NCBI RefSeq assembly: GCF_029542785.1
Contig: NC_083372.1
Coordinates: forward strand, 1-64,000
Direction: 5' to 3'
Source: Malassezia japonica
Taxonomy: Eukaryota > Basidiomycota > Malasseziomycetes > Malasseziales > Malasseziaceae
Length of the DNA stretch: 64,000 nt
Shown piece by piece: positions 1 to 64,000 of the stretch; position 1 is the stretch's first letter, and every line of letters starts with the position of its first letter. Made by a program: the position numbers and the translations under genes. Under the pieces are notes generated by a model that saw only the letters and a list, made by a program, of their open reading frames with translations, was not told the DNA's origin and made no database searches.

Positions 1-365
1 CCTAATCCTAATCCTAATCCTAATCCTAATCCTAATCCTAATCCTAATCCTAATCCTAATCCTAATCCTAATCCTAATCCTAATCCTAATCCTAATCCTA
101 ATCCTAATCCTAATCCTAATCCTAATCCTAATCCTAATCCTAATCCTAATCCTAATCCTAATCCTAATCCTAATCCTAATCCTAATCCTAATCCTAATCC
201 TAATCCTAATCCTAATCCTAATCCTAATCCTAATCCTAATCCTAATCCTAATCCTAATCCTAATCCTAATCCTAATCCTAATCCTAATCCTAATCCTAAT
301 CCTAATCCTAATCCTAATCCTAATCCTAATCCTAATCCTAATCCTAATCCTAATCCTAATCCTAA
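1..365. repeat. Telomeric repeat array, (CCTAAT)n / G-strand (TTAGGA)n
   Basis: The window opens with about 60 uninterrupted, apparently perfect copies of the hexamer CCTAAT, which break off at CCTAAATCCG. Read 5' to 3' towards the chromosome end, the G-rich strand is TTAGGA repeated. Strand polarity (C-rich strand at the left end) and terminal position fit a telomere. The unit differs from the usual fungal TTAGGG by its last base. The array is probably incomplete, since the sequence simply starts inside it. Confidence 0.95.
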
Positions 366-507
366 ATCCGAAATGCATGCACCAAAATGAACATCGGATA
401 TTTCGGATCGAGTCCGACGGGTCACATGCACCATTACGTTATGATTTACGAAAGGCCCCGCATCCCCGCATCCCCCCGCAAACTCGCTACATCTCCTGTT
501 CCATGTG

Positions 508-515
508 TATATAAA
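508..515 (+). promoter_or_regulatory. TATA box of the telomere-proximal GRDP-like gene
   Basis: TATATAAA lies 55 bases upstream of the ATG at 571, in the 205 bases between the telomeric array and the first gene. It is a good TATA match at a reasonable distance for a fungal core promoter. The short open frame at 387-584 runs through it and is not considered real. Confidence 0.5.
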
Positions 516-570
516 GGCGAGTATTTAATACAGTACGGATACCAGTCGAAAGACAACCTTATGATCTATA

Positions 571-2891
571 ATGTCAGCTTCTAACAAATCTTCCACGTTT
601 CAACCCAGTAGGGCTCTCGCTGAAGGGAACAGCCTCATCGTTGGCGACAGACCATTCCCTGCCTTGGTCAATGACAATCAAATCAATGCCCATCTCAGAG
701 TTTTGGCAGCATTTCGTAAATTGAAGGACCATGCCGAAAATCCTGAAGCACAAAGTACCGAGCCACTGCCTGCTTATCAGGAGAGTAGCTTGCCTTCTTA
801 TGCTGAAACGGTCGATAAAGCACCTGCTCCGGCACCCGCTAATCAATCAGGAGAAAGAGATCCTTACAAATCATGGACTATCTTCCTTACAAAGGCGCTA
901 AGGCGCTTTGAAATATACATTCAAAAGATTGTCACCTCGGAAAGTACAGGTGCTCGTCCAGATCAGCAAACTGTTACCCTTGACGTCCCTCCATTGTTCA
1001 CTCGAGAAGAGGCTGATCAGTACCGGACAGACCCTGTTATACTCAGGCCCCATCTACTTCCCCCTCTTGATGTATTGATGGTTTGGCACTCATACTTGCT
1101 GAACCCTTCGAGATACTACGAAGACCTAAAGTACAATACAACGAGAGCAAACCTGGCTGGAATTCAATTTCCGCTGGAAGACGTTGTATCACGGATTGAC
1201 CCAGTCGATCTCCAATACCACGCTCCTGAAGCCGTACAGCATTGGGAAATGTCAACTGGAGAGCCTTTTGATCCATTCCGGTCTGGAAATACAGCTTGCC
1301 CGGTATCTTGCCACAACTGTAATGAGGTCAAGTTCATGCCGTGGGATGAAATGGTGACAGATTCCTGGAGTTTTAAATGCGAGAAATGTTCCTTTGTAAC
1401 GACTAAATCAAGGCTCCTTGGTCGCCGATGGCTTGTTGCTGTCAAGCAATGGATGCAAGGCGATTCCAACACAAATTCATATCGCCTCCCAGGCGCTGCG
1501 ATCTCCTCTGTAACAGGCTGTTACTTCTTGAGTGACCCGTATTCCCCTTTTCTTGCGAGGTTGTTTGACTCTCGTCGGACAGGGACTGGGTTGATGTTGA
1601 ATCTAAGGGGTGATGTTCGATCCTCAACAGACGTTGATATTCATGGAAAGATTCACAAAGCTCACATCACACCTGAAGAGATTTATGAGTCGGCTTATCA
1701 TGACATCGAACAGATTGGACAACTAGTCCATTCGAAGGTCAAGAATCTAACCAATGACAAATTTGCAAACTTAAATCACCTTTCTCAAGAGAATTTGTAT
1801 CGTCGAGTGAGCCTTATGATGAGCTTTTTCTTGGAACAGAATGTGATCAGTACTGCAAGTTTAGATCTGGTCGCTGCCGTACAGCGTCAGTTCCGTTTCA
1901 TTGAAAATATTGGAGATCTTGGATGGTTGCGTCCCAAAGAACCTTTGGATCATCATGTTACTATTGTACGGTATCATGCATGGTTGAATATTGTGTCCAA
2001 GCACACCAAAATGTTGTGCCCAACACTTGACATTGATTTAGCCTGGCACACTCACCAGTTGAGCCACGCATATTACATTGACTGTTTCTGGTCAGTGTTG
2101 CGTTTTCTCGACCACAATGACAAGGTTGAAAAAACCTTTTTGCGAGGCGCATTTGACGATACCGGTTCTCTATGGAAACAGGAATATAATCAACCCTATT
2201 CGGTATGCGCTTGCAAAGAACATTCTTCTCCTTTCAAGATAGCCAAGGAGAAGCTGAAGGAGTTGAAGGGCAAAAACAAGCAAACGTCGGACGATGTCAA
2301 GGTGACTGAGCCTCATCATACAAACCCAAGTACGCACAATGCGATAATCCGCCCGGAATCCAAAGAGAAACACAAGGACATTTTTGAGTGAGTCGATCGA
2401 CTTTGTAAAAAAGAAACTAACCTTTCAGTGAACCAAAGGGCTATGAAGATTTGGAGCCATTCTACTTCACAGCCAAGCAGGACCGCAATTTACCTGGAAA
2501 AGGACCTGACAGTGCCTCGCGCAAGAACAAAGTGGGAAATGGAAGCGCCGCATGTGTATTGGGCATTCATACATACGGACCGCTGGACTTAAAGTCGCAA
2601 GTTACTCTTCGAGAAAGTGGCCAAAAGCCACCTGTCCACCCTACATTTGCGAGAAGCGAATGCTTGGGTAATGTGGGCCCAGCATATTCTTTTGGAGGAT
2701 GTCCATTTACAGTTACACATGGCTACGGCTCAATCCCAAGAGGCCGGAGAGTGGCGGGCCCTGCACTCGCCTATGGCGCAATCGGTGGTATGGGAATCGG
2801 GTTTATGGGTTCTGGTGGCTGTGCTGGCGCTGGTTGTGGTGGTGGAGGTGGCTGTGGTGGTGGCGGTTGCGGCGGTGGCGGTGGCTGTTAG
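571..2891 (+). CDS. GRDP-like (DUF1399) glycine-rich domain protein, 2 exons
   Basis: Exons 571-2387 and 2429-2891 give 759 residues. The 41-nt intron has GTGAGT, CTAAC and CAG, and it restores one open frame with an aspartate codon across the junction. The protein has two WH-type motifs typical of GRDP-like proteins (PF07173): 'LMVWHSYLL' near residue 170 and 'LAWHTHQLSH' near 490. Four Cys in CxxC pairs near residues 250-275 could bind zinc. The C-terminus is a Gly/Cys-rich tail encoded by TGTGGTGGT-like repeats. The molecular function of this family is not established in fungi. The gene begins about 200 bp from the telomeric repeats, so position-effect silencing and copy-number variation are plausible but not shown. 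Family assignment is fairly sure; function is unknown. Confidence 0.8.
2812..2890 (+). repeat. GGT/GGC-rich low-complexity coding repeat
   Basis: Imperfect TGTGGTGGT/GGCGGTGGC units encode the Gly/Cys-rich C-terminus of the GRDP-like protein. The tract keeps frame to the stop at 2889-2891. Such tracts are prone to length change. Confidence 0.75.
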
Positions 2892-3212
2892 CTATGCTCG
2901 CCTTGGTGTATTAATTAGCGAGGCCTGTGCATGTCGCAGTTCGGGAGTGGCACTTGCGTAGACTACCATTTTAAATTCTTAAATGCGGACCCTGGCGCTG
3001 ATCTAAGCGGACCTTTGCTTGTGCTACGATTGTGGAGGACGGATCCCTGTGGGAGCCTGGCTGCACAACAGTTCCTAGTTGGGAATTTCCTGCAGGGTGA
3101 CAAAATGCGCGACCACTAGTACACTACCGCACGATAAACTTGGGGAACTGTGTATGACTCTGTACACATAGGCAGGAATGCACGACTTTGTCACATCGCG
3201 TTCCCTAACACC
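2892..3212. other. Intergenic, no gene seen
   Basis: This holds the 3' flank of the GRDP-like gene and the promoter of the dioxygenase. Short open frames here have no recognisable protein features, and no clear TATA box or RNA gene is visible. Confidence 0.6.
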
Positions 3213-4262
3213 ATGACCAAGGTTAACCTCACGTCGGAGCCCGAAGCACCTCGACAGTACAATGGTGAGCGTCCGTACCTTACCGAGGGTAATACGCTCT
3301 CGGACCTGAAGCCGATCAAGGTTACCACTGAACTCGGTGACGACTTTGGTGAGCAGCTGGACCTTGGCTCGTTGCTGGACGGTACGCCTGAGGCAGACGC
3401 AAAGTTGCGCGATCTGGCTATCCGCATCTCAGTGCGCGGCGTTGCCTTTTTCCGTAACCAGCAGAACCTGACCTATGACCAACAGAAAGACCTGGTTGTG
3501 AAGATGGCACATTTGACTGGTTCGCCGAAGGAGTCTGGCCTGCATGTCCATCCCGGCTCAAAGGCCGATGGCGGCAAGAAGATCGAATTTAAGGCCAAGG
3601 AGGTTGAGGCTGCGGGTAAGTATATCTTCCCCAACCTTTTTGCCAACCAATACTGGCATGTAGATTCCACCTTTGAGGTGGTGGGCCCGGCCTACTCATG
3701 TCTGAAGCTCGAGCGCGTGCCTGAAAATGGTGGAGGTGACACGCTGTGGTGCAGCCTCTTTGACTGCTGCGACAAGCTGTCGCCTTCGTTCCTGAGGTAT
3801 CTCGAAACGCTAACAGCTACCCACGACTCTGGCTGGCTGAAGGCCTTTGGTACGCTCAGCAACATGGTGGAGAACCGCGGCCACCCCGACAACTCGACCC
3901 AGGATCTGGTCGCGGTCCACCCCGTCATTGCCACTCATCCGGTTACTGGGTGGAAGGTGCTCTACGTGAACCGCTCCTATACCAAGCACATCAATGGCGT
4001 GACCCAGGAAGAATCGGCGCACCTGCTCGAATACCTCTATCGCATTATCAGCGACAACCATGACGTCCAGGCGCGTTACCGCTGGGATCCTAATGGAGTT
4101 GCGATTTGGGACAACCGCAGCACGGCTCATTGTGCCACGAACGACTACAGTGGTAAGGACCGGTACGGAGTGCGCACGATGAGCATTGGTGAGAGGCTAG
4201 AGACGAACCCGAAGGGTCAGACTAAAGGCGAGGCGTTGCGCGCTCAGCAGAGCGTGGCGTAG
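3213..4262 (+). CDS. TauD/TfdA-family 2-oxoglutarate- and Fe(II)-dependent dioxygenase
   Basis: A single exon of 349 residues. I chose the ATG at 3213 (context ACCATGA); an in-frame ATG at 3150 would add 21 residues that look non-conserved. The facial triad is visible: His-x-Asp in 'QYWHVDSTFE' (about residue 151) and the distal His in 'NRSTAHCAT' (about 306), followed by an Arg in 'VRTMSIGE' that would bind 2-oxoglutarate. Relatives such as yeast Jlp1 oxidise sulfonates or taurine to release sulfite. A role in scavenging sulfur from skin sulfonates is attractive but only inferred; fungal members also act on other acids. It lies alone between the subtelomeric GRDP-like gene and a transporter cluster. 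Confidence 0.85.
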   Translation: MTKVNLTSEPEAPRQYNGERPYLTEGNTLSDLKPIKVTTELGDDFGEQLDLGSLLDGTPEADAKLRDLAIRISVRGVAFFRNQQNLTYDQQKDLVVKMAHLTGSPKESGLHVHPGSKADGGKKIEFKAKEVEAAGKYIFPNLFANQYWHVDSTFEVVGPAYSCLKLERVPENGGGDTLWCSLFDCCDKLSPSFLRYLETLTATHDSGWLKAFGTLSNMVENRGHPDNSTQDLVAVHPVIATHPVTGWKVLYVNRSYTKHINGVTQEESAHLLEYLYRIISDNHDVQARYRWDPNGVAIWDNRSTAHCATNDYSGKDRYGVRTMSIGERLETNPKGQTKGEALRAQQSVA

Positions 4263-5455
4263 ACAGCACTGGGTACATTCAAGGTAGTAGGAATGCGTGC
4301 AGCATCCACTTCTCTACTCTACCGTATATCGCCGGAGTTATCGTCGGTCATTTCCATGACGTTCAAGCCCAAGGCACTCTCCCATACCTCTAGCAAAGAC
4401 AGGTCACGGACAATCATTATGGAGCTCAGCAGTTTCTTTAAATTCCCCTGGGCCATCGGTGCTGACGTTCTCCGCCCCTCTACATGCTTCGAGGGTCGAT
4501 ACAGACTGTACACAGCGCCTAGGGAAAATATAGACTGTGCATTGAATTCAAAGGTACCAAGAAACATGGCTCTCCATTCCGGAATCAATCCCTGGCTCGC
4601 ACAATGTCAGGCACCAGTGGTCCGTGTCATACATTGTGTATTAGGTGCGCCAATCGGATCAAATCAGACTGAGATTGCACGGTAAAACTGGGCCGTGATG
4701 TAGCTTGACTGTCGTAGCCGTACGATAATTCCTTATCCGAGCCCTAGTTTGCATTATCACCCGCTATTTCCTTCCTTCAAAATTGTATCCGAAGCCTCCA
4801 GGTGCATAACAAAAATTGTGTGGTCACTGAAGGAGCAAGATGATCGATTAGAAGCTTGGTAGATTTTCTGACACGACCATGTGCATGATCACGGAAATTG
4901 GACCAATTTTTACTATCGCTGTATTTCCATTACGTAAGACAGGTTGAACTATGTCTTCGGACCGAAACGCCTATTTATTCGAAGCGTATGCTTCTGTAAC
5001 CCGCTGGGAACCGCCACGAAGAGCTCCAAGCAGCCTCAACAATAAAGATTAGAGGCCATGAGACACCCAAGAGCGCCCATAATATATCGGGGTAAGGTTG
5101 GTCCGTCGGACTCGATCTTGAAGCGTCAAGGACCACTCGTAATGGGCATTTGTTCCGGCCCACCTGCATATTATAATAGAGAGGACTCGCGCCCGTCGCT
5201 ATAAGAATTCGTTCGCCACTCTTCTATCGCCATAAGTCATCGTAGAATATAGATTTACTTCTTTTTCATAAATAGTGTCTATACGAATTGAATATCAAAG
5301 CCTTATCTTGGTTGTAGATTTGTACTAGTCTTTTCACCATCTATACTACCACATCACCTTAATCCAAGCTCTATTACAAGCCAAGTAAGTACCGTTTAAA
5401 CAATTTCGTATTGCCGTTTCAATTGCATATATACTCGGTAAGACGAGTGTGGTCA
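4263..5455. other. 1.2-kb intergenic region, no gene seen
   Basis: A relatively AT-rich stretch between the convergent dioxygenase and MFS genes. The open frames at 4293-4685 and 4975-5169 lack domain-like sequence and are disregarded. No tRNA, repeat or transposon remnant was recognised. Confidence 0.6.
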
Positions 5456-7075
5456 TCATGCAGCATCAACAGGATCCAGATCCTTGACAATTGAGGAATC
5501 GTCTGATGCATCTGCCTTATCATCTGGTTGTTCCAGGTATCCCGCCCGTCGCGATGCTGCGCGCAGTTTGGGACCATAATAGTAGAATGCAGCCGTTACA
5601 GGTATCAGCAACACTGCTAGACCACCCAGAAGGCTGCATCCTCCCTGAAGCGTCAAGCGCTTAAACATTGGCGTTGCAAACAACGGAAATGCGCCGCCCA
5701 CTGCAGCGCGGAACAAACCGTTGCTGGCATATGCCGATGCCAAATACCTCGGGAAATTCTCTCCGACATATGCCAAAAATCCTTGGAAGAGAAGGAATGC
5801 ACTTGCCAAAAAGACACCAAAGGCAATAACTGGTGAAATCCAGTGCACTGATGAGAATGTGGTCCATCCGAACCAGAACAGGGAAGCAGGGAAAAACAAG
5901 CCTCCAATGAAGGCAGGTTCCATGCGATATTCAGGACGCCATCTGCTTTGCTTGAATCTTGGGATAACAATCTTGATGTTGTAAATACAGAAGAACAGAA
6001 ACGTTATGCCAACTCCGATATAACCACTGACGTATGCGACTCCGAGCGCACCGGTCGAAAAACCGTGGTTTCCTTGCAGAGCCAAAGGGAACGCTTCGAA
6101 AAAACAGTACAGGATACCATACAAATACGCAATGTAGATGTTTGTGCATAGCAATACTGGCTCCATCACGGTAAGTTCAACTGGGCGACAGAGCGTTTCG
6201 TACAAAAGAGCTGGCAGCGAAAATTGTCGGTCTTTAATTTCGCCACGAGATCGGTACATTTGATTTCCAGTCCTCTTTCGAAGTTGAAGTGCACGCCGCG
6301 TTAAGATCGTCTCGCCGCTAGTTTCGGGGAATGTGAAAAACAGCAAGATCCAAACAAGCCCATTCAGACACAGCAATGGCCAAATTGACCAGCGCCAGCC
6401 AAGATTCTGAACCGCATACCCAGAGATGAGTGGTCCAAGCGTAGGTCCACCACAGGCGCCGAAACCCCAGAAGGCCAGGCCGTTAGGAAAGCCACCTTCG
6501 AAGGACCAGATATCACCGACGCTCGCACCTCCTGTAGCGAGCACCGGACTTCCAGCAAATCCAGCAAGAAAGCGAATAATCATATAGCCGGCAACATTAT
6601 CCACGAGAGCATTTGGTACCTGCAAGATCGTGAACAAACCCAGTCCCACAATGTATGGGCCGTTGCGGCCCACCCATGAAATCTCAGTGATAGGAGATAA
6701 TACACACGGTCCGATTCCGTACCCCCATACAAACAGCGACATAGAAAGCACGCCCACCACCTCGGGCACACCAAAGTACGTTGCCATTTCTGGGATAGCG
6801 GGCGACACAATACTGCTGCCCATGTACACTGCCATCGTCATAATAAACAGCAGAAAGTTCACCCAAATTTTGTATGAAAATGCCCAGTTATGGGGGTTAT
6901 CGGGGTCGTCATCTCCATACCAGCCAACAAGGATTTCCCCTGTCTTTTTGTCGACGGTGAAGTACTGTTCGGGGATGACGAAGTCATCCTGTAGTGTTCG
7001 AGGCTTGAAGAAGCGCCCATTGGACGCTAAGTATATGAACTCCGCAAAAGAACTATTGCGGATGATAGCACTCAT
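5456..7075 (-). CDS. MFS drug:H+ antiporter (DHA1 family), copy 1
   Basis: A single exon of 539 residues with about 12 hydrophobic segments. The N-terminus has the 'DDPDNPHNW' signature that precedes TM1 in fungal DHA1 transporters of the Flr1/Mdr1/caffeine-resistance type. TM segments 'SSIVSPAIPEM' and 'GYGIGPCVLSPITE' and the 'GRNGPYI' loop also fit the family. It should be a plasma-membrane exporter of small organic compounds or polyamines; the substrate cannot be read from sequence. A close paralogue lies at 11137-12759 in the same orientation, with two other genes between them. Both share the N-terminal 'FFKP' and 'EQYFTVD' pieces, so they arose by duplication. Its promoter carries a 10-bp-phased TCCGT array and a TATA box. 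Confidence 0.88.
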   Translation of the reverse strand: MSAIIRNSSFAEFIYLASNGRFFKPRTLQDDFVIPEQYFTVDKKTGEILVGWYGDDDPDNPHNWAFSYKIWVNFLLFIMTMAVYMGSSIVSPAIPEMATYFGVPEVVGVLSMSLFVWGYGIGPCVLSPITEISWVGRNGPYIVGLGLFTILQVPNALVDNVAGYMIIRFLAGFAGSPVLATGGASVGDIWSFEGGFPNGLAFWGFGACGGPTLGPLISGYAVQNLGWRWSIWPLLCLNGLVWILLFFTFPETSGETILTRRALQLRKRTGNQMYRSRGEIKDRQFSLPALLYETLCRPVELTVMEPVLLCTNIYIAYLYGILYCFFEAFPLALQGNHGFSTGALGVAYVSGYIGVGITFLFFCIYNIKIVIPRFKQSRWRPEYRMEPAFIGGLFFPASLFWFGWTTFSSVHWISPVIAFGVFLASAFLLFQGFLAYVGENFPRYLASAYASNGLFRAAVGGAFPLFATPMFKRLTLQGGCSLLGGLAVLLIPVTAAFYYYGPKLRAASRRAGYLEQPDDKADASDDSSIVKDLDPVDAA

Positions 7076-7120
7076 GTGGCGCTTTGTTGGAGGTTAAGAG
7101 CGAAGATTGGTAACAGCATC

Positions 7121-7128
7121 GTTATATA
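7121..7128 (-). promoter_or_regulatory. TATA box of MFS copy 1
   Basis: TATATAAC on the minus strand, about 46 bases upstream of the start codon at 7075. Confidence 0.45.
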
Positions 7129-7210
7129 CACGCTGTGGCGCGCCTCGATGTCAAAAAATCTCCGCACAGACCGCTTCCGCGGATATGTTCGGCCGAGAAT
7201 TGCACTATCA

Positions 7211-7260
7211 TCTCCGTCCATGTCCGTGTATATCCTTTCATATCCGTCCTTATCCGTCGA
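7211..7260 (-). promoter_or_regulatory. Five 10-bp-phased TCCGT (CGGA) units upstream of MFS copy 1
   Basis: Five consecutive 10-base units each carry TCCGT at the same offset (7213, 7223, 7243, 7253), with TCCTT in the third (7233). On the gene's strand these are ACGGA boxes repeated once per helical turn, 138-182 bases upstream of the ATG. CGG triplets are bound by Zn2Cys6 activators, which often control MFS exporters. The array is seen directly; the regulatory role is inferred. Confidence 0.45.
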
Positions 7261-7471
7261 CTGGAACCCCGGCGCTCCGCCGCTTTAGTCATTCGGATGA
7301 TGTGCTTTACCAACCATTACGGGCATATCCATAGGTTCATCACCGACCACACATTGTCATCTTACTGAACGTGAGGGATAAAGTTTGTAAAAAGACGATG
7401 GAGTGTATTTCTATGTCTAACGCATTTATAAATAGCATCGTTTATATGGCAATGCACATCTACAAATGATT

Positions 7472-9071
7472 TTACAAGCGAGCCTGTGCGATCGGCTTGC
7501 TCCTGCGAGCCTCAGCTTTAGCCTTTTCAATACGCTCACGCCACAACGAGATGCGACGCTGATGTCCAGCTTCAAATGCTTTAACCCATTTAGGCTCGAA
7601 TTTTGGCAATTTCCGCCCAGGACCATCGTTTCCCGCCAAGTTCCGAACAGTTTCGAAATATTCTTCGAAATGAGGAAAAAGAGCCGTAAATTTAGCCCCA
7701 TTTCCCCTAACCTTGACACGATCTTGTTCCCATTTCCTCTGCTCTGCAACTGAGGGGAGTTTGGCCCTTCCTGCAAAGACGCGGCTAGCTAGCACAGCCT
7801 GCCATTCGAAAGCCTTGAATGTTAGACCCGCGGCAATCTGGTTTTGGCGTTAGAATGCGCTCATTTCAAGATTGATCCACTTACAGCTCCAATGAATACC
7901 AAGCTTGGATCGTCCATGTTAAACACATGCAAGTACAGGCCATTGACACGGTTCCCATCCAGTCGCAACCCTTCAAGGAAAGGATAGCTGTACTTGTACC
8001 CCGTCCCCAGGATGATTTTGTCAATGTTTTCAACTTGAGTGCCATCCTTGAAAAACACAGTTTTGTCTTTTGGAGAGATATGGCTAATCTCTGGACGGCG
8101 ACTGATATGTGGGTGGGAGAACACAATATCACTGAAGTAGGGATGCGGGGGGCTTCTAACAACAGCCACAATTGGAGTGTTAGCCACATCCACCAAGTCG
8201 ATAGCGAGATCCATCGCTGATACAGATCCTCCCACAACAACCACATTCTAATTTAGTCAACATTCACTCGAAACATACCTTGCCACGGTAGTTCTCACGC
8301 CCACGGAAATTTTTCGTGTGTTCAACGATCCCAGGATATTCTTTTTCAATTTCGCGAAGACCCTTAATATCAGGAACGATGGGTACATTGTAATGACCAG
8401 TGCTCACTACAATCGCATCGAAATGTTCCTTCCACCAGTAATCTCGCTTATCCCCGGATCGCCTCAAAGTAAGAACCCATTCACCATTGTTCTTCACGGC
8501 CTTTTCCACCGTAGTCCTAAACTCAATATGGTCAGAGTATCCATCACGATTACAGAGGTCTTGCAAATACTTTTGCATGACTGTGTGGTGTCGGAACGGA
8601 GTGGTGGGGCCATACATCGAGACGGATGCGTCCGAGCGCACATCAGGAATAACCTCCTGGGAAAATTCCATAACGTGGGCATCAATATTGGTTTCAAGGT
8701 AAGAGTATGTAGCAGTTTGATCATAACGTTCCCTCGAGCATTTTGGAGTATAAGTAGGAAGTTGCTGTGGTGCTGGGAGTGGTGGATCGACTTCGGCGGG
8801 GCTGGTAACATTCACTGGGACCGACTCTTTAGATGGCTTGTCATCGTACAACCTGAGCATTGCGTGTTAGGACGTTTCCAAAGAAAGTATTAGATACATA
8901 CCACACACCCCCAGCCCTGTCTCGGCGCTCAAATACACGAACCACATCAAAGTGTTGCTCACGAAGTAGAGCATCCAGTGTGATAGCTCCAGAGGCTCCT
9001 GCACCAATGACTGCAACACGTTTAATTTCGTTTCCTTCAAACGACATGCTTGTTAGAGTGTAAAGGCTCAT
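7472..9071 (-). CDS. Flavin-containing monooxygenase (FMO), 4 exons
   Basis: Exons (minus strand) 9071-8902, 8852-8279, 8247-7885 and 7837-7472, joined by introns of 49, 31 and 47 nt, give 490 residues; an in-frame ATG at 9047 would give 482. Exon 1 has the FAD-binding 'GAGASG' motif and the 'FERRDRAGGVW' strand. Exon 2 carries 'STGHYNVP', and exon 3 starts with the NADPH-binding 'NVVVVGGSVSAMD'. The last exon is 'IAAGLTFKAFEWQA' plus a basic tail. Such enzymes oxygenate soft nucleophiles (S or N) of small molecules. The C-terminal tripeptide ARL resembles a weak PTS1. It is divergent from the Dal5-type permease with about 300 bp between start codons, suggesting shared control. Substrate unknown. 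Confidence 0.85.
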
Positions 9072-9369
9072 CCACAAATCTTCCTCAATCGGCGCCACGC
9101 CCAATTCGCCGGTCCCCGGTCTAGTACGAGCAGATGAACCTGGGGTTGAATCACGCTATACCTCCACATACCGAGCTTATTTTGCGTGATGTTAAATTGA
9201 GGTGAGGTGACAAAGACGTACAGTGAGGTGCTCAGGGTTGCAATGATGTAACCGAAAGGAATCGCTGAGCAACTCAAACCTAAGAGTGATCTTATTTCGA
9301 AATATAGTAGACCGGTGTGTAGCTGGACCGGTACGGGGATACATTACACACCACTACGCATTGTTGACG
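9072..9369. promoter_or_regulatory. Bidirectional promoter between FMO and Dal5-type permease
   Basis: A 298-base gap between two divergent start codons, with no other gene. The two genes probably share upstream elements, but I could not identify a specific operator. Confidence 0.4.
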
Positions 9370-10998
9370 ATGAGTCAAAAATCGGCGGACGAAAAGTATG
9401 ACTTTGTACCATCGGTCAACCAAACAGAGTCCATTCTGAGTGCTGAAAGCAACCTAGCACTTTGGAGCCCAAAAGAAGAGCAATGTGCTAGACGGAAGTA
9501 AGTCGTTAAAGCAAATGGATTAACTAACACGATAGAGTCGACGCTACAGTGCTACCACTACTAACTTTGGGCTTGCTGGTTTTCCAGCTAGACAGGATGA
9601 ACATTGCAAGCGCACTTACTGGAGGACTCAAAGAAGATATTAGAATTGATCAGTCAACTGTCAATGTTGGGAACTTCCTCATGTTCTTGGGGATTATCAT
9701 TTTGGAAATCCCTTCTAATATTACATTGATCCACGTTGGCCCTCGTATATTTCTTCCTGCTCAAATTCTAGTTTTCGGTCTTATTGCAACCTTGCAAGTC
9801 CTGATACATAATCGCGGAGGATTCTTGGCTACGCGGTTGATACTTGGAATTTGTGAATCTGGCTACATCCCCGGCTCATTATACGTCCTATCCACATGGT
9901 ACAAAGAGGCTGAGCTTGCACGAAGGATATCTTTTTTTTTTTGCGGCATGTTTGGAGGCTTTGCACTTAGTCCAGTCCTGGCGGCAGGGATTTTGCGTCT
10001 TCATGAGACAAATGGACTCTCAGGCTGGCAATGGATTTTCTTGATTGAAGGCGTGTTTACCATGTTTACCAGCTTTATCATATTATTCTTTTTACCTGGT
10101 TCCCCAGAGAAGCCCCGGTCTCTCTTCAAATATCCCCTCATCAGACTCAGCGACCGAGACCTGTTCATTTTGCAAGAAAGGCTCAAAGTGGACGGATGTA
10201 CGGAGAGTGTTCCTATTACGTTGAATTTGGTCGTGAAGACCATGTCCTATTGGAAGCGCTGGCCTCATTTTTTGGCTACAGCACTTGTTTTTGGAACTTG
10301 GAGTCCGGTTACTACCTACACTCCCAGTATCTTTGTTAGTTTGGGATTCAATCGAATTGCAGCTTCGGCCTTAACTGCTGTTGGAGGTGGTCTCACTCTT
10401 CTTGTGGTCAATATCTTTGGTTGGCTAAGTGATGCAACTGGGCGGCGTGGCTTCTCTGTCGCATTCCCAATTTTTGTCTACCTCATCACGCTGATTATCC
10501 TGAGAGAAGTGCAGCCACATGCTGGTCGCTGGGGAAAATTTGGTCTTTGGACTCTCGTCAACGCATTTGCAGTGGGGTACCATCCAGTTCAAAATGCCTG
10601 GCTGCAGTTGAATTGCCGCTCCCTGGAAGAGAGAAGCATTTCTATTTCGTACGTGAAGAACTAGTCGTGAACGGCTACTAACAAATGAAAGAATGTGGGT
10701 GATGTCGGCTATGGTCGGGCTTATGTGTGGCACACAAATTTTTCAAGCCGAAGATTCCAAGAAGTACGTATCACACAAATGTGGAAAAAATAAAAAATGC
10801 TAACTACTGCTTAGGTTTTACCCTACTGGTCTACTGGCCATGATCATCATGGTAGCCGTGGGCCTTGCTGTCACGGTCTTACAAGGAACGATTTATGCTT
10901 TTCATAATCGAAGTGTGCAGCGACAACACACGGACACAATCCCGAATAAGGAGCAAAGCACCACAAAAATTGATAAGCATAACCTTCACGTATTGTAA
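9370..10998 (+). CDS. Dal5-type MFS permease (anion:cation symporter), 4 exons
   Basis: Exons 9370-9497, 9536-10648, 10692-10763 and 10815-10998 give 498 residues, the usual length for this family. Introns are 38, 43 and 51 nt with CTAAC branch sites. 'LPLLTLGLLVFQLDRMNIASA' at the first membrane segment has the LDR-N signature, and the 'SWRIFLIEG'-like piece appears as 'GWQWIFLIEGVFT'. Members take up allantoate, nicotinate, pantothenate, vitamins or sulfonates. The ligand is not determinable here. Its partner across the promoter is an FMO, so it could import that enzyme's substrate (inference). Confidence 0.85.
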
Positions 10999-11136
10999 TA
11001 TAGAACAAACTGCGTTAGTATAGATGGTCAAACTTAGTCCGGGAGATACACGAAAATCGTTTTCGTGATACTAATGTATAACCGAAAGTGCATTGCAAAC
11101 GAGTTTGTCACGGTAAAGTATTATGGGCTGAGTCAT

Positions 11137-12759
11137 CTATGCTACATTGAGGCCATCAAATTCATCTTCCGTAGAAGAGGCTCCTGAGTCAATAACACCC
11201 ATGATTCGTACAGGTTCTCTACCCGTACGCTTCGACATTGCACGTAGCTTATCGCCATACATGTAGAAAACAATCGTAATAGGAACCAATATGGCGGCAA
11301 CCCCGCCTAGAAGACTGCATCCGTCAGGCAATCCAAGTCGATTGAACAAAGGAGTTGCAAAGAGTGGGAAGGCGCCGCCAAGTGCGGCACGAAACAACCC
11401 ATTACTGGCATAAGCTGAAGCCAAATAGCGAGGAAAGTTCTCTCCGATGTAAGACAAAAACCCTTGAAAAAGAAGAAATGTTCCTGCTAGAAAGACAGAG
11501 AACGCAATGACAGGTATTATCCAGTGCGTAGATGGGTATGCTGTCCAGCCAAACCAGAACATGGAAGCAGGAAAGAACAAGCCGCCAATGAAGGCAGGTT
11601 CCATACGATATTCTGGCCGCCATTTACCTTGCTTGAACCTTGGAATAACACTTTTCATGTTATAAATACAAAACAACGCAAATGTAATGATAACTCCAAC
11701 AAAGCCACTGATATAGGCAACGCCCATGAGGCCAGTTGAAAAGTGATGGTTAGCTTTAAATGCCAGAGGAAAGGCCTCAAAGAAACAATATAAAATACCG
11801 TATAAATATGCGATATAAATGTTTGAGCATAAAAGCACCGGTTCAGTGATTGTGAGCTCCATCGGGCGATATAGCGTTTCAACAAGCAGTTTTGACATGG
11901 AAAACTGGCGATCTTTGATTTCTCCTCGGGAACGATAGAGTTCATTCCCTGTGTGTTTGCGCAGTTGGCTCGCTCGCCTGCTCAGAATGGTCTCGCTGCT
12001 TGTTTCAGGGAATGTAAAAAACAATAGAGTCCATACAATACCATTCAAACAGAACAGTGGCCAAATGGTCCATCGCCATCCTAGGTTCTGCGCAGCAAAC
12101 CCTGCAATAAGTGGTCCAAGTGTAGGTCCACCATACGCTCCCAATCCCCAGAAAGCTAAACCGTTCATAAAGCCACCCTCAATACGCCAAATATCTCCAA
12201 CTGTAGCACCTCCTGTAGCAAGAACAGGGCTACCTAGGAATCCATTAATAAACCGAAGGATCATATAGCCAGCGACATTATCGACCAACGCATTGGGGAT
12301 CTGCATGATCGTAAATAGGCCCAATCCGATAATATAGGGTCCATTGCGGCCAACCCAAGATATCTCGGTAATGGGAGACAAAATACAAGGACCAATGCCA
12401 TAGCCCCATATGAAGAGAGACATCGAAAGTATGCCAACCGTTTCGGGCACGCCAAAATAGTTTGCAAGATCAGGGATGCCCGGCGAAACAATGCTGCTGC
12501 CCATATACACAGATAGCATCATCACAAAGAGGAGGGTATTCACCCAGAGCTTGTATGTGAATGACCAATTATATGGATTTTCGGGGTCATTGTCACCATA
12601 CCAACCCACAATAATCACTCCCGTTTTTTCATCGACAGTGAAGTATTGCTCATATATTTTAAAGTTGGTTCCCACCACAGGATGTGGTTTAAAAAAGCGC
12701 CCTTGCGATACGAAGTGTAATAGTCCGGCGAAGGTACTATTGCGAACCAAGCTGGCCAT
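11137..12759 (-). CDS. MFS drug:H+ antiporter (DHA1 family), copy 2
   Basis: A single exon of 540 residues, strongly similar along its whole length to the product of 5456-7075. It shares 'GRFFKP', 'GWYGDNDPENPYNW', 'GSSIVSPGIPD', 'GYGIGPCILSPITE' and 'GNELYRSRGEIKDRQFS'. It has about 12 membrane segments and is expected at the plasma membrane as an H+-coupled exporter. It converges with the Dal5-type gene, with 138 bases between stop codons. Codon use here is more AT-rich than in copy 1, consistent with independent drift after duplication. Substrate unknown. Confidence 0.88.
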   Translation of the reverse strand: MASLVRNSTFAGLLHFVSQGRFFKPHPVVGTNFKIYEQYFTVDEKTGVIIVGWYGDNDPENPYNWSFTYKLWVNTLLFVMMLSVYMGSSIVSPGIPDLANYFGVPETVGILSMSLFIWGYGIGPCILSPITEISWVGRNGPYIIGLGLFTIMQIPNALVDNVAGYMILRFINGFLGSPVLATGGATVGDIWRIEGGFMNGLAFWGLGAYGGPTLGPLIAGFAAQNLGWRWTIWPLFCLNGIVWTLLFFTFPETSSETILSRRASQLRKHTGNELYRSRGEIKDRQFSMSKLLVETLYRPMELTITEPVLLCSNIYIAYLYGILYCFFEAFPLAFKANHHFSTGLMGVAYISGFVGVIITFALFCIYNMKSVIPRFKQGKWRPEYRMEPAFIGGLFFPASMFWFGWTAYPSTHWIIPVIAFSVFLAGTFLLFQGFLSYIGENFPRYLASAYASNGLFRAALGGAFPLFATPLFNRLGLPDGCSLLGGVAAILVPITIVFYMYGDKLRAMSKRTGREPVRIMGVIDSGASSTEDEFDGLNVA

Positions 12760-13249
12760 CGCACTTCTGTGTATCTTGTACTCCCAGCTTCCTTATATTA
12801 CGGCCAGGAGCACACAGAAGGCCTGACTATAACTCTTCTTGAGGCCGTTGACTGCAACAGTACAACTCACGCCACAATGTCACAGTTACTTTATTCGCTC
12901 CACAGTGGCACGCGTTCTGGACGGACTCACGGCGATGTCCACGTAATCGGAGAGATAAGGGACTAGCGCCTCGAGATAATCCGGTCCACTGGAGGACCTC
13001 CACATAACTGCAGCCTCCACACTTGGATACCTCGGCGATTTGTGCCAAGGCTCGAGACTTTTTGGCTTACAAATCAAACCGAATCGAGTATGATGTAGTC
13101 TAGGCGCATTTCAGCCAATCAATTTCTTTACACGTCCTTCAAAGTCAGGGGCTCCTCCTTTCTCCCCTGTGCAGCTGAGGTCCAATCAAATGGTCAGTGG
13201 CTCAGGGCTTTGAGCGCCACCCACACAGCCTTTGCTACCGTTCCACAAT
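12760..13249. other. Divergent intergenic region between MFS copy 2 and lipase 1
   Basis: No gene. It contains scattered CGG triplets (around 12922, 12930 and 12948) but no phased array like the one upstream of MFS copy 1. No tRNA-like box B was seen. Confidence 0.55.
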
Positions 13250-14653
13250 ATGTACCTCAAGCCGATAGTGGTGGCCGCGTTGGTGTCAGTTATGTGTGTC
13301 ATGGCTGAGCCTCGTCGGCATGTGCGTCGTGATTCAGCACCGCCACCCCTCTCGCCTACGCTAGACCCCTTTTACGTTGCTCCGCAAGGCTGGGAGAAGA
13401 CCAAACCAGGCACCATTCTTGGTTCTCGCACGATTCGTGCCGGTTTTACGACTACGCAGAAAATCAGCCTCCAATCTGCGTATCAAATTATGTACAGGAC
13501 GTCGGGCACTGCTGATAACATTCCTTCGTATACGATCACGACTGTATTGGTTCCGAAGAATGCACGCTCTAACAAGCTTGTCATGATAATGCCATACGAA
13601 GATTCCAACTTTGTTGAATGTGCACCGAGTTACAAGATCCAGCTTGGTGCACCCCCTGAGGTGAATCCACTTCAGTCTATGGAAGAGCTTATGTGGACTT
13701 CGGTTCTGAATGACGGATGGATTTTGACGATTCCCGACCATGAAGGCCCGCTTTCCGCATTTTCCTCTGGTATCCTGGAAGGACATGCTTCTTTGGATGC
13801 GCTTCGTGCTACCTTGGCATTCCCTCCGCTAAAGATGGATTCCCAATCTGACATTGTGGGTATGGGCTATTCTGGCGGTGCTATTGCTGGTGGCTGGGCG
13901 GCTTCTCTGCAGTCTGCATATGCCCCCGAGCTTAATGTCAAAGGCTGGGCAATTGGTGGCACGCCGTCCAACCTTTCTGCAACCTTTTACGGTCTCGATG
14001 CAGGCCTCTTTGCCGGATTTGCCGCTGCTGGTTTGGCTGGCGTCGTTGATTCGTACCCCGAAGCTAACGATTATGTTGGCTCTGTTATCACTGAGGAAGG
14101 CAACAAGGCTCTTCAGTTTACGCGTGAACAATGTATGGGCGACATTATTCTTGGCCTGCGGAACGTGAATATTCTTAACCAGTCCTTTGTGTCCAACACA
14201 AACAATTTCCTACACGCGGATGCTATTCAAGGTCTACTCCAGACGCTGACAATGGGCGCTGATCCTAAGCTCACGCCCAAAGCGCCGGTGTACATGTACC
14301 ATTCTGTTCATGACGAAGTCATTCCCTTTGCCATGGCCAACCGCACGGCGAAGTTGTGGTGCGACAACGGCGCCAATCTACAATTCCAAAGCTTTACCGG
14401 CTTGGAAATGGGACATGTATCTACGGAGGTATTGAATTCGCCTTTCGTGCTTAAGTTTATCCGCGATCGGATGAATGACCAACCATTTGTGAAGGGGTGC
14501 CAATGGCAAACCACCAGCAACCCCCTCTGGCAACCCGATATTCTTGGCGCGAAATTAACCGAAGTCTTTAATGCCGTGTCCAATCTATTCGGGACAGATG
14601 TCGGCCGAGGCGATCAGATTCTGAAGGAACACATCCAGGGCGGCAAATTTTAG
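13250..14653 (+). CDS. Secretory lipase (LIP family), copy 1
   Basis: A single exon of 467 residues. I start at the ATG at 13250; the frame extends 6 codons upstream only with a TTG. Residues 1-19 form a signal peptide ending near 'CVMAEP', followed by a dibasic 'RRHVRRD' stretch suited to Kex2-type processing. The nucleophile elbow 'GYSGG' places Ser near residue 208. 'HDEVIPF' and 'LEMGHVS' supply the probable Asp and His. The enzyme should hydrolyse triacylglycerols outside the cell, giving fatty acids that lipid-dependent yeasts need. The paralogue at 15102-16508 shares 'WEKTKPGTIL'-like, 'IPDHEGP' and 'ATGWAAS'-like blocks. This copy is AT-richer than the second. Confidence 0.88.
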   Translation: MYLKPIVVAALVSVMCVMAEPRRHVRRDSAPPPLSPTLDPFYVAPQGWEKTKPGTILGSRTIRAGFTTTQKISLQSAYQIMYRTSGTADNIPSYTITTVLVPKNARSNKLVMIMPYEDSNFVECAPSYKIQLGAPPEVNPLQSMEELMWTSVLNDGWILTIPDHEGPLSAFSSGILEGHASLDALRATLAFPPLKMDSQSDIVGMGYSGGAIAGGWAASLQSAYAPELNVKGWAIGGTPSNLSATFYGLDAGLFAGFAAAGLAGVVDSYPEANDYVGSVITEEGNKALQFTREQCMGDIILGLRNVNILNQSFVSNTNNFLHADAIQGLLQTLTMGADPKLTPKAPVYMYHSVHDEVIPFAMANRTAKLWCDNGANLQFQSFTGLEMGHVSTEVLNSPFVLKFIRDRMNDQPFVKGCQWQTTSNPLWQPDILGAKLTEVFNAVSNLFGTDVGRGDQILKEHIQGGKF

Positions 14654-15101
14654 CTGCCAGCTCCTATGCGTGATCATGCGTGACCTGGTGTTGATTGCTC
14701 TCTGATTCCAATTAACACATTCATTGGGAATGTTGCATCACTCCCGTGACTTTTGCTGCACGAGTCATGCACATACCTGCATGAATGCATCGGAATGCAT
14801 TTTTCGTGGCTATTGTGCCGTAGATACCCTCAATTTGTCATCGGTTTGTAGAATTTCTTGAAATATGAGTGGCCCATTTATATTAGGTTTGATGGTATTA
14901 ATGCATATTTAGCGAACTGAGAATAGGCGCAAAATGCCAGTGGGTGGAACAGATGGAGGGTACTGGCTGCGCGCTAGAAGATGTCTAAACACCAAGAAGC
15001 CTGTCAGCATTGGCCAAGCCAGTTGGCCCATACAAAAGCACTCGCGCGCGTTTCCAACTAACCCGCGTCCACGGCTTCAAGACTCTAGCTAGCCGCACAC
15101 G
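14654..15101. other. Intergenic between the two lipase genes
   Basis: Holds the terminator region of lipase 1 and the promoter of lipase 2. No gene or RNA seen. There is a marked rise in GC content and in GC-ending codons from here on. Confidence 0.55.
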
Positions 15102-16508
15102 ATGTTCTGCCATCGGCTGTTTTTCATTGTAGTTGCGGTGCTCGCGCTCGCGTCTAACGCGTTCGCGCGCATGTCTGTGGCTCGCCACCTTGGCGTCCGT
15201 GCTGTGCAGACGCCAGACGATGACAGCTTCTATACGCCGGATGGCAACTGGCAGAACGAGGCCCCTGGTACGATCCTGAAGACGCGTGAGGTTACTATTG
15301 GCCAGTCCGGTCTTCTCAAGTACGGCGTTACGGGCTACCAGCTCCTCTACCGCACCAACGGTGTTGACCAAAACACCCCCAGCTACACCGTGACCACGGT
15401 CCTCGTCCCTGATAACTACGACAAGGACAAGCTTGTTGCGGCTAATGTGTACGAGGACTCGGCCTCGTCTTCCTGCGCGCCGAGCTACTCGCTCCAGAAG
15501 GGCTCGAAGGTCTTTGGCAACGTTGCCATTGCTTACCAGTCGCTCTTCTTCACTACTCTCCTGCACCAGGGCTGGATCGTGACGGTCCCCGACCACGAGG
15601 GCCCGCAAAGTGCTTTCACTTCGGGCCGTTTCGAGGGCCACATGGTTCTTGACGGTATCCGCGCTACGCTGAACTTTGACAAGCTTGGTCTTGAGAAGAA
15701 AGCCAAGGTTGTCGGTTACGGCTACTCGGGCGGTGCCCTTGCCACTGGCTGGGCTGCCAGCCTCCAGTCCCAGTACGCTCACGAGATCAACGTTGTTGGT
15801 TGGTCGATGGGCGGCACGGTCGCGAACCTGAACCAGTGGCTGAACTACATTGACAACACGACCGGCGCGGGCTTTGCCCTGGCCAGCCTGTGGGGTCTTA
15901 CCTCGAGCTACCCCCAGCTTGCTTGGGTCCAGCAAGCCCTGACCGACAAGGGTCGTAAGCTCATTAACGCAGCTAAGCGCCATTGCATGTATGTCAACCT
16001 TTGGAGCGTTGGCAAGCAGCGCATCTTTGACGACTCCGTCTTCTCGGGTGGATCGAGCTTCCTCTCGAACCCCGATGTGACCAAGGTTCTGAACAAGCTC
16101 CAACTTGGTCGCTACAGCAAGTTTGTTCCCATTGCCCCCGTCTTCATGTTCCACGCTGTGCATGACGAGGTGGTGCCGTTCGACATGGCCATCGGCACGG
16201 CTGATGCTTGGTGCCAGCAGGGTGCCAAGGTCAAGTTCCTGTCGAACACTGGCGCGGAGATGGCGCACACCAACACGGAGCTCTTTAACCTTCCGAATGT
16301 CGTCTTCTTCATGCGTGATCGCTTCCAAGGCAAGAACTTTGGCGATGACTGCCAGTACCCCTCGGTGTCGAACCCCGAGTGGGACATCAACGTCCTTGGT
16401 GGCACGGTCTCGAACTTCCTCCAGCAGGTCCTGGACTTGATTGGCGGCCGCATCGGTTCGGGTGACAGCATTCTCAACTCGAAGCTGAAGCAGAAGGAGA
16501 CTCCTTGA
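15102..16508 (+). CDS. Secretory lipase (LIP family), copy 2
   Basis: A single exon of 468 residues with a hydrophobic signal peptide (residues 1-22, 'FFIVVAVLALASNAFA'). The catalytic elbow 'GYGYSGG' puts Ser near residue 209. 'HDEVVPF' and 'AEMAHTN' hold the likely Asp and His. Cys residues near 125, 310 and 430 could form disulfides. It is a tandem paralogue of the lipase at 13250-14653 with the same length and motif order, but with GC-rich, strongly biased codons that suggest high expression. The large open frame on the opposite strand (14985-16523) is a by-product of that bias. Confidence 0.9.
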   Translation: MFCHRLFFIVVAVLALASNAFARMSVARHLGVRAVQTPDDDSFYTPDGNWQNEAPGTILKTREVTIGQSGLLKYGVTGYQLLYRTNGVDQNTPSYTVTTVLVPDNYDKDKLVAANVYEDSASSSCAPSYSLQKGSKVFGNVAIAYQSLFFTTLLHQGWIVTVPDHEGPQSAFTSGRFEGHMVLDGIRATLNFDKLGLEKKAKVVGYGYSGGALATGWAASLQSQYAHEINVVGWSMGGTVANLNQWLNYIDNTTGAGFALASLWGLTSSYPQLAWVQQALTDKGRKLINAAKRHCMYVNLWSVGKQRIFDDSVFSGGSSFLSNPDVTKVLNKLQLGRYSKFVPIAPVFMFHAVHDEVVPFDMAIGTADAWCQQGAKVKFLSNTGAEMAHTNTELFNLPNVVFFMRDRFQGKNFGDDCQYPSVSNPEWDINVLGGTVSNFLQQVLDLIGGRIGSGDSILNSKLKQKETP

Positions 16509-16669
16509 TTGCACTGCATTCAAGTGTGACAGAACATGTCTATTTCCTTATTTCCCATTCCACCAGATACTCGCGGGTCCCCAACTATCCATGGGGAGCA
16601 ACAAGACACCCAGCTGGCCTGTTTTTGTAGAGATCGTTGCTCCATAGCGTCATTCTTTCGAACGTTCTA

Positions 16670-18088
16670 CTAGTCGTGCTCCGCTACACGCCTGCGGATC
16701 TCGTCCCAGGTATCTTTGTCGGCATAAGGAGCATCCACCGCGTCACCATCAGGGGGATGCATCCAGTAGTTTAGCGCCATATGCGGTCCATCGTCCGTGG
16801 CAGCAGACGTCACTTCATGGAACCAGGATGCAGGTAAGTAGAGCATTTCACCTGGTCGTAAATCGACCACAAGAGGCTTGGGGCATGCTGCGCCAGGAAC
16901 GAGCGCATCGTGTTCCACCTCGGTGGGCGGAGGAATCGGTGGCTCGACGCCAAAGTACTTGTGAAGGATATGAGGCCTGATTAAGGAGAAGCTGGGCGGC
17001 TCCTTTGCATCGTCCTTGGCTTCTGTATTGTCTGCGGCTTCCTCGTCGTCCTCTTTGTCTTCCTCGACTCCTTCGTCATCGTCGCCGCCATCATCGTCGT
17101 CCTCTTCGTCGTCCTCTTCACCGTCGAGCGCCAGCCCATCCACGTCGCCCTCATCACCCCAGTCGACAGCGTCTGCATTGTCCCAATCCACGTCGTCGTC
17201 CCCCATGGCATAAGATTCACGGAGGGCCAAGTACGCTTCCTTGGCATTGTCGTATTCCCGCTGAGGGCCTGAAGCCTTTGCTTTTTTAGACTTTTTTGGT
17301 GCGGGCGCCTCATGGAGCCGTCGCGCACATGCTGCAACACGCCAGTGGGCCGCGTCCAATGCGTCCAGCCCATCTGCTCGGATCCTACCAGGATCTTCGT
17401 ATACGAGTAGTCCGTTGGCATGCACTTTTTGGACGCTGCCCCGGAGGTGCAAGTATTCGTTCGCCGACGGCGGAAACAAGACGAACCGTTTTCTCCCCGA
17501 AAGCAAAAGGTACAGGTTATCATGAAAGTCGTGGTGTAATCCAGAGCTCTTGCGCTGCCTGCCGTTACCCAGCCACAAGTTGCACTGCTGCAGCACTAAA
17601 TTGCCCAGCACGCGCGGGTTGCGAGGAAAGTCGGACGCAAGCTTATTCGTCGGTGCAGGAAGCAGCGTATCGAGCGGTGGCCCCTCATCCAAGTCGTCTT
17701 CGTCTTCGTCCTCGTCTTCCTCGTCCAGCTCATATTGCGTAGTGAGGTAATATTTCCCGGCGGCGTCTGTGTCTTGGATCATGTCCAAATACTCGCCAAA
17801 CGACATAGTCGTACGTGGGGTCGATGTTCCAAAGCAGTCTTCCTCCGGATGGACGGGCTCGACGCGTACGACAGCCCCCCCCGCTTTTTTGCGCAGGTAG
17901 GCCAAGTCTGTCCAGCGCGAGCCCTTCCAGTCTGCGTCGTCCAGCAGGCCGTTGAGGATGCACGGGCGCCGCGGATGGATATATTCTTGCCACATGCGCT
18001 CTGCGCTGATACTAGCCGGCTCTCTCTCCACGACGTCGCCCTCGGACGGCACGTAGCCCGTGTAACCCCCCTGCGCTCGGTGCACCAT
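16670..18088 (-). CDS. JmjC/cupin-8 domain protein
   Basis: A single exon of 472 residues from the ATG at 18088; the frame reaches 18166 only through a TTG. The N-terminal 'HPRRPCILNGLL' and 'YYLTTQ' pieces, then 'SGLHHDFHDNLYLLLSGRK' with the iron-binding His-x-Asp (about residues 185-187), and 'PGEMLYLPASWFHEVTS' with the distal His, mark a 2-oxoglutarate oxygenase of the JMJD7/JMJD5-like class. A long acidic Asp/Glu insert separates the two halves. A protein or RNA hydroxylase is likely; the target is unknown. It is divergent from RER1, with only 57 bases between start codons. Confidence 0.78.
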   Translation of the reverse strand: MVHRAQGGYTGYVPSEGDVVEREPASISAERMWQEYIHPRRPCILNGLLDDADWKGSRWTDLAYLRKKAGGAVVRVEPVHPEEDCFGTSTPRTTMSFGEYLDMIQDTDAAGKYYLTTQYELDEEDEDEDEDDLDEGPPLDTLLPAPTNKLASDFPRNPRVLGNLVLQQCNLWLGNGRQRKSSGLHHDFHDNLYLLLSGRKRFVLFPPSANEYLHLRGSVQKVHANGLLVYEDPGRIRADGLDALDAAHWRVAACARRLHEAPAPKKSKKAKASGPQREYDNAKEAYLALRESYAMGDDDVDWDNADAVDWGDEGDVDGLALDGEEDDEEDDDDGGDDDEGVEEDKEDDEEAADNTEAKDDAKEPPSFSLIRPHILHKYFGVEPPIPPPTEVEHDALVPGAACPKPLVVDLRPGEMLYLPASWFHEVTSAATDDGPHMALNYWMHPPDGDAVDAPYADKDTWDEIRRRVAEHD

Positions 18089-18145
18089 CGTGGAGGATTT
18101 TGGCCACGTGGCGTTTCGGAACGGGCGCGGTGCTTCGTAGGCGCG

Positions 18146-18837
18146 ATGATGCACGAAGGGGACCAAAGCGGCGGCGGCGCTGCCTCGTTTGCGCCGCAGC
18201 AGCTATTCCAGCAGGCATCGATGCTGCATATGCGTGCGCAGCATCTCATTGATAGCACGGCGCCCTTTACGCTGCAGCGCTGGGGCGCGACGGGCGCGTT
18301 GCTTTTCCTGTTCATGCTGCGCATTGTCCTTGCCGAGGGGTGGTATATCGGTATGTGCTCCAACTGACGCAGTGTGTTATGCACTGTTCATCTACTTGTT
18401 GAACTTGTTCCTGGCGTTCCTTACGCCCAAGTTTGACCCTGCGTTTGAGTCGGATCTCGCTGCGCAAGATGTCGAGGAAGGTGAGCCGGGTCTCCCTACC
18501 TCGTCGCGCACCAGCTCTTCGGGCCTGATGAGCAGCGTGTTCCATCCCTCTCAACAAAGTGACCAGGACGAGTTCCGTCCGTTTATCCGGCGCCTGCCCG
18601 AGTTCAAGGTACGCCTCCTGACTGACACAGTTCTGGCTGAACGCGACGCAAGCCATCGTCATCTCCATTTTCGCGACGCTCTTTGAGGCCTTTGACATTC
18701 CCGTGTTCTGGCCTGTGCTTGTAATCTACTTCATGGTGCTGTTTGTACTCACCATGCGCCGCCAGATCCAGCACATGATCCAGTACAAGTACCTGCCCTT
18801 TGACATTGGGCGCAAAGCGCGTTACGGCTCGTCGTAG
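18146..18837 (+). CDS. RER1: RER1, Golgi-to-ER retrieval receptor, 3 exons
   Basis: Exons 18146-18350, 18373-18608 and 18631-18837 give 215 residues, close to the family length. Both introns are exactly 22 nt. Joining them yields 'WYIVCYALFIYLLNLFLAFL', 'TPKFDP', 'EFRPFIRRLPEFKFWLNAT' and 'FDIPVFWPVLVIYF', all classic RER1 blocks. The protein has four membrane segments and returns ER membrane proteins from the cis-Golgi in COPI vesicles. A second in-frame ATG follows the first directly. The stop lies only 13 bases from the stop of the convergent UBP2 gene. Confidence 0.95.
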
Positions 18838-18850
18838 CGTACATAGTAAT

Positions 18851-21800
18851 CTAGGAAGCACTACGTGCATTTTCAAGGAGCCCTTGCTCCTGGACGTCGC
18901 TGCGGACGTAGACAACCAGGTACGATGTTGCGCCGGTGGGACTGCGTTAGAAGAAGGACGTACTCGCGCTGGACTTCGCCGAAAGGGATGGTATTCACAC
19001 GGGCGTCGTTGTACGAGATCCACCCGTCGCTTGCAAAGTCGCGCTGGTCCAAGAAATAGTGGCCATGGGATGCCTCGCCTGGGTGAGTATGGCGACGTAC
19101 CTCGATGCATAAAGACGGCCGCGAGGCGATACGAGACGCTGCGCTCGTCCGCCCAGCGCTCCTGCAGCTCGCGCCGCTTGGCATGCAGCACGGTGCGAAT
19201 CTGCTCCGCCTCGCCACGCAGCGTTTCTGCGGTTGTGCGCAGCGCCTCGAGCTTGTCTTCGCCGAGGAGCGCCGGCAGCGAAGCGTACGATTCGACCGGA
19301 ATGGAGGTGAGCGCCTTTTCGAGCGTCTCCATGTGGCCCGGCAGCAACTGGTCGTCGCCGAGGACGTGTGTGAGGCGCGTGCGCAGTCGGGCGATTTCCT
19401 GGCGGTCACTGCGTGCTGCCGATTGCACAGTGGCAAGTCGCTTGGCCTCGTCGGGAGGGTACGCTGCCAGGTCCATGTACCGATCGAGGTAGAGATGCTC
19501 CTCTAGCTCGATCCCCGCCTGGTTCTTCACGGCGCGGTGGCGCGCACGGTCGTACTGCACGCGCTGCACCTGCATTTGAAGCAGCGGCGGCGCATGCACC
19601 AGACTGACCGAGCGGCGCACGGGTTTTCCGTCCTCGCCGACGAGCTCCTCGTCGTCAAAGAACGTATCGAGCGCGTCGTACATCGAATCGGCTTCGGGGA
19701 GGAGCGTCACAGGAATGCTCTGAAACTCTTCCTCTTTGACGTGCATGCTCGCAGTTGCCTGCTGCAGCTGCTGTGCGGTGCGGCCGACAAACAGGCGATG
19801 GACATCGGACCCCTGCTGTGCGGCCCACGTTGCATCGGGATAGCACGTCATGGCTGCCTGGATCTGAAAGATCATATTGTCGAGGCACTCGCTCACGTCC
19901 TGCTGCGTGCCAACGTGGTTCAGGAGCGTGTCCGGCGCATCCTCGCCGCTCGCACGGTACGCCTGCTCCCACGCCAGTGGCACCAGCGCAAGGTACGCAA
20001 GCTCTTTGGCCGGCGTCACGGCCGCGCTCGGCGAAGACTGCATCTCGGAAAAGAGCTCGGCAAGAAGTCGGACGACTGGGTCAGCCTACACACGTACATC
20101 GGCAGGAGCGTTCGAGCTCTTCGAGCGATACTTGGCGCCCTCCAATCGTCGGCAGCGGCTGCGACGCGTCCATCGACTGCGCCGTGCGCCCCATTTCCAG
20201 GACGGTGGTGCGCAGGAGCGAGATGCGGAAAAAGTACTGCAGCACCGAGTTGAGGTAGCACGTATTCCCAATGTTTTGGAGGCCGCGCGGCGCGCTGAAC
20301 GGTGGCCCAGCCTCCTCTTCCGCATCGCCAGCGAGGTAGCGGCGCAAGTAGCTGCTGCCGCGGCTCTCGGCGATGCAGTACAGCGCCGCACGCAGCAGCT
20401 CCTGGCGCGTGGTCGTCTCGGCGACGTATACCTCGTACGCAACGACCACCAGCCCGTCGTCGATGTCGTCGCTGACCTGGATCAGGCGGTAGGCCTGCGC
20501 CACGTCCGCCACAGGGCTCTTGGCAAGACGCGCCGCCAGTGCAGGCGTGTTGTGGTAGCGCGAGAGGATCGTGAGAGCGAGCGTCGCATCGCGCAGGCCA
20601 TCATCCGTGCCATGGTCCAATACATCGCGGACACGGCGGTCGTACGCGGCAATGATGGCCGCGTCGTCCGATGCCGGCATCGGCGCGTCGTCCCAGAGGG
20701 GAAGCGACTCTGGCGCAGCCAGGATCGGGACAGCGATGCCGAGGTGCTCGTAGCTTGCACGCACATCGGCGTGCGTGTAGAGTCCCTTGCTCTTTTCCAT
20801 CGCAAGGAGCACACCGAGCGCCTCGGTCTGGGGCCGTGCGTCGTGGACAGCCTCTAGTGCCAAAAACAATTCCTGGAGGCGGTGCGGAAATGCAGCCGCG
20901 TTGACACGGTAACCTTGCACGGTCGCCTCTGGCGTCGCGTCAGAGGGCACACCGAGGCGCGCGTACGCGCGGCGAAGCCCTTGGTCGTGGGGCGGCGTAG
21001 GCGGCAGTGCGCACGAGCCAAACGGCGTCAACGCGCTATGCTGCGCGACGTGCAGCGCGATGCCGGTTTCCGGCACAGGCGGTGTGCCGCCGAAGTGGAC
21101 GCACCACGCGGCAAGCTCAAGATACACGCGGATCAGGCGGAGGACGTCGGCAGAGGGCGCTTCGCTCGGAGCCGGTGCCTCTGCGCGCGCGTCGCTTCGA
21201 GAAGCATCATCAGGCGGCGTCTCACTCGTCGCCTCCGCCTCACCCAACGCGTCGTCGCCGGGTGCGTCTACGTGCAGGTAAGCAGGCACCTGCAGTGCCT
21301 CGCGGCCGTCCTCGAGCGGCGCAGTGTGCCACCCGACAAACGTGAAAATCGCCTGGGAGCTCTCGTCCCAGCGCAGCTGCTGCGAAAATGCCTTTCCTTG
21401 CACCGGAACGGCCCTAGCGGTGCCTGCGAGTGCATCGCCAAAGATGCGCACCAAGAGCGCTACCGCGCGCGCCACTTCGGTACGGGGCGTTATACCCGGT
21501 GCCGGCGTCTGCTCGCGCGCCGTACGGAACGCGTCCCAGACATCGCGTGGGAGCGTTGCGGGAACCTGTCCAGGGACCGAAGTGAGCACGCCCCAGTCCC
21601 TGCCTAGGTCCGAGTGCCGGAGCATGTCGTGAAACGGCACTGGGCCGTGCACGGCGTCGGTCACGTAGTGCTCCTCTGCGCGCACATCTTCCTCTGCAAG
21701 GAGCGTGCGCACAGCAGACGTGTCCTGCGGCGCGTTTTCACCGGTCGCCGGCATATGCAGCACCCACTCTGCACGGTCCGGCACGAACACGGCGTCGGGA

Positions 21801-21982
21801 TGCGGCCGTGCACCGCCGAGATGCTCGCCGAGCGCACTTCCCGGCGCCGCGTCCACCTGTAGACTATACACAGGGCACTCTACACTACCCAACAGGCCAC
21901 ATTCACCGAGTGCACGCGGCGTACGCACGACTTCGCGCGCGCGCGCCGGCCACCTCGACCCCTCGCCGCCCTCGTCGTGCAT
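18851..21982 (-). CDS. UBP2: Ubiquitin C-terminal hydrolase, UBP2-like, 4 exons
   Basis: Exons 21982-20098, 20075-19101, 19078-18964 and 18941-18851 give 1021 residues. All three introns are 22 nt. The catalytic Cys box 'NIGNTCYLNS' (Cys about 575) sits near the end of exon 1. The sequence 'GTQQDVSECLDNM' opens exon 2. The His box 'SHGHYFLDQ' (His about 960) becomes contiguous only after removing the second intron, and 'GATSYLVVYVR' only after removing the third. Length, the long N-terminal region and the large insert between the Cys and His boxes fit yeast Ubp2, which trims Lys63-linked chains with Rsp5. It shares a 46-base divergent promoter with LAA1. Confidence 0.88.
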
Positions 21983-22028
21983 GGGAGCGCCCGATCGATG
22001 ACGTAAGCCGTCCGACGTCCCCACGACG

Positions 22029-25000
22029 ATGGGCGAGGAGATGACAGTGCCGCCGGACGAGCCTGCGGGCTGGGGCGACGCTCCTGCGAGCGCGGAACCG
22101 CCTGTGCAGGCGAGTGTTGAAGCCGAAGTCCAGGCGAGTGTCGACGCCGAAGTCCAGGCGGTCGACGCCGAGGTGCAGGCGACAGACGTTTCGTCGGTGG
22201 CCGCCGAGGCGGAAGCGCCGCCGGCTGCCGCGCCAATGCCGCCGGCGAGTGCGCCTGCCGGCGAGGCGCCCGCTACGACTACTCCCTATATCCCTGCGAC
22301 GGCGCTTGATGCGGCGGCGCTTGCCGAGGCCGTGCGCAGTGACCAGGCCAGCATGTTCTTGTTGCAGTGGCTTACGCATGCCGAGTCGATCCTCGCCGCG
22401 GACCGTACCGGAAGTGCGGCATTTGTCGAGGCCGCGCTGTGCCTTTGTGGTGCGCGGCGGCCCCATGTCGAGACGCACAACGGTGCGCCGTCGGCGCTGG
22501 ATAGCATTCCGACTGGGCGCAGTGCGCGGCAGCTCCTGAGCCGCTGCCTTGTGCACATCTACCAGGACGAGGACGCGGAGAAGCCGCCTCTGTACGACGC
22601 GATTACCTCGCTCAGCGATGCGGTGAGCAAAGAGGCCGTGCGCCCCGATACGCTGTCGCGCCATGTCGCTGCGCTCGATGTAAGCGCTTCGCTCCTGAGC
22701 GCCTTTCCCAATGCCGCGGCCATGTCGCACGGGGCGCTCGTTCCGATCTGCCTAAAGCTCGCGCGCACGTCGAGCGCTCCGGTGCTCGCGCGCTACCACG
22801 CGCTGTGCCTGCTCGAGGTTTTGCTGACCCACCACAGCGTCGGCACGCTGTCGGCGAGCGGCGTGAAGGATTTGTACAAGGCGCTGCGTGCTGCGCTCCT
22901 CGACAAGGCCGGGCCGATGGTGCGCGCGGCATGCGGATGCCTGCGTGCGCTCGTGGCGCAGCACGATGCGCTGCGTGCCAAGAGCGAGATTGAGGGCGTG
23001 GCGCTGCAGTGCTCCAAGGTGATGCACACCTCGGACGTGGCGACGCGCACGTCGCTCGCCGAGCTTGTCGCTGCGCTCCTTACGCAGACCGAGCTGCACG
23101 GCGGCAGTGACGGCGAGAATGCCAAAGGCCCCGTCGCCACGCCGCTCTATACGCCGCAAGAGATGCTGCAGACGCTCCAAGTGTACGTCGCGCGCGCGAC
23201 GACGTGGCAAGGGCGAACAGGCGCGCTGCAGATGTACGCTGCGCTCTTTGCCAAGCTGGGTGCATCGTTCATCGAGGGCCACTACGAGCTCTTGCTCATG
23301 CACCTCGTCAACACCCTTGGGCAGCACACGGCGGCGATGCTGACGCCGGCCGAGGCGCTGCATCTGCGCAGCGGCCTGCGCATCGTGCTGCAAACTTACC
23401 TCTGTGCGCAGCTTACCGAGCCCGCGCAGGAGCGCGCCGCCGTCGAGCTCGGCACGCATATCCTCGGCGTGTGGCCGCCACGCACGCCGAATAGTCCCCC
23501 TCCTGGCGACGCGGCGTTGGCGCTGAGCCTCGATGCGTGCACGTCACTCATCGCGAGCCTCGGCGGCCTTGCTCGGCCGCTGCACGATGCGCTGTACGAG
23601 CCGGTGCTGACGCTCCTCGCGCACCCCTCGCGCCCGGTGCAAGTGCGTGCAGCGTGGTGGCTGCGTGTCGCCTGCGACGTCCATCCCGTGCTCCTTGCGC
23701 CAACGTACACGCGTCTGCTGCAGTACGTGCGCCGCGATGTTGCGGCGCTCAGCACCGCGCAGCACGATCGCGGTGTCTCGCTGCGTGCACGCCTGGCGGG
23801 GCACAGCAGTGCGCTTGCGGCGCTCGTCCCGATCGCCGCCGCACAACCCCTGTACGCGCTGAACGAGGACGCAGAGGACGTGTTTGCTCTTGCCACTGAC
23901 CTCCTGCAGCAGGTCGCCGAGCACGGGCTGGGCGAGGCTGCGGCGGCGATCAGCGCTGCATGGACGCTCCTCGGCTCGCTCTTTGCGCTGGGGCCGCTGT
24001 TTGCGCGCCCCCACATTGCGCGCCTCTTGCAGCTGTGGCGCAACGCACTCGCGGCGCCCCCGAACCCCACGTCGCTCGACGAAGGTGCGTGGATGTTTCT
24101 GTTTGGCGTGCGCGAAGGCGCGCTGAGTGCGCTCCTGTCCTTCTTCTTGCACGGCGGCGCAAGCGTGCTCACGCAAGAGAGCGCGCGCCGCGTCGTCGGC
24201 ATGCTGAGCAACGTGCTCGTGTTTCTCAATGGCTTTAGCGTCTACCGCCGCACGGCTGATGCGGACGCCATTGTGCTGCTGACGCGCGAGCGCGAGCCGC
24301 GCGTGCGCGCGCTCTTGCTGCGCTGCTGCACCCAGCTCGCGGACCGCCCTGCGCTCGAGCCGCTGCAGCCCACGCTGATGCGCCTCGCACTGCTGCTTGC
24401 CGCGCAGCCCGAGCGCTTTGTCGGCAGCGCGGCACAGGCGGCCATCTCGCAGAGCAGCGGCGCGTTCCAGATGTGGTCCGCCGCCGACCAGTACGCGTAC
24501 GGCGTGACGAGCATGGTCGAAAAAGAGGGCGCAGCGCTGCGTGCCTGGTCGCAGCCCTTCTGCCCCAAAGCGTACGTCCCGCCGCACCTCGCGATGGACA
24601 TTGCTATGGACGGCGTGCACGCCACGCTCGACCGCCTCGCACACACGCCGGTCGTCGGTGCGCTGGAGCACGAGCCGTTTGCACTGTACGTCGCGCCCTA
24701 TCCCCCGCTGGACGAGTACCGCGTCAAGGTGCCCGAGGCGCCCGCCCCCCCGCCTGCGCCCACCGCCGAGGTGGACGCGGCGCTGGAGTTTATCGCCGCG
24801 ACGCTCCCCTTCCGGGAGCGCGATGCGCAGATTGTTGCTGTCGAGTACCTCGCGCAGGCGATCCGTGCCCCGAGTCTCGAAAAGAATGCGGGGTGCCGCA
24901 TCGCTGTGCTGGCAAACAGCACCGTTGCGCTTCTCGGTGCGCTGCGCACTGCGATGGACGCACACAATGCCGCGCGGCGCCCGTCCGGCTTTGCGAACGA

Positions 25001-28000
25001 CCGCGTGACGCATGCGGTGCGTGCCGTGGCCCAGACGACGCTCCTGCACGGCGATGCGGTGCTGCGAGCAAGTGCTGCAGAGCTGTACGGCCGCCTTGCT
25101 GCCGTCGCAGGCTCGCAGGCGCTTGCGAGCCAGGTGCAGTTTCTGATCGAGCAGATCGTCGACAATCGCCACGCCGACTCGCGCGCGGGCTGTGCGCTCG
25201 CGGCCGGCGAGGTGTATGCGCGTGTCGGCGGCCTGAACGCCTCGCCGCTGACCAAGACCGTGAGCCGACTGCTGCTGTCGCTGGCGCGCGATCCTCACCC
25301 CGCCGTGCACTGTGCGGCGCTCGCTGCGCTGCAGAGCGTCATTGACGCGGCAAGCCTCGGCTACCAGCCGTTTGTCAGCAGCACGCTTGCGGTGATGAGC
25401 GAAGTGTACGCCATGCCGACGCACGAGCCGGAAGGCGGCAGTGCGGGCTCGAGCAATCTGCGTGTCGCGCTCCCCGCCTACCGCGGCGTGGCGTGCGTCG
25501 TGGACGCCGTCGTCGGCGTGCTGGGCGCGGATCTGCGCGAGAGCACGACGCGCCGCTGGCAGATGTACGCGCTGCTGAATGCGCTTGCGCACGACCAGCG
25601 CGCCGGCATGTATGCCGAGGCCGAGGCCGTGCATGGACTGCAGCGCCTTGGCCTGATTGTTCCGGAAATGCTCGAGACGCGGCAGTGGGCGGCGCTGCTC
25701 TATGCGACGCTGCAGCGCGAGCCGCTGCGTCTGCAGCGTGCGGCCGCCGCGGCGTACTACCAGATGGCGCAGCGCGGCACGCGCTGGCTCGCGCAGTACG
25801 GCGGCAGTCCCTTGCTGCACGCGCTGCTCATGCAGCTCGACCGCGCCGCGTCCCTCGACGAGATCCGTGCGCTGCTACTGAGCTGGCTGCGGCAGTCGGC
25901 GCCGCAGCGGCCGTGTGCGTGGATCGACCTGTGCGGCACGCTGCTGCTTGCTCCCGAGACGCTCGCCACCACGCCGCACACGGCCGCGGCCGTGGGCGAC
26001 AGCGAGGAAGAGGCGGCGGCGCTCGCGATCGACGTCCCTACTGCCCCCCGTGCGATTACCGGGTGGCGTACGCGTCTGTTTGTGCTGCACTGCCTGCACG
26101 CGGTCTTTGTCGCGGTGCAGTCGAGTGCGACGCACATCGAGCACCTCGGTGCGACGGCCGATGCAGCGAACCCTGCGAGCCTTGCGAGCCGTGTCGGGGA
26201 GCTGATCAAGATGGCGTTTAGCGCGAGCACTGCGACGAACCGTGCCGTGCGTTTGCACGGCCTCCAAGTCCTGCGCGACGTGATGGAGTCGTTTACCGCG
26301 ACGCGCGACCCCGCGTTCCCCGAGGCGCGCCTCCTCGAGCAGTTCCAAGCGCCGCTCGCCGCCGCGCTGACGCCCGCCTTTTCGGCGGAGAGTTTCCCCG
26401 AGGTCCTTGCGTCGGCGATTGCGGTGTGTGCGGTGTACGTCGGCGCCGGTGTGACGCATGCGGCGCCGCAGTCGAACCGCATCGTCAAGCTCCTCGTCCA
26501 GTCGCTGAACCAGACGGATGCGCAGCCGATGACGACGCTCGGCGAGATGACCAATCTCGGCCCGAATGCGGCGGCCTACCTGCAGATTGCCGTGCTGCAC
26601 GCGTGGGCGCGCCTGGCGATTGCGAGCCGCGAGCATGCGTCGCTGAGCAGTGTGCTCGAGCCGCACCTCTCGCTCCTGACGCAGCGCTGGGGCACGGCGC
26701 TCGCCGAGTACGCCGTCCTGCGCGAGGACGGCAGCGCGCAGCGCACCACGGCGTTTTTGCCGCCGATGCGTGCGGAAAGCGCTCTGGGCGAGCTGGTGCA
26801 GGAGCAGATGTTGGGCCACTTTGCGCACGCATGGCCCGCGATGCTCCAGGCGATCACGGCGACGCTGCAGCGCGGCGCGGCGCCGAAAGACGTGTCGTTC
26901 TTGTCGCTGTACGCGCTCGCCTTTGAGACGCTCTGCCGCGAGCTCGAGCGTGGCGACGGCGCGGACCGCGGCACGCTCGCGATTGTCCTTGCGTCGCTGC
27001 CGGTGCTTGCCCAGGGCCCGTACGTCGGCGAGTTTATTGTGCAGCCCGCGCTCTTTGACGAGCTGCTGCGTGTGGCGCAGCGTGCGTTCCTCACGCACGA
27101 CGTGCCGATCGCACTCGGTGTCCTGCACGTCCTCTCGGCGCTGGCGCAGAGCCTGCGTGAGCGCCTGCTGGAAGACAGTGACGGGATGGTGGATGATACG
27201 CACTTTGCAGACACGCCGCTGGGCTACATGGTGCGCCTGCTCTATGGCTACGTCGAGCGGATTCCCACGATGCACGGCGTGCGTGCCGACAAGGCCGCGC
27301 TGCTCGCCGGCGCCTGGAGCACGCTCACCGAGCTGATCCACGTGTGCACAGCCGGCGTGCAGGCGCCGCTGCTCGCCTCGGCGCTGCACGTCTTTGCCGA
27401 GATGGCCAAGCGCGAGGACGACACGGCCCACGTGCTCGCACCTGCGCTGCCGGTGCTGCGTACGCTTGCGCACGCCGCGTGCAAGGTCGCCGACGCGCCG
27501 CTGCGCACGGCCGTGCACGGCTTCCTCTGCGCGCTGCTAGACACGGCGAACGCGATGCGCACGCGCTCCGGCGACGTCGCCGAGCTCAAGAGCCGCAATG
27601 CGCTGGTCGCTGTGAGCCTCGTCGTGGCGTCGGTCGACAGCCGCATCCCGGTGAGCAGCGAGGTGATTGACGACTTTACGCACCTCCTCGCCTACAAGCT
27701 GCAAGGCGACGCACGCGACGCACAGATCGCGCTGCAGTGCATTGCGCCAATGGTCCAGGCGCCGCAGCGGCGGCACGCGCTGCGCCTCGCAGTCGGCCGC
27801 CTCCTGCCGCACCTCGTCGCGTACGTCCTGGCGAGCGCCAAGGCGCCCGACGCACAGACGGTCCTCGCGCTCGACCAGCTCGTCGGCATCCTCGCGACAC
27901 TCGACGACAAGGCAGCGGCCCTCTGCATCGTCCTCCCGGTGCTCGCCGCAGCGGTCGAGCGCCCGCCGGCCGAGGCGGCGCTCCGCGAGCAGGCGTGTGC

Positions 28001-28184
28001 ACACCTCGTGCGCCTCGCGCAGAGCTACCCCACGCACCTCAAGACGGCGCTCGCCTCGCTCCCCGCCCACACACGCACCCTGCTCCACGACGCACTGCGG
28101 CAGGCGATGGGCCTCGCGCACGGCCCGCCCCGTGCCGCGCCGAAAAGCGAAGCGCGCATTGCGCTCAAGACCTTTGGTTCGTAG
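22029..28184 (+). CDS. LAA1: LAA1/HEATR5-like HEAT-repeat protein
   Basis: A single exon of 2051 residues, almost wholly helical HEAT-repeat sequence. The C-terminal half has HEATR5-type stretches such as 'RLHGLQVLRDVMESF' and 'LTPAFSAESFPEVLASAIAVC'. In yeast Laa1 binds the AP-1 clathrin adaptor and is needed for its trans-Golgi/endosome localisation. The first 80 residues are low-complexity, with short imperfect 'EVQA' repeats. The gene is very GC-rich, which produces long spurious antisense frames (for example 23544-25820). The next gene's ATG is only 32 bases past the stop. Confidence 0.82.
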   Translation: MGEEMTVPPDEPAGWGDAPASAEPPVQASVEAEVQASVDAEVQAVDAEVQATDVSSVAAEAEAPPAAAPMPPASAPAGEAPATTTPYIPATALDAAALAEAVRSDQASMFLLQWLTHAESILAADRTGSAAFVEAALCLCGARRPHVETHNGAPSALDSIPTGRSARQLLSRCLVHIYQDEDAEKPPLYDAITSLSDAVSKEAVRPDTLSRHVAALDVSASLLSAFPNAAAMSHGALVPICLKLARTSSAPVLARYHALCLLEVLLTHHSVGTLSASGVKDLYKALRAALLDKAGPMVRAACGCLRALVAQHDALRAKSEIEGVALQCSKVMHTSDVATRTSLAELVAALLTQTELHGGSDGENAKGPVATPLYTPQEMLQTLQVYVARATTWQGRTGALQMYAALFAKLGASFIEGHYELLLMHLVNTLGQHTAAMLTPAEALHLRSGLRIVLQTYLCAQLTEPAQERAAVELGTHILGVWPPRTPNSPPPGDAALALSLDACTSLIASLGGLARPLHDALYEPVLTLLAHPSRPVQVRAAWWLRVACDVHPVLLAPTYTRLLQYVRRDVAALSTAQHDRGVSLRARLAGHSSALAALVPIAAAQPLYALNEDAEDVFALATDLLQQVAEHGLGEAAAAISAAWTLLGSLFALGPLFARPHIARLLQLWRNALAAPPNPTSLDEGAWMFLFGVREGALSALLSFFLHGGASVLTQESARRVVGMLSNVLVFLNGFSVYRRTADADAIVLLTREREPRVRALLLRCCTQLADRPALEPLQPTLMRLALLLAAQPERFVGSAAQAAISQSSGAFQMWSAADQYAYGVTSMVEKEGAALRAWSQPFCPKAYVPPHLAMDIAMDGVHATLDRLAHTPVVGALEHEPFALYVAPYPPLDEYRVKVPEAPAPPPAPTAEVDAALEFIAATLPFRERDAQIVAVEYLAQAIRAPSLEKNAGCRIAVLANSTVALLGALRTAMDAHNAARRPSGFANDRVTHAVRAVAQTTLLHGDAVLRASAAELYGRLAAVAGSQALASQVQFLIEQIVDNRHADSRAGCALAAGEVYARVGGLNASPLTKTVSRLLLSLARDPHPAVHCAALAALQSVIDAASLGYQPFVSSTLAVMSEVYAMPTHEPEGGSAGSSNLRVALPAYRGVACVVDAVVGVLGADLRESTTRRWQMYALLNALAHDQRAGMYAEAEAVHGLQRLGLIVPEMLETRQWAALLYATLQREPLRLQRAAAAAYYQMAQRGTRWLAQYGGSPLLHALLMQLDRAASLDEIRALLLSWLRQSAPQRPCAWIDLCGTLLLAPETLATTPHTAAAVGDSEEEAAALAIDVPTAPRAITGWRTRLFVLHCLHAVFVAVQSSATHIEHLGATADAANPASLASRVGELIKMAFSASTATNRAVRLHGLQVLRDVMESFTATRDPAFPEARLLEQFQAPLAAALTPAFSAESFPEVLASAIAVCAVYVGAGVTHAAPQSNRIVKLLVQSLNQTDAQPMTTLGEMTNLGPNAAAYLQIAVLHAWARLAIASREHASLSSVLEPHLSLLTQRWGTALAEYAVLREDGSAQRTTAFLPPMRAESALGELVQEQMLGHFAHAWPAMLQAITATLQRGAAPKDVSFLSLYALAFETLCRELERGDGADRGTLAIVLASLPVLAQGPYVGEFIVQPALFDELLRVAQRAFLTHDVPIALGVLHVLSALAQSLRERLLEDSDGMVDDTHFADTPLGYMVRLLYGYVERIPTMHGVRADKAALLAGAWSTLTELIHVCTAGVQAPLLASALHVFAEMAKREDDTAHVLAPALPVLRTLAHAACKVADAPLRTAVHGFLCALLDTANAMRTRSGDVAELKSRNALVAVSLVVASVDSRIPVSSEVIDDFTHLLAYKLQGDARDAQIALQCIAPMVQAPQRRHALRLAVGRLLPHLVAYVLASAKAPDAQTVLALDQLVGILATLDDKAAALCIVLPVLAAAVERPPAEAALREQACAHLVRLAQSYPTHLKTALASLPAHTRTLLHDALRQAMGLAHGPPRAAPKSEARIALKTFGS

Positions 28185-28216
28185 AGGAATTAAGCCTGTA
28201 GTCCACCACGACGAGC

Positions 28217-30671
28217 ATGGCCGACGCGAGCGCGCATGCTGGGCGCGCGGACGTGGGGCCCAGCGGCAGGGAGCCGGACGGTGTCGACGCGCACGGCAGT
28301 GCGTCGCCGACGGCGGCGGCGCACGGCGCAAACGGCGCGTGCAAAGCGCCGCCGCTCGCCGCGTCGCGCACCCGCCAGCCCCCGGCGCGCGGCATTTTGC
28401 GAGCGCCGCCGCCGGGGAGCAGCAGTGCGCTGTGGCTCGGAAAGGAGCTTGTCTACAACCTCAACAGCCGCCTCGCGCAGCAGAATCTGCCGTCGCTCCC
28501 GGTCAAGGTGCCCAACACCGGCGCCGTGTCGATGCTCACCGGCGTCTTTCGGCGGTGGGGCAGCGCGGCCGGCGCCGCGGCGGAGGCACCGCACGAGGCA
28601 CCGCCAGCAGACGCGCCAGCGCCGGCCCACGCCGGCCGCCGGCGGCACGTCCACTTTCGGGTCGAGGACCTCGCCCACACCTATCCGATTGCAACGGCGG
28701 ATGCGCCCGGTGCCGAACGTGCGACGCGCGACCGGATCGAGGAGGAGTATGAGATGCGTATGAACCGCCTGCTTGGCCGTGCATGGACGCCGGGCGAGCT
28801 GCAGGGTCTGTACCGCATGTGCTGCCGCGCGCGCGAACAGGCGCCGTGCGGCCCCATCCTCCGGGCGCTCGACCAGGCGGCGTCGTGGCCGCGGGGCCAG
28901 CACACGCTCGACTTTACCTCGGTCGACTTGCGCGCGCACGCGCAGCCGCTCGCCGACATGCTCGGCGCGCCCATGGCGCTGCAGCGCCTCGTGCTCGAGG
29001 ACTGCCACCTGACCGATGCCGGCGCCGCGGCGATCCTCGATGCGTTGCTGACCGCGTCGAGCGTGCGCTCGCTGAGCCTCGCCGGCAACGTGCACGTCCG
29101 CGCGCAGGGCTGGGACGCGCTGGGCGACCTCGTCGCCCAAGGCACGCTCGAGCACCTCGACGTGTCGGAAAACAGCCTGGCGAAAAGCGCGGTGCGTGCG
29201 CTGTTGGGAGGCGGCGCACACAAGCTGCAGACGCTGCGTATGGAGCAGTGCGATCTGCGTCCCGCGTCGCTCGACATTATCGCGCACGCCGTGCACCAGT
29301 CGCCGCTGCGCCACCTGTCGCTGCGCCGCAACCGCATCGGCGGCCACGGCGTCGAGGTCCTGGCCGCCGTACTGCGCGACGTCCCCGAGGACGCTGCCGC
29401 TGCGATCGAGGCGGCCGAGCATGCCTCGCCCCTCGCGAGCGGCACGGAGCTGTATCCCCCCCACGGCGATGCGCCCGTCGCGCGTGCGCTGCTCGAAGGC
29501 ACGCCGGTCGGCCTTTCCGATGCGCACGAGCGCCTCCGTGCAGAGCTGATGCGCGGTGCGGCCGCCTTTCGGTCGGTGCTCGCGCCGCTGCCAGTGTGCA
29601 GCGCGCTTTTGACGCTCGATCTCAAGTCCAACATGGTGCGCGGCAATGTGGCGCCGCTCGCCGCAGCCTTGCGGCGCAACCGGACGCTGCGTGTGCTGAG
29701 CCTGAGCGACAATGAGCTGGACCCCCTTGGCCTGGCGCTCCTGGCCGACGCGCTGCGCTACAACACCACACTCGAGACGCTCGACGTGAGCCACAACCCC
29801 TGCTGCGCGGATATGGTCGGCGTGCTGCGCCTGCGCGAGGCGCTCGCGGTGCACCCCAAGCTGAAGCGTGTCTTTTTGGCCAACACGCAGCTCACGCCCG
29901 AAGGCGCCGTGGCGCTCGCCGAGTGCCTGCCGGATGCGCGCCATCTGCTGCACCTCGACCTTGCCGGTAATCCGCTGCGCCTCGTCGGCACGCTCGCGCT
30001 GCACACGGGCCTCACGGCGAACGCGTCGGTGCGGTGCCTGGACGTGTCGGTGGACACGTCGGACGCCGAGCAGCTCGCTGCGGCGCAGCGCATCTACGAC
30101 GTGTGCCATGCCAATGCCGAGGCCGCACACGCGCGCGCGACGACCGGCACGGCGCGGCACCAGGCGCACCAGGCGCTGGAGCGCTCGGTGCTCGCCGCGG
30201 CGCTGCACAAAATCCAACCCCCGTCGACGGCGCACATTGATGCGCTGGACGCGGCGCGCCACGCGCTGCGCCCGGAGGCGGGTGAGAGCGAGCAGGCGTC
30301 GGCACGCGCGGCACTCGAGCACGCCGTGGAGCACTGGCCCAGCGCCGACGAAAAGATCCTACGTACGTCCCTTGACTCACCCAGCGGAGGCGCAGGCGGT
30401 TCTCCATCAGCTATGCGATACCAAAAATCCCCCTACTCTTTCGCTCGAGATGCCCAACACCTCGAGCGAACAGCCCAAGAGCCCGACCGCGCAGCGCGCC
30501 GAGGGGCTCTTGACGGAGGAAAGCAAGGTCTTCCGGCAGGCCAAGACCCTCGAGGTCAGCGACGAACACCACTCGCCTGTGCACACGTCGCCGACGCTCG
30601 ACGACGAGGACAAGAGCGGCGACGAACTGCGCCAGGAGATCCTCGAAGCGACACGCACGGCCGTGAACTAA
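28217..30671 (+). CDS. Leucine-rich repeat (RNI-like) protein, PPP1R37-like, 2 exons
   Basis: Exons 28217-30362 and 30385-30671 give 810 residues; the intron is 22 nt. Residues about 130-145 contain 'RRHVHFRVEDLA', which could be a phosphatase-1 docking strand. At least nine ribonuclease-inhibitor-type LRRs follow, such as 'LRHLSLRRNRIGGHGVEVL', 'LRVLSLSDNELDPLGLALL' and 'LETLDVSHN'. The tail is acidic and Ser/Thr-rich. The arrangement resembles animal PPP1R37 (a PP1 inhibitor), but that identity is a tentative inference; the LRR fold is sure. Its TAA stop shares two bases with the stop of the convergent GCL-modifier gene. Confidence 0.72.
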
Positions 30672-31524
30672 GTAGCGCGTGCATGTACCATATACCTGCA
30701 TTAGTCGATCGACTTACCCTTGCTTGGCGACAATCCCGCGGTCGGGCACCAGCACCGTGTACCGCGCAACCCACTCGGGCTCGAGGCGCCGCGCGGGCGG
30801 CGCAAGCTGCGGCGCAAGCTCGTCGAGCTCGTCGGCAGCGAGCATGGCTGGGTGAGCAGACAGAGAGGGACGTACGCTGCGCGTCGTGGTGCACGACAAA
30901 CGGCGCATCGTGCGCCGCGCACCACTGGTACAGCTCCGCATCCGGCGCGCACTCGCGGTGGTGCGCACCGGCAGAGACCAGCGCGGGGTATGCATAGACG
31001 GCGCGGTCGTCCGCCACGCCGCGCACGTCGGGTGCGACGGAGGAAAAGACGGCCTGGAGCGCAGGCAGCGCGAGATCCGCAATGCCGACACGCACACCGA
31101 GCGCGCCGGCCGCGTTCCACAGCCGCCGCAGCGCAGCGGCGGTCGCTTCGTCCGGCACCTGCGCCCGCGCATCGAGCTGGTCGGCGAGCGCGGGAAAGGC
31201 GAGCACGAGCATATCGACGTGTGCCACCTCGGTCAGCGCACGCACGCGCTCGAGCGCATCCGTGACGTACTGCGCATTGTACGCCGCGCCGTCGGAAGCA
31301 GGCGCGCCGAGGAAAAAGAGCTTGACAAGCACCTGCGTCCGGTCGTCGGCCGCGAGCACGTCGCCCGCCGCTGCGCGCACCGCCTCGAGCGGCGGCACCT
31401 CGTCGCCGCTCGAGACAAACGGCAGCGCGCTCGTGTACACGAGATCGGCAAGCAGGCCCGCCTCGGTCGTCGGCGCGCCGGTCGCGAGCGCCGACGTATA
31501 CAGCTTCACGCACCGCGCGCTCAT
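30668..31524 (-). CDS. Glutamate-cysteine ligase modifier (regulatory) subunit-like, 3 exons
   Basis: Exons 31524-30876, 30847-30718 and 30695-30668 give 268 residues. Introns are 28 and 22 nt. Removing both gives 'FVVHHDAQPMLAADEL', 'EWVARYTVLVPDRGIVAKQG' and the C-terminus 'YMVHARAT', which follows the GCLM pattern of '..WV.RY.V...RGI....GY...A'. The N-terminal part has the aldo-keto-reductase-like barrel of this family. It would tune the catalytic subunit that makes gamma-glutamylcysteine for glutathione. Reading through the second intron would end in a TAA and lose the last 9 residues. The ATG is only 17 bases after the stop of MNS1 on the same strand. Confidence 0.75.
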
Positions 31525-31541
31525 TCGTGTGGAGGTACTGG

Positions 31542-33983
31542 CTACGGAGCAGGAGCAGGGTCGTCCGCCCGCTGGGTGGCGTGAAAGTGGTCCAGGAGCT
31601 CGCTCACCTTTTCCCGGACCGACTTGGGGATCGTGTCGGTAGGCACGCCCGCGTCGGGTGCTTTTGTGACGCGCTGTTTTTCCTTGTCGGCGGTTGTCGA
31701 TGCGGCCCGCAGCCGCTCGTACAGATCGTGTTTTTGGGCGTTGGAGAGGCCGCCGCGCAAGAGGCCCTCGCCGCCGCAGTACGCCTCGCCCTCGCACGGG
31801 GGCGGGGGTATCCATTTCTGGAGGCTCGCAGGAATGTCCCCTGCGCGTGCATATTTTCCCTTGCGGGGCGTAAGCAGGGGATGGGCCTCGGTAGTAAATA
31901 CAAAGTCGTCGAGCGAGACCAGGTCCGGGGGAGAAAAGAGCAGGTAGTAGTATTTGAACGTCTCGGCGAGCGTGAAGCTTTCCATGCTGTCGGTGTGCAG
32001 GGCGGGAATACGGTGCACGTCGCCGAGCGCCGACACGCCGCCGGTGACGAGGCTGTGTGTCATCCACGAGGCAAACATCTGCCAGCCGCGCTCCTGCCAC
32101 ACGGGGTCGCCGGTGAGGCGCCACATGTAGAACACGCTCTCGATCGTCTCGGGGCGGTTGTAGTGCGGCCCGAATCCGTTGCGCACGCCCGTCTGGGGAA
32201 AACCCTCCGCCTCGCCGCGGTGGCGCGTGCCGTTCTCGCCCTGCTTGATCTGGTACCGGTCCGTGTCGCGGGGCCGAAAGAAGATGATTTCCTCCGGCCC
32301 CATACCGGTGCGCGAGCCGTTGTATGCCCAATAGCACGTCTCGGTGAGGCGCCGAGCGACATTCATATCGGTCGTGCGGTGCGGCAAGAGACGCGCGCCT
32401 AGGCCCATCATGCCGCCCGCAAAGCAGCCGAGGTGCTCGAGCTTGGGCTCGTACCGCGCGTTGGGGCCCCACGTCTCGGTGATGATCGCAAGCGACGGCG
32501 CGTTCGGCACGACTTCCACGTCCTTGATCAGGTACTCGATCGCCGAGTCGATCGCGTCGCTGTACATCCGCGGGTACTGCGCGAGGCGGCCGCCGAGCAG
32601 CTGGTGCTCCTTGATGAGGTACTCGTAGTACGAGTCCGCCTGCCCTCCGAACGTGTACTTGCCGCTGAGCGCGAGCGACTCCGGATAGACTCGCGTGGAG
32701 ACCAGCGTGCCCATCCGGCTCTTTTTCGTAATGTTCCGGTCAAAGTAGTCGGTGACGCGCTGCACGCGGTCAAAGTAGGTACGATTGCCGGTCACCTGCC
32801 AGAGGCGCGTGAGCTCGAGGAGCATGCTGCCTGCCTCGGCCAGCACGATGCTCTCGTGGTGCCCCCGCGGCTTCTTGGCCGTGTAGTTGGCCGGGTCGTC
32901 GATCTTCATGCGCCCGACCGGGAGGCCACTCAGCGTATCAAACGCAGGCAAGATGAGCTGCGCGAGCTCCTCTGCGCGATCGAGCATCAGATTGTCGCCG
33001 GTGAGGTCGTACGCGGACAGCAGGCCGCCGAGGTACCGGATCGCCGTCTCAAATACCGGCACGCGCCCATCCGAATTTCCGTACGCACTGCGCTCTCCGC
33101 CGACATAGTGAAAGTTGACATCGTGGACGTGGTGCCGCGCGAGGTTGTACTCGTCGTGCAGGCCCATCACCAGCAGGGTATCAAGTGCATCGACAATCGT
33201 CGCGCCCCATCCATTAAAGTTGTTGTTCGGCCGCATCGACACGGGCCGCAGCTCGTCAGCGCCCCACGCGTGCTCCTTGTACCCCTGCCAAGCGCGCACA
33301 AACGCGTTGCGCACCATCGTCTGGCGCGACGCCAGCATCGCATCGCGCCCGTGGTCGTTCGCCTGCCCCGAGTGGCGGTGGGGGTGCGTAAAGGCGTACT
33401 GGACCCTGGGCACCGGCTCGGGCGTGCGCATCAGCTCGGAAAGCGGCGGCGACCACGCATCGTACGGCGCAGGGCGCCAGTCAGCCCCCAGCGGCTGCTT
33501 GTCCGGGCGCGCCGCATCCTCTGCCGAGGACCGCGAGCCGTTCTCCTTGCGCGTCCACGGAAAGATCTTCCAGGACTTGGGCGGCAGCGAGGGTGCCCTG
33601 ATCGGCCGCGGCGGGGGTACGAGCGGGGGCACGTTCTCGAGCAGCAGCATCTGCTTGCTTGGTATTTCGCCGCGGTGGGGATCGCCTTTGGTGTACAGAG
33701 TCGACAGCGGGCGCCCGCGCATGCTCTCAGGGATGTGGGGGGGGAACGCGTCCTCCCCCAGCGTCACATTGCTCTGCGGATCGATGGCCGCGGCAGGGTA
33801 GTCCGACATGTCGAACGACGCAAAGGGGCTACGCCGCGGGGTCGGCAGACCGTCCGAGGCCATGTGCTCATGCACAAACAGCACGACACGCGCAAATAGA
33901 AATACAAGTATCAACAAGAGGCATATCCTCACAGCCTTTCGTCGGACCATGTGCCGTATGAGGGCACTCGTCGGCGACTCCAT
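31542..33983 (-). CDS. MNS1: ER class I alpha-1,2-mannosidase (GH47)
   Basis: A single exon of 813 residues. A type II membrane anchor, 'ICLLLILVFLFARVVLFV' at residues 19-36, follows a short basic cytosolic end. The GH47 domain begins near residue 215 with 'NAFVRAWQGYKEHAWG' and 'NNNFNGWGATIVDALDTLL'. Later blocks are 'ETAIRYLGGLLSAYDL', 'DSYYEYLIKEHQLLGG' and 'SMESFTLAETFKYYYLLF', with the Ca-binding Thr in 'FTTEAHPL'. It trims one mannose from Man9GlcNAc2 in the ER lumen. The acidic and Pro-rich stalk and a C-terminal extension of about 100 residues make it longer than yeast Mns1. Confidence 0.92.
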   Translation of the reverse strand: MESPTSALIRHMVRRKAVRICLLLILVFLFARVVLFVHEHMASDGLPTPRRSPFASFDMSDYPAAAIDPQSNVTLGEDAFPPHIPESMRGRPLSTLYTKGDPHRGEIPSKQMLLLENVPPLVPPPRPIRAPSLPPKSWKIFPWTRKENGSRSSAEDAARPDKQPLGADWRPAPYDAWSPPLSELMRTPEPVPRVQYAFTHPHRHSGQANDHGRDAMLASRQTMVRNAFVRAWQGYKEHAWGADELRPVSMRPNNNFNGWGATIVDALDTLLVMGLHDEYNLARHHVHDVNFHYVGGERSAYGNSDGRVPVFETAIRYLGGLLSAYDLTGDNLMLDRAEELAQLILPAFDTLSGLPVGRMKIDDPANYTAKKPRGHHESIVLAEAGSMLLELTRLWQVTGNRTYFDRVQRVTDYFDRNITKKSRMGTLVSTRVYPESLALSGKYTFGGQADSYYEYLIKEHQLLGGRLAQYPRMYSDAIDSAIEYLIKDVEVVPNAPSLAIITETWGPNARYEPKLEHLGCFAGGMMGLGARLLPHRTTDMNVARRLTETCYWAYNGSRTGMGPEEIIFFRPRDTDRYQIKQGENGTRHRGEAEGFPQTGVRNGFGPHYNRPETIESVFYMWRLTGDPVWQERGWQMFASWMTHSLVTGGVSALGDVHRIPALHTDSMESFTLAETFKYYYLLFSPPDLVSLDDFVFTTEAHPLLTPRKGKYARAGDIPASLQKWIPPPPCEGEAYCGGEGLLRGGLSNAQKHDLYERLRAASTTADKEKQRVTKAPDAGVPTDTIPKSVREKVSELLDHFHATQRADDPAPAP

Positions 33984-34026
33984 CGCAGAAAACGGTCAGG
34001 ACGCCGCGCGCCAAGCTTCTCCACAT

Positions 34027-34890
34027 CTACGAAAATACGCGGGGCCACACCGAGGGCAGTTGATGCATGGTGGAGACGGTGACGATGCCGTCGGGCTGCG
34101 TGTACGCCTCGTTGCTGGGATGTAGCTCGTCGTAATACACTGGGTCAGTAGTAAGACGTACCGCACGACTGCCAGCCGAGCGCATGGGCCGTGCGCACAT
34201 TGTTCAGGCTATCGTCGACAAAGTAGTGGTGCGCGTCGCTCCGCGCGCCGACCGCCGCCTCGGCCGCCGAGTAGAATTCGCGCTCGGGCTTGCAGGAGCT
34301 GGTGAGTCATGCGACGTACAAATCAGTGATCGTATAGTCGCAGTACACGACGCCCTGCACGAGCTTATCGAGCTGGAGCAAGGAGAGAACACGCAGGGCG
34401 TGCTGCGTGAGCATCGCGACGTACCCGCTTGTACGCGTTCGTCAGTGCGTACACGCGCACTTTTTTGCGGTCGATGCGGCGCAGGAGCGCAATGAGCGCA
34501 GGGTCCGGGTGCAAGATCTCCTCGAGCGGGAGCGCGCCGTCGCACTTTTCGTCGTAGTCCATCGGGTCGATGGTGTGGTGCTTCACGAGGCCGCGGATCG
34601 CGAGGCCGTACTCTTTGTAGTAGTGCATGTGCAGCGCCTCGGCCTCGTCCTTATCCAGGCCCAGCGTCCGGAAGTAGTCGCGGATAAGCACCGCCATCTG
34701 GTCGGCAATCCTGCGTCAGCGCAGGCACGTACCGCGTCTCGACCTGGGAGTACAGCGTATTGTCTGGTGAGAGAAGCGACGTACCAATATCCAGCCAAAG
34801 GATAGTGTCTGCATCGCGCGCATCGACATACTCGGCCAACGGAAGGAAGCCCACGCACGCCGTCCACGGGCGTTCCAGCGCCCCGGCCAT
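34027..34890 (-). CDS. SDT1: Pyrimidine 5'-nucleotidase (HAD family, SDT1/PHM8-like), 6 exons
   Basis: Exons 34890-34785, 34763-34733, 34710-34425, 34402-34320, 34298-34162 and 34139-34027 give 251 residues. The five introns are 21, 22, 22, 21 and 22 nt. Splicing builds HAD motif I 'WLDIDNTLY' (the nucleophile Asp pair spans intron 1), motif II 'VYALTNAYK', 'GVVYCDYTITDFSCKPE' with the motif III Lys, and motif IV 'HYFVDDSLNNV'. The first intron is 21 nt with no stop, so it can be missed as coding. The enzyme dephosphorylates pyrimidine nucleotides or related phosphates in the cytosol. Divergent from ALG13, 39 bases between ATGs. Confidence 0.9.
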
Positions 34891-34929
34891 GATGGTGTGG
34901 AGGGAAAGCACGGGCCGCTTCCTGCCGCG

Positions 34930-35487
34930 ATGGCCGCACGGGAGGAGCTTACCTTGCTAGTGACTGTCGGCAGCACGCGTTTCGACGCGCTGGTCGCGCG
35001 CGTGCAGGACGACGACGTGCTGCAGGCCATCGGCAGCCTGGCGCCCAACGCGCGCGTCCTGCTCCAGTACGGCAGGAGCGACGTGCGTCCTCCTGCGCAC
35101 GCCAAGCCCACCATCGTGCACGGCGTCGAGGCGCTGGTATATACAATGGACAACGTGCACGTCTACCTATTTCGCTATGCGCCGAGTCTGCAGGCGTTCA
35201 TGGACGCGTCCGACATGGTCGTCGCCCACGGCGGTGCGTAGCGTATTTTCTCTGACCCAGGCGCGGGCACGATCCTCGAGGCCCTGCGTACGCCGTCGCA
35301 TCCCCGTGTGATGGTTGTCCCGAACGCGTCGCTGATGGACGACCACCAGCGCGAACTCGCGGACACAATGGCACCGGACTATTGCCTGCTCGGCGACCTG
35401 ACGTACGCCGCTCTGCTTACCCAGGTCGCTTCCTACACAGCTCTCTACGCTAGCGACGCGCACTTTTGCGCGCTTCCCGAACCGTAG
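34930..35487 (+). CDS. ALG13: ALG13, catalytic subunit of UDP-GlcNAc transferase, 2 exons
   Basis: Exons 34930-35233 and 35261-35487 (27-nt intron) give 176 residues. 'LLVTVGSTRFDALV' at the N-terminus and, across the junction, 'VVAHGGAGTILEALR' followed by 'NASLMDDHQRELA' are characteristic of Alg13. With membrane-bound Alg14 it adds the second GlcNAc to dolichol-PP-GlcNAc on the cytosolic face of the ER. I chose the ATG at 34930; the frame reaches 34897 only with a GTG. It shares a 39-base divergent promoter with the nucleotidase gene. Confidence 0.92.
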
Positions 35488-35589
35488 ACAAGACGCGCTG
35501 CACGCCGTCGTCCTCGGCGCTTGGGGCGCCTGACTGTCCCCACACACCTGTACACACCTCCACTTCCCACCGTCTTGGGCACCAGCGGG

Positions 35590-38500
35590 ATGGACGATAG
35601 CAAAAGCAGCGCCTCCAAGGCGTCGCTCTTTTTGCGCTCGTTTCGCTCGCGCACTGCGTCGTCCACGCAGCCGTCGGTCCCTGAGGCGGGAAACGATGTG
35701 CGCGTGCTGAATGGCACCATGCTTGCGGACATACATAGTGCGATCGATGCGCTGCTCCAGACCAAGCCGGATGCGCCGGAGCGCCCGCCGCAGCTCCGGT
35801 TTTTGATCGAGACGCTACGGAAACACACCGAGAATGAGGGGGTACTGCTTGACCCTGCGACGGCGACGCCGCTTGTCTCGTCGCTCACCGTACTCTGCTC
35901 GCGGCTGATGCGGCCCAAGTACGCGCTGGACGTGCGCTTGGGTACTTGCGAGCTGCTCACCGCCACACTCAAGTATGCAGAAGAGAGCACGGCGCGGTCA
36001 GGCATGCCGGCGCACGACGCCGCTGCGCTCACAGGTTGGAACGCGACGATGCCGGCGCATGTGCTCAGCGCGCTCGATCGCGCTTTGCTCTTTAAGCTTA
36101 TCGTGGGGCTCCGTGACGATAAGGACTGGGAGGCCGCAGCGCTCGTGAGCGATCCAGGGCGCGCTATCTACACGCTCTCGTGCCAGCTCACTGCTTTGCA
36201 GGCACTCTCGCGCGACGGACGCGACATCCTCGCCTTTCGCGAGATCATTGTCGTGCTCACGCAGTGGATCGGGCCGGCGTGGGGGTGTATCATGCATCTG
36301 CGTTCGCTGGAGCACTCTCCGGAGCACCACAGCTTGCTCACGACGAGCGAGCAATGCGCCTACACGGTGCTGCACCTCATGGCGGCCGTGATCAAGTTCC
36401 ACGCCTCGCGCCTGTCCTGCGACCAGCTCCAGGCGGCGCTGCTGAGTGTCACGCAGCTGATCCTCGAACCGTCGGTCCCGTCGTCGACGGCAGACGAGGG
36501 AGTGACTGCGGACGAGATCAGCCCTCCCGTCGGCGACTCGCTCACGCACGGCTTCTCCTACTACGGCCTCGAGGTAATGAGCCCATACTTTAGCACGCCG
36601 CGCCTCAAGGCGACCGCGCAGCCGCTTCCGGAAAAGCGGGCGCAGTCGCAGGAACGCGCCTCGGAGTGGGTCACGACCGTGAGCGACGCCAAGATGCCCG
36701 AGCTCAAAGAGAGCGATGTACGGGCGCTCGTCCGGGTGCCGGACGCGGCGATCTGCTTTGCGTTCCTCCCTCCTGCGTGCATCACGCCGATCGTGCACGC
36801 CATGTGCCGCGCACAGGGCCTGCCGGCGCTCCGCGTGGATGCCGATGCACTGCTTACCACGCTGCAGTTACGCCGCGACGGCATGCAGGGCGAAATGTGG
36901 GCCTTTCTCACAAATCTCTTGCGCAGCCACTGCGCCAACTCGGTGCTGCGGACCGTGTGCCAGCTCTTGTGGCCACGCAAGAACAAGGAGGCATGGATGG
37001 ATCTGCCGTTTGCCTCGACGCAGCAGCGCGCCGAGCCGTCGGTGCTGGTCGGCGCGCTCCTCTTTCTGCACGCAGCGTTGATCTGGGCGGCGGAAGACCG
37101 CCTCGAGAACGGCATGCAAAAGTCACGCACCGGAAAGGACGACGGTGCCACGACGCTCCTGTCGCTCCCTGCGATTGCCGGTGCGGTCCAGGGCGCGCTC
37201 GAAAAGGATATCGCGGTGCTGGACCTCGCGACGGTCTTGTTCCTCGACGACTACCTGCCCGAGCGCCGCGTGGATATGGGTGCGCGTGTCGACCCGCTGC
37301 TCGAGCCGCGCGTGCGCCAGGCGCCGGTGCCGCTCTGCACGCTCTTTCGCGAGAACGACGTGCAGGCCGACTGGGACTTGCTGCTGGACCTGCAGGTCCT
37401 TGCGAAGCGCCACATGGCTGTGTGGAAGAGCGCCCAGGGCGCGCGGCCGACGCCCTCGTCGACGATCTCGATCATCATCATCCACATCCTCGTCGAGATC
37501 CTCTCTGGCACGCCGGTCGACTCGCGCGAGAGCGAGCAGGTGGCCGGCGTGCGCGACCGGACCGTGGCTGCGATGCCGCACCTGTCCTCGCTCTTCTGGT
37601 CGCTGGCGCCGCTGCTGCCCGACCATGTGATGGTGGACATGGTGCTCCAAAACCGGCAGCACCACGCCTACGTCCCCAGCTCGCCCGACTGGATCGAGAA
37701 TACGGTGGAGCTTGTGAATACCTTTTATCCCCCGCAGCTGCACGCAAGCACGCCGGCGATCGCGCCCATGGCGCGATTCGAAGTCGTTCAGCTGATCAGC
37801 AACATGTACGACGCAGTGCAAGACATGCCGCAGTTCCGCAACGAAATGATCGAGCAGGTGGTCGTCCCGCTGCTCGAGCGTGCGCTGTGCCTCGAAAACA
37901 GCCCCGAGATCGAAGCGATGCTGCGCGCCATGCTGCGCCACGCGGCGACCGTCTCGGCGTTTGACGCGTCTGTCGGCCAGGGCCAGCCTTTTACGCGCCT
38001 ACGCCACGTCCTGGTCGAGAGCATCCACCGCGCCCAAGGCCTCGACGCGACGACCGAGCGCAAGCAGGCACGGGCGCAGCATTCGCGGCAGCAGTCGCTG
38101 GGGCCGAGCAACATGAATGTCGCGCGCGAGACGCAGGCACGTATTCAGCGTGCGATCCGCTCGGTGCGCGACATGGTCACCATTTTCTACCAGTTGTCGT
38201 TTGCTTTGCCGAACGCGGCAGTGATGCTTCCGTACGACGTACACGACTCGGACGAGGTGCGCGACCGTGCGCAGGCGTGCAGTGTGTCGCTCTTCCGCGA
38301 TCTGCTCGTGCTCGTGCAGTGCAACGACTCGTTCAACCTCACGAGCAGCGGCATCTCGATGAGCGGCACCGGCGACGTACGCGCGGAGCACACCTCGACC
38401 GATGCGCGCGCGCCCTACACGATGCACATCCCGACGCAAGTGCGCCTGGTCATCCTCCAGTGGCTGATGCGCCTGCGTGCGGACCGCCACCACCAAATTT

Positions 38501-41155
38501 ATTTTGTGCACAATGTCGACAAGGACGTTGAACCGCTCGCCCAGCTCATCCAGCGCACCGACGAGCGCGAAGAGCGGGGGCGAGCGCGCGACGAGCGCCT
38601 GGCGCCCGAGACACGCGGCCGCTCGCGCGCACGCGAGCCGAGCGGCGAGCGTGGGTGCAGCGAACGGCGGGCGGAGCCGCGCGAACGCAGTGCGTCGCGC
38701 GCGCCAGACGCCCCGATGCTCTGGAGCGTCCCCGAGACGCTCCAGGTCGACCTGCCCGACGAGGGGTGGCCCAGCACCCTCTGGAAGGTGTATGCACACG
38801 AGCACGTCGACAATGAGCTGCCTGCTCACGAGCCTGGGGCCGGTGAGCCGCTCGTCATGCCCACGTCCGAGTATCTCGGCGTGTTGATTAACCTGTTGCA
38901 GAGTGAGGCGGACTGGGAGATGGTGTCGTATATTATTGCGCACCTGCCTGCGCAGCTGAGTAACAAGCCGTGCTTCTGCGGTCCCCACACACGCGAGCAG
39001 ATCTCGGCGCTGAGCGACTTGCTTTGCACGTTGCTTCTCCAGCAGAAACAGTTCTCCAACCTGATCCTGCCCGAGGACGTGAAGCGCACCGACATGTACG
39101 CAGTCGTGTACGCGACGATGATGGTGCTTGTGAGCTACCGGCGCCTCCTCTCGCGTACGCAGCACGACGAGCTGCTCGAGGCGTTTATCGCCGGCTTGAC
39201 CAAGTCGCAAAACACCGCGCAGCCCTGCGTGCGTGCCTTGGTCGTCGCGAGCTACGAGCTGCAAAAGTCCTTTACGCGCCTCGTCGCGGGTGTCCTCGTG
39301 AAGCTCTCGACAATCATGTCGTCGATGACGGTGAGCGTGCACATCCTCGAGCTGCTTGTCGAGATCAGTGGGTCGCCCGCGCTCTACGCCAACTTTACCG
39401 AGTCGGACTACAAGCGGGTGTTTGGTATCGCTCTCCAGTACATCCAGTACCACCAGAGCTCGGCAGCAAGTTCGCGCGAGGATATCCGCTCGAGTCCTGC
39501 CAAGTTCTCCTTGTCGCAGTACGTCATGATGCTGGCGTACAGCAACATTGCGCAGTGGTTTATCACGCTGCGCCTCAGCGACCGCGCCAAGCATGTGCCG
39601 TACATCACGCGCGGCCTGATGCTCGCGAACGAGGGCCGCGAGAAGCTGACCGACCAGACGTTTGTGTGCCTCGACTTCCTTGCGCGCTTTACATACAGCA
39701 ACGCGCAGTCAAAGCCTACTCGCTCGCTGATTCGCTTCCTCGTCACTAGCTCGGATCCGACGCAGAAAAAGGCGCCCAACGCGGACTCGAATGCGTCGCA
39801 GACATGGGTCATGGGCAAGGGGCTCGTGACCATCACCTCGCTTCGCCGTGCTGGGTGGCTCGAGCTCGTGGTGCGCCGCCCATCGGGCACGACGTCTATG
39901 GTCGCCAAGCTCGAAAACGAGCCGTCGGCGACCCTCGTCGACGAAGAGCGCATGGCCGAGGCGCTGCCCAAGACGCTCGCGCGGACGCGCGCACTGAGTG
40001 CCTTGTCGCTCCCGTCGCGTACCGCCCCTTCTCCGCTGACGCACTCGGAGTTCTACAAGGACAAGGACAGCGAGGTGCGACGCAAGTTTCCGGGCGCCTT
40101 GGCCAAGGAGCGCCCAGCGCAAGAAAAGCCAGCCGAGACGCCCGCGCCCGCGCCCGAAGCCGAGGCACCCGCGTCCGCAGCGCAGGATACGAGTTCGTCG
40201 ACGGCCAGTGCCGCGCGCAACCGTGAGAATGCCATGAACCCAGCGTATTTCGCGCTGCAGCTGAGCGCTTTTCCGGATATGGTGGTGGACAAAGCTCCGA
40301 TTCGTCTGCCGGCAGAGCCGGCGACCGACCGCCTGCTTCGCGCGATCGACTTGACGCCCGTGTACGACTTCCACAAAATCGGTGTGCTCTACGCTGGCTT
40401 CCAACAGACCACCGAGAAGGAGATCCTGAGCAACACGCATGGATCGTCGGCGTACATGAAGTTTTTGTCGCGTCTCGGCGACCTGGTCCCGCTGCGTGGG
40501 CAGGAGGATGTGTACACAGGTGGCTTGGACCGCCAGGAGGACGAGCACGGAAAGTACGCGTACGTGTGGAAGGACAATATCAAGCAAATCGTGTATCACA
40601 CTGCGACGCTGATGCCGAACCGCCCCACGGACCCGAATCACTCAGCCAAAAAGGCACTGATCGGTAACGATTGGGTGCACATTATCTTTAACGAAGCGAA
40701 CCAGCCCTACGAATTTGGAACGATTGCAAGTCAATTCAACTTTGTGAATATCGTGATTTCTCCTCACTCGAAGCTCAAGAATGGCGTCGAGGCGTACGAG
40801 GTGAATGACGACATGTTCTGTACGTCTTCTTTTTTTTGCTTACCCAGTCTTCGTGGAACTCCAGCGCCGCCCCGGCCTCCCAGACTTCTCACCGGTGGGC
40901 AACGGCAAACTGGTCTCGTTCGGTGCTCTGCCGCGCTTTGTGCGCAACCTTGCGATGCACTGCGACCTGATGAGCCAGATTTACCTTGACACGGGAGAGT
41001 CCATGGTGCCGTACACCAGCAACTGGGTCACCAGGTTGCACCATGTCGAGCGCTACCGTGCCAAGCTCGAGGCGGGTCGCCTGGAGGCAGATCAAACGGA
41101 CATGGATCCGGCTGTGGACCAGCGCGACTATACCCGGTTGTTTGACAACTATTAA
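35590..41155 (+). CDS. TSC2: Tuberin (TSC2) homologue with Rap-GAP domain, 2 exons
   Basis: Exons 35590-40819 and 40848-41155 (28-nt intron) give 1845 residues. Most is helical, tuberin-type sequence; the C-terminal 250 residues form the GAP domain with 'IGNDWVHIIFNEANQPYEFGTIASQFN' type blocks including the Asn-thumb segment. The last exon supplies 'FVELQRRPGLPDF' and 'FVRNLAMHCDLMSQIY'. With TSC1 it acts on Rheb to restrain TORC1. There are low-complexity Arg/Glu-rich (about residues 1000-1045) and Ala/Pro-rich (about 1510-1545) linkers. The ATG at 35590 follows a TTG-only upstream extension. Confidence 0.9.
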
Positions 41156-41201
41156 TAGCTGAACGCACATATCTTCAGTCTGTTTAGGATAAAAAAACAT
41201 T

Positions 41202-41738
41202 CTACAACTTGCTGAGCACAGCGTCGGCGGCCGACTGCGACAGCTCGCCCTTGTCCTCAGCAAAGTATTCAATCTTGAGGTCGTTAATGACCAGCGCGTA
41301 GCGTGCGGTACGAGTACCAAAGCCCTTGTCGCTCAGGTCGAGCGTCGCACCAAGACCGTGCGAGAAGGCGGCGTTCACATCCGAGGCAAAGATGGGCTCC
41401 TCCTTGCCACCCTCACGGACACCCCAGGCGCTCATCACAAAGGGGTCGTTCGCGGCAATGACGGCGACCTCGTCGACGCCCTTCGCCTTGAACTCCTTCA
41501 GCTTCTCCACGTAGGGAGGAATGTGGTTCACATGGCAGGTGGGAGTGAAGGCACCGGGCACCGACACAATCACCACCTTCTTGCCCTTCCAGCGGTCGTG
41601 CGACTGGAAGGTAGTGGGGACACCGCAGGCCTTGCCCGAGTCGAGCTCAGGGGCCCAGGGCACGTATGAGAAGGTCGTGTTGGGGACAGTAGAACCTTGG
41701 GTAGCAGACTACGTTAGTACTCGCGGCGCACGTACCAT
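41202..41738 (-). CDS. Peroxisomal peroxiredoxin (PMP20/Mala f 2-3 type), copy A, 2 exons
   Basis: The first coding exon is only the ATG (41738-41736); a 27-nt intron follows, then 41708-41202. The product is 169 residues beginning 'MSATQGSTVPNTTF'. The peroxidatic Cys is in 'PGAFTPTCHVNH' (about residue 62), and a second Cys lies in 'SGKACGVP'. It ends in SKL, a canonical PTS1, so it should reduce H2O2 and lipid peroxides inside peroxisomes using thioredoxin or glutathione. Malassezia homologues are known IgE-binding proteins. A paralogue without PTS1 lies upstream in tandem at 42055-42729. Confidence 0.92.
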
Positions 41739-42054
41739 TGTGGCAAGTGGGCAGGAGTCCAACGCCGTCGGGCGCCCTTTATCCCCACCGTCCGTGCGCG
41801 TCCCCGCCTCCATAATGATGACTAAACATGGAATCTTCTCCGCGGTTCACTCCACGATCGGCGCACGGGTGGCGTGCCCGACGTGTGACCGGGGCAGTGT
41901 GCGCCCGGGCCAAGCGTCATTGCCCATGTACCCGAAAGCCACGGATCCCATACTAGTTCTGAGTCCCTCTCCCCTAGTAGAACAAAAAAGTATTATAGTT
42001 GAGGCTTGTTGATGCTATAGAACAAACAGCCTATTGAACCTCGCGACTCTTCCT
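41739..42054. other. Intergenic between the two peroxiredoxin genes
   Basis: Contains the promoter of copy A and the 3' flank of copy B. No other gene seen. Confidence 0.5.
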
Positions 42055-42729
42055 TTAGACCTTGGTCAGGATAGTGTCGATCGAGGCGTTCTGCAGAGCG
42101 CCAGTGTCGCCCTCGTCCGACTGCAAGTATGTTAGTATTTCGTCCCACCGCCGCGAGATACATACAGCAAAGTCGACCACCTTGAGGTCATCAACTGCAA
42201 TGTGTTAGCACGATGCATAGAAAACAAAATACGTACTGATCAGAGCGTAGCGGGCAGTGCGCTCGCCCATCTTCTTGAAGCTCAGGTCGATGGTGGCACC
42301 GAGCTGATCGGTCAGTATTAACAAATACGTACAGCCTTCGAGAAGTCAAGGTCGATGTCGGTAGCAAACACGACCTTGTCCTGGGCATGGTTGAAGGTGC
42401 CCCAGGCGCTCATGACGTAGGGGTCGTTCGAGGCGATCACGTAGACACCGTCGACACCCTTGGCCTTGAGCTCATCCGAGCGCTTGACCAGCGGGGGGAT
42501 GTGCTGCTGGTGGCAGATCGGGGTGTAAGCACCGGGGATGGACACAACCACGATCTTCTTGCCCTTCCACTCCTTGTGAGTCTCAAAGGTGGTGGGGATA
42601 CCGCAGACGGCACCAGAGTCAAGCTCCGGAGTCCAGGGAATGTAACCGAAGGTGGTGTTAGGAATCTCAGCGCCCTTAGCAGTAGCCTGAGTGTTAGCTC
42701 TCATTTTTGTCTGTAGGGACACCCACCAT
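42055..42729 (-). CDS. Peroxiredoxin (PMP20/Mala f 2-3 type), copy B, 5 exons
   Basis: Exons 42729-42727 (ATG alone), 42686-42333, 42303-42237, 42194-42166 and 42120-42055 give 172 residues. Introns are 40, 29, 42 and 45 nt. The joined C-terminal part, 'LGATIDLSFKKMGERTARYALI' then 'DDLKVVDFASDEGD', aligns with copy A. The peroxidatic Cys is in 'PGAYTPICHQQH'. It ends in TKV, not a PTS1, so a cytosolic location is likely. The intron directly after the ATG is shared with copy A; the other three are absent there, so copy A probably lost them after duplication. It is divergent from QCR6. Confidence 0.92.
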
Positions 42730-42770
42730 TGTTAGTGATAGGAAGGTAAACCGGGATCCGGTTCACCGGC

Positions 42771-42778
42771 CTTTTATA
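42771..42778 (-). promoter_or_regulatory. TATA box of peroxiredoxin copy B
   Basis: TATAAAAG on the minus strand, about 42 bases upstream of the ATG at 42729. Confidence 0.5.
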
Positions 42779-42964
42779 AGCCCAACCGCATGTGCGCACA
42801 CGCCACGCATCGATTACGGTGACCTGATTATCGACTGACCTCCACATAGATCACGTGGTGGATGCTTGGTAATTCGGGACAGTTCGGGGGCCCATTCTCG
42901 TGGGTGTGCAGTGAAATCCAAGCGCACCGTTTAGCGACAGCGTCCGCGACTGCACTTCTAGAAA

Positions 42965-43214
42965 ATGTCTCTGCTGTCTGCCCTGAGCAACTTTGGCATG
43001 TCTTCCTCTGCGGTTGCCGAGGAGACCGCTGCTCCCAGCTGGTTCGCCTCTGTCTTCCCTGTCGCGCACAGCGAGGTATGTTTTCGCGAAGGATGAATGT
43101 GGAACGGATGCTAACGCGTTGCAGGAGGAGGAGAAGGAGGAGGCTGACGAGGAGAAGGCCGACGATGAGGCTGAGAAGAGCGAGGAGGCTGACGAGGAGG
43201 CCGACGAAAAGGAG

Positions 43215-43246
<32 letters not shown>

Positions 43247-43697
43247 TGACGATGACGTATGTTTGTTCGAAAAAAGTAGAATACTAACGAGCAGGAGCCT
43301 GAGGACGTACGTTATTTCGAGCGACCAAGAGCAGGATACTTACCATGAAATGCCACATTTGGCACTGTTGACATATTGTACAGACCATGCCTGCCATCTA
43401 CGAGGAGTGCGAAAAGTCGTCGGCCTGCGGCAGTGTCCGGCATCACTTTGAGGAGTGCCAGGAACGTGTTACTGGTGGCAAGGGCTTCCCCCACGAGGAC
43501 TGCACTGAGGAATTGTATGTTATCATGCGAGGTGTCAGACTAACCAACAGCTGTACGTACCGGCGCGCTTTGCAGAACAATATACTAACACGACCTAGTC
43601 CACCTCGCTCACTGTGCCCTGGAGTGCACCGCGCCGTATGTATGCGCTGAGGAGAGAGTACTAACCATTCAGGAAGCTGTTCGCCTCGCTCAAGTAA
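42965..43697 (+). CDS. QCR6: QCR6, acidic hinge subunit of the cytochrome bc1 complex, 7 exons
   Basis: Exons 42965-43075, 43125-43256, 43295-43306, 43384-43514, 43551-43552, 43599-43635 and 43673-43697 give 149 residues. The N-terminal part is followed by a long Glu/Asp run (exon 2, plus the 12-nt exon 'EPED'), then the Cys-rich domain 'YEECEKSSACGSVRHHFEEC', 'HEDCTEEFFHLAHC' and 'PKLFASLK'. This is the QCR6/UQCRH hinge protein that assists cytochrome c1-cytochrome c electron transfer in mitochondria. The pair Phe-Phe requires the dinucleotide exon CT at 43551-43552, flanked by a CTAAC...CAG acceptor and a GTACGT donor. The total length after the 'CTEE' motif then equals that of the animal protein as I recall it. 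The microexon is a model, not proven. Confidence 0.88.
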
Positions 43698-43928
43698 GCT
43701 TCTGTGTTACCCTGAACTGCTTGTTTGTTTCGATATGCTTCGTAGAAATGCGCTATCGTATGCGCGATGCGATGAAACATGACAGGACCATTCTTTCGCT
43801 TTGCCAGTGGTCTCAGACAGCGGAATGCGACATATGCGCTTGCAAGCCATTTGCGCGCCGTTTGGTATGTACGTTGTTCTTTTCTACATCATCTCGATAG
43901 TCAAGCACCTCGTACCGGGGCTGCTGGT

Positions 43929-44352
43929 TTATCCATCCAGGGCGGTGATATAAAGAACTGAGTGGTTAGCAAACTGCCTCTTGAGAATGTGCTTACCGTT
44001 GTTTCCACGGATGAAAGCATCGCCCAGGTGATTCTTCAGCTGGCCATCGACATGTTCCGTCGTCTCTTCCATGGCAATGTTCATGTAGCCGTCCAGGCAG
44101 GAGAGTGTTCCTTTTGGTAAGCGTATCCAGTATCAAAACGTACCAAGGTAGTCAATACCCGAGTTGAGACGCACAGCAACGCGCTTGCCAGTCACACCTA
44201 AAAGTCGTTAGCATACGTTCTGGTGTTTAAAACGCGCGGTTTTACGTACCTTTGAGGAAGTCATTGGGGCTTCCGGACTTCACGTTAGCTTCAACGTTTG
44301 CAACATCGCCCGTAGGCTCGCTTCCAGCAGAAGCAGGCGTCAAGTCTGCCAT
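43929..44352 (-). CDS. LSM6: LSM6, U6 snRNA/mRNA-decay Sm-like protein, 4 exons
   Basis: Exons 44352-44250, 44197-44144, 44110-43997 and 43957-43929 give 99 residues. Introns are 52, 33 and 39 nt. The Sm1 motif is 'GKRVAVRLNSGIDYLGTLSCLDGYMNIAM' in parts, and Sm2 is 'AFIRGNNVLYI', both diagnostic for LSM6. It forms part of the Lsm2-8 ring on U6 snRNA and the Lsm1-7 ring in mRNA decapping. The first 30 residues are a low-complexity extension not usual in yeast. No open frame of this gene is longer than its exons, so it is easily missed. Confidence 0.93.
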
Positions 44353-44822
44353 GTCGTTGGAAAGGTGGAGACGACGACGGCGAACGTCTTGGGCTCTAGG
44401 AAATATTTCCTAAATTGCCCACTTCCTAGTGGTTCATGCGAAGGCACTGCGGCTCGCTGTAGCAGGAGCTGTGGCTATATGATCCGTAGTGTGGTGTGAA
44501 ATGGGCTCGGGAATCTGCTCTATTCCATTAATGGATCCTCCTACTTGAAAAATGTGCTTTCATAGTTTGTGGTAGCGTTCGCTCGGGCTCTCGCGCCATG
44601 CCCATACCCAAACGCTCGGCACATTGCCATAGTATATAGAACACCATATGCCAGGATCATACTGTGTTTCCTTACTGCAAAGCCTTTTGCAAATTGTGAC
44701 CTTGTTCTCAACAGGTTCTCGCCGGCTCCTACTATTCGCGCACGTTCCCTAATGTGACCAATTCGAACAATTCCGACGCTTCTCCACATCGTTAGCCACT
44801 CGAGCCATTAGCCCTCCTTGGG
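44353..44822. other. Divergent promoter region, LSM6 / DNAJC11-like
   Basis: 470 bases between two divergent start codons. It is AT-richer than its surroundings, and small frames on both strands lack domain features. No RNA gene recognised. Confidence 0.55.
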
Positions 44823-46849
44823 ATGTCGGCTGCCATGGACGCCGATGCGAGTCCTTATGGTACGTATACGTGTCACAACATGTGCTAACCACGAAGGATT
44901 CACCAACTCTTCGCGAGTTCCTGATGGAGAGGAGCCCTTGTTCGGTGGCACGCCTTTCCGGGATACGCACGGCGAGGACCAAACAACGCACGATGACGAC
45001 TCCCGCGTATTCTATTCGCTCCTGAATGTCGACAAAGATGCGACCGAGGAGCAGATACGTGATGCATACAAGACGCTGGCTGGTAAGTTACTTGGACAAT
45101 GCTGATACCAGTGGCCTTCCATCCCGACAAACATCCTGACCCGAAGCATAAGGAAATGGCCGAAAACACTTTCCGGGATATCCAGAAGGCATACGAAGTG
45201 CTGAGTGACCCTGAGCGCCGTGCAGTGTATGACCACTTTGGTGAAGAGGGTCTGCAATCTTCTTGGTCTGTGGCCGTTCGCGGGCAGTCGCCTGCCGAAA
45301 TGCGTGCTGAATTTGAGCGCCAGTCGCGCCTGCGCCAGGCCGCCGATGCCGAGAGCCTCGTCAAGTCGCGCGGCGAATTCAGCGCGACTATCAATGCCTC
45401 TTCGCTCTTCGCACCCAACCCCACTGTGGTGAATCCGCTGCGCCCACGCCGCGCACCGCTGACCTTCTCGGACCGCCTTGAGCGCGTGGATTGCACGCAG
45501 CTTATGGGCAAGCACGGATTCGACATGCAGACATCGAGCAGCACCGTCGTATCTGTCTCGGGACAGATGCTCAGCCGTGGCAACATGGGCGGTGGAAACC
45601 TTATTGGCACAGTAAAGACTCAATGGAGTCCCCACTTCTTCTCCGAGATTAGCGCTACGATGCTAAAGCCCCATGTTCTCACCTCCAAAGGACAGTATAC
45701 CGTGGACGACAACCTGTTCTTTACGTACGCCATCGTATCGCAAACCATGGCAGCACCGCCTTCGGTGACTATGACATGGGGACAACGTCTATCCAGCAAG
45801 TCGTCGCTGACCGGATTCTCGTCATACAAGACGGGAGCATATACCATTGGAGACTGGGGTATGGGCAAGGACGGAAACCCCGTGGTTGATGATACGGGTG
45901 CGCTCATTGTGGGTGTGACCAAGCAAGAGCCCACGGGTCCGGGATGGACGTTCCAAACGACCATGTCTGAGGTGGACCTGTCCTTTGGATACGACTGGAA
46001 CATGCGCGTATTGGGAGGCGTCATGGTGCGCAGCGGTATTGTACTTGGAACGGGCAACGGCTTCTCCGTTTTCACGAATGGCGAGCGCCGTATTACGGAG
46101 AACATCCGTTTGATGCTCGGAATGGAGTGCGGCCTGCTCACCGGTGTGATGTTCAAGGTGCGTGTATCGCGCCTTGGCCAGCGCATTGTGGTTCCCATTC
46201 TTCTGTCGCCCAATTTCCGCACGGATCTTGCGGGTGCGGCGACCCTACTCCCGGCCGCTGCAATCGCCTTGTCGCACTACTTCTATTTCGTTCCGAAGAA
46301 GCAGCGCATGATTGCGGAGCGCGTGGCAAAGCTGCGCAAGGAGAACATGGGCGTTATTGAGCAGCGCCGTGCGTCCGCCGAGCAGACGCGTGAACTCTTG
46401 CGTGGCCAGGCGCTGAAGCGCGCCGAGTCCGAATTTTCTAAGAGCGGTGTGGTCATCATTCAAAGCTACTACGGCAACAAGGCCAAGTTCCCAGCGCCGA
46501 TGGATCTTGCTGCCAGTGTCCTTACCAACAAAGAAGATCTCATGAAGATCGTCAGCCGAGACCCCGAGATGCCCCTCGATACCTTGTCGGAGAACCAGCC
46601 CATGTGGTGGGACGTGCGCGTCGCGCTCCAGATGCTTGTGAACCAGAGCCAGCTTGTCATTCCCGCTGGGCGATCCAAGGTATGTTTTTTATGCTCACAG
46701 TACAGTCCAAGCTCGTTGGTTTCTTTGACCCTTGCATCGGTGAAAAGAAGTCTCTATTTATCCGCTACGTCTTCCGTGGTCACCTACACGAGGTTGTGGT
46801 GGCCGACCTCGATGCTGTCGCGCTTCCCATGCGCAGCCAGCAATTGTGA
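44823..46849 (+). CDS. DNAJC11-like J-domain protein, 4 exons
   Basis: Exons 44823-44859, 44897-45082, 45112-46679 and 46706-46849 give 644 residues; introns are 37, 29 and 26 nt. The J domain runs from 'DSRVFYSLLNVDKDATEEQIRDAYK' in parts to 'DHFGEEGLQ', with the HPD motif created across intron 2 ('VAFHPDKHPD'). The middle is beta-rich ('FSYDWN'-like 'FGYDWNMRVLGGVMVRSG'), and the C-terminal DUF3395 region reads 'GFFDPCIGEKKSLFIRYVFRG'. Animal DNAJC11 associates with the mitochondrial MICOS/SAM contact machinery. The last intron has two AGs, at 46700 and 46705; only the second keeps the conserved frame. Confidence 0.87.
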
Positions 46850-46889
46850 TAGGAGGACATTCATTAGTTCTCGCTATATAGGATCGTTG

Positions 46890-48438
46890 CTAGAGCGAAC
46901 CACTCACGAGACGTCCTTGCACAAATACCGAGCTGATGTTGCGGTCGTCACCGCAAAAGACCCACTTTTCAAAAGCGGAGGAGAGGGTATCATCTTCGTG
47001 AACGTACAATCCAGGATTAACAGGCGCCTGGCGTGCAGTGGCTGGATAGGTGTTGATAAGCAGAGCGTCAAACTCGTAACCTCCTTCGAGTTTACCAACC
47101 CTGTTCTCCAGGCCACAGACATGGGCGCCGCCTAGTGTTGCCAGGTAAAAGAGTGCTTCCAGCGACACGGAGCGCCCGTGTAATGAAGGTTGTTGGAGAG
47201 CAAGACCACGAGAGACTGTGCTGGCTTCGCGAATGACCGACAGCATCCCAACTGCATATCCTCCCGAGATGTCCGATCCCAAGCCAATCTTTAGACCGCG
47301 CTCAGCGAGCTCGACAAGGCGGAATAGTCCACTGCTCAAATTCAAATTGCTGACAGGGCAGTGCGACAATCCGCATTTGCGCTCCAAAAGGAGCTCGATC
47401 TCTTCTTCACTGAGGTGGATGGCGTGGGCCAAAATGGTACGGTCATTCAAGAGATGGTAATGGTCATATACGCCCGCATACGATTTGGATTCAGGGAACA
47501 ACTCCAGCGTCTTGGCGATCTCGGCCTTGTTCTCACTCATATGCGTCTGAATACGAACTGCCAGTCAGTCTAATGGGAACGTACTGTCTGGGTTCTCCTG
47601 TGCGAGGTGGCCGATTCCATTAAGAAGCTCATCCGTACAGCAGATGGCAAAGCGAGGGGTGAGAATGGGCTGGACCAATGCGTCGGGCATGGGACCACAC
47701 AGGTCTTTGGCATATTGAATCAGATCCAAGGAGTGGTTGCAAGATTCTGACGCGCTGGATTCCACGTAGGTGGGCGATGCATTTCGGTCCATTTGACACC
47801 GGCCAACAAAGGCACGGAGTCCTTTCTCGTGGCAGACCCTTACCAGGGCCTTTGAAGCTAAACGTCAGCAGAACAACGTACCTTCTAAGTGAAGTGTTGC
47901 ATACAAGCATGCAGTTGTAGTACCGGAACGGAGGTATCGTTCCACGGCAGAGCCGTACGTAGCCTCCGCGTACGAAACGTCATGAAATTTCGATTCTTCC
48001 GGAAACGTGAGTTTCTGTAGCCAGTCCAGTAGCTGGAACTGCATACCAAGCCCGGAATTGGCCTGAAAAGTATTAGTATTCATTTTCTTTGTACCTCTAG
48101 ACGTACGATTTGAGCTGCATGCTGTAATGTTAGCATCCAAACATGGCGTCAATACATACCGTATGCGTATCAATGAATCCAGGGCACAAAAAGCTTCCCT
48201 TCGCTAGGTAGATCACTTCGGGGGACTTGCACCATCCTTTCCTCTCTAGAAACGAAGCAGCCTTGCTCTTGTTGCCTTGGGCGGTAACTCCCTCCGTGCT
48301 AACCGGACATGCGTCAAGGTCATCCACGAACTGAATAATACCTTGCGCATCCACCCCCAAGATACCATTTTCGATAATCTTGGTCTCTGTAATACTCACA
48401 GGGGTTACGATTCCGCCGACAAATACTCTTCCAGACAT
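46890..48438 (-). CDS. GUD1: Guanine deaminase, 5 exons
   Basis: Exons 48438-48160, 48121-48107, 48062-47882, 47857-47585 and 47557-46890 give 471 residues. Introns are 38, 44, 24 and 27 nt. The amidohydrolase HxH metal motif 'GFIDTHTH' is split: the second His is the first residue of the 15-nt exon 2 ('HAAQI'). Other ligands are in 'IQTHMSENKAE', 'ILAHAIHLSEEE' and 'GLGSDISGG'. It converts guanine to xanthine and ammonia in purine salvage. It converges with the DNAJC11-like gene, 40 bases between stop codons. Confidence 0.92.
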
Positions 48439-48630
48439 GGTGCGCTAGAGCGATCTAGGCAACGCCTCACCCTATCGGTGTGCCAAGCTGATCCGTGCTC
48501 GTCTTATCAGCACGATTACGTAACGCGTGAATTTTCGTACATGAATGACTGGGCAAAGTCGTGTGCAGTATCCCGCTCATAAGCCGGTGACTTTTGGTGT
48601 GTGCTATAGTACAATGGTAGTCTAATTAAA

Positions 48631-49521
48631 TTAAGCCCGGGCATCATCGCGACGGCTGAGCTCAGCCTCGCGCATCTTCTTCTCAGCCAGAACCTTGAAC
48701 TTGAAGTAGTCCTTGTGCAGACCGCACTCAGTCTTGCCGGCCTTGTCGGCCCAGCGACCCGAGCGCTCGCCCGCGTTCTTGTCCGAGGGCAGGGCCGTCG
48801 AGTGCCAGTCACCAATGGACTTGTATCCAAGGTCGAGCAGCTCGTTGTAGGGCACCGCGTGCTCCTTGACGTACTTGTTGACGTCCTCGAACGACCAGTT
48901 CAGGAGTGGGTTCACCTTAATGAGGCCCGTCTCGTCCACCTCGACCGCAGGAAGGGCGGCGCGGTCAGCACCCTGCGAGCGACGGCGGCCCGTGAAAACT
49001 GCACAGACCTTGAGCTCGTCGTAAGCGCGACGCGCAGGCTCCACCTTGACAAGGTAGTCGTAGGTGTCCTCGTCACGCTCCCAAAGCTGCGGGCCCCAGC
49101 GCTCCTCAAACTCGCTCACAGTTGCGCTTCCCACCGGGGTGTACACATGCATAGGAGCGTTGTAGTGCTCCGACGATCGCTTCGCAAGCTCCGTAGTCTG
49201 GGGAAAGTGGTAGAGGGTGTCAATGAAGATGAGCGGCACGAGGTGCTGAGCAGGCACACCCTTGCTTTGCGCAAGCTCGGTGCTGATGCGCGAGACAAGG
49301 TCCAGCGTGACACAGCCCGTCAGGCCGAACGCGGTGGTCTGGTATAGATTCGGCAGGTTGTTCATCGACCAAGCCAGAATTTCTTCAGGGCGAGCATTCT
49401 GGAGCTTCTCGTTGATGTTCGGGAGGTCTTCAATGATGCGTTGCACCTGGGTGTTGACGTCTGCACCGTCTGCAGCGTACACAGATGCGGACAAAGTAGT
49501 CGGCGCCGCTTGCGAGGACAT
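48631..49521 (-). CDS. MET16: PAPS reductase (MET16)
   Basis: A single exon of 296 residues from the ATG at 49521 ('MSSQAAPTTL'); the frame continues upstream for 27 codons but without conserved sequence. 'TTAFGLTGCVTLDLV' is the nucleotide-binding loop, 'IFIDTLYHFPQT' and 'FTGRRRSQGADRAALP' are family blocks, and the catalytic Cys lies in 'TECGLHKD' near the C-terminus. It reduces 3'-phosphoadenylyl sulfate to sulfite with thioredoxin in assimilatory sulfate reduction. Together with the MUP1-type permease nearby it indicates intact sulfur assimilation. Confidence 0.94.
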   Translation of the reverse strand: MSSQAAPTTLSASVYAADGADVNTQVQRIIEDLPNINEKLQNARPEEILAWSMNNLPNLYQTTAFGLTGCVTLDLVSRISTELAQSKGVPAQHLVPLIFIDTLYHFPQTTELAKRSSEHYNAPMHVYTPVGSATVSEFEERWGPQLWERDEDTYDYLVKVEPARRAYDELKVCAVFTGRRRSQGADRAALPAVEVDETGLIKVNPLLNWSFEDVNKYVKEHAVPYNELLDLGYKSIGDWHSTALPSDKNAGERSGRWADKAGKTECGLHKDYFKFKVLAEKKMREAELSRRDDARA

Positions 49522-49865
49522 GCTCGTCGTTATTTTTTTTTGCGGGACATCAGAACATCGCTGCCCGTTCTTTATACTCCGCACGCAACACCAGCGCGCC
49601 ACTGGCCGTGCATTTCCGTAGGCCCCTTCCTCCGTGTCCGAAGCAATTCCCTACCGCCGATGCAAATATGGCGTGCTCGCTCCGAAGGCGACCACGTGGC
49701 CCCATGCGGATCCACATGGCTCCGCAGTCTACGACAAAACTGAAAATGGTCACGTGTGCGTGAGAACTAGGAAGTTCTGTAGTTGTGCGCCGGGCATTCC
49801 TAGTCGAGTGCGCTCGTGTTCACGTTTTCCTCAACCTACACTCAGGTCATCCTCAAGTTTGTAGA
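49522..49865. other. Divergent promoter region, MET16 / RPL4
   Basis: 344 bases between divergent starts. It includes a CACGTG-like 'TCACGTGTG' around 49750, a possible E-box of the Cbf1/Met4 type that often controls sulfur genes. This match is short and tentative. Confidence 0.35.
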
Positions 49866-51151
49866 ATGGCTGCTCGTCCTACTGTGAACGTTCGAGGAGT
49901 CGACGGTGCGGCTACGGGCTCGCTGCCTCTTCCGGCGGTGTTCACTGCCCCGATCCGCCCGGATGTCGTCGCGGCTATTCACTGTGAGTAACTTTTACCA
50001 GAGACGAAATATGGCGATGGCATCTTTTTTGTCGAAAGTCCATATTGCAACGTCGCGTATCGCGCTTGCAAGCAAACACTCGACACTTTTAGATGCCTTG
50101 CTGTGTTTTCTCTCTCTTTCCCGAACGCGAATACTAACACTTTTTAGCCAACATTGCCAAGAACAAGCGTCAGCCTTACGCCGTTGCTTCCAACGCCGGT
50201 CACCAGACCTCGGCTGAGTCGTGGGGTACTGGTCGCGCTGTCGCCCGTATCCCCCGTGTTGGCGGTGGTGGTACCCACCGTTCGGGCCAGGCTGCCTTTG
50301 GTAACATGGCTCGCGGCGGTCACATGTTCGCCCCCACCAAGGTCTGGCGCCGCTGGTTCATCAAGACTAACCAGGCCCAGCGCCGCTACGCTACTGCCTC
50401 GGCTCTTGCTGCCACTGCTCTCCCCTCGCTGGTGCTCGCTCGCGGCCACCGTGTTGAGGAGATCGAGGAGGTTCCTCTGATCGTCTCGAGCGAGGTTGAG
50501 TCGTACACCAAGACCAAGGAGGCTGTTGCCGTGCTCAAGGCCCTCAACGCCTACAACGACGTTGTCAAGGTCTCGAACTCGCGCAAGATCCGCGCCGGTG
50601 TTGGTAAGCTGCGCAACCGCCGTCACACCCAGCGCCGCGGCCCTCTTGTCATCTACAACGAGGACAAGGGTCTCGTCAAGGCTTTCCGCAACCTGCCCGG
50701 TGTGGAGCTCGTCAGCGTGCACAGCCTCAACCTCCTCCAGCTCGCCCCCGGTGGCCACCTTGGCCGCTTTGTGATCTGGACCGAGGACGCTTTCAAGCAG
50801 CTTGACAGCATCTTCGGCACCTACGAGTCCGCCTCGGAGGTCAAGTCTGGCTTCCGCCTCCCCGCTGCCAAGATCTCCATGCCCGATGTCACTCGTCTCA
50901 TCAACTCGGATGAGATCCAGAGCGTCGTTCGCCCGGCTGGCCCGAAGCAGACCAAGCGCCCTTTCACGCAGAAGAAGAACCCTCTGCGCAACCGCGCTGT
51001 TCTCTTCCGCCTCAACCCTTACGCCCAGGCTTCGATCCGCAACGAACTCCGCGAGCAGGCCCAGCGCCAGGCTGGCAAGCTCAAGAAGAACACCAAGACT
51101 CCCCGTACCACCACGAGCCCGGAGTTCTTCGAGCAGCTCCTTGCCCCGTAA
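49866..51151 (+). CDS. RPL4: 60S ribosomal protein L4 (uL4), 2 exons
   Basis: Exons 49866-49983 and 50148-51151 give 373 residues. The 164-nt intron is the longest found in the window. '[23 protein letters not shown]' in parts and '[20 protein letters not shown]' are uL4 hallmarks; the long loop reaches the peptide exit tunnel and the basic C-terminal extension '[11 protein letters not shown]' fits eukaryotic L4. Codons are strongly biased (GCC, GGT, CGT), as expected for very high expression. The intron shows no C/D snoRNA boxes. Confidence 0.95.
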
Positions 51152-51586
51152 ATGGGTTAGCCAGTTGCTCACGGGATGTTCACGCGTTTCTCTGCTGGAT
51201 TGTACGAAGTAGCCCATTCACTAGCGAGCCATCCCGTGGCTTTCTGTGTTTTGGTGCAGATGTCTTCTTTCGTCTCAAAACTGCTTGCTAGCTTTCTAAT
51301 CTGGATATAGTCAGCGTTAGATCCTAGTGACTAGAAACCGCAATGCTACAGATTTGCTCTCTATAAGTTGGTGCCCGTCAGAAGGGAAAAAATGCATGCG
51401 AAACCAGGAACGGCTGGAAAGAAAAAAATCGTACACAGGCCATTATCGGCGATCATTGTTCCCTAGAGGAAAAACACTAACGAGAGTTTAGCTACGGACA
51501 TAGGAGGTTTGCGCGCCGTAGCCAGACGGCAAAGAGCGAAACAAACAAGAAAGTAAGCCAATGAGGCATTGCGGAGTAGACTCCGC
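51152..51586. other. Intergenic between RPL4 and the carboxylesterase (convergent)
   Basis: 435 AT-rich bases holding two 3' ends. Nothing else recognised. Confidence 0.55.
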
Positions 51587-53611
51587 TTAGACAAGGTACG
51601 AGCGGACCCTGTCGAAGCCGGGCTTGTATTTCATGTTGTTTTGGTTAACCTGCGCGTTGGTCAAACCACAGAGCAAGTCCGTGTCCCAGCTGCTAGCGAG
51701 CTGGAAGGGGTGGTGCGGGTCGTTGTTGCGGCCAAAGTCACCAATGCTCTTGGAGCCCTTGGTGTACTCGGGCCATCCGCCGCGGAAGTGGCGCAGACCG
51801 TTCTGGGGGTCCTTGACGAACTCGACGTTCGCCTCGCGGTAGGCCTGAGCAACCTTACCACGGATGTAGTTGTTGTCCGTCGTCGGCGGCAGGTTGGCGA
51901 TGGGACCAGGGTCGCTCGCCGAGGCACCCGACTCGATAAAGTGCAGCTGCTTCCAGGTGCCCCACGCGTACGGCGTGTCGCTACCGTGGTAGGTGAGCAG
52001 CTCCTTGTACTTGTCCGGCGTGTCAGGGATATAGAACGACGGGCCGAAGCGGTAGCGCCAAGTCGGAGCCACACCGTGGCGGAGGTCGGCCTGGACACCG
52101 GCCGGGCACACCCACACCTCAGCGGTGATAATGGGGCCCACGAACGGCGCAAGGTTGGCAGTGTGGATCAGGAAAGCATTACCCTCATCCTTGTTATTGC
52201 CGATGAGCATGGGGATATCGACGAACTGCTTGTTCTCCAGACGTTCGTAGTAGTTGTCAAAGGTCGTCACATGGTCAACAGCCAACGTGAACTTGGCGTT
52301 CTTCGTGAAAGAGGCCTGCATCAGGGCACTCCAAGGCTTCTGTTGCATGCAGCGGAACTGCTTGTGGTCATTCGAGGTACCACAGCCGACCTCCTGGGCA
52401 ACTAGGTTCCAGGAGCTGTTGTGTCCCTGGAAGGTGTCGCTGCTGTTCGCCAGGAAATAGCGACCGAGCGACGTCATCGAACCACTCTGAAGGATCAGAC
52501 CGTTGACCAGCTTGGCCGAAGGCTTGTTGTGGTGTGCGAAAGCCCAGTTGTCCACCGAGCAGGCACCGGTGCTCGTACCACCGATCGTGATCTTATCCGG
52601 GTCACCACCAAAGTGCGCAATGTTCTTGTGTACCCACTCGATGGCGTAGTCGATGTCCTTCAGACCGGGGTTACCACCGGTGTACTCGCCCTTACCGTCG
52701 TGCTGGTCGGGATGCAGTTGGGGCGACAGGGGGTAACCAAAGATCCAGTTACGGAAGTTGGCGCTGACGGAAATCACATCGTCCTTGCTGACGAGCGTGT
52801 CACCGCGGTACATCTCGATACGGTTCGAACCCCACTCATAGGAGCCACCATAGAAGTTCAGCCAGACAGGAGCCTTGTGCGTGCCGTTCGACTTCTTGTA
52901 GTTCTCCCAGAAGTTCTTACCCACGTAAATGTTCATGTTCAAGCAGTCCTCGCTCTGCGTGTCGTTCTTGAACACGTCGGGGCTAAGACCAAAGATCTGC
53001 ACAGCGGTCACCGACTCAGGGCTACCGTGCTGAGGGCAGCTCCAGCCGTAGTGCGTAGCGTCACGGATACCATCCCACTTGGGCGCGGGCTGCGGAGGAC
53101 GGAAACGGTTGGAGCCGGCCGTGTCGGCACCAAAAGGCACACCGAGCCACTGGTAGGCGCCCGAGGTCTCGTTCAGACGACCGCGGACCTGACCCTCGTT
53201 AGTGCGCACGACAAGGAACTCGTCGCTGCCGCTGCCCGAACCGCCAGTCTGGCTAGCGCTCGCGCTAGAGCTCGAACTCTTCGACTTGGAGCCGGACTTG
53301 GAGCCAGACTTGGAGCCGGACTTCGACGCGCTCTTTGACGCGCTGTCCGACGCGTGCGACGCGTGCGGAGAGCTCTTCGACGCGTGCGAGGAGCTGCTCT
53401 TGTGGCCAGACGACGAGCTCGACGGGTGGTTCCACTTCTCAGCCAGGCTCGTGTGGTTGATGCGACGCGCCATGTTCTGGTGGTGATGCACTGCGAGGTT
53501 GTGCGCAACGTGGTGCTCGCGCGCAGCAACATTGTTAACGTTGACAATGAGGCCAGCAAGCACCACAAAGGCGAAGAGAGCCTTCATCTTGAAGAGGCTA
53601 GCAATCGCCAT
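51587..53611 (-). CDS. Secreted type-B carboxylesterase/lipase
   Basis: A single exon of 674 residues from the ATG at 53611; the upstream frame has no further good start. A signal peptide ('ALFAFVVLAGLIVNVNNVAA') is followed by a His-rich stretch and a Ser/Lys-rich linker with KSGS repeats (about residues 65-130). The alpha/beta-hydrolase domain then begins with 'RTNEGQVRGRL' and 'GVPFGADT'. Marks of the family are 'SEDCLNMNIYVG', the nucleophile elbow 'GGTSTGACSVDNW' and a His near 'GSDTPYAWGTW'. It probably cleaves lipid or other esters outside the cell. The repeat linker may be O-glycosylated and tether the enzyme to the wall. Confidence 0.87.
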   Translation of the reverse strand: MAIASLFKMKALFAFVVLAGLIVNVNNVAAREHHVAHNLAVHHHQNMARRINHTSLAEKWNHPSSSSSGHKSSSSHASKSSPHASHASDSASKSASKSGSKSGSKSGSKSKSSSSSASASQTGGSGSGSDEFLVVRTNEGQVRGRLNETSGAYQWLGVPFGADTAGSNRFRPPQPAPKWDGIRDATHYGWSCPQHGSPESVTAVQIFGLSPDVFKNDTQSEDCLNMNIYVGKNFWENYKKSNGTHKAPVWLNFYGGSYEWGSNRIEMYRGDTLVSKDDVISVSANFRNWIFGYPLSPQLHPDQHDGKGEYTGGNPGLKDIDYAIEWVHKNIAHFGGDPDKITIGGTSTGACSVDNWAFAHHNKPSAKLVNGLILQSGSMTSLGRYFLANSSDTFQGHNSSWNLVAQEVGCGTSNDHKQFRCMQQKPWSALMQASFTKNAKFTLAVDHVTTFDNYYERLENKQFVDIPMLIGNNKDEGNAFLIHTANLAPFVGPIITAEVWVCPAGVQADLRHGVAPTWRYRFGPSFYIPDTPDKYKELLTYHGSDTPYAWGTWKQLHFIESGASASDPGPIANLPPTTDNNYIRGKVAQAYREANVEFVKDPQNGLRHFRGGWPEYTKGSKSIGDFGRNNDPHHPFQLASSWDTDLLCGLTNAQVNQNNMKYKPGFDRVRSYLV

Positions 53612-54277
53612 GGTGTTCGACAAGGGGAGGACCGGGTGCGACGCGTCTCGCGCGAAGCGAGCTATTATTTGCCGGGTGCTGAGCTCGGCACGTGCATGAG
53701 ATTTGTCGCGTAAATCTTGCAGCAGGCTGGCGTACCCTGCGCCGGCAAGGGCTCGGCATGTGGAGGCTTGGGCAACGACCAAGGGCTGCAGCAAGGATCC
53801 TCCCTTTTGACAGACCATATCACACAGTCCAGGGCTGCCCGGATTCCCATGAACGATGATCCGTAAATCTCTCTTGATTGGTTCATCATTTCCTATTTGC
53901 TAAGAAATGCTTTGATAATGAGATGGGTGTGTTAATCTCGAGAGCATCCCGTTTGGCAGTTGGATTCGCCCTCACGTCCCATAGTCGCCTAGAAGACGTG
54001 CTCCCCATGATTCATACTTTCCATGCTTTCCGCTCAGCAGCGTTTTGCCATAGCTGAGCACCGCACGCCATTAGAAAAACGCCTGCCAAAAATATTTTCT
54101 AATACCCTTTCGATGGCGTGATTTTTTGAACGCATCGTTTCATTATGCGCAGGGACAGACTCCTAAGAGGCTAGAATTTGGCCTGGGGCAGGTGTTGCGT
54201 CTTCTCTCCTGCGAAGCTTTTCCTTGCTTAAAAGCTACGCAGTAGCCCTAAGGACGCCTCTTTAAACCTTATTCCTC
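53612..54277. other. Divergent intergenic region, carboxylesterase / methionine permease
   Basis: 666 bases without a recognisable gene, AT-rich in the middle. No tRNA or repeat was seen. Confidence 0.55.
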
Positions 54278-56087
54278 ATGTCGAACGGCGTCGACATGAC
54301 AGGGGGGAATTCCCCCTTGTCTACGGATCATAAAGGCAAGATGGGAGAGCATGAAGACATTCTCCCTGAGCTTCTACCCGACTGCGGCGACGACGTCGAG
54401 GCGGCGGTGAACAGCGAAGTCCCTCAAGGTCGTCAGGTTGGTGTCATCTCGGCCATCTTCCTAATGGTGAACCGTATGCTTGGTACGGGTGCCTTTTCCA
54501 CAACCTCGACGATTCTGCAACAAAGCAACAGTGTTGGTATGAGCATTATTTACTGGGCCATCGGTGGTGTCATCGCAGGCGCTGGCTTTGCGGTGTACGC
54601 TGAGTTTGCTACCGCAATTCCCCGCAATGGTGGTGAGCTAAACTATCTACAGTACGCGTTCCGCAAGCCGTACTTCATGGTGGCCTCGATGTACGCCGCG
54701 CAGGCGCTTCTTCTGGGTCAGGCTGCTGGTAATGCCAACGCTGCAGGCCAGTACTTCATCCGTGCGGGCGGAGGTGAGACGACCGAGTGGAACTCGAAGG
54801 GTATCGGTGTTGGTATCCTGGTCGCTGCACTGATTATGCACGGCGGCTTCCTCAGGTATGGATTGTGGTTCCAAAACATCCTCGGTATCTTCAAAGTGGT
54901 CATTCTCCTTCTGATCGTCTTTGCTGGCTTTGCTGCGCTGGCGGGACGTACGATCGGCGAGGCACCGCACAACTTTGCGAATGCCTTCTCGGGCGCCAGT
55001 CAGACGCTAAATGATGGCCATATTCGGAGTGACATTTCTGGTGTGTCAGCATGCTTGTATAACGTACGTTCGACTTCCTTCTGGGACAAATACTAACACA
55101 TGACAGGCGATTTGGAGTTACGTTGGTTACTCTAACCTCTTCTATGCACTAGGTGAGGTCCATAACCCGGCGCGCACCATGAAGATCGCTGGTCCGCTCG
55201 CATTGATCGTCCTTACCATTCTCTACGTACTTGCACAGGTGGCCTACTTTGCCGCGGTGCCAATTCCCGAGATTCTGGAGAGCAAGCAAATTATTGCTGC
55301 CTCCTTCTTTAAGCATATGTTTGGTGAACGTTCGGCGCGCGCCCTGTCTGTCTTCGTGGCTCTTTCGGCGGTTGCAAATGTATTCTCGGTGCTCTTCTCC
55401 CAGGGCCGTCTGAACCAGGCTCTGGGTCGTGACAACCTTATTCCCTTCTCCAAAATGTTTGCTTCCAACCGTCCTTTCAATACCCCGCTCGCCGGCCTTA
55501 CTTGGCACATGATTGTCACACTGATTCTCATGCTTGCACCCCCGCAAGGTGATGCTTACAACTTTGTCCTGAACCTTTCCTCCTATCCGCTCAATGTGGT
55601 CAATTTGGCCGTCGGCTTGGGTCTTTGCTTGTCGTACCTTCCGCGGTCAAGTGGTCTGAAACCCAGCTGGTTCTACGACTGGAACCCACAATTCCGTGCG
55701 ACGATCCCCATCACCATTTTCTTCACGTTAGTGTCCGCTTTCTTGGTTATCGTGCCCTGGATTCCACCCACCGAAAAGGTCGATGCACAGTACACCCATA
55801 TCTGGTACGCGCTCCACGCTGGTGTGGCTCTTGCCTTCTTCGCAGGCGGTGCCCTGTACTGGTGCTGGTGGTACGTCCTCCTTCCTAGGGTTGGTCTATA
55901 CTGGCCGAACTGGTACACGCTCCGCCCCACGATGGGCCGCTACTGGCTTGAGCCTGTCGAGACCGTCATGGACGACGGTACTATCCGCACCGTTTTCGAG
56001 CGTCGCCTTCTCGATGCCAAGCAAAACGCAGACTCCGAAGCGACTGCGGAGCCTGAACCTACCCTCAGGTCTGAATCGGCGAACTAA
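54278..56087 (+). CDS. MUP1: MUP1-type methionine/amino-acid permease (APC superfamily), 2 exons
   Basis: Exons 54278-55063 and 55107-56087 (43-nt intron) give 588 residues with about 12 membrane segments. TM1 'VISAIFLMVNRMLGTGAFSTTSTIL' in parts has the GTG substrate-binding bend; 'RNGGELNYL' and, across the junction, 'AIWSYVGYSNLFYALGEVHNPARTMK' are typical of fungal L-type permeases such as Mup1. It should import methionine, and perhaps cysteine, at the plasma membrane. The long acidic N-terminus could be a ubiquitin-dependent sorting tail. Confidence 0.83.
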
Positions 56088-56416
56088 CTCTTACTTCGCT
56101 CTTTCGCCTGACCACCGTCATCATATGAAAATAGGGAAATAACTGGTATACCATGGCTATCGCAATGTCAAAATCAGACTCCATTTGTGGGCATCAAAAC
56201 TCCGCCTTCATTTAGCTCCGCGAGTGCAATGTCCGACCGCAGCCCCGAACCGACTTGGCGCGGACTTTACGCGCCTGGCACGCCATGCTCCGTGCACGGC
56301 CAGTTATTTAGTAAAACAAGTGCACGCCTCGAACCGACTGGCAAGGAATCAGATAGATAAATTGCAGATAGCCCGCCACTGAACCACGCCATTCTTCAAC
56401 TTCAGTGCCACAGTGC
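56088..56416. other. Intergenic, permease 3' flank and TRR1 promoter
   Basis: 329 bases. No gene seen. Confidence 0.5.
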
Positions 56417-57739
56417 ATGTTCCCTTCGTACTTGAGTCATTTAAGGCCGACACGACTTTCTCTGACTCTTACCAAGTGCACTACTACCAGAAAGCTCTCT
56501 TCATCGCTTTTCCATAGTCGACCCTATTCGTTGACTAACCGCGCTTATTCTTCTTCACGTACTCACACGAAGAACCAACGTCCAGCGCTAGGACCACTTT
56601 TTACTGGCGTACCAGCATCCTTTTTGTACAGCACAATGGCACCTATTAACACGGAGAACAACGACGCTCCTGCGCAGAAGATCCACAACGTGGTACGTAC
56701 GAATCGCCAAGCGTCATACTGACTGCAGGTGATCATCGGCTCCGGCCCTGCTGGTCACACGGCCGCCATCTACCTGGGGCGTGCCAACCTGGAGCCCCTC
56801 ATGTTCGAGGTACGTTACATCACGGGCCGGCTCCCGTCCCTAGAGAAGGACAGTCGTACTAACACATAATAGGGTATGCTTGCCAACGGCGTTGCTGCCG
56901 GTGGTCAGCTCACGACCACGACCGATGTGGAAAACTATCCCGGCTTCCCGGATGGCATCGGTGGTTCTGAACTCATGGAGAAGCTGCGCGCTCAGTCGCA
57001 GCGCTTCGGCACCGACATCAAGACGGAGACCATCTCGAAGGTCGACCTCTCGAGCCGTCCCTTCAAGATCTGGCGCGAATGGGCCGAGGACGAGGGTCCG
57101 ATCCTTACGCAGACTCTGATCCTGGCCACGGGTGCGCTTGCCAAGCGCATGCACCTGCCCGGTGAGGAGACCTACTGGCAGAACGGTATCAGTGCGTGCG
57201 CCGTCTGTGACGGTGCTGTCCCCATTTTCCGCAACAAGCCGCTGGTCGTGATTGGTGGTGGTGACTCTGCCTGTGAGGAGGCCACCTACCTGACCAAGTA
57301 CGGCAGCCACGTCTACGTGCTGGTCCGTCGTGACGAGCTCCGTGCGAGCAGGATTATGGCCAAGCGTCTCCTGTCGCACCCCAAGGTGACTGTGCTGTTC
57401 AACACGGTGGCCACCGAGGCGAAGGGTGACGGTGAACTCCTGACTGCTGTGCGCACGAAGAGCACCACGACCGGCGAGGAGAAGGACCTCGAGGCCAACG
57501 GTCTGTTCTACGCGATTGGCCACATCCCTGCTACCTCGGTGGTCAAGGGCCTGGTTGACCTTGACGAGGACGGCTACGTGATCACTAAGCCCGGTACTTC
57601 GCAGACTTCTGTGCACGGTGTCTTTGCCGCTGGTGATGTTCAGGACAAGAAGTACAGGCAGGCGGTTACCTCCGCCGGCACGGGCTGCATTGCTGCTCTC
57701 GAGGCGGAGAGGCTCCTTGCTGAGGAGGAGGCCGAGTAA
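56417..57739 (+). CDS. TRR1: Thioredoxin reductase, 3 exons, two possible starts
   Basis: Exons end at 56692, then 56729-56809 and 56873-57739; introns are 36 and 63 nt. From the ATG at 56636 the protein is 334 residues, the standard low-Mr TrxR length: FAD motif '[13 protein letters not shown]', redox 'CAVCDG' and NADPH motif '[10 protein letters not shown]'. An in-frame ATG at 56417 adds 73 residues with no Asp or Glu, about 11 Arg/Lys and many Ser/Thr/Leu, like a mitochondrial presequence. The first ATG has a weak context (T at -3, T at +4), the second a strong one (A at -3, G at +4). Leaky scanning could therefore give mitochondrial and cytosolic forms. The enzyme recycles thioredoxin for the peroxiredoxins and MET16. 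Confidence 0.9.
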
Positions 57740-58233
57740 AGTAGATAGTCGTACTATTGTTATGCCGCCATGGGTCTATGAGCCGCTCTTCGAAATGCGG
57801 GGTAGGCGCTTTGCTCGCGCCACACCTTTCCAGGCGCCGCGTGGATTGGCGCGCGTGGCAGTGCCCGATCCCACGCGTCACAGCCCTTCTGCTCGGCGCC
57901 GAGCTTACGCGGGGTAGATATGTGCCGGAAGCCGGTGGCAAATCAGGGACGGTTGCCGGCTTTTGTCACGTGGTACATATTCAAGAGGGTCTGCCAGCCG
58001 AAGCGACCCGTAAAGTTATCCAATCATTAAGCTCTAATTCAAAATCGAGCAGTAACCAACGGTGATGACGATATTCCTCGACCGTCATAGGCTGGGAAAA
58101 TTGCCAATCGCCTCTTCCGATTAGTGCCGCGGGTGCTTGCAGGCTGAGACTGCGCCTGCATTTTCCCGGCAGAAGAGCTACCTATCCCTCTTATAAACTC
58201 TCTCCAGCACCTGGAGGTTTTCTCTTGACCAAC
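57740..58233. other. Intergenic, TRR1 3' flank and ACO1 promoter
   Basis: 494 bases without a gene. The ACO1 TATA box lies at its right end. Confidence 0.55.
58192..58197 (+). promoter_or_regulatory. TATA box of aconitase
   Basis: TATAAA 36 bases before the ATG at 58234. Confidence 0.5.
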
Positions 58234-60639
58234 ATGCTGTCGACCCGCGCGATGCGCTCCCCCGCCCTCCGCACGGCTGCCCTCAGGGTGAATCGTGCGG
58301 CGGCCACCCGTGGTTTCGCCACTGTTGCTGAAGATGCTCCTAACCTGAACGTCGAGGACCTCAAGAAGAAGGTCGAGATGAGCGTCATCGAGTCCGGCAA
58401 GGGCTACTACCTCCCTTACGAGAAGCTCGAGAAGAACCTCGAGGTCGTCCGCGAGCGCCTCAAGCGCCCCATGACCATGTCGGAAAAGATCGTCTACGGT
58501 CATCTGGACGACCCGCACACCCAGGACATTGAGCGTGGCGTTTCGTACCTGCGCCTTCGCCCTGACCGTGTTGCCTGCCAGGACGCCACCGCCCAGATGG
58601 CCCTGCTCCAGTTCATGTCGGCTGGTCTGCCCCACGTCGCTGTGCCCACCACTGTGCACTGTGACCACCTTATCGCTGCCAGCACCGGTGGTGTTGAGGA
58701 CCTGGCTCGCGCCAAGGACGTGAACAAGGAGGTGTACGACTTCCTTGCCACCTGCACTGCCAAGTACGGTATTGGCTTCTGGAAGCCCGGCTCGGGTATC
58801 ATTCACCAGATCATCATTGAGAACTACGCCTTCCCCGGTGGTCTGATGATCGGTACTGACTCGCACACCCCCAACGCTGGTGGTCTTAACATGATTGCCT
58901 GCGGTGTTGGTGGTGCCGATGCTGTCGATGTTATGGCTGACATTCCCTGGGAGCTCAAGTGCCCCAAGGTCATTGGTGTTGAGCTCAAGGGTAAGCTCTC
59001 GGGCTGGACTTCGCCCAAGGACGTTATCCTGAGGGTCGCTGGTGAGCTCACCGTGAAGGGTGGTACCGGTGCCATTGTCGAGTACAAGGGCCCTGGTGTC
59101 TCTTCGCTCTCCGCCACTGGTATGGGTACTATCTGCAACATGGGTGCTGAGATTGGTGCCACCACCTCGGTTTTCCCCTTCAACGACCGCCAGGCCAAGT
59201 ACCTCGAGGCCACTGGCCGTAAGTCGATTGCCGACCAGGCTGCCAAGTACCAGGCCAACCTGCTGCCCGACCGTGACGCTGAGTACGACCGCCACCTCGA
59301 GATCGACCTTGACGAGCTCGAGCCCTACATCAACGGTCCCTTCACCCCCGACCTTGCCACTCCCCTGTCCAAGTTCAAGGAGGCTGTCAAGGAGAACGGC
59401 TGGCCCGAGGAGCTGCGCGTTGCCCTTATCGGCTCGTGCACCAACTCGTCGTACGAGGACATGTCGCGTTCGGCTTCGATCGCCCAGGAGGCCCTTGACC
59501 ACGGTGTGAAGGCCAAGTCGGGCTTCACCGTTACCCCCGGTTCGGAGCAGATCCGTGCCACCATCGAGCGTGACGGCCAGATGGAGACCCTCACTGAGGC
59601 CGGCGGTATGGTTCTTGCCAACGCCTGCGGTCCCTGCATTGGTCAGTGGCACCGTACCGACGTGAAGAAGGGTGAGAAGAACTCGATTATCACGTCGTAC
59701 AACCGTAACTTCAGCGGCCGTAACGACGCCAACTTTGCCACCCACGCCTTTGTTGCCTCGCCCGACCTGGTTACTGCCATGGCCTTTGCTGGTGACCTGA
59801 CCTTCAACCCCGTTACCGACTCGCTCACTGGCGCTGACGGCAAGGAGTTCAAGTTCAGCGACCCGAGCGGCCACGAGATCCCTGCCACGGGCTACGACCC
59901 CGGTGAGAACACCTTCCAGGCTCCTCCGGAGGATGGCTCGAATGTCGAGGTCATTGTCAGGCCCGACTCGGAGCGTCTCCAGTTCCTGGAGCCTTTCAAG
60001 AAGTGGGACGGCAAGAACCCCACTGATATGCCTGTTCTGATCAAGGTGAAGGGCAAGTGCACCACGGACCACATCTCGGCCGGTGGTCCCTGGCTCAAGT
60101 ACCGTGGCCACCTGCAGAACATCTCGAACAACTGTCTGATTGGTGCCACCAACATTGCCAACGACGAGACCAACAACGTCCAGAACTACTACACCGGCGA
60201 GTGGGGTGCGGTTCCCGCCACTGCCATCTCGTACCGTGACGACGGCCACCCCTGGGTTGTGATTGGTGATGACAACTACGGTGAGGGTTCGTCGCGTGAG
60301 CACGCTGCCCTGGAGCCCCGCTACCTCGGTGGCTACGCCATCATCACCCGCTCGTTCGCCCGTATCCACGAGACCAACTGCAAGAAGCAGGGTCTGCTGC
60401 CCCTGACCTTCCAGGAGTCCAAGGACTACGACCTGGTTCGCCCCGACGACCTCGTCGACCTTGAGGGTGTGACTGAGCTTGCCCCTGGCAGCGTCGTCAC
60501 CCTGGTTGCTAAGCACAAGGACGGCTCTGTGGACAAGATTCCCCTGGTTCACTCGTTCAACGAGAACCAGATCGAGTGGTTCAAGGCCGGCAGTGCCCTC
60601 AACCTGATGGCTGCCAAGGCTGCCGCCAAGCGCGCTTAA
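58234..60639 (+). CDS. ACO1: Mitochondrial aconitase
   Basis: A single exon of 801 residues from the ATG at 58234. The first 30 residues ('[21 protein letters not shown]') are a clear mitochondrial presequence. '[12 protein letters not shown]' and '[11 protein letters not shown]' provide the three Cys of the [4Fe-4S] cluster; '[11 protein letters not shown]' and '[14 protein letters not shown]' are active-site blocks. It interconverts citrate and isocitrate in the TCA cycle. Codon use is the most strongly biased in the window (GCC, GGT, AAG, CGT), showing very high expression. Confidence 0.97.
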
Positions 60640-60849
60640 AGGTTCCGTGTACACGCATACCGCAAGACGCTTGTCGTACTATAGATTGCAGTTTCTTCGG
60701 AATCGCTTGACTCCTATGTTTGGCATAGCGGACTCGCCACACCGCCCACGGGACCGCCGCAGGGCGGCTGGGGCGCGACTAGTTTGCCTCCACTTCACAG
60801 CCTCGTGTGGAGGAATTTCCGGCGTGGCAGACGCGTCGAGCCCTGCGCG

Positions 60850-63381
60850 ATGTCCCTGGCCGTGGACCGAGAGTATGTGGCATGATTAACGTGTAGCGCG
60901 GCAATACAGCATTTACGTATAGAATACCTGCGCAGCTGCGATGATCCGATCGTCTCGCGGGTGATTACCAAAGGGATCCCTCCCTTGCACGCCCCCGGAG
61001 AGAGCGAAAATCTGTCGCACCCCACATCCAGCGAGAGTGGGGTCTATACCAAATTTGGATCACCAAGGGGTACAAACGTGCAGAAGTACGAGGGCACAGA
61101 CGCCTACCAGGACGATGATGGAGTCGTGTTATCCTCGTCGCCGCTGCCCCCATTGGACATTGCCGCGGTCCAGCGGCTCTTTGAGGAGTACCTGCCCCAG
61201 GAGCGATGGCCGCTCGACGAGGAAGACGAAGCAAACCTTCCTGGCGTGAGCGCGCTGCATCCCTCGCCTATGGAATCGATCGGGACGCCAGGGCGCCACT
61301 CTCCTTTGGACGAAGTGCCGGCACCTTATCGCGTACAGCCGCGAAGACTGCAATACACACAGACAATCTACGGTCCACGGCAGTCGAGTATGCTTGGCAT
61401 GCGTGTATCTGGAAAGAGGCGTGCCGATACAAGCACAAGCAGCTCAACCGAGCTGTTTGGCGCCTCAGAGAGCACAGCTGTGCCAGAGTCCAGCATGCGT
61501 GGCAGCCTGGCCCGCACGCTCTTCCAGAACTCGCTGCATTACAGCCAGGCGGACCAAGGAAGTATGGAAGCGGAAAGCGTCAAGACTGTGGTGAATCCGC
61601 GTGCAAGTGACATTCATTCGACCTATTCCAAGCCAGGTCCTGCTGGTATGATACACCCTTCGCCCGACCGTGCAGCTGGGGCGAATGTCTTGTCGGCACT
61701 TGCCGATTCGGGCGGGCAACGGCGGACGACCTCGCCGCTTGTTCCCCTGAACCCATCTCGTGCAGGAATGGAGCCTATTTCGTTCCATATCGAGGCCATT
61801 GGATTTTCGCAGCAGCCGGAAGGGCTCGGTGAAAGCCTTGTTTCAGACGAGCCATCGAGCCTTGAATCGGACAGTGACGAAACACTTGCGAGTGACACGC
61901 TGTGCCCTTACATTCCAGGCTCTTTCATTATCAACCCCGTTCCCGAGAGCTCGTCGCTGGCCCAGTCCAGCAAGCGGCCAAACCGGTCACGCAAAGGGTC
62001 GGCAGCGCGCCTCGGCGAGCGGCTTCCCGGCCAGACCAGCCGCTCGCCTGCACCCGAGGATCCAGGCCGACTGATATTCCAGCGCAATGCCATCCGTCCT
62101 GCGCCACCGAACGCCTCCTTGCTGAGCTCCAAGTTTGGGTTGAACGATACGAGTCAGTCGCAGGCGCAAATCCACCTCGCGCGGTACGGTCGCGCGGGTG
62201 CAGGCGAAAGCGACGCGAATGGCATCACTATCTCGCTCTACTTCCCAAACCAGACGAGTGTCGAGGCTACGTCGCCGCTCCCTGTGCGCATTCGGAAGGA
62301 CGCCACGATGGAGGAGCTTATCGGCTACGGCCTCTTTTGCTATGTGGAAAGGCACGGCGAGCCGCCGCAACACCCCGATGCCGACGAGGAGGAGCTCGAC
62401 ATCTATCTCGAGACCACCGCATGGTCCCTGCACATGGTCGAGGACGGCGAGGTGGACGAGGACTACCCAGCCATTGACCGCTCCCTGGTCGTCGGCCGCT
62501 TTGGCGAAACGGAATTTGCGATTTGCCCAACGTCGCAGCCCCGACGTACGTATTTAATGCTCACCACAGATGCATGGCGGCGACCGGAAGAGCCGACATC
62601 GGCGGCCGATGTCCCCAACACGTTTGCCATGCAACCCTCACGCGACCGGCCTAGCGAGTCGGAACCTGATACCCTGTCGCTGCAGATCATGGTCGTCCCT
62701 ACGGCCATGGGTATGACGACCATCCGAGTCCCTCCCCGTGCGACTGCAGCCCAAGTACTTGCGATTGCATGCCGTCACTGCCTTTTGAGCGATCCCAGTG
62801 GCTATGCGCTGCTTTACCGCGATGTCGACGAGGTGATTCCTTTGGACAGGTCCGTGCGTGACTTTTACGGCCGTACGGACCTGGTGCTCGTGGAGCGGAC
62901 CACGCTCCCCCGTGCTGCGGAGGCGCCGGTGCCCTCTGCGCGACCCGCGTCGAGCATGCCCGAGCAGCCTAAGTACAAGACGGCGATGGACTTGATTTCT
63001 AACTACAAGGTACGTCATCTTACTGACGCAGGCCTATTCGGTCAGCCGGCGCCACCCCATCTCGGTTGGCCGCCATGAGCGTGTACTGACGATTGATGGC
63101 GACTGGATCCACATTATGTATGTTGCGCTGCTCATGACAGTCGTCCTGCCGAGAAGCGCATGTTCCACGCACGGTCCACGTCCTACCCCATTTCGGCCGT
63201 GCTGCAGTGCGAGCAGTATGTCCGGATGCCGAACCTATTCAAGATTGTTGCCTATCGTGAAAAAAACGCGCGATACGAAGCGCTACGACTTTGAGGCGGA
63301 CAACCGCCAGAAAGCAGGTGCGTCGCTCGACTAACCACAGAGGAAATTGTGGCCGAGATCAATCAGCTGCGGCGTCCCTAG
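60850..63381 (+). CDS. AVO1: AVO1/SIN1, TORC2 subunit, 5 exons, with an apparent +1 frameshift
   Basis: Exons 60850-60872, 60897-63009, 63032-63117, 63141-63317 and 63341-63381; introns of 24, 22, 23 and 23 nt. The N-terminus after splicing is 'MSLAVDRDAAIQHLRIEYLR'. The CRIM domain is at about 430-530 ('DATMEELIGYGLFCYVERHG', 'IYLETTAWSLHMVEDGEVDEDYPAI' in parts), then a Ras-binding-like region and a C-terminal PH domain ('YSVSRRHPISVGRHERVLTIDG' in parts). The protein scaffolds TORC2 and helps recruit AGC kinases. In exon 4 a run of seven A (63260-63266) shifts the frame; six would keep 'VAYREKTRDTKRYDFEADN' open. As given, translation stops at 63292-63294. Confidence 0.85.
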
Positions 63382-63476
63382 ATCGTGAGAGTTGTATTTC
63401 TACATATCAGCTAGCCATCGGCCTGCATGCCAGCGGGAAGATATACAGACTGGCGGCGTATCGTAGAAAGGGGCAT

Positions 63477-64000
63477 TTACTCGGCGTTGGCCTCCTCGGC
63501 CTCCTCCTCGCCTTCGTCGCCTTCGTCACCCTCACCCTGGAGAGCGCTCAAGTCCGGCATGCCACCGCCCATGCCACCGCCGCCCATCTGGGCCATGAGC
63601 TGCTGCATGTCGAGGCCGCCCATGCCACCGCCGCCCATGCCGCCGCCCATGCCGCCCATGTCCGGCATGCCGCCCATGCCGCCCATGTCCAGGTCGGGCT
63701 TCTCATCCTGCTCGTCCTGGTCGACCCACTTGTCAAAGTCGGTCTTGACGTTGTGCAGACGGACCTTGTCCTTGGTCAGACGAGGCCAGTACTCCTCATC
63801 GACCTTGGCCTTGCGCAGGACAAGGTAAATGCCCTTGGCCGTGTGCGACTTTTTGGTGTGCGCGGGCTCAATGTCCTCGAAAAAGTCGAGGTCAAAGAGG
63901 TACTTTTGGCCCTTGATACCCTTCGAGGCGTCGTCCTCGACGTCCGCCGAAAAGTGCAGGTGGCCCGGGTTAATTTCGAGCTTGGTCTTGTCACCCTCCT
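63477..64000 (-). CDS. SBA1: SBA1/p23 Hsp90 co-chaperone, 3' part only
   Basis: The frame is open from the window edge at 64000 to the TAA at 63479-63477, so about 174 C-terminal residues are present and the start is missing. The CS domain is seen ('EINPGHLHFSADV', 'YLFDLDFFEDI', 'IYLVLRKAKVDEEYWPRLTKDK' in parts), followed by 'FDKWVDQDEQDE'. The C-terminal tail is a Met/Gly-rich repeat and an acidic end. The protein binds the ATP form of Hsp90 and stabilises client complexes. Convergent with AVO1, 95 bases between stops. Confidence 0.92.
   Translation of the reverse strand, partial: EGDKTKLEINPGHLHFSADVEDDASKGIKGQKYLFDLDFFEDIEPAHTKKSHTAKGIYLVLRKAKVDEEYWPRLTKDKVRLHNVKTDFDKWVDQDEQDEKPDLDMGGMGGMPDMGGMGGGMGGGGMGGLDMQQLMAQMGGGGMGGGMPDLSALQGEGDEGDEGEEEAEEANAE
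63540..63690 (-). repeat. GGCATG/GGCGGT coding repeat (Met-Gly tail of SBA1)
   Basis: Imperfect repeats encode the MGG/MPDM-rich C-terminal tail of the p23 protein. Similar Met-Gly tails are common in fungal Sba1. Confidence 0.7.

Follow-up and report, generated by a model that had tools for sequence, protein, structure and literature searches.

Ultrashort U2-type introns are a known kind of intron, and we read those described here for Malassezia japonica, with a donor-to-branch spacing of 17, as a variant compacted to the steric floor of the spliceosome. In Stentor coeruleus, according to the available text of the report (PMC9505925), every annotated intron is 15 or 16 nt long, and the branch A lies at position 10 in 90.9% of them. 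The tiny introns of M. japonica share with these an ultrashort GT-AG form, near-constant length, a near-invariant branch A, and conserved U2 and U6 recognition sequences. However, the set point is 17 here and 10 in Stentor, so 17 is no universal limit. Stentor introns are described in the same text as AU-rich and without a strong branch consensus, whereas strong GTACGT and CTNAC motifs are found here in a GC-rich genome; Slu7, not identified in Stentor, is present, and longer introns coexist with the tiny ones. We found a narrow length mode within 15 to 25 nt and a single branch position for 22-nt introns, whereas those of 23 nt and longer give a floor only, and longer predicted introns also carry branch motifs. 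One example is a 27-nt intron at 35234-35260 with A at 22, inside a glycosyltransferase domain (PF04101).

Other comparisons are less close. Mikrocytid introns of 16-17 nt have a uniform minimal length and conserved sequences, and U1 is not among the snRNAs identified there, nor was it found here; but they number 224, their host is a reduced parasite whose spliceosome is itself much reduced, and the accessible part of the report (PMC10245619) states no branch-spacing floor. The chlorarachniophyte nucleomorph (18-21 nt in B. natans) likewise has hundreds of tiny introns of narrow size range, but the source, as far as available (PMC6461891), describes shrunken U1 and U5 and no identifiable 5' splice-site motif, and the introns studied here belong to a free cell nucleus. 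Type B introns of Trichomonas (~25 nt, shortest 23) are similar in length and also form a short class beside longer introns, but the available text gives 24 for T. vaginalis (PMC12316389), against estimated thousands of tiny introns here. A short, anchored branch-to-acceptor gap without a polypyrimidine tract is shared with Yarrowia, Trichomonas, and Giardia. There the anchoring described in the available text is on the 3' side, and Yarrowia has long introns (median 204 nt; PMC2483917). In human short introns it is again the donor-to-branch distance, not total length, that is limiting, but at ~50 nt rather than 17 (PMC6692369, available part). At a spacing of 17, the extended U6 and U2 helices of the human case could not both fit.

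The window analyzed is the 64,000-nucleotide stretch at positions 1 to 64,000 of contig NC_083372.1. A preliminary description listed 17 introns of 21-24 nt in it, and all 17 coordinates are exact (seven on the + strand, ten on the - strand). The lengths were recounted as 21 nt (two), 22 nt (11), 23 nt (two), and 24 nt (two). All 17 segments have GT...YAG ends and YTNAY at intron positions 14-18, with A at 17; here and throughout, the branch A was assigned from this motif. The donors, described as mostly GTACGT or GTATGT, are indeed GTACGT in 11 and GTATGT in three, with GTACGC, GTAAGT, and GTGCGT once each.

It had also been claimed that each removal restores a conserved protein motif. This is largely borne out, 11 of the 17 falling within a region matched by Pfam or aligned with homologues. 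Two 22-nt introns (18351..18372 and 18609..18630, +) lie within the PF03248 match of a Rer1 gene, and three more of 22 nt (18942..18963, 19079..19100, and 20076..20097, -) within the PF00443 match of a ubiquitin hydrolase gene, for which the query omitted ~120 residues from the middle. Five belong to an SSM1-like nucleotidase on the - strand. Four of these, three of 22 nt (34140..34161, 34403..34424, and 34711..34732) and one of 21 nt (34299..34319), are supported by both a gene finder and homologue alignment. The fifth (34764..34784, 21 nt) is called as an intron by neither gene finder, and the alignment supports it: removal yields DIDNTLY, D(I/V)DNTLY occurs at the junction in six of the seven named aligned homologues (P0123 is disturbed there), and the seven residues that the segment encodes are absent from all seven. 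The eleventh (63118..63140, 23 nt, +) lies within the SIN1_PH domain of a Sin1-like gene.

Among the other six, the junction of 63010..63031 (22 nt, +) falls at the edge of SIN1_PH in the same gene. Support from long open joins was obtained for 47858..47881 (24 nt, -; 420 open codons on joining), 60873..60896 (24 nt, +; start of the Sin1-like gene, 789 open codons joined), and 63318..63340 (23 nt, +; last intron of that gene), the last of which requires co-removal of a 28-nt intron at ~63215-63242. We take the product of the 47858..47881 join to resemble guanine deaminase, and those of the other two presumably resemble the ends of Sin1. The intron at 30363..30384 (22 nt, +), which lies close to the 3' end of a spliced frame of 810 codons, is supported by the open frame only, and the candidate at 30696..30717 (22 nt, -; GTAAGT..CTAAT) is unsupported, its flanks being without visible conservation. 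This candidate and the three with long open joins were missed by the gene finder with a branch term, which misses five of the 17 window introns overall. Two further candidates were seen in the window, one of 22 nt with A at 17 (35403-35424) and one of 24 nt with A at 18 (62546-62569). A PDB search with the window's 2060-codon frame gave no match.

Beyond the window, the enrichment at 17 that the preliminary description proposed to look for genome-wide is present. GTACGT-N7-CTNAC, which places A at 17, occurs 2068 times in the whole 8.43-Mb genome versus 17 times for a mirrored control. With A at 14-16 there are 37 matches genome-wide against 43 in the control, which is background (raw counts 24 at 14, eight at 15, and five at 16), and the step from 16 to 17 is therefore ~400-fold in raw counts. 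Spacings of 18-20 total 491 versus 48; counts fall ~8.6-fold from 17 to 18, then 2.0-fold, then ~1.3-1.5-fold, the split among 18-20 being taken from the first 100 places listed. In the window, GT[AG][ACT]GT...YTNAC matches 15 times with A at 17, never at 15 or 16, and zero to four times at each other spacing from 10 to 54. In a 264-kb sample, 23-24-nt segments often have their branch A at 18-19; outside the window such segments are split among 17, 18, and 19, and other introns branch at 18-23 and farther. The proposed fixed spacing at the lower size limit stands as a real spacing rule, given the step at 16/17, but not as a fixed value. On these counts, the predicted branch position has a hard lower bound and a sharply preferred value at 17 rather than being "always 17," which suggests a sharp lower limit below which the splicing machinery could not work. 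The gap between branch and AG is short and in most cases the same: of the 85 matches with A at 17, 67 have a 4-nt tail.

That these segments are introns at all is indicated by several observations. A gene finder with neither branch-site nor length terms predicted 239 introns, among them 41 of 22 nt and 13 of 23 nt, and no other length exceeded seven; long predictions (71-150 nt), which mostly look like false joins, were excluded. All 41 of the 22-nt introns have YTNAY with A at 17. Seven hold a second YTNAY, and the motif nearest a 4-nt tail was scored where several occur, which favors 17 in introns of this length. Removal gives the correct reading frame in 48 of 50 testable cases, versus 2/26 and 130/1015 in controls, and Pfam matches span 17 of 25 tiny-intron junctions in ten submitted segments, in addition to five junctions in the window. 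In favor of a recurrent DNA motif or composition artefact stands the unsupported segment at 30696-30717, but the frame test, the domains spanning junctions, and mirrored controls at background leave this reading hardly credible, and we reject it. The GT-AG ends, the branch motif, which is predicted to pair with U2, and the restored coding frames fit U2-type introns. U12-type introns have an AT/GTATCCTT donor and a TCCTTAAC branch; neither was found, the donors here being GTACGT or GTATGT and the branch YTNAY. We also reject recent insertion of template-like, introner-related copies of fixed anatomy as very improbable. The stereotyped anatomy and a G8-C9 linker bias (33/100 versus 13/99, Fisher p 0.0013) would fit such a family, but 81 of 82 linkers (positions 7-13) are distinct, and other Malassezia proteins have inserts at these same sites whose sizes match retention of introns of 21, 24, and 27 nt, so the intron sites look old and their length changed.

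The remaining alternatives concern why 17 is favored. Selection might act on total length, 22 nt not being a multiple of three so that retention shifts the frame, with branch position merely following. In the 264-kb sample, 22 nt does dominate among segments with A at 17 and a tail of 3-7 nt (67 of 82), and 21 nt is rare (three). However, A at 16 or 15 never occurs together with a total of 22 nt (0 and 0), 23-nt segments have A at 17 (nine) or 18 (nine, with the correct frame in five of eight testable), and a 4-nt tail is also commonest with A at 18-23 (24 of 48, tails up to 12), where total length differs. In the mirrored-donor control of this sample, five matches fell at 18 with a 4-nt tail, three of them being real introns with a GTATGT donor that was taken one base too early. 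Selection on length is improbable as the sole cause and is rejected as such. A passive pile-up, in which deletions shorten introns to a steric wall at 17 that has no edge over 18 or 19, fares better and is still unlikely. The background counts at 14-16 and the monotonic fall above 17 are what it predicts, and the same threshold-plus-deletion idea is already in print for mikrocytids (PMC10245619, as far as the text is available). But the fall is far from geometric (~8.6-fold, then 2.0, then 1.3), so that pile-up does not suffice to explain why 17 is preferred, and a possible weak second hump at ~28-36 (small numbers; CTRAC row without control) also speaks against it.

Overall, we consider it probable that the tiny segments are real U2-type spliceosomal introns compacted to the smallest form that the host spliceosome accepts. 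The layout would comprise the donor GTACGT (positions 1-6), a linker (7-11), a U2-pairing block (12-18, with A at 17), and usually a tail NYAG, giving 22 nt in total. With the branch A closer than 17, the helix at the 5' splice site (formed with U1, then with U6) and that of U2 with the branch could not both form and be passed on, and introns below this spacing would be lost. The value itself might be set by U2/U6 geometry, by the bulk of U1, or by another factor. Deletion bias or selection for compaction would heap introns at the limit, and exactly 17 would be favored further as the register in which splicing works best.

Where tiny introns are separated by very short exons, this would imply recognition across the intron and removal of one intron after another. 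In YKT6, an 8-nt exon lies between introns of 23 and 22 nt. The codon score of this stretch is 2.0 with the exon kept, worse than 13.5 with one 53-nt intron. We attribute the lower score to untranslated 5' sequence, since a start codon and MKLY, which is also present in solved Ykt6, appear only when the exon is kept. For TTTGACGCT, a candidate 9-nt exon flanked by two 22-nt introns, the score is only slightly above that of a single 53-nt intron (42.0 versus 40.4 bits), and searches yielded neither a family match nor a credible structure match; DKGTFDAI at this place presumably resembles an Efm4/METTL10 motif.

The U2 and U6 snRNAs look ordinary. A U2 snRNA with GUGUAGUAUC was found at C2:763486-763677, the recognition sequences GUAGUA of U2 and ACAGAGA of U6 are intact and canonical, and SF1 and Slu7 are both present. 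U1 gave no match to RF00003 among the 41 of 132 candidates scored, with the control also silent, and none to the pattern ATACNTACCTG..ATCANGAAG or to ATACTTACCTG. These nulls do not show loss, as an altered 5' end or a shortened RNA would escape; since U1 was not found, its role in the proposed limit is unsupported. Rfam gave no hit above cut-off in the window or in 14 of 20 10-kb pieces. RED, which has been linked to short introns in human cells, was also sought; PF07808 gave no match, and its control was silent too, so this does not demonstrate absence.

In relatives, the records of M. brasiliensis and M. furfur CBS9595 have seven extra residues at the 34299..34319 site of the SSM1-like nucleotidase, and by codon reasoning these proteins imply a putative branch at 16, a lead drawn from two introns, one gene, and two records. 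Calcineurin homologues have no retained 7-residue inserts among the 42 aligned of 120 listed. The best 120 matches for two genes include 13 named Malassezia records, and in six of these (three of eight nucleotidases and three of five calcineurin catalytic subunits) inserted or missing residues start at tiny-intron junctions, which suggests that public Malassezia proteomes are wrong at tiny introns. Annotated introns of M. globosa average 76-79 nt (PMC4634964), so the genus as a whole need not share the tiny class. The preliminary description knew of no such positional rule; a rule for tiny introns is already on record for Stentor (position 10; PMC9505925, available text). No report of 20-25-nt introns or branch spacing in Malassezia occurs among the literature listed, which covers few subscription papers.

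A basic geometric constraint on the spliceosome is how near each other an intron's two reactive ends can be. Earlier limits were, as far as the sources are available, measured in human extracts (~50 nt) or inferred in ciliates without a clear branch motif. With the strong motifs described here, the limit can be read from sequence to the single nucleotide in a GC-rich fungus with ordinary-looking U2 and U6. It is conceivable, though unlikely, that the minimal spacing is a heritable and tunable property of the Malassezia spliceosome that goes with an altered, shrunken, or lost U1. Sister species would then differ in it by single nucleotides, with 17 here and in one relative but 16 in the lineage of M. 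brasiliensis and M. furfur CBS9595. If so, this skin yeast would offer genetic access to a spliceosomal ruler that can be read to the nucleotide.

All 17 of the 21-24-nt introns listed in the window, cut by coordinate, begin with GT and end with YAG in their own orientation and carry the branch motif YTNAY at positions 14-18, with the presumed branch adenosine at 17, as the preliminary description had claimed. A search of the window for GT[AG][ACT]GT followed by YTNAC, at spacings of 10-54, placed 15 matches at position 17; positions 15 and 16 had none, and every other spacing had 0-4. The proposed enrichment at +17 holds throughout the genome (8.43 Mb in nine contigs, the window being the beginning of contig 3): exact GTACGT-N7-CTNAC occurs 1067 + 1001 times, versus 12 + 5 for the pattern read backwards. 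With the adenosine at 14-16, the genome has 37 matches versus 43 in the control (24, 8, and 5 at positions 14, 15, and 16 in the complete list); at 18-20, it has 491 versus 48. Scaling from a 264-kb sample (the window and a further 200 kb from contig 1), where there were 82 relaxed matches with a tail versus 58 exact matches, gives a rough estimate of ~2,900 introns with the adenosine at 17.

What survives of the suggested positional rule is a lower limit and a preference at 17, but not a fixed position, as segments of 23-24 nt also place the adenosine at 18-19. Counted in the 264-kb sample as motif matches, not all of them proven introns, 67 of the 22-nt segments have it at 17 and none at 15 or 16; 23-nt segments have it at 17 and 18 in nine cases each, and 24-nt segments at 17, 18, and 19 in two, six, and three. 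This spread was mostly hidden earlier because of a 24-nt ceiling combined with the minimal tail. The chief rival explanation is a pure wall at 17, with which the lack of any excess at 14-16 is consistent. However, matches fall ~8.6-fold from 17 to 18, then 2.0-fold, then 1.3-fold (18-20 was split into single positions using the first 100 places listed), and this step indicates that 17 is preferred and not merely an edge. The tail (nucleotides after position 18 through AG) is 4 nt in 67 of 85 matches with the adenosine at 17, and 4 nt is also commonest at 18-23 (24/48, counting tails up to 12); the gap from branch to AG is therefore also short. The linker is biased, with G at +8 and C at +9 in 33/100 introns with the adenosine at 17 versus 13/99 at 18-20.

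We favor a model in which compaction has brought introns to a steric floor with a preferred register. By canonical pairing, positions 1-6 would base-pair first with U1 and later with U6, and positions 12-18 with U2; an adenosine at 17 would leave about five linker nucleotides. In the human B complex, a minimum of ~52 nt follows from the lengths of the U6 helix (17 nt) and the U2 helix (14 nt) together with a 15-nm gap (PMC6692369); the yeast would therefore have to assemble without such extended helices. Single, full-length matches to U2 and U6, canonical at the pairing sites, were identified in the genome, and Slu7 and SF1 are present. The search returned no match to RED, which is not proof of absence. 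The same caveat applies to U1 snRNA: a covariance search of the genome with Rfam RF00003 and two sequence patterns found none, the usual 5' end, ATACTTACCTG, being absent from both strands. No U1 has been identified in mikrocytids either (PMC10245619), and that of the B. natans nucleomorph is described as shrunken (PMC6461891).

The 22-nt class also emerged from a dynamic-programming gene finder without a branch term (codon usage, GTNNG donors, AG acceptors, flat lengths of 12-150 nt), run on the window and 200 kb of contig 1. Among 239 introns predicted in 67 kept genes, lengths spiked at 22 nt (41) and 23 nt (13), with at most seven at any other length. All 41 predicted 22-nt introns have the adenosine at 17 (a second YTNAY also occurs in seven). 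Of the 13 of 23 nt, five scored at 17, six at 18, and two lacked the motif; one of two 21-nt introns has it at 17 and the other lacks it, and the single 24-nt intron has it at 18. The motif is missing from all ten predictions of 12-20 nt, which were treated as noise, and many of the long ones resemble false joins. When applied to the window, another gene finder, this one with a branch term, recovered 12 of the 17 listed introns and missed those starting at 30696, 34764, 47858, 60873, and 63318; for 30696-30717, no support was found from conserved flanking sequence either.

Reading frame supports removal. Both flanks are coding-like in 50 of 67 22-nt candidates, and in 48 of the 50 the frame shift equals 22 mod 3 (37/38 at a stricter threshold; 18/18 in a separate test). 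Controls gave 2/26 for motif-less 22-nt GT..GT...YAG windows and 130/1015 for all GT-18-AG windows, below one third because most control windows sit within one exon. With the adenosine at 18, the frame was right in 5/8 at a tail of 4 and 5/5 at a tail of 5.

Conserved proteins also run across the junctions. Ten segments with 25 tiny-intron junctions, chosen from 24 predicted genes with tiny introns, were searched against Pfam, and 17 junctions fall within the best stretch printed for an above-cutoff family: three each in HAD hydrolase, Spo7, and a calcineurin-type phosphatase, two in DNA ligase, and one each in SIN1_PH, PIN, mitochondrial carrier, Brix, YKT6 synaptobrevin, and BIR. Two more lie at an edge (SIN1_PH and the Longin domain of YKT6). 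Rer1 and UCH matches cover two and three further window junctions. The phosphatase aligns without gaps across three 22-nt junctions to a solved calcineurin chain (one alignment printed). The nucleotidase gene (34140-34784, minus strand) aligns to the SSM1 structure over residues 41-250 and to Malassezia nucleotidases. The fifth intron of this gene, 34764-34784, has a length divisible by three (21 nt), which is why the gene finders did not remove it; retained, it would add seven residues present in none of seven named homologues aligned, and its removal yields DIDNTLY.

Eight pairs of neighboring tiny introns lie <60 nt apart, bounding exons of 8, 9, 15, 31, 44, 48, 55, and 56 nt. The 8-nt YKT6 exon GAAGCTGT, between 23-nt and 22-nt introns (contig 1, C1:198803-198855, minus strand, in locus L018), splits the start codon: AT, GAAGCTGT, and AC, then GCC, give MKLYA. 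The protein so encoded can be aligned to solved Ykt6 from residue 1 onward, with MKLY identical. On codon score for this stretch alone, a single 53-nt intron does better (13.5 versus 2.0), which we put down to upstream untranslated sequence; that reading has no start codon there. A candidate 9-nt exon, TTTGACGCT, lies between two 22-nt introns (C1:261868-261920, minus strand, in L025; 53 nt in total) and keeps the frame whether included or skipped. A 15-nt exon also separates two 22-nt introns (L033:2958-3016). Exons of the 8-nt kind fall well below what exon definition would require, and two spliceosomes seem unlikely to fit simultaneously on 53 nt; the two introns would therefore be removed sequentially.

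The window opens with a (CCTAAT)n repeat (1-240; G-strand TTAGGA, unlike TTAGGG) that looks telomeric. Nearby is a TauD-family dioxygenase gene (3138-4262, plus strand), perhaps retained or acquired near the chromosome end; its best named relative is from Exobasidium rhododendri (62%), and no Malassezia is named among the 120 best matches.

The nucleotidase assigns the organism to Malassezia: it is 71% identical to an M. furfur record, 67% to M. obtusa, and 66% to M. brasiliensis, and among its best 120 matches no named record is nearly identical. YATRSPS stands precisely at the 21-nt intron site in the records from M. brasiliensis and M. furfur CBS9595, M. brasiliensis has GTCHADPA (24 nt) at another site, and an M. 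yamatoensis record has a 9-residue (27-nt) insert at a third. From these inserts, intron sites seem common to relatives, with varying lengths. Codons for YATRSPS or GTCHADPA could hold the YTNAY adenosine only at 16, whereas YVARLTS in P0128, the nucleotidase of a relative, is compatible with 17; the floor may thus be 16 in some relatives, judging from conceptual translations of one gene. Six deposited Malassezia proteins (nucleotidases P0123, P0124, and P0226; calcineurin catalytic subunits P0242, P0266, and P0269) have 7-9 extra residues or missing stretches that begin at the junctions of tiny introns, as though these had been retained or overstepped in automatic annotation. For M. globosa, published mean intron lengths are 76 nt (reference) and 79 nt (new annotation) (PMC4634964), so its tiny class would be either small or overlooked.

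Comparably short introns are reported from mikrocytids (16-17 nt; PMC10245619), the B. natans nucleomorph (18-21 nt; PMC6461891), Nyctotherus (21-29 nt), Paramecium bursaria (median 24 nt), and Trichomonas type B (about 25 nt; PMC12316389). Ultrashort introns of Stentor have a nearly invariant branch at position 10 (PMC9505925), whereas the floor here is 17. Among the papers listed by our literature searches, none describes a fungus whose genome holds very many introns of 22 nt with a floor, sharp to one nucleotide, at 17. Ultrashort introns with a near-fixed branch are thus already known, and the fungal 22-nt class with its floor at 17 may be called a new variety of them.
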